Origin: Volutella citrinella
Taxonomy: Eukaryota > Ascomycota > Sordariomycetes > Hypocreales > Nectriaceae
DNA: 64,000 bases
Direction: 5' to 3'
Assembly: GCA_034401135.1 (NCBI GenBank)
Contig: JAWZSP010000002.1
Location: forward strand, 4,960,001-5,024,000
A program made the position numbers and the translations under genes. Positions 1 through 64,000 of this stretch are shown here, piece by piece (the stretch's first letter is position 1; each line of letters opens with the position of its first letter). The notes beneath the pieces were generated by a model. It searched no databases. It was not told the DNA's origin and worked only from the letters and a program-made list of their open reading frames with translations.

Positions 1-932
1 ACTGGCCGCAGAGGGCTGTGATAGGAGCCGGTGCTAGATGGTTCGATGCCAGTGTGGTCATGACACCCGTCAACCAGGTGTCCGAGGCGGCAGTTGGAGG
101 TGTTTCCGTGACGTTGACGACGGCCGTATCCAGGACGGCATCTGAGCCCATATCCTTATCCTTCATGTCAGTGTCTATTTTGATCTCTCGGGCTGTAACA
201 TCAAGGCCCCCCATCTTCTTCTCGCCATTTGGTTGCAGTTGCAGGAATGTCTTCGCAGGGACTGTCGGCATCTGACCCATGCCGTGAAAACTGATATCGC
301 TCTCGACACTAGAAGGTCGCTCGTCAAAGCTTGCTGTTTCTTTCTCTGTCGCTCTCTGCTGCGAGTCCTCTGCGCACTCTGTGACTTTGGTGATGGCGGT
401 TCCAATATACGAATGCAGCTCATTCGAGAAGCTCCTAAGTGAAAGTGAGCAGACACAACTTGCACGGCGGCAGTGACATAACATACACACTCAACATGAG
501 TAGCTCCCCGTAGATCTTGTTGCGCACCGAGACCAGCTCCTTTTTCAGTTTCTTGATTCGACCAGCTCTTTTGAGCCACGACAACTTCTTCCGGGCCGTC
601 ATGCGATGAGGTCCTTGCGACCCCACCTCGCCTTCTTCGACATCCACATTTGCTCGAATGTCATCGACAATGCATTCAAGCTCCGTCACAATTCTCGACC
701 CGTCGTCGAGAAGCTGTTGAAGCCCCGAGGGGATGGTGCTGAACAAGTTCTTGGGCGCCTTTTGTACTTTATCCCTGACAGAGGCCAAGAACACCTCAGT
801 CCGCGCGAGGTCGTCGCGCAGCTGGTAGACGTCCGAGGGAGCATCGCGCCAGGACTCGCTCAACTTCCAGAGCTTCAAACTTGTCCGGCCGGCAACGTCG
901 ACGATACCGATCACTGCGGCGGCGAACTCCAT
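1..932 (-). CDS. STAND-type N-terminal domain protein, partial (3' end outside window)
   Basis: The start is the methionine of MEFAAAVIGIVDVAG at 932. The opening helical segment, followed by a run with LRDDLARTEVFLASVRD, resembles the N-terminal domain of fungal NACHT/ankyrin STAND proteins and related small proteins. Exon 1 runs 932-496. A 61-base intron (495-435, starting GTTGAG and ending TTAG) joins to an exon that stays open to base 1, reading ELHSYIGTAITKVTE and then an acidic, low-complexity tail. At least 290 residues are visible; no NTPase domain has been reached. Conserved basic stretches (ARKKLSWLKRAGRIKKLKKEL) look like a coiled-coil or membrane-targeting helix. It shares its upstream region with the divergently read TauD-like gene, and a GTGGGG word lies just 5' of its start. 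Function is unknown; a role in self/non-self recognition is inferred only from the domain family. Confidence 0.55.
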
Positions 933-1423
933 GAGGCTCCAGCCCGCAGCTACGGGAAGAGGGCTTGATTGCAAAGTGTGGGGGGAGTAGGCGTCGCTTC
1001 GATGGAGCTGACAAAACGCGTCCTGCCAGCGCATAGTCTCCATATTTACTGTCATCGCGGTGGCTTTGGGGCTCGGGGATTAGGTTACGTTGGGCTGGGA
1101 ATGGTGGTGTATTTGTGCAAAATGAGGCGGCGCCTTGTGACCGACCAATGTGCAACGTTACCCCTCACCGATGAGAGCCGCACGACGAGTAACGGGCGGC
1201 TATGATGCATGCATCGGCGATGGGCTGCCCCCCCTATAGGCCGGATTGGGGTGGCGCAGGCCCCTTGTCAATGTGAACCAACAGCGTTCTTACCGATATC
1301 AGAGGAGGACCCTACCCCTCATGATCTGCCTCGTCCATTTCCATTTTGCCTTTGCGTCATTTTTCATTTTCCTCGAAGCATCTGGATTCCGCCCAGGCTC
1401 ACTCTAGCCCGAGGATCATCAAC
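933..1423. promoter_or_regulatory. Divergent promoter region with GTGGGG word at 978-983
   Basis: This is the space between the STAND-type gene (-) and the TauD-like gene (+). It carries GTGTGGGGGGA at 976-986, the leftmost copy of the word repeated through the cluster. A further GC-rich run around 1225-1260 (CCCCCC and TTGGGGTGG) is only loosely similar. Confidence 0.4.
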
Positions 1424-2981
1424 ATGGCCTCCGATATCTGCCAGCCGAGGCAGCCTGTCGCGACGTATTTGCCAACAGAGCAAGAATTTCGCGATATCAG
1501 CAACTGCGCCCATGTTTCCAAGTCATTTGTCCCACCGGGGTTCCCTCCTCAGCTGGAAGGGAGCCTTGTTTGGGACGGTGGCGCAGAGGAAACTTGCCTG
1601 GACACCTCTCCCGAGGTGGTCAAGCTTTCACCAAGTGATGTAGAGTCTATTGAAGCAGCACTCCGCCACTTTCATGCTCTCGGTGCGTCTCCGAGTGACT
1701 TGTCACCAGAGACTTTTCCTTTGCCAGCCACTCTCACAAGGAAGCTCGATGGTTTGGCCAATGCCCTCTACTCTGGGTCTGGCTACACCTTGTTGCGCGG
1801 ACTTGAACCCCTCAAGTACACTGAAGCGCAGAATTCGCTCATCTTTGCAGGGCTTGCGAGCCATGTGGCGTCTGATAGAGCCTTCCAGGACCTGAAGAAA
1901 GAAAACGTGCTATGTAAATCTGTCCTACCTGTTGTTTCTAACGATTGCCGTAAATCTAACGAGAATAATCAATAGGCCACATTGTCAATCAACGAGGTCA
2001 TACCCCGGCCTTTTCAGACAGACAAGTTGCACGTACACGAAGCCAATACTCGCGGAAATGAGCTAACATATCTGTTCCTCCAGGCTTTCCACACGGATAC
2101 CGGCGAGATTCTAGCACTATATGCGCTCAAGGCTGCCAGGAAAGGCGGCGCAATGCTGCTTTCGAGTATTGGGCACATCTACAATGACCTGGCTCAGAAC
2201 CATCCCGAGGTTTTGCAGACACTTGCAGATGATTGGGTTTTCGACATGTAAGTGACCACTCTGTTTCCTCTCCACTCGAGCGGAATCAAGCACACAGTGG
2301 CCAAGACAAGGAGACGACTTCAAGCTGACCAAACCGCATTCTTATTTCAGGCACCAAGAACTTACCAACCACCCACCGTTCACACGCCCCATCCTGCTCA
2401 CCGAGGGCGACAGAGTCACGGCTCAACTTTCGCACTACCGCCTGAAGGGCTTTGGATCGCGTCCGCGCAGTGAAGCGATACCGGCCTTGAGCGAGCGCCA
2501 GGCCCAGGCACTCGATACTTTCCAGCTGGCAGCCATGAGAAGCTGCAGAAAGCTGACAATGCTCTCCGGAGACGTTGTATTTGTCAATAATTTGGCAATA
2601 GTGCATGGCCGTGAGCCCTTCTGCGCAAATGACGAAGACTGCAGCGAAGCGGATGGTGGTAGGCATCTGCTGAGGCTGCTCCTTCGGGACCCGAAGCGGT
2701 CATGTGGTATTCCCCATGGACATTGGCAAGCCTGCTTGTGCAGAGCTACCTGTCTACCCTGCCTCTTGTTCACTTTTTGTCACCCATCAACGTCACAAGG
2801 GTCTGAGAACTACCTGAAGGCGGATTTTGACGCCACAACGCCAGGATTTCCAGCGGATTTGTGCCTGGATCGTGGAAGTCCAAGAAGATTAGTGGGCACA
2901 AGAATCACGCAAATGCCTTCAACAGATTCCCATCAGCCTCTCAGAACTATCTATTTACAGCTGTTCATTCGAAAAAGATGA
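1424..2981 (+). CDS. TauD/TfdA-like Fe(II)/2-oxoglutarate dioxygenase
   Basis: Members of this family hydroxylate or cleave small substrates using iron, 2-oxoglutarate and O2. Four exons are modelled: 1424-1913, 1976-2025, 2084-2247 and 2351-2981 (444 residues). The iron-binding HxD is H183-T-D185 in AFHTDTGE, immediately after the second splice junction, and the distal histidine is H320 in LAIVHGREPF. The downstream RHLLRLLLRDP is the usual basic segment that holds 2-oxoglutarate. Start at AACATGG (1424). After the conserved LLLRDPKRSCGIP about 70 residues without recognisable homology follow, so the true 3' end may involve an unmodelled intron or a decayed C-terminus. First enzyme of the catabolic cluster; substrate unknown. 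Confidence 0.75.
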
Positions 2982-3654
2982 GGGTGTACGCCTGGTCGGC
3001 TCGGCCTTGAGTTGGAGTTTGTGCTTGAAGCGAGGGAATCTGACCCAGCGCGCTTGGTGGGGGTTCGCTGTACAGATAGTGTTGATTCTCATGTCCCACA
3101 TCTTGCGACACACCCTTTCCAACTCCTAATGCTATCCAGGATCTTGCCTCTTTGTCCCTAGGGAGGGCAGACGGATGCACTTGAACGCCAAAGGTCCTTC
3201 CGGTCATTGATAGAGGCCATCATATCGCAGGAATCCAACAACTAACTCATCCAAGTCGACCTTGACGACACGCAGCGCTTCCGGAACAATGGTCCGAAAG
3301 TCTTCCTATCCAGGTCTGTAATAGCGCCAAATCTGCCACTTGGCGCTTATCAAGACTCATTGACTGTTACCCCGCAATCTTTGTCCGTGTGGGGTAGGTA
3401 TTTCAAGTCATGTGGCGAGAGGTGGGACAGTTCAAACGCCATCTCCACATCCTACACAGATTCATCAATAAGCAAGACTAGAGGGGTATTCTCAAGGCAC
3501 TTAGTGTATCTGTAATCATGATCGGCATCGCTCTCCCTTGACTTTTCGTTGTGCTCAAGCCGCTGCACTATGTCTTGAGACGACTTGTTAAATTAAATCA
3601 CGAAGGCCTTGTCCACAGCCATTTGCTTCCCCGTTTTACCTATCACGTCTAACA
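2982..3654. promoter_or_regulatory. Promoter of the alcohol dehydrogenase gene, GTGGGG word at 3389-3394
   Basis: This non-coding stretch contains GTGTGGGGTAGG at 3387-3398, about 260 bases upstream of the next start codon. This copy matches the extended consensus on its 3' side (GGGGTA). I see nothing else that I can name. Confidence 0.5.
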
Positions 3655-4776
3655 ATGGCAGACCCTGGACCAACAGACACTATGTTGGCAGCGGTTGTTG
3701 AGCGGTTCGGCGAACCTTACCAAATCAAGCGGATTCCACAACCCTCGCCACCAAAGGACCAGGATATTTTAGTCAGGGTTCTAGCCGCGTCGTATTGCCA
3801 TACTGATGCCGTCTTTGCATCCGGTGGATTGTCCCAAAGCTTGCCACGCATTGGTTGTCACGAGTTTGCCGGAGAGGTAGTGGAGGTTGGCCCAGACGTG
3901 CTCAGTACCCGAGGCATAACCCCCGGCGTCCGTGTTGGTGTTCCTGGCCGCGCCTATCATCCATGCGGGTCCTGCTATGAGTGTCTGAACTCTGGACCTG
4001 ATGAAATCGGCTACTCCCCATACTGTCCACTGGCAGGCAACCTAGGGCTAACCAGGGATGGCGGCTTTCAAGAGTTTTGTCTAGTCGACAGCCGCCAGGT
4101 TGTACCCTTGCCCGAGGGTTTGTCGGCATTACAAGCCGCACCGCTGATGTGCGCTGGACTCACGATATGGTCAGCATTGCACCATCCTGCAATTCAAAAC
4201 GCAGAAAGATTGGGCATCATCGGTGCTGGTGGTGGGCTTGGCCACCTCGGCATCCAGTTCGCTGCACATCTCGGCAAGAAGGTGGTAGCTATTGATGCAA
4301 GCGATACGGCTTTGGAACATATTCAACAGATAAAACGCAGCCTCGGACCTACTGGTTCAAATATCTACGTCGCAGACGCCCGAACGATGAGTATGGATGA
4401 GACGAAGGCCGCATGGAAGCAAGTCTCCGAATCATTGCCGACAGAGATTGGACTCGATGCAGTGATTCTGCTCCCCGAATCGCAGAAGGCTTTCGACACC
4501 GGCATGCAACTTCTCAGAAACCATGGCACAATGGTTGTTGTCAGTTTTCCGAAAGAGAAGCTATTGGTCAACGCTCATGATTTGGTGTTTCGTGACATCA
4601 GATTAGTCGGTAGCTTGGTGGGGAGAAACGCACAATTGAGGGAGATGCTGAATTTCACACTGCAAAACGGGATAAAGGCTCGGGTCAAAGCATATCCGTT
4701 TATTCGGCTCAATGAGCTTGTAGAGGAGAGTAAGCAGGGCAGTAGCGGAAAGCTTGTAGTAGACATGACAATTTAA
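3655..4776 (+). CDS. Zinc-dependent medium-chain alcohol dehydrogenase
   Basis: A single-exon, 373-residue MDR-family alcohol dehydrogenase that oxidises an alcohol to an aldehyde (or the reverse) with NAD(P). Catalytic zinc ligands are visible at C48 (SYCHTD) and H69 with E70 (GCHEFAGEV), with a third candidate cysteine in PLMCAGLT. The structural zinc loop has C104, C107, C110 and C124. The nucleotide-binding motif GAGGGLGHLG follows. Length is normal for the family. Its position among oxidases, esterases and decarboxylases suggests it oxidises a pathway alcohol, for example one released by an esterase; that assignment is inference. No intron is needed, unlike most neighbours. Confidence 0.88.
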   Translation: MADPGPTDTMLAAVVERFGEPYQIKRIPQPSPPKDQDILVRVLAASYCHTDAVFASGGLSQSLPRIGCHEFAGEVVEVGPDVLSTRGITPGVRVGVPGRAYHPCGSCYECLNSGPDEIGYSPYCPLAGNLGLTRDGGFQEFCLVDSRQVVPLPEGLSALQAAPLMCAGLTIWSALHHPAIQNAERLGIIGAGGGLGHLGIQFAAHLGKKVVAIDASDTALEHIQQIKRSLGPTGSNIYVADARTMSMDETKAAWKQVSESLPTEIGLDAVILLPESQKAFDTGMQLLRNHGTMVVVSFPKEKLLVNAHDLVFRDIRLVGSLVGRNAQLREMLNFTLQNGIKARVKAYPFIRLNELVEESKQGSSGKLVVDMTI

Positions 4777-4874
4777 ATACACAAATCGATGTCTAACTGG
4801 CTATCAAACACAAGGCGATGCTGGCTGGCATACTGGTAGCCTTCTGTTTCAGACTGGAGTCATAACGCTCCCCA

Positions 4875-5905
4875 CTAAACCTTCTTCCATTTCTCGTTGC
4901 CCCCCAAGTACCTAAACACCACCCTCGAGTCCAAGTCCTTGCAGTCAGGAGCCTCACTAGCAGCCGCATACACCCCTAGAGCGCTTGCACCCAACGCATT
5001 TCTCGACCCCAGTCTTCTTGCCATAGCAACTGCCAACGCAACATCCTTTCTCATCAACTGTACTCTAAATCCTCCGTTGTAACCATTGGAGGAAGGTGCC
5101 TGCGGGCATACTCTGGGAACAGGGTTGAACCTGTCACAGATGGCATTTTGTGCTGTCCCAGCACTGAACACTGATGCAAGAACATCAGCGTCAAGGCCAG
5201 CACGCATTCCCATATCCATGGCCTCACTACACGCAATTGTAATGACTCCTGACAGATAATTGTTCGACAATTTTGCCGCAAGACCCAGTGATGGGCCACC
5301 ACATGGGATTACCTTGCTTCCCATTTTAGACAGAAGTCCATCCAGCTGAGAAATGTTGGGATCCAACTTTGAGCTGCCGAGGAAGAATGCCATTGTGGCA
5401 GCAACTGCACCTATAACGCCTCCGCTCACGGGGGCATCATAGAACAACGTCTCAGGAGCTCTTTGAAACAGTTGCTCCTTCACAAAGAGATTGGTATCGG
5501 TGTCAATCGTCGAACAATCAACAAGTAGCTTGGGTGTGGGACCAGGCAGCGAAGTAATAATACCATTATCCTTGTCAAGGTATACGGCTTTGACATGGGC
5601 GCCTTCAGGCAACATGGTCAAAATCACATCCTGTTGCAAATGAAGGAGTCAGCAGAGCGGACAGCCTGACCGTGGCTTTAACTTACGCAGCTCTCAGCAA
5701 CTTCTCTGGCACTACCACACTTTACAACTGATGTTGGAAACTCCGCAACAGTTGCATCCACGACTTTGGTGACAATGTCATAGACGTAGACTTTGGAGCC
5801 AGCTGGTAGTTTCTTTATCAGATTGACCACCATGGGCTTGCCCATGGCGCCTAGGCCAACGAAGCCTATGCAGGAGGCAATTGGCTCATCAATGGTTGAA
5901 GGCAT
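4875..5905 (-). CDS. 3-hydroxyisobutyrate dehydrogenase-like beta-hydroxyacid dehydrogenase (copy 1)
   Basis: Two exons, 5905-5687 and 5630-4875 (324 residues). The Rossmann motif is GFVGLGAMGKPMV at the N-terminus. The family signature DAPVSGG is present (FYDAPVSGGVIGA), and the catalytic lysine lies in AAKLSNNYLSG. Family members oxidise or reduce beta-hydroxyacids and semialdehydes with NAD(P). The intron is GTAAGT...CAACAG. The region after NPVPR, ending in LMRKDVALA, is typical of the substrate-binding C-terminal half. The gene lies downstream of a CMD-like gene on the same strand. A paralogue is at 7510-8642, so the pathway may contain two similar reductions or a divergent pair with different substrates. 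Confidence 0.85.
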
Positions 5906-6401
5906 GGTTGCTGAGGATTTCCTGAGACTGTGTAATGAATGGACTGAATTGAGCGAGAGCGTGAAATCGGCCTTCTTATACACTATGTTACGATTGGCTC
6001 TTGGAATATGGTTATGGGGCGTTGCTCGGCGGCAGTGAGGGGGACATGGATGTGGGGTTGAAATTAGGCATCTCTGCACTTGGCGATTTGCAGATCTAAC
6101 TGACGTCGATTTGTTCATTGTGGGGAAACCCTTGCAGCGGATCATAGCAACCCCAGCCTCTCTCAATACTCTGACTCCAGCTCAGGTGCGGAAAAGATCA
6201 ATTGACACGGCCTGTGCCGACGCATCGATATGGAGTTAGCCACTAGCCCTGGTTACCCTCAACTAAGGCAATGCCGAGGAGTGGCTTGGAACAAACAAAA
6301 TGTACATCTCAAACACCAGCTAGAAAATATATTGATAAATTTTCTCCGGAGCTATTGATCAACTAATTGCTTTGCAACGTGCCCATAACGACAGTTGTCC
6401 C
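5906..6401. promoter_or_regulatory. Promoter of HIBADH-like copy 1 with two GTGGGG words
   Basis: ATGTGGGGTT at 6050-6059 and ATTGTGGGGAA at 6117-6127, both about 145-220 bases upstream of the minus-strand start at 5905. Nothing else recognised. Confidence 0.5.
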
Positions 6402-6848
6402 CTACTCCGCTTTATTGCCCAGCTCCCTCTTCCTCTCCCCTGTCTCAGCCATCTCGTTGAGTACTCTCTCAGCGATCTTCATTGCCTCTACCCCAGCTGG
6501 GACGCCACAGTAGGTAGTACAATGGAGGATAGCTTCCCTGATCTCAAGCTCTGAAAGGCCGTTGTTTCTAGCCCCACGAACATGCACGGCGAGCTCAGGG
6601 CCACGATTGAGAGCCATGAGCATGCCAAGATTTAGAAGGCTCCGCTGCTTCTTTTCCAGTCCAGGACGTGTCCAAGCGTATCCCCAGCACCATTCTGTGA
6701 CGAGCTCTTGGCCGGGTCTGGAGAATTCGGTGGAGCCAGCTGCAAGAGCTCGATCAACAAAGGCATCTCCAATAACGCTGCGGCGCACCTTAAGGCCCTC
6801 GTCAAAAAGCTGCTTGTGGAGTGCGTTGAGTTTGCTGTTGTCGCCCAT
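6402..6848 (-). CDS. Carboxymuconolactone decarboxylase-like protein, single domain
   Basis: A single-exon protein of 148 residues with the full architecture of gamma-carboxymuconolactone decarboxylase (PcaC-like, AhpD fold). The motif WCWGYAWTRPGLEKKQRSLLNLGML is close to the classic CWGxVWxRPGL block, and HCTTYCGVPAGVEAM corresponds to the active-site region near the C-terminus. In bacteria the family decarboxylates a lactone in the protocatechuate branch of the beta-ketoadipate pathway. Filamentous fungi use a different lactone route, so this may act on another ring-cleavage product or as a hydroperoxidase-like enzyme. It sits between two HIBADH-like genes and is divergent from copy 2. Confidence 0.85.
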   Translation of the reverse strand: MGDNSKLNALHKQLFDEGLKVRRSVIGDAFVDRALAAGSTEFSRPGQELVTEWCWGYAWTRPGLEKKQRSLLNLGMLMALNRGPELAVHVRGARNNGLSELEIREAILHCTTYCGVPAGVEAMKIAERVLNEMAETGERKRELGNKAE

Positions 6849-7509
6849 TGCAACGGTGGACTCAAGGTGATAAGTGTGGTGCCTTTAGGGGGGAGGTGTA
6901 GAGAAGGGAGATGAATTGTATAGCAACGAACAGAATTCGTTCGGCTGACTCAAGAATGCGGAGGGAAGGGAAACTCGGTTGTAGCTTCGAATTCTCTTGG
7001 GCAACAACAGGTCATAGTCTCTTATATGTATGTGAATGCCTGATCGGCAGAGGGGCAAGTATGTGCGGAGAACAATTTTGCAGATAAGCCTTCAGCGACC
7101 TTGGCCCTTGTGACTCTAGGTTAGCCCAGCGAAATCTTCCCGACCATGGGCGAGCACTGTGTTTGCGAAAATGAATAACGCCTGAAGAACAATCAGAGTA
7201 GCAGCAGACAACCGCCGGGGCCATCTACCCGTATACGGGCGTCGAATCACCGCCCGGTTTCCTTCAACACCCAACGACTGAGTGTGTGCACGCAATGTGG
7301 GGGGTTGCTGAAGTCCCCACCTCGATTATTACATGCGACTACTCCTAAGTGTGGGGTAAGTGTGTGTGGCGAAGGTGAGAATATGTTAAGTCAGGGATAA
7401 AAGATAAAACTATAATTTTCTTATTCGCATGTCCTGGCTCCTGTGCTTGGACCGACTCCGACTCATCTAGCCTACACAGAGAAGTAGTTAACAACTTTGG
7501 GACACGAAA
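6849..7509. promoter_or_regulatory. Divergent promoter (CMD / HIBADH-like copy 2) with three GTGGGG words
   Basis: AATGTGGGGGG at 7294-7304, its inverted partner CCCCAC at 7315-7320, and AGTGTGGGGTAA at 7348-7359. The first two form a GTGGGG...CCCCAC inverted pair 12 bases apart. All three lie within 215 bases of the plus-strand start at 7510. Confidence 0.55.
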
Positions 7510-8642
7510 ATGTCATCACAACCCGCAAACACGGTGGCCTTTATTGGTTAGAGGCCCCATCTGAATAACACCCTGTGAGGCCATAGGACAAAAGCAAGCT
7601 GATCAAGTAACGTGTTTTAGGCCTTGGCGTAATGGGATATCCAATGGCCAAGAATCTCTATTCTGGGCTGGGCTCGGAACAGACTCTCCTAGTCTGCGAT
7701 ACCAACCTAGAAGCCCTGGAAAGCTTCCAAACCAGTGCAAAGGGCAACGCAGCTATCAAAGTCGTTGCCAATGCCTTCGAAGCTGCCACGCAGGCTGTAT
7801 GTACTGTCCTGGGCTTCCGTTAGGGATATGATTGTCGCTAACATCAATAGAACACAATTATCACTATGCTGCCCGGAGCTGGGGCAGTAAAGTCAGTCTA
7901 CCTTGATCCTCAGACTGGAATTCTTGCAGGTGCTGTGGCAGCTGCAAAGGAGTCCGGCGACGCTGCCCAACGCAAACTGGTCATGGAGTGTGGAACCATC
8001 GAAACGGACTGTATCAACGCCATCGCGAGTGCATGCCAAGAAGTGTCACACAACCAGCTCTCGGACAGTCTGACTTTTGTCGATGCCCCAGTTTCTGGTG
8101 GTCCCATGGGAGCTATTGATGGCACTCTCACTTTCATGGTGGGTTGTCCGTCGTCTAGTTCGCAGGTGATCTTCCCTATTGTCAAATCGTACTTGAAGCA
8201 CATGGGCCGTCCGACTGGGATTTTCCTTTGTGGGGATGTCGGTGCAGGCACGGCATTCAAGATTATCAACAACTACCTCAGCGCTATTACTTCTCTCGCG
8301 GCATCCGAGGCTTTAAACATTGGTGTCAAGGCAGGACTTGACCCCAAGACACTCACCGACGTCATCAATGTAAGTGGTGGGCAGTGCTGGGTCACCAGCA
8401 AGAGCAACCCGGTCCCCGGTGTACAGGACAATGTTCCCAGTAGCCGAAACTATGAGGGGGGGTTCAGAGTTGAACTGTGTGCCAAGGTGTTGGGTATGGG
8501 AAGTGAACTGGCCAAGAGCGTCGGTGCCAGGACAATCCTGGACAAACCCACGCTCGAAGCTTTTGGTGAAGTGATGGAAGATGAGAGATACGCTGGAAAG
8601 GATGCAAGGGTTGTGTATAAGTGGCTAAATGAATCCAAGTAG
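7510..8642 (+). CDS. 3-hydroxyisobutyrate dehydrogenase-like beta-hydroxyacid dehydrogenase (copy 2)
   Basis: Three exons, 7510-7546, 7621-7796 and 7851-8642 (334 residues). The Rossmann motif FIGLGVMGYPMA is created across the first splice junction, which supports the short first exon. DAPVSGGPMGA and the catalytic-lysine segment FKIINNYLSAI are present. Same family and C-terminal pattern (NPVPGV...GGFRVELCAKVLGMG) as copy 1 at 4875-5905. The two are clearly diverged, so duplication is not recent. Role is presumably reduction or oxidation of a beta-hydroxyacid or semialdehyde formed after ring cleavage; this is inferred from context. Confidence 0.85.
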
Positions 8643-9187
8643 AGAAAAAATCAGGTCTCTTTGATCTTTATGCAGTTTGGCCCGAGCACATTGTGATTAA
8701 AAGTGTTGTGGTACTGAAAATGAAGCAGCAAACGTTGACAGTCAGTCACACAGGCTAGGGGCTCAGGATAAACAATCGGACAAGCCTGCCGCTAGAAATA
8801 ATGAATATTTGGTCCAAATTGTGAGCAGTTGTTTTATTCGCCTCTCAGTATCAGGCAGGCACACCAATTCCATGGCGTCTGTAGTCTTATCCACCAGCAA
8901 ATGGCTGCAGACGACTGCCGTCCCTGGCGTTGCGCCGTGGGGTTGCCCCAAGCCTTCCCCACATTCTTCAAATCTGGGGTCAAGGTTGCTGGTGCGATGG
9001 AGGGGAAATTCACGGGCCAAGTGGGGTGGATTTTAAGACAGAGGGGTCATTCAATTTTGAACTTTAGTCCCACTGTTGGATCAACGGGCCGGCAGATTTA
9101 AACACCTCTAGCTTCACCTGGAAGAAGCTCATCCTCATCAACCCAGACTACTCACCGAGACTAGAACCATCATCACGGCCAGCAATC
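8643..9187. promoter_or_regulatory. Promoter of the VAO-like oxidase gene with three GTGGGG words
   Basis: GTGGGG at 8937-8942, followed three bases later by CCCCA (inverted pair TGGGG-ttg-CCCCA); a minus-strand copy AATGTGGGGAA covering 8955-8965; and GTGGGG at 9021-9026. Short open frames here have no protein character. Confidence 0.5.
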
Positions 9188-11294
9188 ATGACATCTGTCC
9201 CGCCCAAGAATACGTACCCATACAAGGAGTATGAGGCAGCTCACCAAAAGACCTTTTCAACCCCACGAGTGCCAATCAAGCTCACTCTACCCCCGGGAGT
9301 AAACAAGGACACCTTTTCCAAAGCCATTACGGAGTTCACCAAGGTTGTTGGCCAAGAGAATGTGTTTGTCGGCGACGGCTTGTCTCATTACATCGATCCC
9401 TATGACATCTGGGAAGATGACGAGACAAAGAGAAAGGTGCCCAGTGCTGCTGTATGGTACGTAAATGGAAACGGGGAGATTCATGAGGTAGATAACAACT
9501 GACAAATGGGCTAAACTGCCCCACAGCCCTTCTTCCACTGACCAGGTCCGCGATATTATTCACGTCGCGAACAAGTTCTCTATCCCTCTCTGGACATTTT
9601 CTCGCGGTAAAAATCTTGGGTAAGCTTCCTATAATGCTCTAGATGATATAATTGATACTAAACAGAAGCCTCTAGCTATGGCGGCCCTGCTCCGCGGGTT
9701 AATGGGTCTGTCGCGCTCGACCTTCACCTAATGAACAAAATCATCGAGGTGAATGATGAGTTCTCGTATGCTGTGGTCGAGCCAGGAGTCACTTGGAAAG
9801 ACCTTATCGAATACTGTCGCGTCAACAATAAGAAGGTGTGGCCAAGTACACCCTCACTCAGTTGGGGCAGTGTCACTGGTAACGTAAGTCGTCTTCACTT
9901 ACCCTTGGCTTGACTTCCCCTTCCCTATGAAATTTATGCTCACCTAGTTTGAAATAGACCCTAGATCGTGGAACCGGTTTTGGACAACACTTCAATCACC
10001 ATCAGTCCATCTCTGGACTTGAGGTTATGCTTGCAGATGGAGACATACTTCGCACCGGGCAGTTCGGCATTAATGGTTCGCCTAATGCCTTCTCCTCTAA
10101 GTTCACCTACGGACCTTCTATTGAAGGCTTATTCCTACAGAGCAACCTTGGTATAGTTACTAAGCTTAGTATGTGGATGACACCTCAGCCCCAGGCCTTT
10201 ATGGAATGCACGATCGGCGTTCCTGAGTTTGAGGATATCGCTGCCCTTGTTGATACCATTGGCCCTATGCGCCAATCGGGCCTTATCCCGAACTGTGTCT
10301 GGTTCATGGGTGTATACGAGATCCTTTGTACCCTTGGAAGACGTGTGGACTTCTGGGACGGCGACGGTGCCATGCCGGCATCTATCGTCAAAGAACTGCA
10401 GGCCAAACACGGGTTACCGTACTGGACAGGCAGATGGGCTCTCTACGGAAGCAAAAGGATGGTCCAGGCGCAGTTTGATGAGATCAAGGAGATTGTGTCG
10501 CGACAGCTTCCTACAGCAACTCTCACGGGCAATTTATTTGCTGGGGAGATTGGCAAACTGCTGGACAACAAGGACATTCCAGAACAAAGTTCGATTCTGC
10601 TTGCGGGCACATCGTCGCTTTTCAGTCTTCCGATGATTGAATGGGCGACTCCAAGCGATGGTTCTGGCAAAGGAGCTCATGGTGATTACGCACCTCTCAT
10701 CCCAAATTCAGGCAAGCTGGTTCTCGAGTGGGTTACAACCAGCTACAAGCATTACCGCGATGAGGGCTTTGAGCCCCTTATTGATTTCTTCATGCATGAG
10801 CGTCATTCTTTATTCTTGAATATGTTCCTTTACGACCAACGCAATACGACCCATCGATCTCGGCTCCAGAATCTTTACAACAAGTTTCATCTAGAGAGCA
10901 AGAAGAAGGGATACGGCATGTATCGAGCACACATCAACTACATGGGTAAGTGGCAACTTAACACGAGTGCGCCCATTGTCATAGGCGCAACTTATAGATT
11001 CACGCCCTTGATATGCAATGCAATATAGGTTCTAATGCTTTGATAGATCTGATTGCCGGACACAGCAACTTTAACAACTATGCCTACAACCGCTTCGTGG
11101 AGAAGATCAAGGTAAGCAATCTTGGATGCTTACGAATGGCGCATTTTCTTGCACGCCTACTAATAATCATCGCACAGGACGCCCTTGACCCCAATGGAGT
11201 CTTGTCCCCTGGCAAGCAGGGCATTTGGCCCGAAAAGTACCGGGGCCTGCGACAGCCCCGAGAACTGGAGGAAAAGAATACGAGCAAGCTTTAA
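9188..11294 (+). CDS. Vanillyl-alcohol-oxidase-like FAD oxidase
   Basis: Six exons: 9188-9456, 9527-9619, 9676-9883, 9958-10945, 11029-11111 and 11178-11294 (585 residues, close to the roughly 560 of vanillyl-alcohol oxidase). The FAD-binding PCMH-type domain shows VCPSST, RGKNLGYGGPAPRVNGSV and TWKDLIEYC. The C-terminal segment FNNYAYNRFVEKIKDALDPNG followed by LSPGKQGIWP matches the end of the VAO/4-cresol-dehydrogenase family. Such enzymes oxidise para-substituted phenols at the benzylic carbon (4-hydroxybenzyl alcohols, 4-alkylphenols) and make H2O2. All splice junctions restore conserved motifs. It strongly suggests that the cluster's substrate is a para-substituted phenol. Confidence 0.88.
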
Positions 11295-11447
11295 CTTGAA
11301 GGGAAATTTCAGCAGTTGAAACGACACGTCGACAGGAATGAATTGAGGCGCACTTGTCACAGTTGGCCTGGAAGTCGATCATGTTCTAAGCAGCTTCCGG
11401 AACACCAGAGAATAGTTGAATTGGATTTGCATTGTGCGCTATTAAAA

Positions 11448-12324
11448 CTATGGACCAGGTTCACCAGGAGCGGCAGAGCCAGACACCAATTCTTGAATGA
11501 TGGGAGCAGCCACATGTGCCGTATGGAGACTGAGTAGGGTCGCAATCTCTAGCACTTCAAGAATCTGCTCAGCCGTGGCCCCATAGGCGAGCGCATTCTG
11601 CATATGCACTTTAAGACCCGGAACGTAGAGGTGTGTGGCCGCAGCGTCGAAGGCGCAGTACACAAGCTCTTTGAGCTACGGACATGGCAGATTAGAAGAG
11701 CTCTGACGGGCAAACAAAGGGTAGTAGTAGTATTGCACTTACTCTGGGCTCCAAAACGCCTTTCTTCTTTGTTCCATCGCTGTCAGTTGTTTCCTCCCAA
11801 GGAACGCTTGACAGGTCCGTGTAGGCCTCGAAGAATTCAGGATCGAGGCTCAGGAAGTCCTCCCAGAAACTGTGCCAATAGCCCCTCTTCTTCGCAAATT
11901 CATCCTTGAGCCGCAGTCTGTTCTCGTCAAAAGGTTGCTTCTCATACAGGCCTTTCTCCTTCAAAACCTCGACCAGCAATGGTATTCCGATGTTGCAGGC
12001 ATGGACGCCCAAAGTGCTGGTGAGCTGAATCACTTCGTTGATTTCAGAGATGGTTGCCCCCTCCTCGAGGGCCCGTTTGACATGTGTCCGGATTCCAGGG
12101 GCGTAGAGATGGGTAGCTGCGCTATCAACCGTAAGACCGATGAGCGCCTGTTCCTTCTTGGAGAGGCCAGACTTCTGGTGCGGCACCGAGGCAAGTGTGA
12201 GAGATGCTGAGAAAAAGGTTGGATCGACGGCGAGGAGGGAATCCCACCCGGGGTGAAGGTCGCTGGCGCCAAATCGTTGAGTGAACAGCTCTCGCAGCTG
12301 TTGTCTTTTGTCGTCTAGAGCCAT
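11448..12324 (-). CDS. Two-domain carboxymuconolactone decarboxylase-like protein
   Basis: Two exons, 12324-11743 and 11675-11448 (269 residues). There are two AhpD/CMD-type domains in tandem. The first has LIGLTVDSAATHLYAPGIRTHVKRALEEGAT, and the second has CAFDAAATHLYVPGLKVHMQNALAYGAT. The paired phrases (D-A-A-T-H-L-Y-x-P-G) show an internal duplication. The intron lies within the second domain and interrupts EPR|LKELVYC in phase 0. It lacks the CWGxxWxRPGL block of the single-domain CMD protein at 6402-6848, so it belongs to a different subfamily. The catalytic function of such didomain fungal proteins is poorly known; hydrolase-like or peroxidase-like roles cannot be separated from sequence alone. 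Confidence 0.78.
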
Positions 12325-12605
12325 TGTTGACAATGCAGCTTGGTTAAAGTGGCGGCACGGCCAAATCATGAGATTAGGTCGAAGACGACTTATGTTTGTA
12401 CAATAATCACTGGACTTTCACCACGGAGACTGTCGATTGGGTTACTTCAGCCTGGAGCAAAAATGGTGTGGGGGATGTGGGGAAGTTCCCCATGCCACCT
12501 CGCTCGATATGACATACTTCACTCCACATCTGCCCCCCACGACTGCAAATCTTGGCTCTCCACAGAGTAATGATTACAGAAGAATGAAAGGCCCTTGGAT
12601 TCTTC
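12325..12605. promoter_or_regulatory. Divergent promoter (CMD didomain / MBL hydrolase 1) with dense GTGGGG words
   Basis: GTGGGG at 12468-12473 and 12477-12482, with TGGGGAAGTTCCCCA (12478-12492) forming a perfect 7-base inverted repeat around one base, then CCCCAC at 12535-12540. This is the tightest grouping of the motif in the window and lies between two start codons only 281 bases apart. Confidence 0.6.
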
Positions 12606-14024
12606 ATGACACGTTATTCTGAGCATTTTGAAACCCCAGACGAAACTTCGATAGTTGTGCAAATGGAGCTTCCAGCACCACTTCCGGCATGTCAGCCACC
12701 CACGCTGAACCTCCCCCCAGGTTCAAGCACGGTTCGAGTACGAGCGATTGATAGCACAACAATCATGGTTTGCGATGCCAAGACATTTCTACAGCCTTTA
12801 CTGTCTGGACACCAAATACTTAATCTCAAGACCATGTGCTTTCTTGTAGATCGCTGGACACCAGATGGACCTGAGACACTGTTATTCGATTGCGGGTCTC
12901 GAAAGGACTACTGGAAGGCGTCACCACAGACGAAAGGAATGATCAAGAATAATATCCGCGCTATGAAAGTGGATTTTGGGGTTGATGAAATACTTGTGTC
13001 CCAAGGCGTTGAGCTTTCCAATTTGAGTATGACTGCTTTGAGCCCCTTTCGTCAATCCTCTACTGATGGTTGGTTTCTGGGAAGAGGCTGTGGTATGGAG
13101 CCATTGGCATTGGGACCACATCGGAGACGGTTCCAAGTTTCCCCCTACAGTTGATATCGTTGTAGGACAAGGATTCACCGCCGAGTTTGCCCCGGGCTGG
13201 CCGGAGAGGCCTGACAGCGCTGTGCTAGCCAGTGATTTGGAGTAAGTTTCTCGTACACCCCGGTAGGACATGAAGCTAGATCCTGTCTATGAACGCAGTG
13301 GCCATCGGATACACGAACCTGATTTCGATTTGACGATTGCGGGCTTTCGTGCTCACGACTATTTTGGGGATGGCTCGTTCTATCTTCTGGACGTGCCCGG
13401 TGTAAGTTTCACCTTCTTTCCCCATGCAATAGGTCACCACTTGTTAATGCGTCCCTGGATTAGCATGCAATTGGTCACATTTGTGGCTTGGCTAGGACAA
13501 CCCCAGACACCTTCATTTTCATGGGTGCAGACTGTTGTCACTTCCCTGGTGTCTTTAGGCCCACACCTTACAACCCTTTGCCTAAAGAAATACCCAACGA
13601 GCAGCTGGATAACTACTACCTACCTCCCTGCCCATGCGGTACCTTTGCCAAGCATCACCCCTCGACCAAGAACGGAGGAAATGGAGACGACTACCGTGTC
13701 ACCCCTTTCTACGAGCTTGCAAACGGAAGTGGCTCGGTTTATCCGTTTGAAGAGGAAGCCAAGTCAAGTATTGATCATCTCAAACTGCTGGACGCCGACC
13801 CTCAAGTGTTTGTTTGCCTTGCCCACGATGATGTTCTCTTTACAATTCTGCCCCTATTCAACAACTCCCCCGAGCTAGACATCAATGATTGGAAGGTAAA
13901 AGAGTATAAGGACCGATCAAGATGGGCATTTCTCAATGAATTGCCAAAGGATGGCTTGCCTGGTCGTGAGCCGTTATGTCAAGGCCTGTGGAGCGAGGGA
14001 CGACCAGTGGACATGGAGGATTAG
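12606..14024 (+). CDS. Metallo-beta-lactamase-fold hydrolase (copy 1)
   Basis: Four exons: 12606-13026, 13085-13241, 13299-13401 and 13464-14024 (413 residues; an alternative in-frame start is at 12663). The zinc motif HxHxDH is SHWHWDHIGD, assembled just after the first splice junction. DGSFYLLDVPGHAIGH, spanning the third junction, is the usual second conserved block, and TFIFMGADCCHFPG carries further metal-site residues. Fungal relatives include lactone- and lactam-opening hydrolases encoded in catabolic and secondary-metabolite clusters. A distant paralogue is at 34065-35105. Lactone hydrolysis is the likeliest chemistry, by inference. Confidence 0.82.
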
Positions 14025-14128
14025 GCTAGACTACGAGGAGAGGAGCTACACTTTCGAGGGCAAACTAGGCAGTTTAGAGACAGTAAGATACTCAATTCCC
14101 TCAGAATACATGGCTGGTTCCAAGGTAT

Positions 14129-15923
14129 CTAGCTCGCCATAAAGTGGTTTACCACCTGCATCAATCGTTGCAGTCCAGGACCATTTTCCTTCTTGGCTTC
14201 CAAGATTAAAAACGGGCTCTGGCCAGTTACGCCTTCCTCGGGGGGCTCAACGTACTCCCTCTTTCCGTTGGCGTAGACAGATAAGCCATGTTTGCCCCTG
14301 TTGAAGGCTTTCCAAGGAGGCCTCCCGTTTGCAAATGCAATGACATCTTTGCCAAATGTCTCTGCGCTAGTCCTCTGTTTTTCATCCAAGAATTCATTGA
14401 AATTCTGGAAGAGAAAAGCCACATCGAGCACATGCGACGTTTTGCCTTTCCAGGGTCCATCCCATGGGTTTGGCTCATTAAAGAGCAACATGTATGAGTC
14501 CTTGCTGGACATGGCAGCCATTTCGATGGCAGGCGCAAAGAAGGCAGCGTCGTTGATGAACTGGACAACGTTGTTGAAAGACTCATCTTCGCCAAGCTTC
14601 TGTACCTGGCTCTCAGACAGCGAATAATGTTCTAGGAGTGACTTGAGAAAGCTGGGGTGATCGTGGAGCACTTTTGTGGCACTGGATCGAAGAGCGTCAG
14701 CTAGCCCCGCCTTGGGGGAGCCCATCAGAGTCATGGTGGCGAGAATAGAAGCCTTTGGACATGTTAGATGACATTCCCTAGCATTCAGAATATGGGAAGA
14801 TTTGCATACGTCTCGTGAACTGAACCCTAAAATGACGCTGTCAACCCACTTGCTACCAGGGTAGACAGAGTCGAAATCCTTGTACGAGTCCAGATTCAAT
14901 TCGTATGGGACAATATCACCGTCAATGACTGTTAGTGTTGGCGAGGAGGGTGGAATCTTCTCCCAAAAAGCTTCGACGGGCGTCTCCAACAAACTCTTGA
15001 CAAGCTCGGAGGATGAGACATTGGCGAGTCCCAAATACTCGAGAGTGGCTTTCGCCATTCCGTCAGCAGCTTGCATAGGAACCTGGCCGATGAGAGGAGG
15101 GCAGCCGCCCAAGCTAATGATTCTTTTTGCCAGCGGCTCCTCGCTCAGGAGTAGCATAGCCGCGGACACTAGGGAGGGAGGAGGAGCATCATCAGCATCG
15201 GCTCACCAGGCACGGGTCAGAGGACGACTACTTACCTCCGCCAGCACTCTCCCCTATGACAGTAATGTTTTCAGGGTCGCCACCAAAGCCTCCAATGTAG
15301 GCTTTGATCCACCGGAGTGCCACGCGCTGGTCGCGCAGGCCGTTGTTTGGCTTGTAACCGGCGGCGCGAAGCTCGGGACAGGTAAGAAAGCCAAGAGCAC
15401 CGAGGCGGTAGTTGATGTTGATGCCGATAATTGGGCTCCCTGCATCAGTTGAGAGCTTTGCCAATCGGCAGAAGTCATATTGCGGATACCAATTTCCCCC
15501 GACGCCGAAACCCCCTCCGTGGAGATAAACAACAACAGGCAGGCCGGTTTGCTTGTCCGTTGCACCCGGGGCGGCGTCCGGGACAGTGACATTCAGGGTC
15601 AAACCATTAACATCACTTACACCTGGAAAATCTGGCTTCACCAATTGATGCTGGATGAGTCCAAACTCATTATCAATGGCCCCGGGATGGCCTACTACCT
15701 GAGGTCTGCAGCAATCGCACCTTAGTATCGAATGCGTCACAATTTAGGGAGCGTAACTTTACCCATGTGCAGTCGCTGCAATGCCTGTTCCATCATACTT
15801 GGCTAGCTCAGCGACGGAGAACCTGTCTGCCAGAGTTGCATATCGTATGCCACGGTATTGTGTACATGCCTCGGCCTGTACGCCCGTGACTTTTCCAATT
15901 TGGGGATGCAGAAACGATACCAT
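14129..15923 (-). CDS. Type-B carboxylesterase (copy 1)
   Basis: Four exons: 15923-15763, 15705-15236, 15168-14810 and 14752-14129 (537 residues). The oxyanion-hole motif is VVVYLHGGGFG, and the nucleophile serine is in ITVIGESAGG, completed across the second junction. The catalytic histidine is probably in SHVLDVAFLF, after EPNPWDGP. There is no signal peptide (it begins MVSFLHPQIGKVTG, typical of cytosolic fungal members), so it probably hydrolyses an imported ester. The last intron is 57 bases and leaves the frame open, so retention would not stop translation. It is convergent with MBL hydrolase 1 and divergent from the FAD monooxygenase. Confidence 0.85.
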
Positions 15924-16594
15924 GGTCAATGGATGAGAAAATGCAGTATTCAGCTAAACTGCAAAGGGTTGTTCAAGCTTCGGCAGCTCGGTAGCTTCAT
16001 GTTTCAATCTTAAATAACATCTTTACTGGGTTGTGTGGGGGAGCCGCATTACAAAGCTTATGTTGATGCCGGGGGTTACTATTCGGCATTCGGCAATGCG
16101 TTGTGGGGGAATATTTATCTACCCCATGTCACATGGGGGCCTAATGCTTTGGACATTGAGTGAGTGAAATAGCACAGATGGCTGTGACACGTATAGATGT
16201 AGACTCGAGGCCTTTAATTTTAATTCTAGTCGCCCTCCTGCGTCAATGGATGATTTATAACTCTGAGGGTTGGTTTCGCTTGAATTTGGATCAACAACCA
16301 CTCGACTTTGCGTCGTACCTGAAGGAGGAATGCAGCCCGGAACATTGCATTCTTCGCCGCCGCCGCCATAACAGCACAGCACGGAACTGAAAGATCAACC
16401 CCACATCTGAATGTCCCGCCGCCCCCGGCCAATTCCCCAGAGTGACGTCCCCTTCCCCCCATTGTGTGGGGATGACCATCGTACGACAAAGGCCAATACA
16501 ACACATACCCACAAGTCTATTAAATGTCTAGCTTGGATCATTGGAAGAATAGATCAATCAAGAGTCTCACTGTCAACGCAGAAGCACCATCAAA
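15924..16594. promoter_or_regulatory. Divergent promoter (carboxylesterase 1 / FAD monooxygenase) with four GTGGGG words and one palindrome
   Basis: GTGGGG at 16035-16040, 16103-16108 and 16466-16471, and CCCCAC at 16399-16404. In addition CCCCATGTCACATGGGG at 16122-16138 is a perfect 8-base inverted repeat around one base, built from the same word with CATGGGG in place of GTGGGG. Confidence 0.58.
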
Positions 16595-18163
16595 ATGTCC
16601 AACAGCCAGAAACCCGGTTTTGAAGATGTACGATGGCTGTCACCCAACATGGCGTGTGTGGCGCAAGGCTAACCTCGTGTCAAGGTCATCGTCGTCGGTG
16701 CTGGTCCTTCGGGACTTCTGCTTGCTCTTCTGTTGGCCCGCAGTGACATCCCCGTTACTGTTCTCGACATGAAAGCTGATTTAGACAAGAATCCTCGGGC
16801 TACGCATTATGCCGCCCCCGCCATGTACGAACTGAACAGAGCCGGCCTGGGCGACGACCTCCGCGCTCGTGGCTTCCAGCCATCTTCCGTGAGCTGGCGA
16901 AAGCTTGACGGAACACCAATTGTACAGCTCAACGCCACAAACCTCGCCGAAGACCCCGACCGCATGGTTTGCCTGCCCTTGGACCAGCTGGGCTTGCTTC
17001 TGCGGGAACACTTGACCAAGCACCCCAACGTTGCGATACTGTTTGACCACAAGGTGACAGACATTGAGCAAGATGGTGACAAGGCTTGGGTCCATGTGGA
17101 GACGAGCAGCGGCAAGCGGAAACTCGGAGCCGACTATATAGTTGGTTGTGATGGTGCAAATAGCCAGATCCGTCGATCGCTGTTTGGCGATTTGGAGTTC
17201 CCGGGCAGGACCTGGGACGAACAGATTGTTGCCACAAACGTAAGTCAGCCTGTATCCAGACGCAAACTGGTTGGCTAGCCCGCTAAAAAAGGGACAAAAA
17301 AGATCCGCTACGACATTGCAAAGTACGGGTGGGACGATTCCAGCTTCATCGTGGACCCCGAGCACTGGTCCATGGTTGCCAAGATCACCAACGACGGCTT
17401 ACTGCGCGTGACATACGGCGAGACGCCGGGTCTCACAAACGAACAACTGAGGCAACGCCTGCCAGACAAGTTCCGAGCCATTCTTCCCGGCCACCCGGAG
17501 CCAAGCCAATACGAGGTGGTCAACTTCAGCCCGTACAAGATCCACCAGCGTCTGGCCAAGTCCATGCGCGTGGGCCGTTTTCTAGTGGCCGCAGATGCTG
17601 CCCATTTGTGCAACCCCTTGTAAGTGACACTCGTCTTCGCAGCCGTCTTGTCGAAGCCGCAGATTGCTAACACCCATGGGTTTCTTCCTTTGCAGTGGCG
17701 GCCTTGGACTCACGGGCGGCATCGTCGATGTCGGAAACTTGTTCGACTGCCTCGACGGCATGTACAAGAACAAGGCGGACGAATCAATCTTGGATAAATA
17801 CAATGAGATCCGAAGACAAAAGTACCTCGAAATCATTGACGTCGTCTCGAGCCAGAACATCCGGAGGCTGTTTGGCCTGGATCCTGACAGAGCGGTCCAG
17901 GACGATGAATTCTTTGCCCTTGCCAAGCAAGCAGAGACGGACCCCGAGCTGTCCAAGAAGCTCCAGAACGTAAGTCCAGATAGACAGGCAGCCCGGTGCT
18001 GGCCCGACTTGCCCCCATGTCGACAGATGGCTGACGCATTTCTTACTGCTTCCAATAGGGTATCAGACTCATCGAGCACGACTTTACCCAGTACTACAGG
18101 CGTCAGGATGGCGACAAGGATGTTGCATCAGTTCCTGTTAGTCAAGCTGTCGCTGTTTTATAG
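16595..18163 (+). CDS. FAD-dependent aromatic monooxygenase (PF01494-type)
   Basis: Five exons: 16595-16627, 16685-17239, 17303-17619, 17696-17969 and 18059-18163 (427 residues). The dinucleotide-binding motif is VIVVGAGPSGLLLALLLARS, which begins exactly at the second exon. The DG motif is VGCDGANSQIRR. The third FAD motif is RFLVAADAAHLCNPFGGLGL, with AAD in place of the usual GD. The protein is similar in length to single-ring phenol hydroxylases and lacks the C-terminal thioredoxin-like domain of phenol 2-monooxygenase. Expected reaction: NAD(P)H-dependent ring hydroxylation, possibly decarboxylative, giving a di- or trihydroxybenzene for the ring-cleavage enzyme at 22359. Confidence 0.85.
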
Positions 18164-18873
18164 ATTTCGTCATGGACGTCGCAAGCAACCTATGCTAATG
18201 GTCAAGGTCAAATCGCGAATCTAGTTTGCACCTTTAGTCTACGCGGGCCACTGAGGTCGCATCGGCAGTAATTATGGCTTTGTACTGTAATCAGCAGCTC
18301 ACGGGGATTTGGGGCTATTTTCTCGGCTAGGGTAGCCTAGACTAGACGTGGATAAGTCGTGTTTATGGCTAGCTGTTTCAAGAAAGATGCGTCTTATGGC
18401 TTAGGCTCGCTTAACCAGGGACATGGGCATCGGCTGGCATCCATGACTTGTCCATCGTTGCCCGTTCCCTCCTCGTCCGTCTTCAATCTTGGCTCTTGGT
18501 TCAAATTGCTTCTTGTCGGGATTCGGCCTCTGCGGCAATGGATGTGTGCGCTGCCATCACCAGCGAGTCGATCCGGCCACGCCGCTGAGTGGGTGGTGCA
18601 TGCGGCTGCCCCGGTTTAGAGGCGCGTTAGTGGACCAATCGTGCGAAACCCCCCGCGACAAACCCCGCAAACCCCGCAAGATAGCGTCTGGGCGAGGTGG
18701 GCCGCGGCTTAGAATGGAATCACCGGACGCCAAGCTAATTCTAGGGCAGCTGGTAGGATACCCTGCAATGCCCCAACTCATCAACCCTTTTTGATCTACG
18801 CTCCTGTGACGGTCAGACAGATTTGTGCATACATCCCCAGAGACACACATGTCATCCCGCATCGCTTGCCCAG
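18164..18873. promoter_or_regulatory. Promoter of the C2H2 regulator with three CCCCGC words (18651-18677)
   Basis: CCCCGC occurs at 18651-18656, 18663-18668 and 18672-18677, that is GCGGGG on the minus strand, about 200 bases upstream of the regulator's start. GCGGGG fits the consensus SYGGRG of the fungal carbon-catabolite repressor CreA/Cre1. The cluster word GTGGGG is not present here. The remaining 480 bases show nothing I recognise. Confidence 0.45.
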
Positions 18874-21783
18874 ATGGCCTCACTTGCTAGTGACAAGAGC
18901 AGAGCCTCGATACATGTACGTGCATTGCGACGTCACGTTTGCCAGCACTGTGGCACCGTCTTCAAGCGTCGTGAGCACTGCATCCGACATGAGCGCAGTC
19001 ACACGCGAGAGAAGCCATTTGCCTGCCAGTACTGCCACAAACGTTACTCCAGGAAGTACGTCGCCGGTCCCCCACAATGCCCAGTATAAAGGCGTTAACA
19101 ACATGTCGCGCAGGGACTTGGTCACAAGACACGAGAGAACGCTCCACGCTGATGGCAAGCTTGTCCTTGCTAACTCTGTCAACGAGACACGAGAGTCTGT
19201 CCAGGCCGGCTGGGATAAGGACGAGGTGGAGGATGAGAGCAGCATTTCCGCCTCGTCAGGCAGCCCACCCACTCACGACAACGCCGCTGCATCGCCTGGC
19301 GACTCATTGACCTCGTCCAGACCGAGACAAAGTTCCTTCGCACGCACCTTTTCATCTGACAACAGCTCCATCAACTTACATGCCCCACAAGATATCGTCC
19401 TGCAGGCCGTGCCTCTACCAAGCCAGCAACTTCTTCCTACTCCTCCATCCATGGCACTCACACCGACGCCTCGGCCGCCCACTACTGCATCCACAACCAC
19501 TCAACCTTCACAGCCGAAACAAGCGCCTTCACCATCTACGGGGCTTTCCATCGGCCGTTCTTCCAGCTTGCAAGAAAAGGAGGATGCCATTCAGACTGAG
19601 CCAGGTCAAGCACTGCAACTAGGTGGTCACCAAGTCCTCACATACTCTGGCCACACAGACCACTCCATGTCTGCGTCGTCAATTCTCACTGCTCCCCCAA
19701 TGTCGGTATCTGGAAATGACTTTGAGATGGATGACAATTGGACTTTCTTCCACATGCCACACTTAGAGACTGATATCATGGCAAGTTTCGATACGATAAT
19801 GCAGGACGGCAGTACATTTCTGCAAATTGCCAGAGACCAGCAGCATGAAAATAGCCATCCCAATCCTGGCAGAGCTCCTTCAGCCTTGCCCAAGGCACGG
19901 CGCGGAAGTCTACCCCGTCTTGGCGTAGACAGAGGCTATCCCTCACCAACCTTGACGTTGGATCAAGCAGTACACGACAGGATCCAGGCCGAGGTCCAGA
20001 ACCTCGTTCAACACAATGACACGCAGTCTGGGATCCCTTCGGTGGCCATTTGTCAAAAGTTCATCACAAGTTACATTCAGTATTTCGACCGCCACCTTCC
20101 CGCTATTCATCTCCCCACGTTTGACATGTGTAGCGCCCCGAGCGCGTTAGTTCTCACCATGTGCAGTATCGGTGCACTATATCGTTTGGACCGGCGCCGG
20201 TCTAAAATTCTATATTACCTCGCTCGAAGGCTGGTTGAGAAGGTACAATTCCAACCCTGTCAAGTAATGCGACACTTCACTTCAAATGCTAACGACCAAC
20301 ATGGTAGGCCCACCGAGATGTCGACAGTGAGAAACCCGAGGAGGAAATGCCGCTATGGGTAGTCCAAACCATGCTATTACTTTCTTTCTACGCCGTCTTC
20401 AGCGATGATGATGCGATTGTGTCGTCTGCGATGAAAGGGCACGGCTCCAACGCAGTGGTTTGTTCCCCAATCCACATCAAAGGTCGGCATGAACCGAACC
20501 AGGCGCTGATTTTTCTGCCCTAGCTGTACGCACGAACCCGACTGGCACTGATGGAGGATGCTGGCAACCTTCCCGACACAAACTGGGCGGCGTGGACCCA
20601 ACGAGAATCCTGGAAGCGAGTTCTCGGCGGAATCTACATTGTCGCCACACTGAGCACTGCTGTCTACGACATGACACCTACTTTCGACACATTTCGTGAT
20701 TTGGACATTGAGCCATTCCACGACGAGAACCTCTGGACTGCACCGTCGGCTGCCGCATGGCAAACGTTACAAGCCGCGCATTTGAAGCACGACTACCGAA
20801 GCTTGAGGGAGATCCTAGCCGACTTCATTTCCGAGCAAGCCGACAGCGTGCATTCTGAGCCACGAAACATCTCCCCCTTTTCTGCCGTCATAGTCATGTG
20901 CGCCGTGGTGCTGCACATGCGACACCTATTGCAAGTTTCCCAGAGTTTTGCAAGAGATTCATTCATTTCGCTGCACGGCCCCACCATCCTCGGCTCGTCG
21001 CTCCTAGACGCAGCACTGCAGTCGCTATCAAGATGCCAAGAGCTGCTGGGCAGCAAGTTCAAAACCCCACCATATGACATTGATGAGTACACCAAGCCCG
21101 AACTTCCTTTCAAGTGTCAGTCGATGCTGCTGCTTGCGTATACCGAACTATTCGACGCAGCCGTGGGTTTCGACAGACTGACAATGATTACAACCAAACC
21201 CTGCCTGACAAAGACGTCTGTATCTGCCGCGGCCCTCACAAGATTGGAGCGAAGTCCGTACTTTTTCAAAGCAGTCAACGAGGTGTTTTACAGCTTCCAA
21301 GCCTCCATCAAGGCCGGATACATGCTAGTGCGGAAAACAGCAGCCTTTCACTTTAGCCTTGAGCACGCCATTGCTGCCTGGAACTGTGGTATGTGGCCAG
21401 GGTTGCATCCCATTTACGATGGCATGATTCACTGACATGACAAGGGCTATTGCTCACCAAATGGGTTCACTCGGTCGAGATAGACACCCTTTGTCAGGTT
21501 GAAACGACTCCTGAGGAGAAGGAGCTACTCGCCATCGTAAAAGAGACCGTGGAAGAGGCTGAGTGCAACCTAACGCCAGGTGAGTCGTTGGCTGCGAACT
21601 TGGCAAGGATATGTAGTATACTTCTGAGTGATGTAAGTCTGCCTCTCTCCATTGCATGAGGCGCCAATTTAACGAATGGCCTTGCTGTAGGTATGGGTCT
21701 GGGGAATCACGCCAAGAATGGCTTCGGTTCTCGAACAATTGGCCAAGGTATATGACCAAGTCAATCAAGACCATCGTCAATGA
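18874..21783 (+). CDS. C2H2 zinc-finger transcription factor with fungal-specific regulatory domain
   Basis: Six exons: 18874-19055, 19114-20242, 20308-20457, 20524-21388, 21445-21632 and 21691-21783 (868 residues). Two adjacent C2H2 fingers lie at the N-terminus: C23/C26/H39/H43 and C51/C54/H67/H72, joined by TREKPFA. Intron 1 splits codon K61 inside finger 2. Specificity positions -1/2/3/6 are R32/E34/H35/R38 in finger 1 and R60/D62/L63/R66 in finger 2. By the standard code these read GGG and GNG, so the predicted site is 5'-GNGGGG-3', the word found in the cluster's promoters. A long Ser/Thr/Pro-rich linker follows, then from about ITSYIQYFDRHLPAIHLPTF the fungal-specific transcription-factor domain. 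It is probably the pathway activator. Confidence 0.87.
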
Positions 21784-22358
21784 TACGGTTGTCTCCGACT
21801 CGTTAAGCTAGTGGCTAGGGAGAAATCAATTGAGCATCTCAACTTGCAATCATTGTTGCCATTTTGCCTTGGTGTGCTTATGAATATATGGAAACAATGG
21901 ACATGCTGGGCTGTGTCGCTCATCAAGATAATCTTCGAGTTCAAGAGTGACGGGAAATGTTCTTAAATAGGAGAATTTTCTGACTTGCAGCACTTGTTAC
22001 TTTCGAGCGTGACTGTCGTTGCACTTGAGCTGTGATTCACCTAGTAATATTCGCGCCCCGTTCTTTATTCCCACATACGGCCTGAATCACCCCCAGCGAA
22101 TCGTGTGGGCGGGCACTCACCAAGGACACAGTAATACTCCACCTTACCCCACCCCCAGAAAATCTACTTTAGCTAATGTGGGGTAGATGGTCGGTCTCTA
22201 CTGGAAAGGGCCTGGGGCTGTGCCGAGGGCTCTCTGTACGTATAAGTTATGTCCCAGGGCGAGGTCCCTCTGACCTGAGGGTGTTGTAATCCGTAGGCGC
22301 AATTCCAACCATCCCTCCCGATATTTTATCACAGAAACTAGCCAGGCTCAAACTAATA
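21784..22358. promoter_or_regulatory. Promoter of the HGD-like gene with an inverted GTGGGG pair
   Basis: TACCCCAC at 22145-22152 and GTGGGGTA at 22178-22185 form an exact inverted pair of the 8-base word, 25 bases apart. The second copy sits in TAATGTGGGGTA, one of the best matches to the extended consensus. The start codon is 174 bases downstream. Confidence 0.6.
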
Positions 22359-23864
22359 ATGGCCGCTCAAGACTTTCAGAACGTCTTCCACTGGGCGACG
22401 ACCCAACAGAACGGAACAATTCCTTCCTTTGACACTCGCCCGAATGACCCCTATCACTATCAATCTGGCTTCAACAACTCGTTTGAGTCTGAAGCGATCC
22501 CGGGAACCCTACCCAAGGGGCAGAACTGCCCGCGATCCCTCCGCTTCGGCTTGTATGCTGAACAGATTACGGCATCAGCCTTTGTGGCCCCGCGCCACAT
22601 GAATAAGAAAGCATGGCTTTACCGAGCTAGGCCGGCTGTTGCCCACCAGGGATTTGTGAGTCAAGCATCATCTTGCTCAAAAAATTAACTTTAATAGGCC
22701 GCGAGCTAATGACCGTGCGCAATGTAGACGGATATGCCCGACAAGCCTGACACTGAGTCAAACTTCTTGCCCCTCAACCCTCGGGTTCACGTTTCTCCTA
22801 CTCAGCTTGCGTGGAACCCATTCGAGATTCCCACTGAAGATGTGGACTTTGTTGACGGCCTGAAGACCATTGCCGGCTCTGGAGACCCCACGCTTCGCGA
22901 GGGTCTGGCTACCCATGTTTTCCTATGCAACAAGAGCATGGATCACCGAGCATTCGTCAACTCTGATGGCGACTTCCTTATTGTCCCACAGCATGGAGCA
23001 CTTGATATCCAGACTGAATTTGGATTTCTTTACGTGCAACCCGGGGAGATCTGCATTATCCAACGTGGACAGCGGTTCAAGGTCAAGGTGGACGGACCTA
23101 CACGGGGTTATATCCTTGAGATTTGGGGCTCCAACTTTGAGCTGCCGGAGCTCGGCCCCTTGGGCGCCAATGGTCTTGCCAACGCCCGCGACTTCTTACA
23201 CCCTACCGCCGCGTACGAGGTTACCAAGGACGACCCCTGGAAGGTTGTCTATAAGCTTGGCGGCAAGTTCTTCCAGAGCACGCAAATGCACTGCCCATTT
23301 GATGTCATCGCCTGGACGGGCAATTACGTGCCATACAAGTACGATCTTACAAAGTTCGTCAACGTGGGCTCTATTTCCGTTGACCATATCGACCCTTCCA
23401 TCTTCTGCGTTCTTACTGCAAAATCGCGAGACCCAACAGCACCCCTTGCCGACTTTCTCATCTTTTCGCCGCGTTGGGATGTAGCTTCCCACACTTACAG
23501 GCCTCCGTACTATCACCGCAACGCTGCATCCGAGCTTATGGGTCTTATCTATGGCGACTACGCTGGCCGCTCTGATGAGTTTAAGCCGGGAAGTGTGTCA
23601 TTTGAATGTGGTTTTGTTCCTCATGGGGTTGCCTATGAAGAGTTTGCTATGGCATCCAAGGAGGATCCGCCCGTCATGCAGATCTCCAAAGGGTCGATTG
23701 CTTTCATGTTTGAAAGCTGCCGTGCTTTCACTATTACTGACTATGCTTGGAACAGCCAGAAGAAGCATGAGCACGACCCTAAGATGTGGGATGACTTGGT
23801 TGATAACTTCTCTACCTATGGGCAGGAGCTTAGCAAGGTGTTTACTAAGGCACCTTCCAAGTAA
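22359..23864 (+). CDS. Homogentisate 1,2-dioxygenase-like ring-cleavage enzyme
   Basis: Two exons, 22359-22655 and 22728-23864 (477 residues, slightly longer than the usual 440-450). Double cupin iron dioxygenase. Family blocks include GTLPKGQNCP, the FVNSDGDFLIVPQHGALDIQTEFG region, and RPPYYHRNAASELMGLIYGDY. Iron ligands equivalent to human H335, E341 and H371 appear kept (H in YYHRN, E in SELM, H in VPHGV). The segment around the last histidine, SFECGFVPHGVAYEEF, differs from the usual serine-leucine-histidine and PHGPD pattern of true homogentisate dioxygenases. No fumarylacetoacetase or maleylacetoacetate isomerase is nearby. The substrate is probably a different hydroquinone-type ring. 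Confidence 0.85.
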
Positions 23865-24533
23865 TGAAGCGAGACGAAACTAATGAAAGCTCCATGTGGG
23901 GACTTGTATTGTTTCTAGTGTACCTAGGCCCATGGGCATTCTTGAACTCAAGTCTACAGTCTCTAGTTATCCACAGGCCTTGCACAAATAGTGGCCATAC
24001 TACAAGGCTTCTGATAATGAAACGGAGACGTGGTGAGAAGTATAATAGACGTTCAGCAGATGATCTTGTCTCTCAATCGCGGCTTCATCATGACTGCAGT
24101 TGCTGCCAATATCGCCAAGCCATAAGAACTGGACTGCTTTGGATGATACCAGATGCCGAGAATGAGAGGGAAAGACGTACAGGAGTGCACCATCCCATGC
24201 CAACCCATTCGGGGCTGCTTCAGCGCACGTCTCGGGGTGGACATGTGAGATTCGGTTTCATCCAACTGCCCTTGTTCCCACATCCCCACCCGCTGTACCA
24301 GTGACAACACCCCGCCGCCCCCCACCGGGAGGGGAAAATTAGCGGCTCCTCTTCTCCGCAACTCAGCTTGCCCCTCCGTGACGCATTTTGTTTAGAAGAT
24401 GTAATCCCCCGATTCCAACTACCCTGAGTGTCTTCATTGGGCACCGCTCACTCAACCATCCCCTCGCTAAGGAATGATGATGGAGTCGTGCAAAGAAACT
24501 GAATAAGACTGCCCACTTCAAGTTATATCAACA
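23865..24533. promoter_or_regulatory. Intergenic region with three GTGGGG words, upstream of the Zn2Cys6 regulator
   Basis: GTGGGG at 23896-23901 (in CCATGTGGGGAC, 32 bases after the HGD-like stop) and CCCCAC at 24284-24289 and 24320-24325. The last two lie 210-250 bases upstream of the Zn2Cys6 gene, so this second regulator may itself be under the control of the C2H2 protein. Confidence 0.45.
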
Positions 24534-26822
24534 ATGAGCACCCAAGTTCCGGACAGGCCGCGTAGAAAACGGTCACCATGGGCCTGTGTGCGGTGCCAAT
24601 CACGAAAAGTGCGGTGCGACGCCTCCAAAGTTGGTTTTCCATGCACCACATGTTGTGCCACGAACCAGACCTGCCAAGGGACCCGAAAGCGCAAATCTAG
24701 GTATGGCTCGGTTGATTAGAAGGACAAAAAGCCATAGCTTGGTTGCTAATTCAATTTTTTCCAACAGTGTTCCACCTGAGAAAATATCAACACAATTCGT
24801 TTGGAAACATGTTACTATGGACCAACTCCAATCAACACCTGCAACACCGCCTGCTACACCACCGAGATTGACGCAAAAATGGGTTAGATATGATGAATAT
24901 CCCTTTCTTTCCGTTGGAAACCTTTCTGGAATGAGCAGTCAAGACGCGGAATACGCCGAGTCGCAGGGTTGCTTCCTCTTGCCAGCCCGTTGCATCTTGG
25001 ATACTTTAATTCACGAGTACTTCAAGAAAGTGCATCCATTCTTCCCATTGATCAATGAGAAAGGATTCTGGGATAACTACGTCTCCACCACATCCTATCC
25101 TTCCACCAGTCCAGCCGGTCCACTATTAGTATTCCAGGCGATGCTGTATACATCGTGCCAGGTAGTATTGACTTCTCCTTGGAATGAACTGCATACTTAT
25201 TAACAAGTTTTAGTTTATCCCAACCCAAACTGTCCAATCCCTAGGCTTTTCATCTGTCAGAGACGCTCGAGCAGCGTTTTTAAAAAGATCGACTGTAAGA
25301 GCCCTCCTTTTGCCTCGAAAAGATTATTTTCTGTACACAACCTTAATTTCATCAGGTTTTGTATCATACAAACAGTGAGATGTCCTCAATGGCGATAGCC
25401 CAAGCTGCACTCTTAATATCTTATTCTACATCTCCCTACACATCCAGTGTGAAGGAGCTAAGCACTACGTGGCTCAGCAGAGCCATCCAGCATGCCGAGA
25501 TTGTTGAGGCTTCTCACTACCAGAGCGAGCTCCCTACATGGCTCACCTCCACATCGCCATGCCCGTTCAAGCTCCAGGGTTCTCTGAAGAGATTATGGTG
25601 GTGCTGCATAATATGCGATGCAGTCCATTCTCTATGCGCCAGAAGGCGAATCCAAATCGATAGAAGGAGGTTTGACTTTTCTTCACACACACCTCTAGGC
25701 TATGCGGACCTCAGGGACGAGATAGAGTACAGCCAAGTGTATAAGGCCGAAACGAAGGCAGAATTGATGCACGAATTCGACAAATTTGTTCAGCTTTGCG
25801 TCATTCTGGTCAACATTCTTCCCTTGATATATCCCTTGGACGACCAAAGACCAGGTGGGCTATGCATAAGTACAGCCAACATAATGTCAGCCAAGAGCGC
25901 ATTAAGCATCTGGGCAAATAGTGCGTCAATTTCAACTCCGGCATCAGCCATGACGGAGAAGCAAATTCAGGAGACTGGTGACGCGGTTGGTCGCAACGCG
26001 GTGACTCTTCACCAGAGTCTCTTGAGATTATACTACCAGTATGAACACACGCTTCCAACGCTCGCTCAAAGTTCCCTGCTAACAAATCGCAGTGTGACTT
26101 GGCTGGCTATATGTCAGAATGAGTCACTAGGTTGGTTGAACTCCAGCCCAATAGACAATGACAAATTTTGTCGAAATACACTGGCTGGAGTGACGAACAA
26201 GCTGCAACTGGGTCATGCCACCAAATCCATCATGGCGTGTATCGAGAGGGTTGACGAGCTTGGCTTGACGAGCTGGCTTCCAAATACTACAGTAGCTTGC
26301 ACAGCCACTGCTTGGTGCTTGAACATGGTGGACGTCAAGCTTTGTGCGTATTTTTCCCCGCGTACCCAGCAGTTTCAAGCTTCGGCATTGGAACGGAAAG
26401 TCGCTCAGCTCCAGTCATTTTTGCGCCTTGTCAAGGCCAAGTCTTTACAAGACGATGCAGCTCAGATGATAGCCAGCACAGTGAGGCAAATCATTGACCA
26501 AGTCTCGGAGGAAGCCGTCGCAATGGCGATGAGGACACCTGAAGACGAGGCTTGCTTTTGGACAAGCTTGCTGGATCAGGCCCCAATTCTCCATCTTCGC
26601 CTTGTTTTCGCAGTAGATTTGCTCATAGCAAGGGAGCGGCTACCTGAGGAGTCTGACCTTCCCACTTGTCTGAGGGACCTGCTGGTTGCTACGAATAGCA
26701 TATTGGAAATCTTGGAAGCTGGAAGCGAGAATATGCCCTTGTCAAACGCGGATCAGCCAGAAATAAGTTCCATGTTGAAGCCAGAGCTTTTCTTCAATTT
26801 GTCTTATTTGATTGAATCATAG
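24534..26822 (+). CDS. Zn2Cys6 transcription factor
   Basis: Four exons: 24534-24700, 24768-25161, 25214-25294 and 25356-26822 (702 residues). The binuclear zinc cluster uses C18, C21, C28, C37, C40 and C47, with basic residues before and inside it (RPRRKRSPWACVRCQSRKVRC). The fungal-specific domain begins around CILDTLIHEYFKKVHPFFPLINEKGFWDNY, wording typical of the cutinase transcription factor 1-beta group. It is a second cluster regulator beside the C2H2 factor at 18874. Base composition is lower in GC than that of its neighbours, especially in exons 3 and 4, which could mean weaker constraint or a different history. Confidence 0.85.
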
Positions 26823-27233
26823 AGAAGGGAATAGATATCGGTAAGCTCCATTTGGAAAGCTTTGACATTATTGTATTCAACTAAGCCTCACAAGTTACAT
26901 AGACTGCGCTGGTTGTATTTAGCAAGCTCAGTTAAAATCAAAGCGTCGGGACTAGATTTCAAGCAAATAGAATTTTCTAATATATATCTATAAAACTCTT
27001 TATAAGTCAGTCAATTAGATGATCTCATCAAGGTGTAGGGTAGCATACTACCCCATCTTGGATCCCCGTAGACTGGTAGTTGTCGGATGTGGGGTAAGGA
27101 AACTGGGGCGGGGCAGAACAGCGGCTGACTATAACTATAGCAGTCGTGTGTCTGTATTCAGGGGCCTAGGTCCTTTTTAGTTCGTCACTACCCCTCCCCG
27201 CCCCTTCTCTCTCTCTCTCTCTAAAACCACAGA
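26823..27233. promoter_or_regulatory. Promoter of maleylacetate reductase, GTGGGG word at 27089-27094
   Basis: GATGTGGGGTAA at 27086-27097 matches the extended consensus. An AT-rich stretch (26,930-27,010) precedes it, and a CT repeat (ctctctctctctctc, ending about 27,221) lies directly before the start codon. Confidence 0.55.
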
Positions 27234-28382
27234 ATGAGCACTTTTGAATACATTGGCACTCCATGCCGGGTCCAGTTCGGCATTGGGATCCTAGACCAGT
27301 TACCATCTCTAGCCCAGACTCTCGGTATCAAGGCAGCTATGATTCTGTCGACTCCTCAACAGACCGATGTTGCAGACCGCGTCCAAAGCATTCTTGGAAA
27401 TGTCGCCGTGCACGTTTTTAGCGGCGCTACCATGCATACGCCAACATCTGTCACAGCAGCAGCTATCCTGCTGTCACGAGAATTGCATGTGGATGGCATC
27501 ATTTCGATTGGAGGCGGCAGTACGGTTGGATTAGGCAAGGCGATGAGCATACGGACTAGCCTCCCACATGTCTGCATCCCCACTACATATGCCGGGAGTG
27601 AGATGACTAGTATCCTTGGTGAGACCGAAGACGGACAGAAGCGTACAAGACGGGACCCGAAAATACTTCCCACAGCAGTCTTGTACGACGTGGAGCTTAC
27701 CAAGACACTCCCTGTCAAGTTGAGCATTTATAGTGGCATAAACGCTATCGCTCATGCTGGTTAGTGCTACTTGAATCCTCCTATTCACAGCTCCAGCTAG
27801 AGATGAATGCGTAGCTAACATGTCTTGAAACCAGTCGAGGCGCTGTATGCGAAAAACACCAACCCCATCACTTCGTTAATGGCCGCTGAGGGAGTTCGGG
27901 CACTAAGCCAGGCACTCCCCGCTATCCAAAAAGATTCACAGGACCAAGATGCGCGTTACAAGGCCCTCTACGGAGCCTGGCTTTGCGGTATGTGCCTGAA
28001 CGCTGCCGACATGGCCCTTCACCACAAGATATGCCACACTCTCGGTGGCACATTCAATCTTCCTCATGCCGAGACGCATGTTGTCATGCTACCACACTCC
28101 ATCGCATACAATGCCTCTCATACCCGCTCAGCAATGAAGAAACTGGCAGAGGCTCTGCCTAGCAGCGAGGGAGATGCGATTCGTGGCATGCAAAGGCTCT
28201 ATCAGACCTTGGGCATAACAACCAGCCTTGCAGATCTTGGAATGCCCGAGAATGGTATTGAAAAGGCTGTAGACATGGCAATTCTGAACCCGTATGCCAA
28301 CCCTAGGCCTATTGAACGGGATGCACTTGGTTCCATGATCCGTCGTGCTTGGAGCGGGGATTTGGCGTCGACAGATGTGTAG
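27234..28382 (+). CDS. Maleylacetate reductase (iron-type alcohol dehydrogenase family)
   Basis: Two exons, 27234-27759 and 27835-28382 (357 residues, normal length). Maleylacetate reductase converts maleylacetate to 3-oxoadipate with NAD(P)H, the last cluster-type step of hydroxyquinol and hydroquinone degradation. Evidence: nucleotide-binding GGGSTVGLGKA, the segment IPTTYAGSEMTSILGETE, NAIAHAVEALY spanning the splice junction, and FNLPHAETHVVMLPH, which is characteristic of maleylacetate reductases rather than of general iron alcohol dehydrogenases. With the HGD-like gene upstream it defines a ring-opening and reduction module. Confidence 0.88.
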
Positions 28383-28714
28383 ACAAAACAAAATACTAAA
28401 GGCCACGATAAACGAGATGCTGACTGTGACTCTGCCTCTAGCGTGAACCAGCTTCATGCAGCCAGCCACCGGGCCCACCACTCAGGCCCGTCCCACTCAG
28501 AGTAATGCGTCCTGCATTTTTACTATGTTCACCTTGCCCCATGTGGGGTAACCCGTAGTGGGGAGTAAGGCTAGGTAGGACCTTGGCTACCCCTCGAGCC
28601 CCGCCCCTCTGAGCGGAGACGAACGTCAGGAATAGCCATAACATACTGTCTGTCATCGTTCTTTGGGCGCCTACAATTCTTCGAAAGCTTAACCCATCTG
28701 ATTGCGTATTCGCC
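28383..28714. promoter_or_regulatory. Promoter of carboxylesterase 2 with paired GTGGGG words
   Basis: CCCCATGTGGGG at 28537-28548 is an inverted pair of CCCCA/TGGGG around two bases, continued as GTGGGGTAA; a second GTGGGG is at 28558-28563. The start codon is about 150 bases downstream. Confidence 0.58.
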
Positions 28715-30514
28715 ATGTCTACCTTCAAACATAGCTTATTGAACACCAATCTTGAGGGTGTTGAGCAGCAAGGTGTTGTCCAATTCCGCGGCATACCCTA
28801 TGGCCGAATCCCGCAACGCTTTTCCACGGCCGAATTGGTACAAGGCTACCCGGAGCATCTGGATTGCACCAAGTTTGGGTAGGCTGCTCCTCTCCTGTGC
28901 TGCATTCCTGGCCTTGGCTGACTTGAAACAGCCCGCGATGCCCCCAGATCCCCATCGACGGCCGCCACCTGCTCCGTGTCCCGCCGACTACTCCTATCGA
29001 CCAAGAAGAGGAGGACGAACTGAAATGTACCAACTTGGACATTACTATGCCCAAGCTTGAGCCTGAGACCAAGGCTTCAAAAATGCCTGTTCTTATCTGG
29101 ATTCATGGTGCGTTGACTTGATTCTACTGTACGTAGTGACAAGGATTGTGGCTCATATGTACTGGGATTGCAGGCGGATCACAAGCAGTTTCATTTGGAC
29201 ATGGTGCTTCGGGGATTGGAGGTGAGTCTGAAAGCACAATTGTCAAGACTGTTGTTGTTTGAGCTTCTTTAAAACGCTAATACTAGCACTCAAGACATGC
29301 GAAAACTTGTCTTGGATTCCGTTGAATCTAAAAAGCCAATCATTGCCGTCTCTATCAACTATAGACTGAACGTGTTTGCCCTCGGGGACGTCAATCTGGC
29401 GTTGAACGACCAGGCCCTGGCTCTGGAATGGGTCCAGAAGCACATTATCGGGTTCGGTGGAAACCCAGTATGTTTGTTTGTTTATTTGTTGGCCACTGAC
29501 ATGTCGTGGGCTAACCGAATCGCTCTGCAGAACATGGTAACACTAGCAGGGGAGAGTGCAGGTGCGGTGTATTGCCATGCGCATCTCGTCACCAATGCTC
29601 CGGCGAGCCAGTATATCCTGGCCTCGGGTTCATTGCACCTTTCGCCGCCCCAACCGGCCACAGCGATTGAGGGTCTGCGGAATGCTGTTTCCAAGCAACT
29701 CGGGGATATCGACCCTACTCTCAGCTTGCAGAATGCCTCTGCAGCTCAGATTGTTGAGGCAATCCAACAATCTGGCCTTCAGTCGTGGCTTATTCAGTGG
29801 GAAGATCGTTTTCAAGGCTGGCAGGAGAAGACGGGAGATTGTCAGGCACTCATGATCAGCGACGTACAAAAAGAGGCAAGTTTCACACCCCAAACACTGG
29901 AAGAGCACCCACTAAGTCTGTCTCAGGCTATTATCTGGCAGGCAGGCATCTGGGCAATGGATGTGAATGAGATTGTCGGTGCGTTTGACACATCCGGCGA
30001 ATATAGCGACGAGTTGAAAAGGCTCTATCACATCTACCCCGACAGGCCTTCATCATCAAAGATTGGAGCTCTAGACTTCATCAATGACTTGAGGTTTCTA
30101 CTCCCAATTGATCGACTAGAGCGTCTTTGGGACTCGGCCAACAAGCCAGTCTATCGATTGTTGGTGGATGAGGCCAACCCTTGGCAACCTTCAAATGGAG
30201 CTCATCATGGCGTAGACTTGGTGTTCCTCTTCCAAGGGTTCGACATGGGGCCATGGCCTGCAGCCAACAAGACGGGCCACAATATGCGAGAGGCGTGGAT
30301 CAAGTTTATCAATCAAGAGAAACCCTTCACTTGCAGACCTGGAACTTGCTGCATGGCGTTTGGCCCATATGGCAGTTCCCAGCAACTGGAGGACTGGGAG
30401 CTCAGATCTCGGCGGAGGATATCCAACATGGAGCGCCTACGTGAGATGGACTTTTTAGTGTTGGATAAAGTATTTTATGCTTTGGCCGCCGGTAGGGTTA
30501 GTCTATGTAATTAG
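28715..30514 (+). CDS. Type-B carboxylesterase (copy 2)
   Basis: Five exons: 28715-28878, 28932-29107, 29174-29221, 29295-29467 and 29531-30514 (514 residues). [13 protein letters not shown] near the N-terminus, the oxyanion-hole stretch VLIWIHGGSQ (GGS rather than GGG), [12 protein letters not shown], and the nucleophile serine in [11 protein letters not shown], just after the fourth junction. The catalytic histidine is probably in [17 protein letters not shown]. No signal peptide, so intracellular. The 48-base third exon and its acceptor (29,294) were chosen because they restore frame. It is a paralogue of the esterase at 14129-15923 but clearly distinct. Confidence 0.82.
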
Positions 30515-31078
30515 AAGCTTAGAAAGAAGATGATGACTACAAATGGTATTCTTGAAGCTGTCAGTGCTAGCAGTGAGCCTAGGTCGACTCCACCAGTCGG
30601 ACAAAACACGAGCTGCATGGATGCGCCTCATCAAGCCCGCTCAAACGCGGGGTAGGGCTCTACGGCACTGCAACTACCAGCCAGTAAGACCTGGGGAATC
30701 ACGAATGCCTTTAGCTCGTCGTGGTCGGCTCGACGGTTCCCCACACTGTGACGGCACGTTTGACCCAGTGGCAAAAGCCGCCATTCACTGGGGTTTGAAC
30801 TGGCTACCCTCGTGCGGGGTCAAGATTACTCACATGATTTCTTGTGCTCAGCTACGGTGGCACAAGGGGAATTGCCACCCCTTTGCCCACTAAACCCCAC
30901 AATCATACTCCACGGGGAAGTCTTCGCGGACTAGGGCTGAACACAACCCTAGCTCTAGCCCGCAAAGACTTCCCTGTGAGCATATATATCCCATCATAGT
31001 GACACAGTTGTCAGCTGCTAGCTTGTCTTTGAACACATCTAGTGCAAATCTTGAGTGCCCGCGCTGTCCACAACGAGA
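30515..31078. promoter_or_regulatory. Promoter of the P450 gene with two GTGGGG words
   Basis: CCCCAC at 30739-30744 and 30895-30900 (GTGGGG on the minus strand). The second directly precedes a long imperfect palindrome (listed separately). Confidence 0.48.
30911..30978. repeat. Imperfect 28-base inverted repeat upstream of the P450 gene
   Basis: The left arm (30911-30938, beginning CACGGGGAAGTCTTCGCGG) and the right arm (30951-30978) are reverse complements at 24 of 28 positions by my count, separated by a 12-base loop. It could form a stable hairpin, or be a remnant of a small inverted-repeat element, or be a large operator. It starts 10 bases after a CCCCAC word. Confidence 0.65.
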
Positions 31079-33028
31079 ATGCAACCAAAGCAAGGGCTGA
31101 CCAACGCCGCCTTGGACAGGTTGCCAATCTTTCCATTGGCCCTACTCGGCCTGTTTGTTTTGTTTGTCATCCGCAACTTTGGACCTTTCTTGTCTGAGTC
31201 ATTCTCGTCATTACGAAAGATCCCCGGACCATTTGCCGCACGCTTCTCCAGGCTTTGGTACCTCTCCACGACAGCTACTGGGCAATTTCATCTCAGAAAC
31301 ATTGAACTGCACAAAAAATACGGTACGTACCTAGAGTTGGCAACAATTAACCTGCTGGGAAGAAGATGAGGGACTAATCACAGCGCCTTCAGGTCCCATC
31401 GTTCGAATCGCGCCCAAGCAATATTCCATCAACGACCCCACCGCCCTAAAGCAGATCTACGGTATAGGGAATGGATTCGACAAGGTACGCAGGTAACACA
31501 GCATTGGCATACCATTTTTCGGTGACTGATTTTGTCTCTGCTGTATAGTCTAGGTGGTACGTGGCTTCCAGCGTCCCGCATTCCACGTTCAAAGACCTCT
31601 TCACCGACCTGGATAAATCACGCCATGCAGCCAATAGGAGACTGGTCGCAAATCTGTACTCAGCAACCTCGCTGAGGAGTATGGAGCCTGCAGTTGAGGA
31701 TTGCATTATAGCATTTAAGAAGAAGCTCCGTGAGCTCTCTCGTTCAGGCACGACAATGGATGTCCAGTTCTGGATGCAATGCTACGCTTTTGATGTTATT
31801 ACTCAAATCACGGTAAGCAGTCTGGCATTTAGTACTGCATCGGAGCCATATATACTTATCGACCAACAGTTCAACCAGAGATATGGCTTCTTGGATACTG
31901 GGAGCGATGAACAGGGTATCTTTCCCAGCCTCCACCAGTACCTAAAGTACTGTGCCCTTGTGGGAATCGAGCACGAATGGCACGAAACGTTGTGGTGGGT
32001 TATGACTAAAATGCCAGCTTCTGGCATGGCCCACATTGCCGCGTTTACTGCGAAGATGGTTGCGGAAGGCAAACGGATTCTTGAGAAGATTGGACCCATC
32101 GAGGCTTCCCAGAGACAAGACTTCTTGTCAAAGACGTTTCAGCTGGCTAAGACAAACCCCGACAAGTTCCCCGAGGGTGGTATCTTCACCACGTGTATTA
32201 CCAATACAGGAGCCGGCTCTGATACTACGGCTATCTCCCTTAGTGCTGTTTTAGATTGCATTATGACGCACCCTGCTGCTCTGAAGAAGGTTGGTGGTCC
32301 TGTGAAGGATATATTGGAATGATGGGTTTTTCTGACTTTATCATCCTATAGGTGCGAGACGAGGTGGATGCCAAGTTTGAGGAACTTGGAAATCCAGAGT
32401 CCATTCCCTTTACCGACACACAAAAAATGCCCTATTTGCAGGCCTGTGTCAAGGAAGCATTGCGATTACACCCAGCTGTTGGTTTACCTTTGGCGCGTCA
32501 AGTCCCAGCTGGTGGAGCTACAATTTCCGGGACATATTTCCCAGCTGGTGTACGTGACAGCGAGCTATAGCTTCCGCTTGATTTGAGCAAGGTCCTAAGG
32601 AACACATGCTGACGCAACGGTACAGGCTACTGTCGGGGTCAACTGCTGGGTTGCGCACCGCAATGAGAGTGTCTGGGGTCCTTCAGTGGATGACTTCAGA
32701 CCTGAACGATGGTTGACCGATGACAAGCAAGCACTTTCTGTCATGGAGGCAAGCTGGATGCCCGTAAGATATTCACTGCTCTACCATGATGGAAGGTTTA
32801 AAGAGCCTGGCTGACATCGAAATCTAGTTTGGTGCCGGATCTCGGACATGCATTGGCAAAAACATCAGCTTTTTGGAGATCAACAAGCTGGTGCCAGTGC
32901 TGATTAGGAATTTCGACTTTAATATCGTGAATGCACACAAGCAAAGACATGAGAACTTTTGGCTGGTCAAGCAAGTTGACCTCTTGTTCAGTGTTTCTGA
33001 GAGACAGCTCCCACAAGAGAGGGAATAA
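31079..33028 (+). CDS. Cytochrome P450 monooxygenase
   Basis: Seven exons: 31079-31322, 31393-31484, 31549-31812, 31870-32289, 32352-32549, 32626-32763 and 32828-33028 (518 residues). One N-terminal membrane segment (LPIFPLALLGLFVLFVI) anchors it in the ER, followed by the proline-rich KIPGPFAARF. The I-helix is NTGAGSDTTAIS, ExxR is KEALRLHP, PERF-like is DFRPERW, and the heme loop is FGAGSRTCIGKNISF, with the thiolate cysteine in the last exon. The overall pattern resembles the pisatin demethylase group of fungal P450s, which act on plant phenolics by O-demethylation or hydroxylation. Substrate unknown. Confidence 0.87.
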
Positions 33029-34064
33029 GGGAGAAAGCTTGGGGCTTACTAGCGACGGTTGCAACTAAAAGGTTGCAATAAGTATGAATGATTACTAGGT
33101 CACACTCCTATCGATGCTTATGATAGTTACTTAGTTCACCTAGGGATCGCCATTGACATTGAAGGCTCCACCGCACGCCACAGCATCTATAATTGTCGGG
33201 GTAATTGCGCAGTAGCACAATTTGCCAAAGGAAAAACCACCTTGCGTCATGGCAATTCGCTTTTGGCATTTCTTGGTTCCTACAGCGAGAAACCGCGCCA
33301 TGGCAGGACATGTATTTTCTAGGTTCCAACAAGAGTCAGTCAGACGAGCCATCGGTCAAGCCAGCTAGAGACTTGTGTCAAGTCATTCCACCGTAGACAC
33401 CTGATAAATTCACCCCACGTCGCCTCTTCTGTCTCCTAAACGAACCCTTTGAGAGCAAGGCGTACTACGACGATTACCCTTTAGGGGCGCAAAGGACCCA
33501 ATAGTGTCAGCAAATAATTTCCATCGTTGATAAGAGGGACAGATTACCCCACACGCACTTTCTCGGAACTGTCATGGACATCAAAAACCCCACATACGCT
33601 AATGTGTTCTACGCAGCTGCACAGCCAAGTTGCTCCCCCACTTGGTAACCCCCTCACTCGAGTGGGCAGTCCTCTCCCTATTGGGCTAGGCATCTTTAGT
33701 AGCGCGTGAGGGAGATCTTCGATTAAGATATCTCTAGGCCTCCACGTTAATGTCGTTGGCAGTAAACTTCGAAAGAGGAGGTTAATGGATGCTTGAACCT
33801 ATGGTCATGTATTGCATTGTTCAATAACCTCATTCGATTAATGCAACTTCCAGAAGGAACCGTTATAATGTTATATAAACCCGGACTGAGTGAGGGGCTA
33901 GACACTCCCCCCACTACTGGCTATCCCCCACACACCTGGGGCTGTAATGAATGCAGCTCTTTAATAGACCAGTGCTAGCACTGGTTCCAAGTAGCCTGGG
34001 GTATAGTTTATTACTCTGTATCAATAACCGAGAAAGCCGAAACATCATATTAAAAAAAGCAGCA
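33029..34064. promoter_or_regulatory. Long promoter region of MBL hydrolase 2 with five GTGGGG words
   Basis: CCCCAC at 33413-33418, 33547-33552, 33588-33593, 33909-33914 and 33926-33931, all in the same orientation (GTGGGG on the minus strand). TTACCCCACAC at 33544-33554 matches the extended form. The first 350 bases contain short open frames with no recognisable protein. Confidence 0.52.
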
Positions 34065-35105
34065 ATGACTAGTCCGCCTGTCTACGTTACCATCTCTGCG
34101 CTCGACGGTGGACACATAACGCTGCCCGAGAGCCTGTTTGTCACAGATGCGGACCCTACGAAGAGATCAACTGTGCCATCTTTGTCGTTCTTGATTCAGC
34201 ACCCAAACAAATCAGCGACTGGCAGTAGCAAGAATGGTACCAACTTGGTGTTTGACCTTGGCGTTAAGCGTGACCTGAGCCAATATACGCCCGAGCAGCA
34301 GAAGCATGCGGCTGCTAGACAGCCCATAATCACCCACCCAGATTGTGCAGCCAGCTTGCGCAACGGAGTCTTCAATAGAAGCTCCACCCTTGCCAGCCCT
34401 CTGATGGACCCAGCCAAAGACATCGACGTGGTACTCATTAGCCACGTCCATTGGGATCATATCGGCACACCTTCAGACTTCCCTGGGGCGACTTTTGTGG
34501 TTGGCTCAGGCACACAAGATCTACTCAAGAATGGTGCAGGGCCACTATACCCAGCAACGCTGTTCAATGACGACGAACTTCCTGCCTCACGGACTGTCGA
34601 GCTTCCCCCAGCTGAAGGCGGTAGGGACGACTACGATTCCGTCTCGTATGCACCTAAACATACCTCAACACCAGTCGATTCTGTCAGTAAGCTCCCCCAA
34701 GGAGCTGCCCAATGGTCGTGGAAGCCGCTAGCCAATTTCCCAAACACTCTCGATTTTTTTGGCGACGGCAGTCTCTACGTGATTGACAGCCCAGGCCATC
34801 TTTATGGACACGTGAATCTCCTGGCTCGGGTCGCAGAAAGCCGTTATGTCTACCTGGGAGGAGACTGCTGCCATGATCCCAGAATCATGAGTGGCAAGAA
34901 GGGCATCGCCTTGTATGATGACGGCATGGGCGGCTGTCGAAGTGTCCATGTGAACACGTCAATGGCGCAGACCACGATAGAGCGCATTCAACGGTTTGCC
35001 AAAGAGAGCAATGGTGGCGGTAAGATTGAGGTGGAGGTGATTATAGCACATGACAGGACTTGGAGGGAGCACAACAAGCACCGATTCTGGCCATCTGCAC
35101 TGTAA
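34065..35105 (+). CDS. Metallo-beta-lactamase-fold hydrolase (copy 2)
   Basis: A single exon of 346 residues, starting at GCAATGACT (34065). The zinc motif HxHxDH is SHVHWDHIGTPSDFPG. FFGDGSLYVIDSPGHLYGH and YVYLGGDCCHDPRI correspond to the second and third metal-site blocks, as in copy 1 at 12606-14024. The C-terminal VEVIIAHDRTW carries the last conserved histidine and aspartate. No signal peptide. Lactone or other ester-like bond hydrolysis is the likeliest role, inferred from family and cluster. It is convergent with the MFS gene. Confidence 0.83.
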   Translation: MTSPPVYVTISALDGGHITLPESLFVTDADPTKRSTVPSLSFLIQHPNKSATGSSKNGTNLVFDLGVKRDLSQYTPEQQKHAAARQPIITHPDCAASLRNGVFNRSSTLASPLMDPAKDIDVVLISHVHWDHIGTPSDFPGATFVVGSGTQDLLKNGAGPLYPATLFNDDELPASRTVELPPAEGGRDDYDSVSYAPKHTSTPVDSVSKLPQGAAQWSWKPLANFPNTLDFFGDGSLYVIDSPGHLYGHVNLLARVAESRYVYLGGDCCHDPRIMSGKKGIALYDDGMGGCRSVHVNTSMAQTTIERIQRFAKESNGGGKIEVEVIIAHDRTWREHNKHRFWPSAL

Positions 35106-35304
35106 TAGTTACGTTTATAGCAGGCTACCTTGACAATGCATCGTTACCAGACCCAAGCTGATGGGACGAATATGGATGCTAATGGCTGAGTGAAGCATCT
35201 GTTTCTAGGCGGAGCGTGTAACCAGCCCGAGAAAAGATTGAAACGGGAGGACAGTGCTCAATTGAAGGGCAATGCTGAACCTTGCGTTACTAACCATCTA
35301 GCAT

Positions 35305-36951
35305 CTAGCCTGATTTAGCCGACTTCCAGCCCTTGGCAGAGTAAATCTTTGCCACTAGGTTATGCTTGGACCAGTTCAGTCGATATCTCTTACCAAAAAT
35401 AAAGACGATGGGGAACGTCAGACTGATGGCCGCCTGGACGACAACTAGAACCCACAGGACCTCGGCGATACCGGCTCGATAAGCCCACTGGCTGATAAAG
35501 TATCCATAGGCGTAAATGATGAGATTCTTAAAGGCCATGCTTGCTAAGAATATCTCGTTGCTCATTTCTCGGAAGGAGTCAAGTACGTAGTTTGCGGTTG
35601 AAACATAGACAAACATGGCACCAAACAATCCAAGACCGTGCAGGAATGATGTCAGGTAGACAGATTGGCCTGCTTGAGCAGCGAATCCGAAGCCAACAGC
35701 ACCAGCAAGACTGAAGAGTCCACCGGCGCCAAGCAGCAACCGATACTCTGGCTCGTAGATGCCCCCGTTTCGACGACTACACCATCTCACAATGCCATCG
35801 TTAGCGAAGGCGCAAATGCCAGCGGCTAGGAGGCCTCCAATCAAGGGTCCGACCGAGAGATAGCCAATTCTGCTCGCATCAAACAAGTAGGGCGGCGCCG
35901 CAAAGACTTGGGCAAGCAGGATGGAGATTGTGACAATGACACTGAGATAGTATCCCGTCATGATCACCATCCACAAGACGGCCACGTTCATGCATGTGAG
36001 AAAGGGGCCAAAAACCAGGAGCAAGAGGCTGTCGTCCGAGTATTTGCCCGACACAATGGCCAAGCTTTGCCAAAAACTCTTCTTTTTGCCACTAATTCCC
36101 CTGCGGGCAGTGGCCTCCTCAACCTGCTCCACAGTTGATTCTGGGTTCTCCTTGGCGTTCTCACCCTCGGCAACAATATGCGAGACCTCAGACGCGTATG
36201 TGCGGTTGAATTGAGTCTCTGGCACAAAGAGGAACTGGAGCAGCAGCTGAATACCACCAAAGAGAGTTGAGAGATGAAAGAGGTATTTCCAACCGAGTGA
36301 CATGGTTATGGGGCCACAAATAACTGAGCTGAAGTTGGACACACCGCCGATGATAAAGTTGACGACGGAGGAGTAAAGACCGCGCTCATGGACGAAATAC
36401 AAATCGCCAATCATGGCAAAGACGAGAGATTCGTAAGCACTGCTGGAGAGTCCCTGAATCACCCTTGCTACCAGGAGCTGATTGAAGTCGGAGGCAGTAG
36501 ATCCGATGATGTTGCCCACGATGCCTATCAGAGTGGAGAATAGGAAGACTGGTCTCTTGCCCCATCTGGTTGCCGTGGCATTGACCAAGGCAATAGAGGC
36601 CGCAACGACGAGCAGCTGGTAGCCATTGGCCTGCACAATAGCAGGCACGGGAACATCAAGCTCCATGGCAATTTGGACCAATCCAGCGTTGAGCAAGGGA
36701 GGGATCGTAGCGGCCCAAATGCATGTCCCAAAACATGTAATGGCAATCATGGCCAGCTTTTTGCCGGGAGAGAAGTTGAGTGGATCATTGGCGTCTTCCG
36801 AGGGCTGCGGGACGAGGAGAATGTTCTGATGCTTGCCGCCGGCGTGCTTGAATCCTGCAGCAGCATCGTCCTGGGCAACATCCGTGTCCAAGACGACTGT
36901 GCCGGGGACATTGGAGCCAGAGCGAGGCTCGAGGATGCCGAGAAAGCCCAT
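35305..36951 (-). CDS. MFS transporter
   Basis: A single-exon, 548-residue membrane protein with roughly 12 hydrophobic segments. It starts at MGFLGILEPRSGSNVPG. A hydrophilic N-terminal tail ending DANDPLNFSPGKKLAMIAITCF precedes the first membrane helix; this PxNW/F-x-xxKK pattern is common in fungal drug:H+ antiporter-1 family members. The loop NATATRWGKRPVFL is the MFS motif A region. A long cytosolic loop (EGENAKENPESTVEQVEEATARR) separates the two halves. As the last member of the cluster, with GTGGGG words in its promoter, it may import the substrate or export a toxic intermediate. Confidence 0.85.
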   Translation of the reverse strand: MGFLGILEPRSGSNVPGTVVLDTDVAQDDAAAGFKHAGGKHQNILLVPQPSEDANDPLNFSPGKKLAMIAITCFGTCIWAATIPPLLNAGLVQIAMELDVPVPAIVQANGYQLLVVAASIALVNATATRWGKRPVFLFSTLIGIVGNIIGSTASDFNQLLVARVIQGLSSSAYESLVFAMIGDLYFVHERGLYSSVVNFIIGGVSNFSSVICGPITMSLGWKYLFHLSTLFGGIQLLLQFLFVPETQFNRTYASEVSHIVAEGENAKENPESTVEQVEEATARRGISGKKKSFWQSLAIVSGKYSDDSLLLLVFGPFLTCMNVAVLWMVIMTGYYLSVIVTISILLAQVFAAPPYLFDASRIGYLSVGPLIGGLLAAGICAFANDGIVRWCSRRNGGIYEPEYRLLLGAGGLFSLAGAVGFGFAAQAGQSVYLTSFLHGLGLFGAMFVYVSTANYVLDSFREMSNEIFLASMAFKNLIIYAYGYFISQWAYRAGIAEVLWVLVVVQAAISLTFPIVFIFGKRYRLNWSKHNLVAKIYSAKGWKSAKSG

Positions 36952-37789
36952 GGTTGGCGCGCGACACGTGAATAAGCGTGAACTAAAGATGGGTTTGGCA
37001 GAGAGAGATTTGCGGATGAGACGTGAGTGAAAGCTGTGTGGCGATGCTGCAGAGAAACCACAAGTGCAATAGCAGACTTTATACAAGACTTGCACCTGCA
37101 GCATCCATGTCGGTTCTCTACCGTTCAATGCAATCCGGCATGATCCCTCATTGCCCCACCATGTTCCAACTCAAGCTGAACCCCCCTCGCCAGCACTAAC
37201 AAGAGTAACTACTTATAGTTTGGGACTAGAGGCACAGGCTACCAATCGTGATTACCTACCAATTGTGGGGAAGGGGGGGGGATCTGGGGTAATGTGGGGA
37301 AGCCTAGATTGCCATTTGGTTGAGTGAGGGATGGACGATAGTGTCAGGCATCTTGCGGGCTCGTGGGTGTGTGTTGGACGGGCTTGTGGGGGCTCGGTCT
37401 CGAGCTCGGGCTTGGGTGGGCTTGGTTGGGTGCGGTGCGGCCAGGAAGTTGGAGCTCGCAGGACGGAGGGAAGCAGCCGCATTTTTATATATATTAGGCC
37501 AATTGAGGTCAACTGGCAATACCAGGCCCAAGACCTGGGAGGAGGTGAACAACATTGACTTGGTCAACAATATCGGCTACTGGGACAGCAAGGGACGATG
37601 TATTTAAAACGCGCTATGCACAGCTAATATATACGACGAATAGACTACTACATGTCGACTCTTCGACATCCCTAGAGCCCAACTTCATTTCGTTGCCGAC
37701 TGGTTCGATGACGGTCGTCGTACTCATCAAAAACCGCCGTATCAGTTGACAAAAAAGGCTGCATCTGTGGTCGTCTCAGGGTCTGGTGT
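36952..37789. promoter_or_regulatory. MFS promoter with three GTGGGG words; right boundary of the motif-bearing region
   Basis: CCCCAC at 37154-37159, ATTGTGGGGAA (core 37265-37270) and AATGTGGGGAA (core 37294-37299). These are the last copies I see when reading rightward. A G-rich and GGCTTGGG-type stretch (37,330-37,440) follows; its open frames have no protein-like character. Confidence 0.55.
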
Positions 37790-40700
37790 TCATGTTGATG
37801 TGGACGGAGCAAAGCAGCTCTTTTCGGCCACAAGCCACGCCGCATCCGCACTGTCCCAGAACTGGAAGTCCGTTCCGCCGATAGCAACAGACATGAGCTG
37901 GCATCCACCAGGGCCCCGAAGCTCGTTGGTTCGATCTTGATAGAGGAAAGCTTGACAGTCTGCCCGGGCCTTGCACTTCTGCTTGCACTGGTAGTATGTG
38001 TTGTCAAGCGACCAGTCAAGTCCGAAGTTGGACTTATAGCTCCAAGTGCCGCGACGAGAGCATCCATCATCTGTGGTAGTCGGCTCGGAGGGAGCATCCG
38101 TTGTGGTTGTGGGTGCTGCTGTCTCTGTCTCCGTGGGAGGAGGTAGGTCCATACAGCTCCTTTCAGCCACAAGCCAGGATGCACTCTCGGTCGGCCAGAA
38201 CTCCAACATTGGGAAGCCGATAGGAACAGACAGGAGCTGACAGCCACCGGGACCTCCGAGCTCACTCTGCTTGTCTTGGAAGAGAATAGACTTGCAGTCA
38301 GCGCGGGCCTTGCACTTTTGCTTGCACTGATAATACGTGTTACCAGTGCTCCAGTCAAGTGAGTAGGCAGGTTGATAGCCAAAGTTGCCTCGGCGAGCGC
38401 AGCCATCATCTGTTGTAGTTGGCTCGGCGGCGGCCGTCGTTGTTGTCGGCGCGGGAGGAGGGAGGTCCATACAGCTCCTCTCCGCCACAAGCCACGATGA
38501 TGACTCGGTGGGCCAGAACTGCAATGCAGGTGCACCGATAGGAACAGACATGAGCTGGCAACCACCTGGACCTCCAAGCTCGCTCTGCTTGTCTTGGAAG
38601 AGAATGGACTTACAGTCTGCCCGGGCCTTGCACTTCTGCTTGCACTGATAGTATGTATTGCCAGTGCTCCAATCCAGCGAGTAGGCAGGCTGGTAGTTGT
38701 AGTTACCGCGACGAGCGCATCCGTCTTCTGTAGTGGTTGGCTCGGGGGCAGAAGTCACCGTTGTTGTAGGGACAGGTGGGTTCAGAAGACAGCTCTTTTC
38801 CACAACAAGCCAGTTTGCAGTCTCGGTGGGCCAGAACTCCAACATTGGGAAGCCAATAGGGACAGACAAGAGCTGGCATCCTCCAGGTCCTGCAAGCTCG
38901 CTCTGTCTGTCTTGGTAGAGGAAAGATTTACAGTTGGCATTGGCATTGCACTTTTGCTTACACTGGTAGTAGGAATTGCCAGTGGTCCAGCCAAGCGAAT
39001 ACGCAGGCTGATAGCCGTAGTTGCCTCGGCGAGCGCATCCATCGTCAGTAGATGTCGGCTCAGGCTCTTCGCTCGCCGTGGTTGTAGCCGGAAGAGCGGC
39101 GTTGTTCATACAGCTTCGGTCGGCGACGACACTGTCTGTGATGGACTCATCGGGACTGAAGTTGAGCTGCTGCTTTGAGAGTCTGAACAGACCACATCCA
39201 GACAACGAAATGTAGTAGATGGATGCTTTGCAATCCGCCATGGCAAGACATCTTTCCTTGCAAGCGCCAGAGCCAATGCCCTCAACGTAGCCGAGAACGT
39301 CTTCGCCCCTGTAGCCATAGTTTCCGTGGCTGTAGCAACCGTCCATGGTCAGTCCCACATCAGTTGACTCGGGCGCAGATGTGGTTGTCGTTGTCGTAGG
39401 GGCGCCTTCCAGACAGCTCCTGTCCGCCACAACGTTGGGCAAGTCCTTGTTGGGAACAAAGTTGAGCTCCTGCTTTGTAACCTCAAACACTCCACAGCCG
39501 TTGAAGTCGGGGTAGTAGATGATTGCTTTGCATTCCGCGCGCGCGAGACACCTCTGCTTGCAGGCAAGGTAGGTGATGCCGTTGACTTGTTCAATTCGGT
39601 TCGCGGGGTTATAGCCATAGTTGCCGTGAGCCCAGCAGCCATCGGGGTTCATGGCGGTATCAGTGATCTCGGGGAAGGAGGTAACTTGCGTCGGAATGTC
39701 GGGCAAGACAGTCGTTTCGGCGTCTCCAAAGAGGGTGGTTGTTGGCTCTGGCTCCTGGGATGTAGCGGTAGCGGTCGAATCATCAAAAGCTGTCGAGGCA
39801 GTGTCGATAGTACCAGTTTCAGATGGAATGGCAGTCTGGGTTCCGTCAGTACCAACAGTCTCGGTTGGGACAGAAGTCTCGGTTCCATCAGTAGCAGTGT
39901 CGGTTGGAATAGCAGTCTCCGCTCCATCAGTAGCAGTCTCGGCTGGAAGAGTGGTGTCGGTTCCATCAGTAGCAGTCTCGGTAGGAACAGCCGTCTCGGT
40001 TCCATCGGTAGCTGTAGTGTCCACAGCAGGGGCAGTCGCATCGGCAGTGCTCTCGGCAGGGGCAGAAGTCTCTGTCTCGCCATTGCCTGCAGTAGAGACA
40101 GCGGGGAGGGTGGTATCAACAACACCAGTCTCGGAAGAGGCCTGAGGGTCAATGATGTTCGAAGAAGCAGAGGTCTCGCCTCCAACCGCGGCCGAGCTGG
40201 TGGAGACAACCACGGGGGCAGTCGTGGCCTGGTTAACGGGAGTGCCAAAGTCCAGCTGGACATCACCAATGGTGGCGGGTGTGACCAGGTTGGAAATGAA
40301 GATGGAGTCGACCAAGACCAAGCTCAGACCGCCGCTCAGGCAGTTGACAGCCACGCCCAGAGGGGCAAACCCAGCAGGCGCATCGGTTTGGACAAGCACC
40401 ATGTTCCAGGTGATGGATGGGCCGCTGCTCATGATGAAGGTGGAGAAGAACTGATTGCTGCCGAGGAATGAGGTGATTTGGCAAACATTGCTGGTTGCAG
40501 GAGACGTGATGACGAGGTAGAAGAACTGAACAGTGTACCGGGAGCGCATGTCGAGGTTGAAGAGGTTCTGAGAAATGGCTGCGCGGGTGCCGATGGCCTG
40601 TCGCTTGCGGCCAGGGCCAGAACCAGTGTTGTCGGCTCCAAGGCTTGCACTGCCGGCTTGAGGGTGGCCCTGGGTGGAGTGACCGACGTTTCCTTCCGTG

Positions 40701-40906
40701 ATGTAGCCATTGAGGCCGTCGACGAAGCCACCGTTGGCGAGCAAGTTCCTAATGACGACGGGATCGGTTGAAGTCGACTCGACAGAGCTGGTGACACGAG
40801 TAGATTCAGCCAGGGCGCGTGTAGTGCTGGGTTTGCACCTGCTGGCAGCGACGTGCCCGAAGGAACCGGACAGGGCGAGAGCCGCCCAGGCGATGGAGAA
40901 ACGCAT
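37790..40906 (-). CDS. Secreted Ser/Thr-rich protein with six PAN/Apple-like repeats
   Basis: A single-exon, 1,038-residue protein. The signal peptide is MRFSIAWAALALSGSFGHVAA. Next comes a carbohydrate-binding-like domain starting NLLANGGFVDGLNGY and containing ISQNLFNLDMRSRYTVQFFY. A Thr/Ser-rich stalk built from about ten ATDGTET-type units (39,660-40,130) follows. Then come six repeats of roughly 85-110 residues, each with six cysteines in the order GC..CK..C..CK..GC..SC. Repeats 1-2 are of one type (CLARAECKAIIYY), and repeats 3-6 of another (YYQCKQKCKARADCK). Repeats 4 and 5 are almost identical. The likely location is the cell wall or outside the cell; binding of glycans or proteins is inferred from the domain type. 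Confidence 0.85.
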   Translation of the reverse strand: MRFSIAWAALALSGSFGHVAASRCKPSTTRALAESTRVTSSVESTSTDPVVIRNLLANGGFVDGLNGYITEGNVGHSTQGHPQAGSASLGADNTGSGPGRKRQAIGTRAAISQNLFNLDMRSRYTVQFFYLVITSPATSNVCQITSFLGSNQFFSTFIMSSGPSITWNMVLVQTDAPAGFAPLGVAVNCLSGGLSLVLVDSIFISNLVTPATIGDVQLDFGTPVNQATTAPVVVSTSSAAVGGETSASSNIIDPQASSETGVVDTTLPAVSTAGNGETETSAPAESTADATAPAVDTTATDGTETAVPTETATDGTDTTLPAETATDGAETAIPTDTATDGTETSVPTETVGTDGTQTAIPSETGTIDTASTAFDDSTATATSQEPEPTTTLFGDAETTVLPDIPTQVTSFPEITDTAMNPDGCWAHGNYGYNPANRIEQVNGITYLACKQRCLARAECKAIIYYPDFNGCGVFEVTKQELNFVPNKDLPNVVADRSCLEGAPTTTTTTSAPESTDVGLTMDGCYSHGNYGYRGEDVLGYVEGIGSGACKERCLAMADCKASIYYISLSGCGLFRLSKQQLNFSPDESITDSVVADRSCMNNAALPATTTASEEPEPTSTDDGCARRGNYGYQPAYSLGWTTGNSYYQCKQKCNANANCKSFLYQDRQSELAGPGGCQLLSVPIGFPMLEFWPTETANWLVVEKSCLLNPPVPTTTVTSAPEPTTTEDGCARRGNYNYQPAYSLDWSTGNTYYQCKQKCKARADCKSILFQDKQSELGGPGGCQLMSVPIGAPALQFWPTESSSWLVAERSCMDLPPPAPTTTTAAAEPTTTDDGCARRGNFGYQPAYSLDWSTGNTYYQCKQKCKARADCKSILFQDKQSELGGPGGCQLLSVPIGFPMLEFWPTESASWLVAERSCMDLPPPTETETAAPTTTTDAPSEPTTTDDGCSRRGTWSYKSNFGLDWSLDNTYYQCKQKCKARADCQAFLYQDRTNELRGPGGCQLMSVAIGGTDFQFWDSADAAWLVAEKSCFAPSTST
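37830..39650 (-). repeat. Six tandem PAN-like coding repeats (unit about 300-320 bases)
   Basis: Repeat starts, read on the minus strand, lie near 39,650, 39,345, 39,045, 38,728, 38,411 and 38,080. The last four share long blocks at the DNA level; units near 38,728 and 38,411 are nearly identical over DWSTGNTYYQCKQKCKARAD and the following LFQDKQSELGGPGGCQL, which indicates recent duplication or gene conversion. Confidence 0.8.
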
Positions 40907-41889
40907 CGTCACGGAGGGTTCAAGAAGCAAACGAAAGACGGGGTGAACGAGTGAATGCGAGCAAAGAGCCGTAGTACCGGAGCCCTCGCGGTGCTGAGCC
41001 CGCACTGCAGTATATATTACGACTCAAGTGCCATGTCACTCGGGGAATGGGGCTGGCATCACGCTACCCTTGCATTGTATTGGGCTCGCCACAGCAGTAG
41101 GACCGTTACAGCTGTCCAGCTCCGACGGCTGAAGAGCTTGTCCCGGACCAGAACGGCCCATATTTGAGTCGGTCCATACATCCCCTGCGCAAGTCCGCGC
41201 CTAATCGTGACCGAGAAGCCAGTGCCAAGGCCTGGGGGTATGCGCCGAGATCTATGGATCCATTATAGGAAATGAGAAGGTCCAGATCGGGTAGCGTCAG
41301 GGCTGCGTCAGGGTGCCGTCCATCGACGGCCCGCCTGCTAGCGGTTCTAGATTCCCCGGGACGAGCGCCCATTCCAGGGCCCAGATGGTGGCGTTCGCTA
41401 AAGGCGCAATAGATTCGGAGCCTGAACCAATAGTGTCAGCGTTAGGGCAGACTATAGCTTGCCCAATAGCGCCTGGTGGGCCACTGCTGCTCAGCCAGCC
41501 GCTGTAATATTCGGGGGGGAAAGAGCCCAAAAGGGTTCCAGCGAGAAGTTTGTTCCCAGGTGGCAAAGCAATGTGCTCGCCAGAAGAAAAGAGCTCTGGG
41601 CCGCCAGCAGCCATTTGACCTATCCCCTGGAAAATAATAAGAGCGCGGGCTGAGACAACGAACAATCGCGACAATTTGACTGCAAGGATGCTGGCCTAAA
41701 AAAGTGGATTCGACCAATCACTGCACTAGACTATGGAAAAGAAGTTGGTGGAGCCGGAGCAGTTACGGGCCTGGTGGTCTCGTGGGAGGCAGCTGACCGC
41801 CTGAAAAGAGGAGAGACAGCAGCAAGGCCAATTTCAGGACTCCACGGGGACTAGGATCGAATAGTCTCTACGGTATCCCACTATTGCCC
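40907..41889. other. Intergenic, no gene recognised
   Basis: Contains the upstream region of the PAN-repeat gene. Open frames on either strand (for example around 41,300-41,670) do not resemble any family I know and may be decayed sequence related to the adjacent pseudogene. Confidence 0.4.
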
Positions 41890-42370
41890 CTAGAGAACAA
41901 GGCCCAAATGCACATGGACCGCCTTTGTCCGAGTCTACAGGCTCCCGCCCAATGGGACGCGTATATCCGGGTCACTCGAGCTGTTGACCTAACCCCTTTG
42001 ACGCCGGCTTCCAACCTCCCTGCGATGCGGTGCGCCAGTTCAATGCTGCAGGTAAACAGCGCAGGGCCAGGGCCGTACGGGGTGTTGGCAACTCGGATTC
42101 CTTCAGCTTCGGTCGCGAATGGCGTAATCGACACGAACGGCCCAATAACTTGCTCCTTGCAAATGGTCATGTCCTCTGACGATGCGAATGGAGCACAGAG
42201 GGCAGCAGCTGCTGGGAGTAGCGTGCAAGGAAACCTCTTTAAAGCAGATGGGGTTGGATGGAACTTGCTACCGTACTCGGCAATTAGTTCCGTAGTACCG
42301 TTGTTGGCCTGGATGATGAGTCGCTCCATCACTGACGCCTTCGGGGACTGTCCAGAAGATCCACGGAGAG
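41890..42370 (-). pseudogene. Aldehyde dehydrogenase C-terminal remnant
   Basis: The minus-strand frame from about 42,330 reads MTICKEQVIGPFVSITPF and then ANTPYGPGPALFTCSIELAHRIAGRLEAG, which is the C-terminal catalytic-domain segment of NAD(P)-dependent aldehyde dehydrogenases (EEIFGP...TPYGL...RLEAG). A frameshift occurs near 41,990. The other frame then gives VNSSSDPDIRVPLGG, an in-frame stop, and TRTKAVHVHLGLVL ending at 41,890, the usual C-terminus. About 20 codons of the KQSG region are missing. The N-terminal two thirds, including the catalytic cysteine, is not visible. So it is a truncated, frameshifted relic. Confidence 0.75.
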
Positions 42371-42807
42371 ATGATGAGAGCACATGGTAGATTCTTTTCA
42401 CTCGAACATCTTAATATGCACATGATTACGTGTCTACTACGCTCTTTGATTAATGCGCAGCTCGATCAGGGCTCCTATTCAAAGTGGTTCCGCTTCGTGA
42501 ATGACAAGCTGTTGGGCATCACCACTTTCTATTGAGAACAACACAATCACAGCGATGTATGGCCGTGTCTCGGGCAGAAATGTGAGCGGTGATGCACTGA
42601 GCTTGAGCATTTCGAGGTCATTTAAAGTCGGCCCTTGCGACTGTCAAGTTTTGTGGATTCTATTGTGGACAAACACATCTCAGCCACAGATCTTGCTATA
42701 CAGCCACTACGCGCCTTCGAGATCGCTATCTCATTGATCAAGAATCTCATTGATCAAGAGTATTACCAAACCGACAACGCTCAAGCTTATTGCCCACTGC
42801 AAACAAG
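42371..42807. other. Intergenic, no gene recognised
   Basis: A short direct repeat (TCATTGATCAAGA, twice at about 42,732-42,760) lies just upstream of the 2EXR gene. Nothing else noted. Confidence 0.4.
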
Positions 42808-43818
42808 ATGACTTCATCATCTAAAGACATCCTCCCTTTCAACAAGCTTCCGTCGGAGCTGAAGCGAGTCATCTTTGAGTACGCCTGTGCTGACCGACAA
42901 CGATTGATCTATTGTGCCGTGGACAAGAAGGACAACATGAAAGTCGCCATGGACCCCGTCATGAGGAGCTTTCTCCAACTCGATGGGACTTTCAGAGACT
43001 ACATTCTGAGTCGCCACCGCTATCGACTGGTGGCCTTCATGGACGATGAAGGGAAAATTGGCCAGTTATCACAGCCTCGAGTTCCATTTGATCCTGAGCT
43101 CGACACCATCGAGACGGTTGAGATGAGGACCCCACTCCTCCTCAAGACCTCGCAAACGAGCGCGACGGGCTACAGCGTCATTGGACGGACTGACGCAAAC
43201 AACCCAGTTGAGCGCATCATTGCACACTTTTTCTCAGACATTTGGTTTCGCGGACTCTCCATAGAAGAGGTCTGGGGACCTCAAGGGACGTTTCGTTTGG
43301 CCGAATTCCCCAATGTGAAGGAAATTACCTTCACTTTCAAAACTGCGAGTTACTGGCACAATTACGATCTGGACGACCAGCAAGAGGTGCAAGCAGAGCC
43401 GACTCCCGATCCATCCACGTACAAGGATAGATGGTACACATTCCATTATTTCCCCGATGATGAGAGGGTCTTTTTTGACGTCAATCCGGACGAGGCCTAC
43501 TTCGAGTCCATCCCTTGGCGCAACGACCCCGAGGGACCTAACGATACCAAGGCGCGTTCGACTGTGCGACCCGCTTTGATAGCCCGAATCCGTCTTACCC
43601 GTGGGGAGAATCAAGTGCCCGACCCTCTGCCCACCGGCTGGCATGAGGTTCCGGAAGGTCTGCAGGCAGCTCAAGCGGGGCAGGGGCGTCGTATGCAAAA
43701 GGAGGTTTGGGTAAGGTGCCGGAACAAATGGGAGGGAAGCATCGAGCCCGACGAGGACGAATCGGCTACTCTCACTCCGCATGACTTTCACGCTATTGGT
43801 TCTGATATGTATAGGTAG
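42808..43818 (+). CDS. 2EXR-domain protein
   Basis: A single exon of 336 residues, starting at AAGATGACT (42808). The N-terminal block FNKLPSELKRVIFEYACADRQR resembles the 2EXR motif (FxxLPxELRxxIWxxA) of a large, lineage-expanded fungal family with no established biochemical role. The rest contains acidic and aromatic segments (RWYTFHYFPDDERVFFDVNPDEAYFE) without known motifs. No signal peptide or membrane segment. Neighbours are an ALDH pseudogene and an F-box-like gene; together they suggest a fast-evolving accessory region. Confidence 0.65.
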   Translation: MTSSSKDILPFNKLPSELKRVIFEYACADRQRLIYCAVDKKDNMKVAMDPVMRSFLQLDGTFRDYILSRHRYRLVAFMDDEGKIGQLSQPRVPFDPELDTIETVEMRTPLLLKTSQTSATGYSVIGRTDANNPVERIIAHFFSDIWFRGLSIEEVWGPQGTFRLAEFPNVKEITFTFKTASYWHNYDLDDQQEVQAEPTPDPSTYKDRWYTFHYFPDDERVFFDVNPDEAYFESIPWRNDPEGPNDTKARSTVRPALIARIRLTRGENQVPDPLPTGWHEVPEGLQAAQAGQGRRMQKEVWVRCRNKWEGSIEPDEDESATLTPHDFHAIGSDMYR

Positions 43819-44298
43819 TTATTCTTATATCTGCCTAGCTGTGTGACCCAACTCTATGCACCCTGGGGGGTTAAAACAGCTAAGGCTGGACTCTTCAACA
43901 GGAAGAAGGGGTAGTTGTGTAGCTAGATGCAACAATACATCTCTCCCGTAGGGAAGCATCATGTGTCTCGGCCATTGCATCTCCCGACCATTGATCTTGG
44001 CTTCATCCAGGGAGCGAGACATGTACTTCACATACCCTACACCTCGGCCGTTTTAATTCACTAGCGCCTCCGTTTCCACACGGACGCAACCACAGGCTAC
44101 TTCTCTGATTGGCTAGTCTCGTGTTTCGGAGACCCCAGGCTGAGCGGTCTGTGCCCTTGTGGCGTTCGTATCCAGGCAGCAAGACAAGATTATCGCGCCT
44201 CGTGAATTTGAACACGCTGCTTCTCCCAAGACGACCAACACCCACTGTATAGCACGCCCTCGATTCGTGCACCCAGACTATCCGACCGGTGAGAAACC
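43819..44298. other. Intergenic, no gene recognised
   Basis: Spacer between two genes on the same strand, presumably holding the promoter of the F-box-like gene. No repeated motif or RNA gene seen. Confidence 0.4.
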
Positions 44299-45681
44299 AT
44301 GGCGGATTCAGAAAATACCCCAGAGCATCCACTTGCAACCACTTCATTGTCGGCTCGCTCCCACGACGGGACGTTGGCCCCGCTTGATGAGACATCATTA
44401 GATCATCCTCGAAATCAGATTGAGCACTTGCCGGCCGAGCTGCGTCGAAATATCCTCTCCAACTTGGACATAGACAGTCTCAAGGCACTTGTGCACGCTT
44501 CTCCAGTCTTTCATGAGCAGTATCTGCAGGATCGTGCGGGCCTGGTGCGAGGGAGCCTTGTACTGGCCCTCGGGACGGTGTTCGTCGACGCCCTCGCTGC
44601 ACATCACCTCTCCTGCATCGATGAAGTGGAAAAACAGCAGTACATGTTGGATTATTCCAAAAACCTGCTGCAGACTTCGCCCCTACCCACAAGCGAACCA
44701 CAGGACATGGACATGACCCTGGACATGGCCAACTTTTACTTCCGAATTGTGACACCTATCATGGAGTACGTTGCGCGGCTCATGTTCGCCAATATGTCAA
44801 GTAGGGCCAAGGATAAGGAATACCGCCTGGAAAAACCCGAGCACTTGGAAGTCGCCATGAACAGCGCAGAGAGAAGCTCTGGCGAGCAGCTCCAAGTCAC
44901 CCTGACCAGCACAGAGAGAAGGCGATTCTTACGGGCCATTTACCGCTTCCAGGTACTCTGTCGAATTCAACCCTCAGCTTCTTGGGTCCGTGACGCTGAT
45001 TCGAGGGATGGAGAGCTCGTGCCGTTGTTTTTCGATCTGATTGAGCCTTGGGAGGTAGAAGAGCTTTTAACATTCTACCAGTTTGTCGTTGATGTTCACA
45101 TTTACATGCTGGAGTATCATCTCGACCCAGAGATTTATAGTAAGCCGTTCCGCTTGTGTATCTGGGGTTACAAATCCTAACATCCAAAAGTGTCCCATTT
45201 CTGTTTGAAGGAGGGTATCGCTCAACGTGGTGGGCTGTCTCTGCTCCACGCCATCCTTTTCTCCTTCGAGGACGAAGAGAGTCTTGTCTTTGAGTATGAA
45301 GAGAATCTCTACGAGGAAAGCGTTTCCTTTCTTGACTCTGATAGAGGGCCCCTCGGGAGAGAGCACAGAGTACGACGAGCCAACCGCCCTTCAAAGAAGG
45401 ATAGGATGGAACAGGACTACATTCCGCTCCCATTTCGTGGAGACATCGAGGACCGAGCACCACCGCTAGCATGGACAATGCTTTGGGACGACACATATAG
45501 CAATATATATGGTGGGTGGTTCATTCCACAGCATTTCCAAAGGATAGGGTATATATTCTGGGACGAGAAGACCTTAAAGAACACTGGAGGTGATGAGGTC
45601 ATCCGGTTGCTTCAGGCTCAGCATCACCTTGAGGATGTTCGGCGCGGATTTGTATATAGAGAAATAGAAGGGGCGGAGTAG
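44299..45681 (+). CDS. F-box-like fungal protein
   Basis: Two exons, 44299-45139 and 45191-45681 (443 residues). The N-terminal IEHLPAELRRNILSNLDIDSLKALVHASPVFHEQYL has the spacing of an F-box (LPxEL...L...L...SxxxH). The region LTFYQFVVDVHIYMLEYHLDPEIY and the C-terminal RIGYIFWDEKTLKN are typical of a family of fungal F-box-like proteins. The intron (45,140-45,190) starts GTAAGC and ends AAAAG, with a CTAAC branch point very close to the acceptor; the acceptor was chosen because it alone keeps the long downstream frame. It may recruit a substrate to an SCF ubiquitin ligase, but that is only a family inference. Confidence 0.65.
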
Positions 45682-46016
45682 CCTTCTTCAACTCGTGGTA
45701 CAATGATCAAATCACCGATCCCTTCCACGGAGGCTAAATGTCCGCTCTCGCCGCTGTGGGCATGATCTCCTCCTTCCACGCCTGCACAAACGCTGCAATC
45801 TGCTTCTCTGTGTGTTCCACATATCTTTCCATCTCGGATTCCATGACAGTCTAAAGTTAACGGCCATTTCCTCCTCCTAGATGGTGTTTGTGAAGCTCTG
45901 CCCAGTAAATAGCCTCGACATAGTCGGCATTGTGGGAGGCGTAGTTGAACCAGCACCGCTTGCTAGTCCAAGACTCGAGCATCGTAGTAGACAGCGGCTT
46001 CTACCCGTCTTCAGTC
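45682..46016. other. Intergenic, no gene recognised
   Basis: Sits between the F-box-like gene and the HNH relic; it may include decayed 5' sequence of the HNH gene, but I could not recognise any. Confidence 0.35.
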
Positions 46017-46920
46017 TGCATACTCAGTAATCACGGCGATGCGATAGAATCAGCGCACCTCATTCCCGCTGCACAAGGAGTTGGTGGTCGAGCAATCACA
46101 TGGCTAGGTATAAATCAGACGCTGCCGCCTGTGCGCTTTTCTTCCAACGAATCTGACTGGCTTGCTACAGATATAAAGCCGCCGCCCTTTTCTCTGTCGA
46201 CCCAATCAATAGCCCATCAAACCAGATCCCTCTGCGAACCGACATCCATAAAATATTTGACGAGCGCCATTTCTGTCTTGTGCCAAAGCAAGACACAAGT
46301 CCACCATCCCATCCCCAGCAACCAACCAACACTGCGCCTCTCCAGGTGGCACCAGAACAGCTCTGCCTAGTTGCTCACGTCTTCAACTCTACACCTAGTG
46401 GGCAGCTCCCGGCCTTGTGGCACAACCGCCAAGTTCACGGGATTCCAGTCGCAGTCACAGTCGAGTCCCTATTTGCTAGGTTTGCCTGGACAGTATTCTC
46501 ACCAGCCATCTTCCGCGACTTCCTTTATTCGACGGAGAGACCCCGTCGACTCTTTATATGGAATCCTGACGAATCGCGTCATGATGTGGAGGAAGTTGGT
46601 CCAGAGAGATGCCGTGGCATTTATGCCGCGTCAAGATCTCGCAGCGAGAGCCCTAGAAAAAGGTCCCGCGACGATGGCAACAGGATCGCCGAGGACTGTC
46701 AGTGTAGCCATGCAGTAGAGGAAGGAGGGAGTGACGCAGCAGATAGTGGCTATCACAACGGCAGTTGTGTTCGTCAGACACTGATGAATTTGGAGACGAA
46801 CGACCACAGCGAGGCAGGACAAGGAAGCGGAAATCCTCTGAACCTGGGGACAGTCGGGAGTATGGGCTGCAAGACAACGGCTCACAGTCTGCCAAGGTGC
46901 GGAAGATTTGTGCCCGCTGA
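46017..46920 (+). pseudogene. HNH endonuclease-type gene remnant
   Basis: The first segment reads CILSNHGDAIESAHLIPAA, the cysteine...AHLIP part of a fungal HNH domain. A frameshift follows near 46,080. In the new frame SWWSSNHMARYKSDA, an in-frame TGA (46,154-46,156), NQIPLRTDIHKIFDERHFCLVPK (the asparagine and histidine half of the HNH core), then LPALWHNRQVHGIP and LFARFAWTVFSPAI. A plausible 80-base intron (46,698-46,777, GTCAGT...GTCAG) restores a basic tail, RGRTRKRKSSEPGD, ending at 46,920. The 5' part is missing. Family members in fungi are numerous and of unknown role. Confidence 0.68.
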
Positions 46921-47025
46921 CACAATGTATCAATGGTACAATGGGATAGATTGCCTCCTTCTAGCAGAAACCTGCCCAACTCCAATGATAAGACGCCTAT
47001 GTTAGCCATTTAGCCCACAGTAATC

Positions 47026-50000
47026 CTAGTCCTTCCGAGACATGCTCCGCCATCTACTCAAGGAACCTCCAGCACGACCTCTGGATGAGTCGACAACCGA
47101 AACGGGTGGCCGGTTCTCTCGAACGGAACCCACCGTTGCTTGATCCATACCTGGGTCCACACTTCCTAGAATCAGCATATCAACATCGTCGAAGTGCCAA
47201 GGCTTCGAGTCAACAATGTCTTCTCTGCAAAAGTTGGTTATGTTAGCATCATGTCGCAGCTGGAGAGGGGCAACAGGACTTACACATCCTCTCCCGCAAG
47301 GTCATCATCAAGGCCCTTAAGACGGCGAATTGCGTCTGCATCATCGCCAAAGTAGATGAATTGGATGCTGAAGCGCCGCCGCTCGCGGAGATTCATGTCA
47401 TTCTTGAGCTGCTTGACAAACGAACGGATTTCAGTTCCGACCTCGTCCAGCTTCGGTGTCCCACGCCATAACCCATCAGTTAGAATAATCAGCGTCTGCT
47501 TCTTGCTCTTGTCGCCTTGGCTGTACTCATCAAATAATGTTGTCAGCCTTCCAAGCATGTTAGTCTCAATGCCTTGGGGTGGGTGTCTGGCGTTTTCCAG
47601 CGACTGGTCGAACAGCGTCGGAATGTCATAGCCTTGGACATGTTCTAGCTTGTTGTTATCCCCGGCGACGTAAAGAAGATCCAGGCCGTCCTTATCCAAG
47701 GGTCCTATCTTCATAGCCAACGTCAATAGGGTTGTTTTGACGTGGTTCCAGTGGGGCATCATGCTATCAGCATTGTCGACAACGAATTTCTGCAGCTACG
47801 CATCAGTACTTGCGGTACATGAAGGGGCGTGGACACTCACAATGTCTCTGTTGGAAATAAAGAGATCCAGCTTGGCATCTTTGGGAACCTTCTCCTTATT
47901 CCAAAACCTCAAAAACTTCCCCTTGGACTTGAGCCACTGCGATGTGAGTTTCTCATACTCCTGGTAAACAGCTGTCTTCTCCGGAACAACTTCTGGTGGG
48001 CTGCTTTGGTCTTTGGCGCTGTCATCCTGCTTATGAGCTGACAACGGCCGTGACGAGTCTGGTTCCGGAGGATCGGGTCTGCTGCCATCTTGAATTCTGG
48101 GGATACTCGGTTGGGCTCGAGCTTTTCCTGATCCAGCCGTTTCGTTTGGGCTCCTGGCGTGTTTCTCTCCAGCCTCTAGATTCTTTGAACGAGCCTGCGG
48201 TGACTGCGAAGTAGCGCCAGTCGGGCCAAGGCCATTAGTCACAGGTCTGTACTGGTCCTCATGGTCCGATCGCCCGGGAGTTTCGAAGAGCTCAGATACA
48301 CCTGGCAATTTGGGCGAATTTAGGCCCCTGATTGACTTGAGAGACTTGGTCGATATCCTTGCATCGGAGGTAATGACCTGTTCTCGGTTTGCCGTCTTAC
48401 TAATGTACCGCTTGTCGGAGTACTGGGACTGTCGGTCATACTTATTGGTACTGGGTAGCCTTTGTGCCGCATCTCCGTCATGTGGCGCCGAGGGGAGAGA
48501 TTTCGTCGACTTGGAGTAGCCGGCGTAGTTGAGAGACTCGGATCGTGCTTGAGAACACAGAGATACGATATCGGCTGAGGCTTGGTCGAATTGTAGCAGC
48601 GACTCAAGAATGTCCATGGACTCTACCTTTAGCTCTTCGCGGTCAATCTTGTCTTCGTAATCGCGTTTGGCTTCTTTGACAACATCATTCAGTCTTTCCC
48701 ACATTTTCGCAGATGTCAGCCTGTCTTCTGGCTTGCCGAGAAACATTCCACCTTCGACGAGGTTGAGCACACGGCATGTGAGCGTGTCACATTTCCGCAC
48801 AGCGTTGCGAAGATGCTGATGCCAGTCCAAGACGGCTGTCAACACGTCGTCACCATCATGGAACGCGTCATCTGCGCAAGCACTGATGACGCCTTTCTCC
48901 TTTTGTTTGGCTTTTATTGCCTTGATGGCGTCCTCGCGTACGGAATTGTAAGCGTGGACAGACTTCCCGCCGAGTATGACCCATGTAGCTGCCACGGATA
49001 ACACACAGCCAAATGACCATGTGTCCGTTGTCTGTGGAATATCGCTGACTTGCTTTGTGGGTTCCCTCTCTGGACCGCCTGGTGATGTCGTGTATCAGTA
49101 ACCTTGAAGAACTAAAAGGGAAGATTGGGAGGAATGGGTGGTTGTATACCATAAGATCTCGTGCCACCCAAGAGCCGGGTTTTAATTTGATCGCTGTTCT
49201 CGAACCTGGCGAAGCCAAAGTCGGCAAGTTTGAACTTTCCATTAACGCGCAAGATGTTATCTGGTTTGATGTCGCCGTGCCACCTGCAAGTCGATTAGCC
49301 ATTTCAACAATGCCAGCATGGGTGAAGCACGGGAAGCGTACCCGTGGACCTGCATTGTGCGACCGTCATCTCCCTCGTGGCTGAACTTGTGCAAGTTCTT
49401 GAGTGTGTGTGCGACGTCGAATAGGTCCTCCCAGAAGGCAATGATTTCTTTGTTCAGAGATGGGGGCGTAGTGTACTGGAAGAAATCGCGAAGATCCAAT
49501 TCGCCCAACTCGAGTAGGATGTGATGGCAAACCTCATTCCCATACCGGGTTTGATACTCGCCGAGGTATTCAACGACGCCAGGATTCTGTTTATGCAGTC
49601 CTCTGAAAGCCTCGATTTCTAATCTGTACACCTTATCCCAGTTAGGGTCGTAAGACTTGATCGCAAACTCATAGTACTAGCTATGCGTTAGAATTGATGC
49701 CACTGGGGAGGGGTGCCAAAGAAATGACCAACTTACGTCTCCATGTACGCTGTCATGCTTCTTGGATGGCTTCAGCTTCGCTTCCCATTCGCCACATACC
49801 AAGTCAGTTTGTATTTTGCAACGGTAGACTGTAGCTGTCCCGCCTGACTTGATCTTTTCTTTGGAAAAGACGGGCAATGCGCAGTCCTCGTGGTGCACTG
49901 TAGTTGTCGAGAGACCTGCGAGTTGGATAGGAGCAAATGCCCATCGCCGGCCTTCAAAGTCACTTGTGATGGCCCTATATCTCCCATGCTCGTAGTCAGG

Positions 50001-50423
50001 GGGGATATAGGCCTTTGACTTTTCTAGTGCGGCTTCTATCGATTCGTAGTGGGAGTTCGGCGTCGCCGTCTCGAGAAATTGATCTGAGGGGATGTAAAAT
50101 TTGAACTCGGGCAACATGTGCCCGCAACCCATGTCGACAAGCAGCGAGAGCATTATTTCCGACCCCTTGATTTCGTGTACTCGGGCAGAGAAGAGTCTGT
50201 CCGGCGCCCTAATAGCGTTCAGGAGCTTCGCGGCATTGGTCACGCCGTCGACGGTTTCGTTGTACCACAACAGGATTTGGTTGCTGCGATAAAACTTCTG
50301 GTTCCTGAAATTGTGACGACATGCTCTCTTGCTACTCAGAAAGCCTCGAAATTCGTCGAGTATGGGCTCGCTCGACGGGGACTGCGGAGTTGCATCGCCG
50401 GCGCGAGGAAGGTGTTGGTGCAT
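47026..50423 (-). CDS. Protein kinase fused to von Willebrand factor A-like domain
   Basis: Six exons: 50423-49737, 49676-49342, 49283-49150, 49078-47841, 47789-47284 and 47224-47026 (1,032 residues). Order: an N-terminal region of unknown type (FYRSNQILLWYNETVDGVTN...); a kinase domain with IKSGGTATVYRCKI (glycine loop), FAIKSY (VAIK lysine), WHGDIKPDNIL (catalytic loop), LADFGFA (DFG) and GGPERE in place of APE, then DTWSFGCVLS; a long Ser/Pro-rich low-complexity linker; and a vWA-like domain with KFVVDNADSMMPHW (in place of the usual DxSxSM) and LIILTDGLW, ending DIVDSKPWHFDDVDMLILGS. All five splice sites rebuild kinase or vWA motifs. Function unknown; the domain mix suggests a signalling or recognition protein. 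Confidence 0.82.
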
Positions 50424-51361
50424 TGTCACATTCGGGCGCTGGGGGCAACGATAGGAAAGTTGGATCGCTCGGGAAAGTTTGACAGAGTAGTCGCTGGTTT
50501 TCGGATGTCTGGATCGAGATTCGGGACGTGGCCAAGGGTAGATGCAAGGAAAGCAGGAAACTGAAAGAACCGGGCTTCTTTCTTATGGGCAGAGAGGCAG
50601 GGCCAACCGTGCAAGGCTGCAAAAGTCGGGACAGTTTGACGACGTCATCCAAGGAAGCTCGGGCCCTGTCTGCTAATGGGAAGCTAGGGATTAGAGTCGG
50701 TCGAATAAGCTGGCCATATAAAAAAAGAACAAAGCTGGACAGGAGGCAACCAGATTGTCCAGCCACTACTACGCCCACCACAAAAGGCCTTCTTGCTGCC
50801 GCCCCACGGAACTGGGGGCGCAAACCATCCAGCGACCCCTCATTCTTCACCGACCAGCCCTGAGCCCTGACTACATGGCTGCCTGCAAAAACAAAAGGGC
50901 AGGCAATAAGTGCGGGGTGGTGTGACGACTGGCGCCAAGCAGGTTGGTCCATCACGGTGAGAGCCTGCATATAATATATCGCGAATGAGCGTCTTTGATT
51001 GGTGGCCTGGTAGGAAATACCTAATCTATTGAAGCGGCTCGCATACAATGGGTGGTCAGCTTCATGCATGTTGGTCATGGCCAGCTTCAGCCCCAAGCGA
51101 AATCGTGCGCACTGTCCGACAAGGGTCACAGAGCCGCATCCGGGCCGCCCTCCGCCTGATTTGTCTCTCAGGTTCTTCGTAGCAATCCCGTCTAGTTTGT
51201 GTGGTTCAAAATGTATACGTCTATCCAACTTACATGTTCTCATAAGCATTGGCTTATCCAGCACCCGTTCTAATCCCACTTGCAGACCCCTAATCTCTAC
51301 CCGCGTCTCCTCGCTGCACCAGTCAAGAAACACACAACCCATGACACCAGGACGGGGTTGA
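50424..51361. other. Intergenic, promoter side of the kinase-vWA gene
   Basis: Between the kinase gene start and the 3' end of the CorA-like gene, both on the minus strand. A long minus-strand open frame crosses it (50,332-51,681), but it overlaps both genes in other frames and has no protein-like motifs. Confidence 0.4.
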
Positions 51362-53441
51362 TCAAGGGGGTTCTGACGATCGGGCTGTGGATATATTGTA
51401 CAGCGGCAACGGGCTGGGGGGTGAGGGAGGTCGCAGTGATGCGACCTTGAGTCTCCAGCCCCGCCAGGTCTCGGGGTGCACCCACCGCCACCAGAAGGCC
51501 GGCTTGTCCAATAGGTTGCTTCCTGCATCGACGCGAGCCGCTCCGTCAGAGCTGGAGCCATCACCATGCTGCGGCGTCGCGGGAGGAGTCGCTGCCTTCT
51601 CGGGGTGGCTGTCGCCCGGGCTGGGGGCATGGGCATGGCGTCCTGGGGGCTTCGACCGCTTGGCCGCCCACCGGGTCGCACTATAGGCCCCTCCGAGCGT
51701 GAAGCAGGTCAGTGGCAGCGCCACCTGCAGCCATCGTTCCATAGCCACAGCCGAGTACGACCCCCCGTCCGCCGAGTTCTGGTCCTGGTACTTGATCACG
51801 TCGGTGCTGAAGAAGGTCTGTTGCCACCCCGTTCGTTAGCCAATCCACGTCTTAGTCTCACCAACGGAAGCCAGGCTGCGCCCTCCTAGGGGCAGATGAC
51901 CAGCCTTGCGGTTCCTGCGTTACGTACCGATGCAAAAGTGGCTGGCAGGAAGATCAGCGTCACCACGGCAATGATGCGCACCACGATGGCTTCCCTTTCC
52001 AGGTTCAGATTGAGTCGCTCCAGCCGATGCTGCCTGACCATCTCCGTCCGGTTGCTCAGAACGCTCACCAGGCCATTCGCCCGGCTTACATGACGGTAGA
52101 AGTCATTGATGAGGTGAGTAAGCTGGTTAGAGAAGTCTTGGATATCGTCGTGGCACTGTTCGGGCAAGTCAAAGTCCCGGTTCGTGCGGAGGCCATCGTA
52201 GTACTGCTTCAGAGAGCTCATGACATTGATGTTGGACTCCAAATACACGACTGCTCGGCGGATCTTCTCCTCGAAGATTAGCAGTCCCTGGACATCAGCG
52301 GTTGTGTAAACCCGATTGAATTCGCCATGCCCCGTGTGACCGAGCACGGCCATCTTGGTCTGCAAGGTTCAGAAGGCCGTGGTCAGCATCACCTCAGAAT
52401 CACATTCATCGTGTAAGACGGAAAATGTTCAAAATACCTCGTCATCTGCTGCTTCCTCCAGCCACTCCATGTAGGCCCTCCAGTCCTCGGTGGACCAGTG
52501 GCAAAATAGCAGGTGTGCAGACAGGCTGGACCTGAAGCACTGCTCTCTCGTATCAAATGATTTGTGTTCCGGTTGCGCATTGGTGCCGGTTAGCTCTTTG
52601 AATCGAACATCAAGCTCATGGCCGCGAGAGATGGCGATCCAGAGTGCGTTTCCATTCACAATGTCAAATCGGTGATATATGGCGGCATTTCGGATGGAGT
52701 GCGTATCGGGTCCCGTCGATTTGACGCTTTTCAGATTGTAGCAAATCTGGTACTGCCTTCCTGACCGCGCCAAGTTGTCTATGCCAGCAGAGCTTGAGTG
52801 ACGGCGGATTGAAGTCTGCTCTCGAAAAGCACTAAACGTCAGATGACGTGAGTCGCTGTGGAGGCCAAAGGAGGGCAAGAAATCGATGATTGCCGGCATT
52901 ACTTGATGGAATGAAAGTATTTGCGTCATCATTCCGCGTGTGATTTTTAGTTGGGCATTTGAATGCGAGCCGTACATGTATCTGCGCACGAATCAGCTTC
53001 TCCATGCTCTGACCAGCGGCAACCATGAAGCCAACATGAATCGGCATTTCGGGTCCATGGACTCGACTTGATATTGAGTCGGGCCATCAGGTGTGGCAGA
53101 GTCTTGTCGCGTAGTGATCCCTAACCGCTGAGCAAGTCTGTCCGCGCCGTGGATCCGACGGCTGGAAGCTCCTACGCCGCAAATCTAGTCAGCCGACGAC
53201 AATACGATTGTATTCAATGGTGGGCCATACCTTGTCCCGTGCCATTATTGGCCTTGAGGTCTCGAAAACATACCTCCACTCCCTCGTCATTTTCAAGAAA
53301 CAAATCCGCCGAGGCCTGTTTCAGCCAATCTTCAAGCTCCCTCAGCACACTAGGGTATGTATTCACACTCGTGTGCGTATAGTTGCTCGGATACGAGTCA
53401 TGATTCTCATACGAATCACTGAAGTCGTTCGGCAAGTTCAT
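51362..53441 (-). CDS. CorA-like membrane protein
   Basis: Five exons: 53441-53231, 53171-53036, 52981-52438, 52359-51928 and 51817-51362 (592 residues). The central block CRFIYMYGSHSNAQLKITRGMM and LSFHQVMPAIIDFL is typical of a fungal family with a CorA-type C-terminal fold. A helical region (IRRAVVYLESNINVMSSLKQYYDGL...LNLNLEREAIVVRI) leads into the first membrane segment IIAVVTLIFLPATFAS. TFFSTDVIKYQ follows at the last junction, and a second membrane segment WLQVALPLTCFTLGGAY. CorA proteins carry Mg2+, but the GMN signature is not seen here, so transport is doubtful. The start (53441) is the first ATG in frame; five introns phases agree with motif continuity. Confidence 0.78.
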
Positions 53442-53969
53442 TGTATTTTGAGAATGGCAAGATGATGTTTGAACACTTGGCTCCGTAGCTTCTAAGCTCA
53501 GGTTGTTGGTCTTTATAGAGGCCAAACTGTACGTGAGGCGGGGAAACGCCTACCAGGCTTCAAGCAATATAATGGCAATATGACCTGAGCATGCGCGTAT
53601 CAATAGAGCATGAACAGGCACAATTGGTTCATTCCCTTTTTCCACTTATTGCGGCCTGTGTGACACAAACAGCTAAAAGCCACAGTGCGCAGGCTCATCA
53701 ACAGGCTGTCCCTGTTCGGGGCTGCGTCAGTCCAGCTGTGTTTGTCCAGCTGCGTCTGTGCCAAGCATGCCCAGCCTGTGCTGTCTCAGCCGGTGCCGCA
53801 GCCACACCGTCCAGCTGTCCTTTCGTCGTAAACCACCCCCCCTCCTCCCTCGCCTCCCCCCAATTCACAATACCACATGCCTTGTTTGCCACAGCCCGCC
53901 ACCGCCCGCCTCATTGCCTCGTCGCTGCCTCATCGCTTATGCCCCCCTGCTGACTCCTTCACATGCCTT
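53442..53969. other. Intergenic, pyrimidine-rich
   Basis: Contains a polypyrimidine run (about 53,838-53,868) and CCGCC-rich sequence. Several overlapping plus-strand frames here are products of base composition. No gene recognised. Confidence 0.4.
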
Positions 53970-54506
53970 TCAGTGCCGTCGGGTCACACCCCCAGAGGCC
54001 GGTGCATCCTCTTCCGATTCCGAAGGTCTGCAGCCATCGCTGCTCTTGACCCTCAGCAAATTGATTTCGCGGTGGTCGTCCTGCTCAGAACCGAGAACAG
54101 ATTCTCGTCAGCCACGAGTTCTCGCTGCTCATGTGTACACTTACTTTGCTGAGATGCCCTGGCGCTCGGAATACCCAATTGTCGCCGCGCTGCGGCTCGA
54201 GGGTTAGCCTTGGGCGATGGAGATTGGTGAGTGCACAACACTGGCGGGACATACTAAGCTTGTGTTCTCATCAAGAAACGTAAAATCCGGCCATTTCTTT
54301 TGCAAGAACCCTTTCAAAATGCTCCACTCCAGCCCGTACTCTGTGCAGCTCAGCTCCACCGTTCCTTTAACAGCGCTTCGTCCGCCCACAGTGAAAGTCT
54401 TGCTGCGTTTACCCGAGTTTCCTGCGGAAGCTGAGCCGCTTGAATGGTTGGTGTGCCGACGGCGCTGTTTTACCTCGGGAGGGTGCTCAAAATGGGGGGG
54501 GGACAT
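53970..54506 (-). CDS. Small conserved hypothetical fungal protein, three exons
   Basis: Exons 54506-54255, 54189-54145 and 54080-53970 give 135 residues. The first exon is basic and Ser-rich (EVKQRRRHTNHSSGSASAGN), then EYGLEWSILKGFLQKKWPDFTFLDENTSL. The 45-base middle exon encodes RGDNWVFRAPGHLSK, and the third begins DDHREINLLR. I believe the combination of a WSxLKxFLxxKxPDFxF segment followed by WVFxxPxxLSxDDRxxIxxLR recurs in a family of small fungal proteins, but I cannot name it. Both introns have good consensus (GTATGT...CGCAG and GTAAGT...AGCAG). No signal peptide; cytosolic or nuclear. Function unknown. Confidence 0.5.
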
Positions 54507-55326
54507 CGCTGTTGTTCGTGTACAGAGCGTGGGTGGACAGCGGCAGGTCAAGGCGGAGCAGCTTTGGGATTGTGCTGCCTTTAAAACAAATGCGTGCTGC
54601 GGTGCCTGTTCGCGTAGCACCACCACCGGATGATGGCTTCAACTGTTGTGAAAGCTCTTTGCTCGTGCGAGCGGGCTGCAGCATGTTTGCCATCATTTCT
54701 GCCGCCTTATTGTGACCTTGTAACCATCCAACAGCCCGATGCATCTAGCCCCGGCAGCTAGCTATGTAGCTGCCCACGAGGCAAACAGGCTAATTAGATG
54801 CTTAGGCCAGTCGAGGCACCTGCAGGGCTGCCTGCGCAACAGCTCAGGGTCAGCCGCCCGCACCGCCACGCTGCTGCATTGCTGGACGGAGCATGAGGCT
54901 CTGCTCTAGCCGCCTCCCCCGCTAACAAACTGCCTAGGCGGAATAGGGGTATGGTGCCTCTTGTTTCCCGACACACAATGGGCTGTGGGCACTGGCCCAT
55001 ATTAGTGATGCCATGGGCTGATGGCCCAGAGGCGCGCTCGTTTTGGAAAGAGAAGCCGTATTAGGCCATTATAGGAGATAAAGAGGGCAGTTGCCTCGCA
55101 CGAGGCAAGTCGGGTCTATGTGTATTAGTTGGTTGCATGAAGAAGCTATCATGAAGGTGCCCGTTGGGGGCTCCTGCCCCAACGGGCCCCGCACAGTGCC
55201 TAGTGACTGTGCGTGTGTCTATCTAATACTGTGAGTGGGAAGCTTGTTGACACTCGTGTTATAGGGTAGGTAAACAAATATACTGAACGCGTGTTTTAAA
55301 TGCCACCCAAATGGCTCTCTGTCTCG
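54507..55326. other. Hairpin-rich intergenic segment, possible mobile-element remnant
   Basis: Three perfect inverted repeats occur close together: TTGCCTCG/CGAGGCAA around two bases (55,092-55,109), GCCCGTTGGGG/CCCCAACGGGC around seven bases (about 55,160-55,188) and GCACAGT/ACTGTGC around eight (about 55,191-55,212). This density, with no gene, recalls the structured ends of LTR or MITE-like elements, but I find no paired terminal repeat and no transposase or polymerase. Confidence 0.35.
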
Positions 55327-56020
55327 TCAAAGTCCACCTTCCAGATACACAGTCATCGATACTGCAAACAAGCATGTGTTCTTCTTGTCCCCTGCCCGTG
55401 CATCAACTTCAAGTTTCCAAGTACCCTCTCTGACGAACATCTTGAGAATTGCCATATCAAGTAAAGCGCTGCTCCTGCCGCTTCCTGGAAGATACTCCAC
55501 ATGACTGCCTTGGGCATCGCGCAGATCCAGGTTGGCCATATCTCCCAATCGTCGGGTTTGAAACGGGATCGTAAGGGACTCGCGCTTCTCATGGTCGCCA
55601 TCCGTAAGCTCTGCTGAAGAACTCAATGTGAGAGTCGCGTTATCAAGGCTATCCGGAAGTTGTAGCTCTTGCTGTTTGGCCGGGTCCAGGTATCCTGAGA
55701 GGTGGACAAAGAAGATTCGGTCACTATTGAACGCATGGGGAAAGGTCAGTACAGGAAGGCACATTCAAGAATCTTCATCGGGTGCGAAGGGATACTTGCG
55801 TTTGGATTGGCAGTGGGGCGACCTCGAGATTGCTGATGCGATAGATCTGGTCCTCTTTGGGCACCGGATCGTAAATTACGCCGTTGTTCCCAGGCACAGG
55901 ATTGTCAGCGGACTGAGACATCTTGCTGTCGCCTCCTTGGAGAGGCAATTAAACGGCGGGCTGGCCAGCGAGACCTAGCACGCTGGTGCAAAGAGTCAAC
56001 AAGCTGAAAAATGGACGCAT
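55327..56020 (-). pseudogene. Secreted lipid-recognition-like protein with premature stop after the signal peptide
   Basis: The frame from 56,020 begins with a good signal peptide, MRPFFSLLTLCTSVLGLAG, meets TAA at 55,951-55,949, and continues in the same frame through LPLQGG and MSQSADNPVPGNNGVIYDPVP (ATG at 55,921) to an intron. The intron (55,799-55,724) has a GC-AG donor, GCAAGT, which is the only choice that keeps frame into DRIFFVHLSGYLDP. The body ends LFAVSMTVYLEGGL at 55,327. The order of blocks, beginning VPGNN, suggests a fungal ML-type (MD-2-related) secreted protein, moderately likely. Either the gene has lost secretion through a CAA-to-TAA change, or translation now starts at 55,921, giving a cytosolic form. 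Confidence 0.5.
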
Positions 56021-56879
56021 GCTGAGAGCCGTAGCGTACTTCTCACACGATATTCTCTTTCGAAGGGGTTGCCAAAGATCAACACGCAGAGAATGCGTCA
56101 CTGAAGGGGTAGTAAGGCAAACAGGAGAATGAGGACGGATACTGAATTCGTGAAGTTGGATGCTGAATGGTGATTGGAGTCGTGGAGCCATTTATGAAAC
56201 TGACAGATTGCGGAGAGACGGAGCGCATGAGGGGCTGTGTTTTGATTATGCCACGTTGTTTCAATTTATGCACGACCATGTCCCACCGTTGGGTGCGCAG
56301 CGATTGTGTCCGTTGGTTGATCATGCCAGGCATCCTTGCAATGCTCGAGGCGTATCCGGGCCTGTTGGATTCACATACGAGGCTGTTGGCCGATGGAGAA
56401 CAGGCGCTGACTGCTAGCCTGCCCTCGCCGGACGCCAGGCACTCGTCCAAGCACCCGATGCAACTCCAAAGTAAGCGCGCAGGGTACTCGACAGTAATAA
56501 CAGGAATAATAAAAATTCCGAGCTTCCCCGTGGAGGAACAATTAAGCTGAGCTAAGGGGGCCGGGGTAATTATGCGCCACCACCAATTACACTACTGACT
56601 ACTTCGATTAGGTGGGCGCTACTCAGCCGCAAAATCTCGCCGTCAGAGTCATAACGCTCGTTGCTAGCTCATAAGGCGTGTTGACTCATGTAAGCGACCG
56701 CCTGAGGCCGCCTGTCCATGCATACCAAAGTCCCATGTCTCGTTATATAATTAAATGCCGCTGTCCTCAGTGCGAAGGGTTATCCATATCACCATCACAA
56801 TCAAATCCATCTATATCAGTATCAATCGTCTATCCTGTCGCAGCGTAGTGCCGCCAGTGTGCCCCCAACAAAAGCCGCC
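56021..56879. other. Intergenic, promoter side of the HET gene
   Basis: Divergent space between the ML-like gene and the HET-domain gene. No recognised gene; several short frames only. Confidence 0.4.
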
Positions 56880-59315
56880 ATGGCTCCGCTCAAGACGCCG
56901 CTGGAGAGATCGCGCCTCTGCAAGGCCTGTAGCCATGCATGCGACATGGCCATTGTCGGCTGCGGATCCGCATGCCCGCAGCACAGACATGCCGATGCCT
57001 TGAGGGCATCCCGACGCAGAATCAACGACATCAATCGAGGCTTTGATGGCGACACAACCGGATGGGCACAGTGGTCAAAGACGAGGCGAGAGATCCAGAA
57101 GGAGTTGGGAGCCACTGGTTGCCACCTTTGCATCATCATTACTCATTCGTTTGATCCCGATTCGGTCAAGACATTTGCCAACATGGGCGATGACGAAGTC
57201 CTGGAACTCAGGTTCGCATACCGCACAGCCGAGCGAGATCCAAGTGGCAAGCTGGGTTGGGAGCAAAGGACACGCGTGTCAATCAACAACATTACACTGG
57301 GAGAAACCCTCCCTGACGAGTTCTGGATGAAGATCCGGCCCGTTACCGGCTCCATCTTCAAGAAGCTGTACATTGATCTCCAGCTGAAACCACTGAAAGG
57401 TACTGTTGAAACTGAGGCCCAAGATACCAAATTCTAATATGCAGAGACAGAAACGGACGCCAAGTTCATTATGAAGACTGTCCCGGGAAGCCAGGCTTTG
57501 ACATCCAACAGGCAGAACATGGAGCAGGCTGCCAAGTGGATCAAGGCCTGCGATCGCGCACACCCCATGTGCAAATCGTTCCGGCCCCAGAAGCCCGCCT
57601 GGCGACCGACACGACTTGTTCACATCAGCTCAGAGTCAGATTCCCAGAAACTCAGACTCATTCCCCGTGACAAACATACAGGCCCGGTCCCCTATGTCGC
57701 ACTGAGCTACTGTTGGGGATCTGGAAGCAGCGTCATTCTCACTGACGATGACCTGGACGACTTTGAAGACGAGATCCCGTCGACAAAGCTACCCGCAACC
57801 ATCAAGGACGCAGTTGCCATGACCAAGGAGCTGGGATTCGAGTACTTGTGGGTTGATGCGCTTTGTATCATCCAGGACGTGCGGCAAGACTGGTTGCAAG
57901 AATCGTCACAGATGGGCGACATTTACGGATCAGCAGCCATCACACTCGCCGCGGCCGCTAGCGATACAGTCAAAGACTCCATGTTCTGCCACCGGGACCC
58001 ACGCCCCGTACGTCCCTGCGTGGTAGATATTAGCCAGACGGCCCGGTACATGTCCAAGTATCCGTGGGCTGTGTATCCCAGTCAGCCCGAGCGTTTGCTT
58101 GCCGATGCCATCAACGAAAGCCCACTTAGCCGTCGTGGCTGGGCCCTGCAGGAGCTGGTGCTGTCGCCACGGGTGCTGATCATGGGTTCAAAGCAAATTG
58201 TGTGGTCGTGCGTCACTACCGAGGCGAGCGAGACCTTTCCCATGGGCTTGGATCCAAACTTTGGCACGCCTCTGAGTGAGCTCGCGAGTTTGTCCAACTT
58301 CCGTCGAAGGTTGATGCGACTTTCTACCGTCGATGAGTCGCCTTCGGAATTCTGGAACGACATGGTTCAGAAGTACACCAAGGCTCATCTGACGGTCAGC
58401 TCCGACACCTTGGTCGCGCTGCAGGGCATCGTCGAGAGGATGCTGGAAATGGCCGAGAACGGCCGCACACCCGGAAGTACAAAGGCTAAGCTGGAGTACA
58501 TGGCTGGTATTTGGCACGATGCAACCTTCCAGAGCAATCTTTTATGGCGCCCAGTGATGGGTTCGACTCGAAGCCGCCCGCCAGCATACCGAGCTCCCTC
58601 GTGGTCGTGGGCTTCGCTGAATGCCGAGGTAGTCTCGTACGAGGAGTCTGTACCTTGGGCGTGGAATAAGAAGAATATCGAACTCGCCACCGTCACCAAA
58701 GCCTTCATTGAGCCTCTCGTCTCCAATTCCCCATCTCTCACCGGTCAGGTCGCGAATGGATACATCGATTTGACGTGCCATGTCCGGCCTTGTCATCTGC
58801 TGAAAGCCGCCGCGGGATCAGTTGCAGCCAATGGCCGAGAGCAGACCGAGGCCATCATCGTGTCCCCTGAGCACTTTGACGAGTCCCTCAAAACAAACCC
58901 AGTCAAGAATATGGCACGTGTTGAGCAAATGCATCAGTTTGCCGACTTGTGTACGCTTGATTGTCCAGATGAGATGCCAGATTCCCAATGGGTCCCTGTT
59001 TTCTGCGTGCCCATGCGGCTGGCGTGGCTTCAAACTGACCGCTACGAGCAGTCAGTGTGGGAAAGTTACGAAGGCCTGGTTCTCGTCCCAGTCGACGAGA
59101 TAAGCAACACGGAGCCAGAGCTGGAGGATGCATCAGACGCCGAGGACGAGGGCTGGTCCATTTGCGTCCCAACACCAAAAACTCGGCGCTTCCGACGCAT
59201 TGGAACTTTTACCTTTTCTCTTCATTACGACAACACAAAGGCTCGAATGGACGAACTGTTTGGCCCAGTCACAAAGGGTGCAGGAAGGAAGAGGGAAAAA
59301 ATTCGTATTGTGTAA
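56880..59315 (+). CDS. HET-domain protein (heterokaryon incompatibility type)
   Basis: Two exons, 56880-57399 and 57445-59315 (796 residues). The start is at GCCGCCATGG, a strong context. The N-terminal part carries a cysteine-rich stretch (CKACSHACDMAIVGCGSACPQH), then an all-beta-looking region. The HET domain follows: VPYVALSYCWGSG, ATIKDAVAMTKELGFEYLWVDALCIIQD, MGDIYGSAAITLAAA and RGWALQELVLSPR. HET proteins trigger or control cell death on fusion of unlike hyphae, but most of the many copies in a genome have no tested role. The long C-terminal part contains APSWSWASL, usual for the family. No frameshift seen. Confidence 0.88.
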
Positions 59316-59586
59316 ATACTAAAGGGAATTAAGTTAGGTTCTTGCCGACCCGTGTAGAGCTCCAAGCCACTCTCATCGGATACCTCCCGTCGGGTGCCTC
59401 CGTCGGCCGCATTTACGATGAGGCCTAAACAAAGCCCATCTGTCAAGCTAGACTCGCTACGTGTAACGCCGAGCTGTGTCGGTTGTTGATGCCTGTTGGT
59501 TCACCTCGTTTGACGATAGGGACTGATGCCCCAGACGCAACGTTTAGGCTCAGAAGGAAAGATAAGACAGTAAGGAGACGCATTGT
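59227..59586 (-). CDS. Candidate small secreted peptide, tentative
   Basis: ATG at 59,586 opens MRLLTVLSFLLSLNVASG, a clear signal peptide, followed by ASVPIVKRG with a KR dibasic site. Unspliced, the frame ends after 46 residues. An intron from GTGAAC to TTTAG (about 86 bases) would extend it into LIVNAADGGTRREVSDESG and on into the 3' part of the HET gene on the other strand, which is doubtful. Only the signal peptide is convincing. It could be a short pheromone-like or effector-like peptide or a chance frame. Confidence 0.28.
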
Positions 59587-60452
59587 GTCGCCCAACCCAC
59601 GTGCTTGCACCTGCAGCAGGGTATTGGACAAGACGACAAATGTCACACGACGGCTGGCCGTGGCAGCACTGGGGCGATTACTAAGGTCAGAATGGACTAA
59701 TCCTTTTTACTTTTCTTTTCTGGATCCATTAACATCGACCTCTATATACCATCCTAACTCAGGGACGAGAGCTGCCAATAAGCATCACAGCGAGGGACAA
59801 TTTAAAATAGAGGCATCATATATGCCTCGCAGCCAGCAACTAAATCCAATAGTAGGAAAAGCCGCATCGTGAGAGGTATAGTGATGCTTTAACAAACCTA
59901 GTTTAAAACAAACACATCCCTTCTTGCCCACTGGTAAAGGATACCGTGCTTGCTTAGCTAGTTCAATCTTTAGCATCGACATTGAATCGACATGCTTCTA
60001 TTCATAAAGCCGAACTCTACAGCGAGGGATATATAGTAAAGACCTGGGCCTAGCTGCATCTTACAAACGGAGGCAGCCAGCAACATATAGGTAAGGGACG
60101 GTAGTATCTATTATGACAATACGTGCTTCCATCTTGAATTCCTCTCCTATCTTGGTCTGCACATTGGACGACCTAGCACTATAGGGAAGAGATTGAGCGG
60201 CGTGGGGACGATAGACTAGAGAGGGAGAAGAGTCAATTAGGTGGGTATATATCTTAACCTGGGCTCCAAGGCCATTCCTAATTTGCCTCTGGTAGCTCCA
60301 CAGGATAGACCAGACCAACACAACGACAACCGCAATACTCGCCACACGATGCCCAATGCCACGTCAAGACCATCAAATAATTAACTGGCTCTAAGCCCCA
60401 CAACTACACCACTAGCCACTACACACAACTTGCACCAAAGAAAACAGCGGGC
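59316..60452. other. Intergenic with a possible small secreted peptide gene and AT-rich spacer
   Basis: Apart from the candidate at 59,227-59,586 (separate entry), a minus-strand frame at 60,061-60,345 looks protein-like (IGEEFKMEARIVIIDTTVPYLYVAG) but matches no family I know; it may be decayed repeat sequence. GC content drops between 59,690 and 60,060. Confidence 0.35.
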
Positions 60453-62093
60453 TCACATCGGCCTGGGTCCGCTTATCACAACGTCATCCACACTCGCGCC
60501 ACACCCCCCGTCACCAAGCTTCCGAATCACAAATCTCCATCCTGTATTGTCCTGTCCCGTCCCCTCGTTTCCGAAACCTATCCCCCCAGCGTGCTGTTGC
60601 CATCGTGATGGTGACGTGGCAGAGAAGGTGGCATGAACATGGGTGCCGTAAACAAAGTCGAGCTCGCATCCGGCCGTGACCTTGAACCAGAATTGAAACT
60701 CGTACGCGCCGCGGGTGCAGTGATTGAAAAACGTACCGATGCTTATAAACGCGCCGGCCCCGGTGCCGGGCGGGAAGAGGCCGAAGGCGGCGCATGTGCC
60801 GCCGTGCACCCAGTCTGGATCTCCGTCGCAGCGGACGCCGTGCTCCGGCCAGCTGGTTGACGTTCCGGGGGCTGACCAGTACGGAAACCAGAATTGGAAG
60901 GTGCCGGTTTCGAAGCTTGGGTTCTGCACAAAGTTTGTGCTGAGGGGGCAGTAGACTTCAGTGGTGCTGGTCTGGGTGACGGTGGTGGTTGTCGCCTGGG
61001 TCACTGTCGTGGTGGTGACGGATTCGGTTATGGCACAGGTGGATGGCGGCGGCGGCTCGTCACAGGTGTATGTGGGTGTGACGGTCACGTATGCCGTGTC
61101 GGTCACGGTGGATGGAGCAGGGCATGTGTCTGTAGCTGAGGTTTCGGTCGAGGTCTTGGTTGCTGTGTCGACTGACGAGGTATCGGACGAGGTGTTGGCG
61201 AAGGAGGTCTCAGTTCCCGAGGTCTGGGTCCCTGAGGTTTCAGTAGTTGATGTGTCAGTGATTGAGGTATCTGTAACTGAGGTACCAGTGGCTGAGGTAT
61301 CGGTTGAGGTATCAGTCAATGAGTCAGTGGCCGAGGTGTCAGTAGCTGTGTCCGTAACTATGCCAGTAACTGAAGTGTCAGTCACCGAGGGCTCGCTTGA
61401 CGAGGTTTCAGTTGCGGAGGCTTCTGTGGAAGAACGTTCTCCAGATGATTCTCCGGTGGAGGAACCTTCTGCGGACAAGGTTTCGGATGATTCTTCTGAA
61501 GTTGAACCGTCTGTGGATAAAGTCTCTGTCGACGACAGTGTAGGTTCTTGTGAGTGTGTCGGCGGCTTCAGAGTAATAGTAGGCTCGAACGTGTTTGACT
61601 CGGTCCACAAAGTTGGCTGGTTCCCCGTGGAAGAACCTTGTGCAGTTGATTCTTCCCAAGACGAGCCTTCTGTCCCTGTCTCGGACAGCGTAGTGTCCGA
61701 CGGCGGAAGTGTCGGCGGCTCCAGCGTAGTAGTAGGCGAGTCCCCAGTCGACTCCGAAACCGTTGTCAAAGTACTCCATCGCGTGGCTGTCGAAATGGTC
61801 GTCTGAGGAGGCGGCCCAGGCGTCATGAAGCAGCGACACACACTGCTGAAGCTCTGAACCAGCGACTTCCTCCCACAGCTGTCCAAGAAGGCTGGGTAGC
61901 TGGGCGTCGCGGTAGGGGCCAGAGTAGTCGCTAGAATCGAGGAGCAGAACTTGGACGCTGCCGATGCCCTGTCCTTCTGCTTGAGGGCTTCAAGACAGGT
62001 GCCCGTGCAGGGGGGGCGACAGGGGTTACGGTTGGCGCTGGCGATGTCAGTTGCCAGCGCCAATGCTGCGAGGAGCAACGTTGACGGCTTCAT
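60453..62093 (-). CDS. Secreted Ser/Thr-rich protein with C-terminal carbohydrate-binding-like domain
   Basis: A single exon of 546 residues. Signal peptide MKPSTLLLAALALATDIASA. A cysteine-bearing N-terminal domain (NPCRPPCTGTCLEAL...FCSSILATT...CGRKSLVQSFSSVCRCF) is followed by a long Ser/Thr/Glu stalk with TDTSxTDTS repeats (about 61,130-61,800), expected to be heavily O-glycosylated. A cysteine pair region, TCPAPSTVTDTAYVTVTPTYTC, leads to a C-terminal domain opening NFVQNPSFETGTFQFWFPYW. This opening is like the NPSFE start of carbohydrate-binding-type beta-sandwiches in fungal secreted proteins. Similar layout, in reverse order, to the PAN-repeat protein at 37790-40906. Probably a wall-associated surface protein. 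Confidence 0.82.
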   Translation of the reverse strand: MKPSTLLLAALALATDIASANRNPCRPPCTGTCLEALKQKDRASAASKFCSSILATTLAPTATPSYPAFLDSCGRKSLVQSFSSVCRCFMTPGPPPQTTISTATRWSTLTTVSESTGDSPTTTLEPPTLPPSDTTLSETGTEGSSWEESTAQGSSTGNQPTLWTESNTFEPTITLKPPTHSQEPTLSSTETLSTDGSTSEESSETLSAEGSSTGESSGERSSTEASATETSSSEPSVTDTSVTGIVTDTATDTSATDSLTDTSTDTSATGTSVTDTSITDTSTTETSGTQTSGTETSFANTSSDTSSVDTATKTSTETSATDTCPAPSTVTDTAYVTVTPTYTCDEPPPPSTCAITESVTTTTVTQATTTTVTQTSTTEVYCPLSTNFVQNPSFETGTFQFWFPYWSAPGTSTSWPEHGVRCDGDPDWVHGGTCAAFGLFPPGTGAGAFISIGTFFNHCTRGAYEFQFWFKVTAGCELDFVYGTHVHATFSATSPSRWQQHAGGIGFGNEGTGQDNTGWRFVIRKLGDGGCGASVDDVVISGPRPM

Positions 62094-63245
62094 GTCGCCG
62101 GGCACAAGCGAGCGTGTGGGCTTGGAGTTGATTCCCCGGAGCGTCAATCGCTGCAAGACCACCCCCAAGGGACATCTCACGAGCTTATAATAACATCTTT
62201 CGGACAGCTTGTTTCCTCATGGCCAGGGGCCTGTAAAAGGAGGTCGGCGACCATCGGGTCGGCGACCAACAGCCCCGGATAATATTCTGCACTGGAAGCG
62301 ACCGTCGCTGCCATTGGCTATCAACGTTATTAGCGTGGTATCGGATGCCAGAGAGTCTCTTTCGGGTCGAATTATCTCCTGCGGTCAGCATTGGACAGCC
62401 AATCTCAACGGCCTGTTGGGCCAAGACCTAAAACCCTACCCTCAGCTCCTGGGGTGGTTAAATACCATCTGGCGACCTTTACCACCAAGGGCTCTTATGG
62501 TGCAGGGCAGCCGACAATCTCTGGGCAGGTAAGCTTGCAGCATCGCTGACAATGGCTTCCCCGGTCTGAGCCTATGAGGCAGGCCAGGGTTACAGGCGAA
62601 CTACCGCGTCCCACTGGATTGGCCTTTCACCCTCGATGCGGTCAATGCAAAGCCACGCTGACAGGGATAAAATGAAGACCACGTCTTGACCTGCTCGGAC
62701 CGAAAACGCCCCGGCATAAGACTACAAGCACACAGGTTCTAGAACATTGGAGGGGCTGACGGCCGATGTTACAGTAGCCATGAGAGCCGGGGGGGCTGCA
62801 TCGAACCAACATCCAATACAGCTTAGCAGACTTGACCATGTTCGCCGCCATGTTTGCGGGTTGCATATCTGTCATCGGGCTCCGCTGGGGAGAGTCTTGA
62901 TAGGGGAAAAGCCTGCCATCATCTGTTCCACAGAGTAGAGCTTCTCGAGTCGCGCTGAGGGTGCTGTCTATCTCGCTAAACTGACGGTGGTACAGCATCT
63001 GATCTTAAGCCCCTCTGAGCAACGAAGATCCTAAACGAGAAAATACAACGTCTTGGCATCCCCATTTTTAACGCCACTATGCACGTTTAACAGTTCTAAG
63101 TTAGTCCATAGCCGCCCTTAAGTAGGCCGACGATGCACACAGACGCAGCTTATCCCCCGCTTTATATCCAGAGCAATCATTAGCTAGTTGGGTATTCGCC
63201 TGACCCTCAGTCTTATGTCCTACAGGCCTAGAGCGTTGCTTAGTG
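62094..63245. other. Intergenic, no gene recognised
   Basis: Promoter side of the secreted Ser/Thr-rich gene, then ordinary GC content DNA with only short frames. I see no RNA gene, repeat or known protein. Confidence 0.4.
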
Positions 63246-63264
63246 CCCTGCTTTTAGAGCAGGG
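63246..63264. repeat. Short perfect hairpin at the edge of the AT block
   Basis: CCCTGCT-TTTAG-AGCAGGG: 7-base arms around a five-base loop, located exactly where normal composition gives way to nearly pure A+T. Confidence 0.5.
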
Positions 63265-63265
63265 G

Positions 63266-64000
63266 GATAAGTTATATATTATAACTAGTTATTTATATAA
63301 GTGTAATAATTTAAAATATACTTATAAACTTAAGAAGCTTTCTTTTTACTTTTATTACTTATATTAATTATTAATTTTATATATTATTAAATAAAAAGTT
63401 TTTTAATTTAATAATTTAATAATATTTAATTATTATATTAAATTAAATTAAATTAAGTATAATATAATAATTATTATTAAATATAGTTTTAATTAATAAA
63501 ATAATTAAAATATAAATTTTTAAATTAATATATTATAATAATATATATATTTTTAAAATTTATATTAATATATAATTACTTTATTATATAATATAATTAT
63601 ATTAAATAAAATAAAAGTTTAAAAATATATTATAAAAATAATAAAATAGCTTATTAAATAAATAATTAATAAATATTTAAATAAAAACTATAATTATAAA
63701 GAAATATTAATATAATTAAAAATATATAAATATATAAATTTAAAAATATATTAAAAAATATTAAAAGTTTTATTTATTTAAAACTCTTTATTATAAATTT
63801 TTAAAAAAATTATTAAATTTAAAATTATTAAATTATAAAAAAATAATAAAACTATATTATTTAATTTTATTATAATATTATTATTATATTTTATAATATA
63901 TTAAAATATATTTAATAGTAAATTATTTAAAAATAATTTATTATTAAACTTTTTTTTAAAAATATATATAAATTAATATAAATACTTATTTTAAAACTTA
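63266..64000. other. Almost GC-free AT-rich block, continues past the window
   Basis: From about 63,270 to the end the sequence is nearly all A and T with isolated C or G, far below the rest of the window. No open frame and no clear tandem unit can be seen. Possible explanations are an AT-isochore produced by repeat-induced point mutation, a centromere- or telomere-adjacent block, or mitochondrial-like DNA. The transition is sharp and lies next to a short hairpin. Confidence 0.75.

Follow-up and report, generated by a model that had tools for sequence, protein, structure and literature searches.

GTGGGG as the candidate operator of an HxnR-like, multi-locus catabolic regulon in Volutella citrinella

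We found that the hexamer GTGGGG is concentrated in the promoters of a cluster of ring-compound catabolic genes in the left part of the window (the 64,000-nucleotide stretch analyzed here), and that it recurs in sister clusters elsewhere in the 45.1-Mb genome. The word is probably bound by a zinc-finger regulator whose gene lies in the same cluster. We infer binding and activation from the enrichment of the word, its specificity profile and flanks, its recurrence, and the architecture of the encoded factor, and at a probability of approximately 0.74, GTGGGG would serve as operator for a catabolic regulon spread over several loci, bound by the products of the gene g13 and its sister-cluster paralogues.

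Enrichment of GTGGGG in the cluster promoters

The window contained 60 copies of GTGGGG/CCCCAC as compared with 36.6 expected (sd 6.1, maximum 51; none of 100 shuffles reached 60), and 53 of these lay left of 37.5 kb. When open reading frames of at least 150 aa were masked, 37 copies were found in the 15.0 kb of cluster non-coding DNA (24.6 per 10 kb), in agreement with the "about 35" of the first-pass annotation. The corresponding densities per 10 kb were 7.1 for the coding DNA of that stretch, 3.4 for the window's right part and 7.5 for eight other 10-kb stretches. The k-mer comparison against background suggested in that annotation ranked GTGGGG first among 2080 hexamers (37 copies vs 54 in 87 kb, 3.9-fold; p 1.6e-9, Bonferroni 3.3e-6, without prior choice of the word). 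The enrichment stayed at 3.4-4.5-fold at mask lengths of 80, 100, 150 and 200 (p 5e-5 to 1e-9). The background sets left out a stretch with 13% GC, as well as the C3:410-420 kb locus and eight loci chosen by a ten-mer described below. The genes and promoter gaps of the cluster are as follows.

Features of the cluster (window coordinates, strand, description)
1325..2978, +, TauD-family dioxygenase; promoter gap 1056-1345 without GTGGGG
2982..3654, ADH promoter gap; sites 3057, 3389
3592..4773, +, zinc-type alcohol dehydrogenase (ADH)
4878..6181, -, 3-hydroxyisobutyrate-dehydrogenase-like enzyme 1 (HIBDH1); open reading frame, start judged at ~5890, no domain above it
5890..6404, HIBDH1 promoter gap; sites 6052, 6120
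6405..6884, -, carboxymuconolactone-decarboxylase-like protein 1 (CMD1)
6885..7850, divergent gap CMD1/HIBDH2; sites 7297, 7315(-), 7351
7851..8639, +, 3-hydroxyisobutyrate-dehydrogenase-like enzyme 2 (HIBDH2)
8643..10026, g8 promoter gap; sites 8937, 8957(-), 9021, 9261(-), 9519(-)
9958..11025, +, g8, no Pfam/NCBIfam family; C8-cluster paralogue 64% over 166 aa
11695..12417, -, carboxymuconolactone-decarboxylase-like protein 2 (CMD2)
12370..12605, divergent gap CMD2/g10; sites 12468, 12477, 12535(-)
12588..13875, +, g10, no Pfam/NCBIfam family
14132..15743, -, carboxylesterase 1; C4-cluster paralogue 67% over 160 aa
15744..16672, divergent gap carboxylesterase 1/FAD monooxygenase; sites 16035, 16103, 16399(-), 16466
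16673..18221, +, FAD monooxygenase; best solved match PnpA (first exon searched); C4-cluster paralogue
18874..21659, +, g13, candidate regulator with two N-terminal C2H2 fingers and Fungal_trans
21700..22340, promoter gap of the homogentisate dioxygenase-like gene; sites 22147(-), 22178 (= ATGTGGGGTA)
22728..23861, +, homogentisate 1,2-dioxygenase-like enzyme
23865..24585, Zn2Cys6 gene promoter gap; sites 23896, 24284(-), 24320(-)
24538..26819, +, Zn2Cys6 regulator, the second in the cluster; Zn cluster at 24585; PF04082 below cut-off; C5 paralogue
26823..27233, promoter gap of the maleylacetate-reductase-like gene; site 27089 (= ATGTGGGGTA)
27225..28379, +, iron alcohol dehydrogenase family; best solved match maleylacetate reductase; C4-cluster paralogue
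28383..29296, carboxylesterase 2 promoter gap; sites 28543 (= ATGTGGGGTA), 28558
29273..30511, +, carboxylesterase 2
30515..31054, P450 promoter gap, left limit uncertain; sites 30739(-), 30895(-)
31055..33009, +, cytochrome P450; C8-cluster paralogue, most exons 62-85%
33030..33950, MBL-fold gene promoter gap; sites 33413, 33547, 33588, 33636, 33909, 33926, all (-)
33951..35102, +, metallo-beta-lactamase-fold (MBL-fold) enzyme, weakly lactonase-like
35308..37170, -, MFS transporter; C8-cluster paralogue
37129..37700, MFS gene promoter gap; sites 37154(-), 37265, 37294, 37386

The earlier view that the word occurs in nearly every promoter of the cluster held: 13 of 15 hand-drawn gaps (10.4 kb in total) contained it, with 39 copies altogether. 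Dinucleotide-shuffled gaps gave a mean of 7.5 copies (maximum 16), 39 being reached in 0 of 1000, and a mean of 5.8 gaps with the word, 13 being reached in 1 of 1000. The two gaps lacking it were the TauD/g1 gap and that of the zinc-finger gene g13 itself. No complete GTGGGG was present inside the four 3'-to-3' gaps, a weak result since only ~0.5 was expected. The first-pass annotation had also noticed no copies in the intergenic DNA right of 37.3 kb, which proved incorrect: eight are present, one of which (37386) still belongs to the MFS promoter gap. The seven right of 37.5 kb, three of them non-coding, correspond to background density.

All 18 single-base variants were flat (0.6-1.6-fold) as compared with 3.5-fold for GTGGGG in this cluster and the C4 cluster taken together; of the three GHGGGG forms, GTGGGG alone was enriched (GAGGGG 1.1-fold, GCGGGG 1.3-fold). 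The shared flanks noticed earlier were likewise borne out, a T before the word and an A two bases after it (+2) occurring together at 16 of 37 cluster sites as compared with 2 of 54 in the background (p 4e-6). Within the operator-regulon reading, and at the strength given to it as a whole, the preferred operator form would be WTGTGGGGTA. We also considered palindromic or repeated half-sites as a general rule and rejected them, as neither CCCC nor another GGGG immediately downstream was in significant excess over background; single cases do exist.

The candidate regulator g13 and the sister clusters

The gene g13, absent from the first-pass annotation, was modeled as five exons (18874-19055, 19114-20263, 20308-20457, 20524-21388 and 21445-21659; 853 aa) with splice sites picked by eye. 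The spliced model matched PF04082 (E 5.7e-14) and zf-C2H2 (8e-5), and the contact positions of its two fingers are R-EH--R and R-DL--R. Under the zinc-finger code, from which we take the finger-to-base assignment, these fingers would presumably read 5'-GTG-GGG. Both fingers align with yeast ADR1 (two-finger construct 2ADR, 2adr_A; residues 19-73, 53.8 bits, E 1.7e-13), although many other C2H2 proteins match too; 2ADR stood 25th among the structure matches of g13, and animal multi-finger proteins had higher total scores. In ADR1 the contact residues are likewise R-EH--R / R-DL--R, and its word is ACCCCAC. Protein relatives of g13 numbered 27 from 7992 scored candidates, some of them animal multi-finger proteins. 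Among ten relatives read, nine had R-EH--R in finger 1 (the other lacked that finger), and nine had D-L--R in finger 2 (the other had D-Q). Several of the ten contained retained introns.

g13 has its closest paralogues at C8:91-93 kb and C4:680 kb; these have identical contact residues in both fingers, while their Fungal_trans regions are only 32-44% alike. A sister cluster at C4:660-690 kb is likewise marked by GTGGGG, and a third, at C8:91-112 kb (9 kb read), also contains the word. Both contain paralogues of enzymes of the present cluster, and a two-finger C2H2 + Fungal_trans gene is common to all three; g13 lies inside its proposed target cluster, and the C4 and C8 paralogues adjoin the paralogous enzymes. 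Thus, of the earlier proposal of a single regulon at a single locus, the regulon word across the cluster promoters stands, and the single locus does not. GTGGGG was present in both promoters in six of six enzyme/transporter gene pairs compared between clusters, pairs that are not fully independent because two share a gap here and the C8 P450 and regulator share a gap. Alignments by blastn between clusters were confined to gene bodies. The C8 paralogue of g13, which was found by protein, has an upstream gap with TATGTGGGGTAG and three more GTGGGG.

The full ten-mer ATGTGGGGTA has only three copies in this cluster and 52 genome-wide, as compared with 28 for its reversed-letter control. The 52 copies formed 16 pairs within 20 kb (random-placement mean 1.17, maximum 6; 0 of 5000 reached 16); the 28 control copies formed none. 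Ten of the pairs fell in C4:666-684 kb, three in this cluster, and one each in C8:93-112 kb, C5:408-419 kb and C3:416-419 kb. Since C4 was selected via the ten-mer, its enrichment is partly circular; T at -1 was without significance at the C4 sites (10/26, p 0.19). The C5 locus matched this cluster by tblastn in the Zn2Cys6 regulator and the finger region. It contained 11 non-coding GTGGGG in 10.1 kb; taken by itself, the locus had no word that was significant after correction, and we therefore rejected it as independent confirmation. At C3:410-420 kb, with two ten-mers, four open reading frames gave no Pfam matches. The ten-mer was found at none of four other C2H2 loci with 1.5-kb flanks.

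Alternative explanations for the word

The sites could instead serve carbon catabolite repression by CreA/Mig1, the genes being only glucose-repressed. GTGGGG fits the SYGGRG consensus, catabolic genes are typical targets, and the CreA fingers would presumably read the same GGG triplet. In addition, an A. flavus study of CreA in relation to gallic acid mentions GTGGGG (PMC6071284). However, the densities per 10 kb in cluster non-coding DNA and the eight stretches were 24.6 vs 7.5 for GTGGGG, and the seven other SYGGRG words remained at background: GCGGGG 7.3 vs 6.3, CTGGGG 10.0 vs 8.8, CCGGGG 6.7 vs 4.8, GTGGAG 9.3 vs 7.3, GCGGAG 4.7 vs 5.8, CTGGAG 4.7 vs 6.0 and CCGGAG 3.3 vs 5.3. Plain glucose repression is therefore improbable. 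Eight sugar-transporter loci likewise showed no excess of GTGGGG (7.5 per 10 kb), and on these two results together we rejected CreA as the sole cause. GTGGGG made up 52 of 316 ATSYGGGGTA sites genome-wide and three of four in this cluster, although these numbers are small, and the CreA consensus is not known to include TA as its 3' flank.

It is unlikely, if somewhat conceivable, that GTGGGG is bound by a general C2H2 factor of the ADR1/AmdX type whose gene lies outside the cluster, and that the in-cluster C2H2 gene acts elsewhere. A 1160-aa open frame at C7:1,712,883 (1.713 Mb) encodes another ADR1-like protein with the contact residues of g13 (R-EH--R / R-DL--R), and the 28 control copies against 52 ten-mers imply that approximately half of the latter could be fortuitous or belong to other genes. 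The strongest enrichment was nevertheless in loci with g13 paralogues, the site is present upstream of the C8 paralogue, and the C7 finger region with 1.5-kb flanks lacks ATGTGGGGTA. Binding by the Zn2Cys6 protein at 24538-26819 is very unlikely; the protein is in the cluster and its C5 paralogue locus also has two ATGTGGGGTA, but CGG triplets are the usual targets of Zn2Cys6 factors, the 80 spaced pairs of CGG type tested in the cluster showed no enrichment (best p 0.2), and the strongly enriched C4 cluster showed no Zn2Cys6 pattern in 50 kb, where an intron in the motif could hide one. A compositional or chance excess with no regulator is scarcely credible: G/C runs do occur in fungal promoters, but the shuffles never reached 39 copies, the variants were flat, and the word ranked first of 2080.

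Proposed mechanism and relation to known systems

In the preferred reading, in which GTGGGG is the operator of g13 and its paralogues, these factors would bind the word with finger 2 on the 5' triplet GTG and finger 1 on the 3' triplet GGG. A pathway metabolite may activate the factor via the Fungal_trans domain, as with HxnR in the case of nicotinate, and the factor would then jointly induce both the transporter and the enzymes (esterases, monooxygenase, dioxygenases, dehydrogenases and maleylacetate reductase), the inducer and substrate being likewise inferred. The g13 promoter has no GTGGGG and that of the C4 paralogue has a single copy without the TA flank, and autoregulation is therefore not general.

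Pathway regulators in fungi are generally of the Zn2Cys6 type, HxnR being described as an unusual Cys2His2 case (PMC5746545). We know HxnR, of the Aspergillus nidulans nicotinate regulon and the closest known case, from its published description (PMC5746545, PMC8478523), according to which it is pathway-specific, with two N-terminal fingers and PF04082 like g13 (865 aa vs 853 aa in our model). Its sites were predicted in silico from the fingers and, per the 2021 paper, were experimentally undetermined (PMC8478523). These putative 5'GHGGGG sites are described in all hxn promoters except hxnN, comparable to GTGGGG in 13 of 15 gaps here, and the HxnR regulon is spread over three clusters, the present one also being multi-locus. 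Unlike HxnR, only the T form is enriched here, the factor exists in several paralogues that each belong to a separate cluster, and the word was derived from promoter statistics. Among the open reading frames scanned, which did not include every exon, no nicotinate enzymes were recognized and no molybdenum hydroxylase family was found. Most likely, the aromatic-catabolism genes here belong to a multi-locus, HxnR-like regulon, with binding and induction both putative. ADR1 is described as a glucose-derepression activator (PMC2527678), unlike the pathway-specific factor proposed here, and GipA as another C2H2 cluster factor with a different word, TNNVMGCCNC (PMC4006717). The FDB1/FDB2 benzoxazolinone clusters of Fusarium are similar in being paralogous detoxification clusters with an MBL-fold enzyme, MFS, flavin hydroxylase and regulator (PMC4726666). 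Of the gene list in that article, the FDB-type amidase and dienelactone hydrolase were not seen among the open reading frames scanned here, only the MBL-fold enzyme; the regulator in its FDB1 table is Zn2Cys6, and the term C2H2 is absent from its main text.

An operator word obtained from promoter statistics thus agrees with what the fingers predict, in clusters whose substrate would be of another kind than that of HxnR, and the extended form WTGTGGGGTA and the sister clusters are available for comparison. The proposed operator-regulator pair is directly testable, and the word is a marker for further regulon members. More tentatively, and with somewhat less than even confidence, we propose that a single genome underwent repeated duplication of an HxnR-like C2H2 regulator along with its catabolic cluster, the enzymes and factors diverging while the finger contacts and operator stayed fixed, such that unlinked aromatic-degradation clusters may form one cross-wired super-regulon with several inducers.

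The GTGGGG word in the catabolic cluster of the window

The window covers C2:4,960,001-5,024,000 of a genome that totals 45.1 Mb in 26 contigs, and its introns and fungal-specific domains mark it as fungal. A catabolic gene set identified by Pfam, here called cluster A, lies left of about 37.7 kb, and PAN, 2EXR, HNH and HET genes lie right of it. Gene limits were drawn from ORFs, so they are approximate, and the Pfam scan covered part of the ORFs. Among solved structures, the Fe-alcohol dehydrogenase of cluster A matched maleylacetate reductase, the homogentisate 1,2-dioxygenase-like gene matched homogentisate 1,2-dioxygenase, and the FAD monooxygenase, with its first exon as the query, matched PnpA.

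Features of the window
To about 37.7 kb: cluster A, with TauD, alcohol dehydrogenase, two 3-hydroxyisobutyrate-dehydrogenase-like (HIBDH) genes, two carboxymuconolactone-decarboxylase-like (CMD) genes, two carboxylesterases, FAD monooxygenase, homogentisate 1,2-dioxygenase-like gene, Fe-alcohol dehydrogenase, P450, MBL-fold and MFS
18874-21659 (+): g13, candidate regulator gene
33951-35102 (+): enzyme with an MBL fold; its resemblance to models of AHL lactonase and 4-pyridoxolactonase is weak (45 and 30 bits, well short of the cut-offs)
37793-41023 (-): open frame of 1077 aa encoding PAN domains, adjoining cluster A on its right
57438-59312: HET-domain gene, after 2EXR and HNH; the region resembles a variable region
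62001-64000: right edge, where GC drops to 0.36, as would fit an AT-rich block that may be repeat-mutated

The window contains 60 copies of GTGGGG, as compared with a mean of 36.6 and a maximum of 51 in 100 shuffles, and 53 of these copies lie left of 37.5 kb. When ORFs of at least 150 aa were masked, the non-coding DNA of 1-37,500 contained 37 copies, in line with the roughly 35 intergenic copies counted by eye in the first-pass annotation; this density (24.6 per 10 kb) compares with 3.4-7.5 in five control sets, and the masked coding DNA holds 16 more copies at background density. The k-mer enrichment test which that annotation had proposed, run as an unprompted scan, placed GTGGGG first of 2080 hexamers (3.9-fold, Bonferroni 3.3e-6). 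TGTGGGG ranked first among heptamers (22 versus 14 in the background, 8.8-fold) and ATGTGGGG among octamers, and four mask lengths were concordant on the GTGGGG enrichment.

The word had also been said to mark nearly every promoter of the cluster, and we found it in 13 of 15 hand-drawn promoter gaps, with 39 copies in total; none of 1000 shuffles reached 39 copies and one reached 13 gaps. It was the top word in these gaps by copies and, by gaps occupied, was tied with the overlapping CCCACA. The gap of the MBL-fold gene had six copies, the most of any, and the two gaps lacking the word were those of TauD/g1 and of the zinc-finger gene g13 itself. The four 3'-to-3' gaps contained no complete copy, which is weak evidence since these gaps are short (0.5 copies expected in all). 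One copy overlaps a stop codon (4870-4875).

In clusters A and B (the latter on C4) combined, all 18 single-base variants of GTGGGG were enriched at most 1.6-fold, as compared with 3.5-fold for GTGGGG, and TGGGGTA was enriched 21-fold (25 versus 3). In the comparison with CreA, SYGGRG comprises eight words including GTGGGG; the other seven occur at 3.3-10.0 per 10 kb in cluster A and 4.8-8.8 in eight other stretches, whereas GTGGGG occurs at 24.6 versus 7.5. The flanks noticed beforehand were likewise borne out in cluster A alone, with T at -1 in 22 of 37 sites (14 of 54 in the background) and A at +2 in 19 of 37 (8 of 54). In cluster B, A at -2 and A at +2 recur, and the enrichment of T at -1 was not significant (10/26, p 0.19). 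This flank evidence counts for less because cluster B was picked via five copies of ATGTGGGGTA, a ten-mer extended form of the word; 10 of its 15 non-coding TGGGGTA fall outside those five.

Paralogous clusters elsewhere in the genome

ATGTGGGGTA occurs 52 times genome-wide, as compared with 28 for the reversed word. Sixteen pairs of copies lie no more than 20 kb apart, where random placement gives 1.17 on average, and ten of the 16 are at C4. With these pairs, and with paralogous clusters carrying the word at C4 and C8, the earlier view of a single locus does not hold.

Sister clusters and other loci
C4:660-690 kb: cluster B, with carboxylesterase, FAD monooxygenase, maleylacetate-reductase-like, HIBDH-like, P450s, alpha/beta hydrolase, GCV_T and hydroxyquinol 1,2-dioxygenase
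C5:405-425 kb: cluster C, with intradiol dioxygenase, P450, ALDH and MFS
C8:91-112 kb: cluster D, with paralogues of the P450, MFS and g8 (a cluster A gene without Pfam family), plus CMD and two HIBDH genes
C1:144,372-164,361: four ATGTGGGGWA within 20 kb; possible further member locus
C3:410-420 kb (L022): AT-rich region, GC 0.36, two ATGTGGGGTA 3 kb apart; no Pfam match in four ORFs scanned
C3:1,500,001-1,510,000 (L033): GC 0.13 over 10 kb, perhaps centromeric; excluded from background sets

The first four genes listed for cluster B are paralogues of cluster A genes (about 35-70%, main ORF matches). In cluster D, of which 9.0 kb was read (L041, L047), both promoter gaps tested contained GTGGGG, with 4 and 3 copies as compared with 0.9 and 0.7 expected. 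In cluster C, the enrichment of GTGGGG was not significant, and tblastn matches to cluster A were confined to the Zn2Cys6 gene and the finger region.

We found GTGGGG in both promoters of all six paralogous enzyme/transporter pairs (A/B carboxylesterase, monooxygenase, maleylacetate reductase and HIBDH; A/D P450 and MFS), and the nine blastn matches between clusters all fall on gene bodies. The six pairs are not fully independent, since the carboxylesterase and monooxygenase have one gap in common in cluster A, as do the P450 and regulator in cluster D. The regulator genes depart from this pattern, with 0 (A), 1 (B) and 4 (D) copies in their own gaps: that of D, shared with the P450, contains TATGTGGGGTAG and three further GTGGGG, and the single copy in B is without the TA flank. 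GTGGGG is a real operator word, to which its regulator would bind.

Candidate regulators of the probable GTGGGG regulon

In a finger scan, g13 starts with VCQHCGTVFKRREHCIRHERSHTREKPFACQYCHKRYSRK, and an intron splits finger 2, followed by DLVTRHERTLH. Its exons, searched one by one, gave no Pfam match; the spliced model of 853 aa matched PF04082 at 5.7e-14. Under the zinc-finger code, finger 1 (R, H, R) would recognise GGG and finger 2 (R, L, R) G-T-G, so that the predicted target is 5'-GTGGGG. CreA has glutamate where the g13 finger has leucine, a replacement that would explain why GCGGGG is unused.

An alternative candidate binder is an ADR1-like two-finger protein (C7:1,712,883-1,714,484), which has the contact residues of g13 in a 1160-aa open frame. 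The closest genome matches to g13 lie in clusters D (C8:91,128-92,628) and B (C4:679,571-680,968), and cluster D was found through this protein similarity, not through the word. In both paralogues, finger 1 contains FKRSEH--RH, and an intron in the matching position precedes DLVTRHERTLH. Cluster C has an apparent fusion of C2H2 and Zn2Cys6 domains, whose finger 1 shows R-EH--R: at C5:414 kb (L023:8989-9271, minus strand), close to a gene for an intradiol dioxygenase, two C2H2 fingers precede a Zn2Cys6 domain by about 280 bp, and these are probably parts of one dual DNA-binding regulator.

Among the matches listed in searches of open-licence papers, none reported GTGGGG for an aromatic-catabolic C2H2 regulon. 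The A. nidulans regulator HxnR, a Cys2His2 protein of 865 aa, carries PF04082 (PMC5746545), and the g13 model (853 aa) resembles it in having C2H2 fingers and PF04082. The HxnR regulon spans three clusters, and 5'GHGGGG sites, predicted without experimental determination, are present in all HxnR-regulated promoters except hxnN (PMC8478523). Taken together, these data most likely reflect a C2H2 regulon that is HxnR-like, serves aromatic catabolism and extends across several paralogous clusters, for which we infer binding, inducer and substrate.
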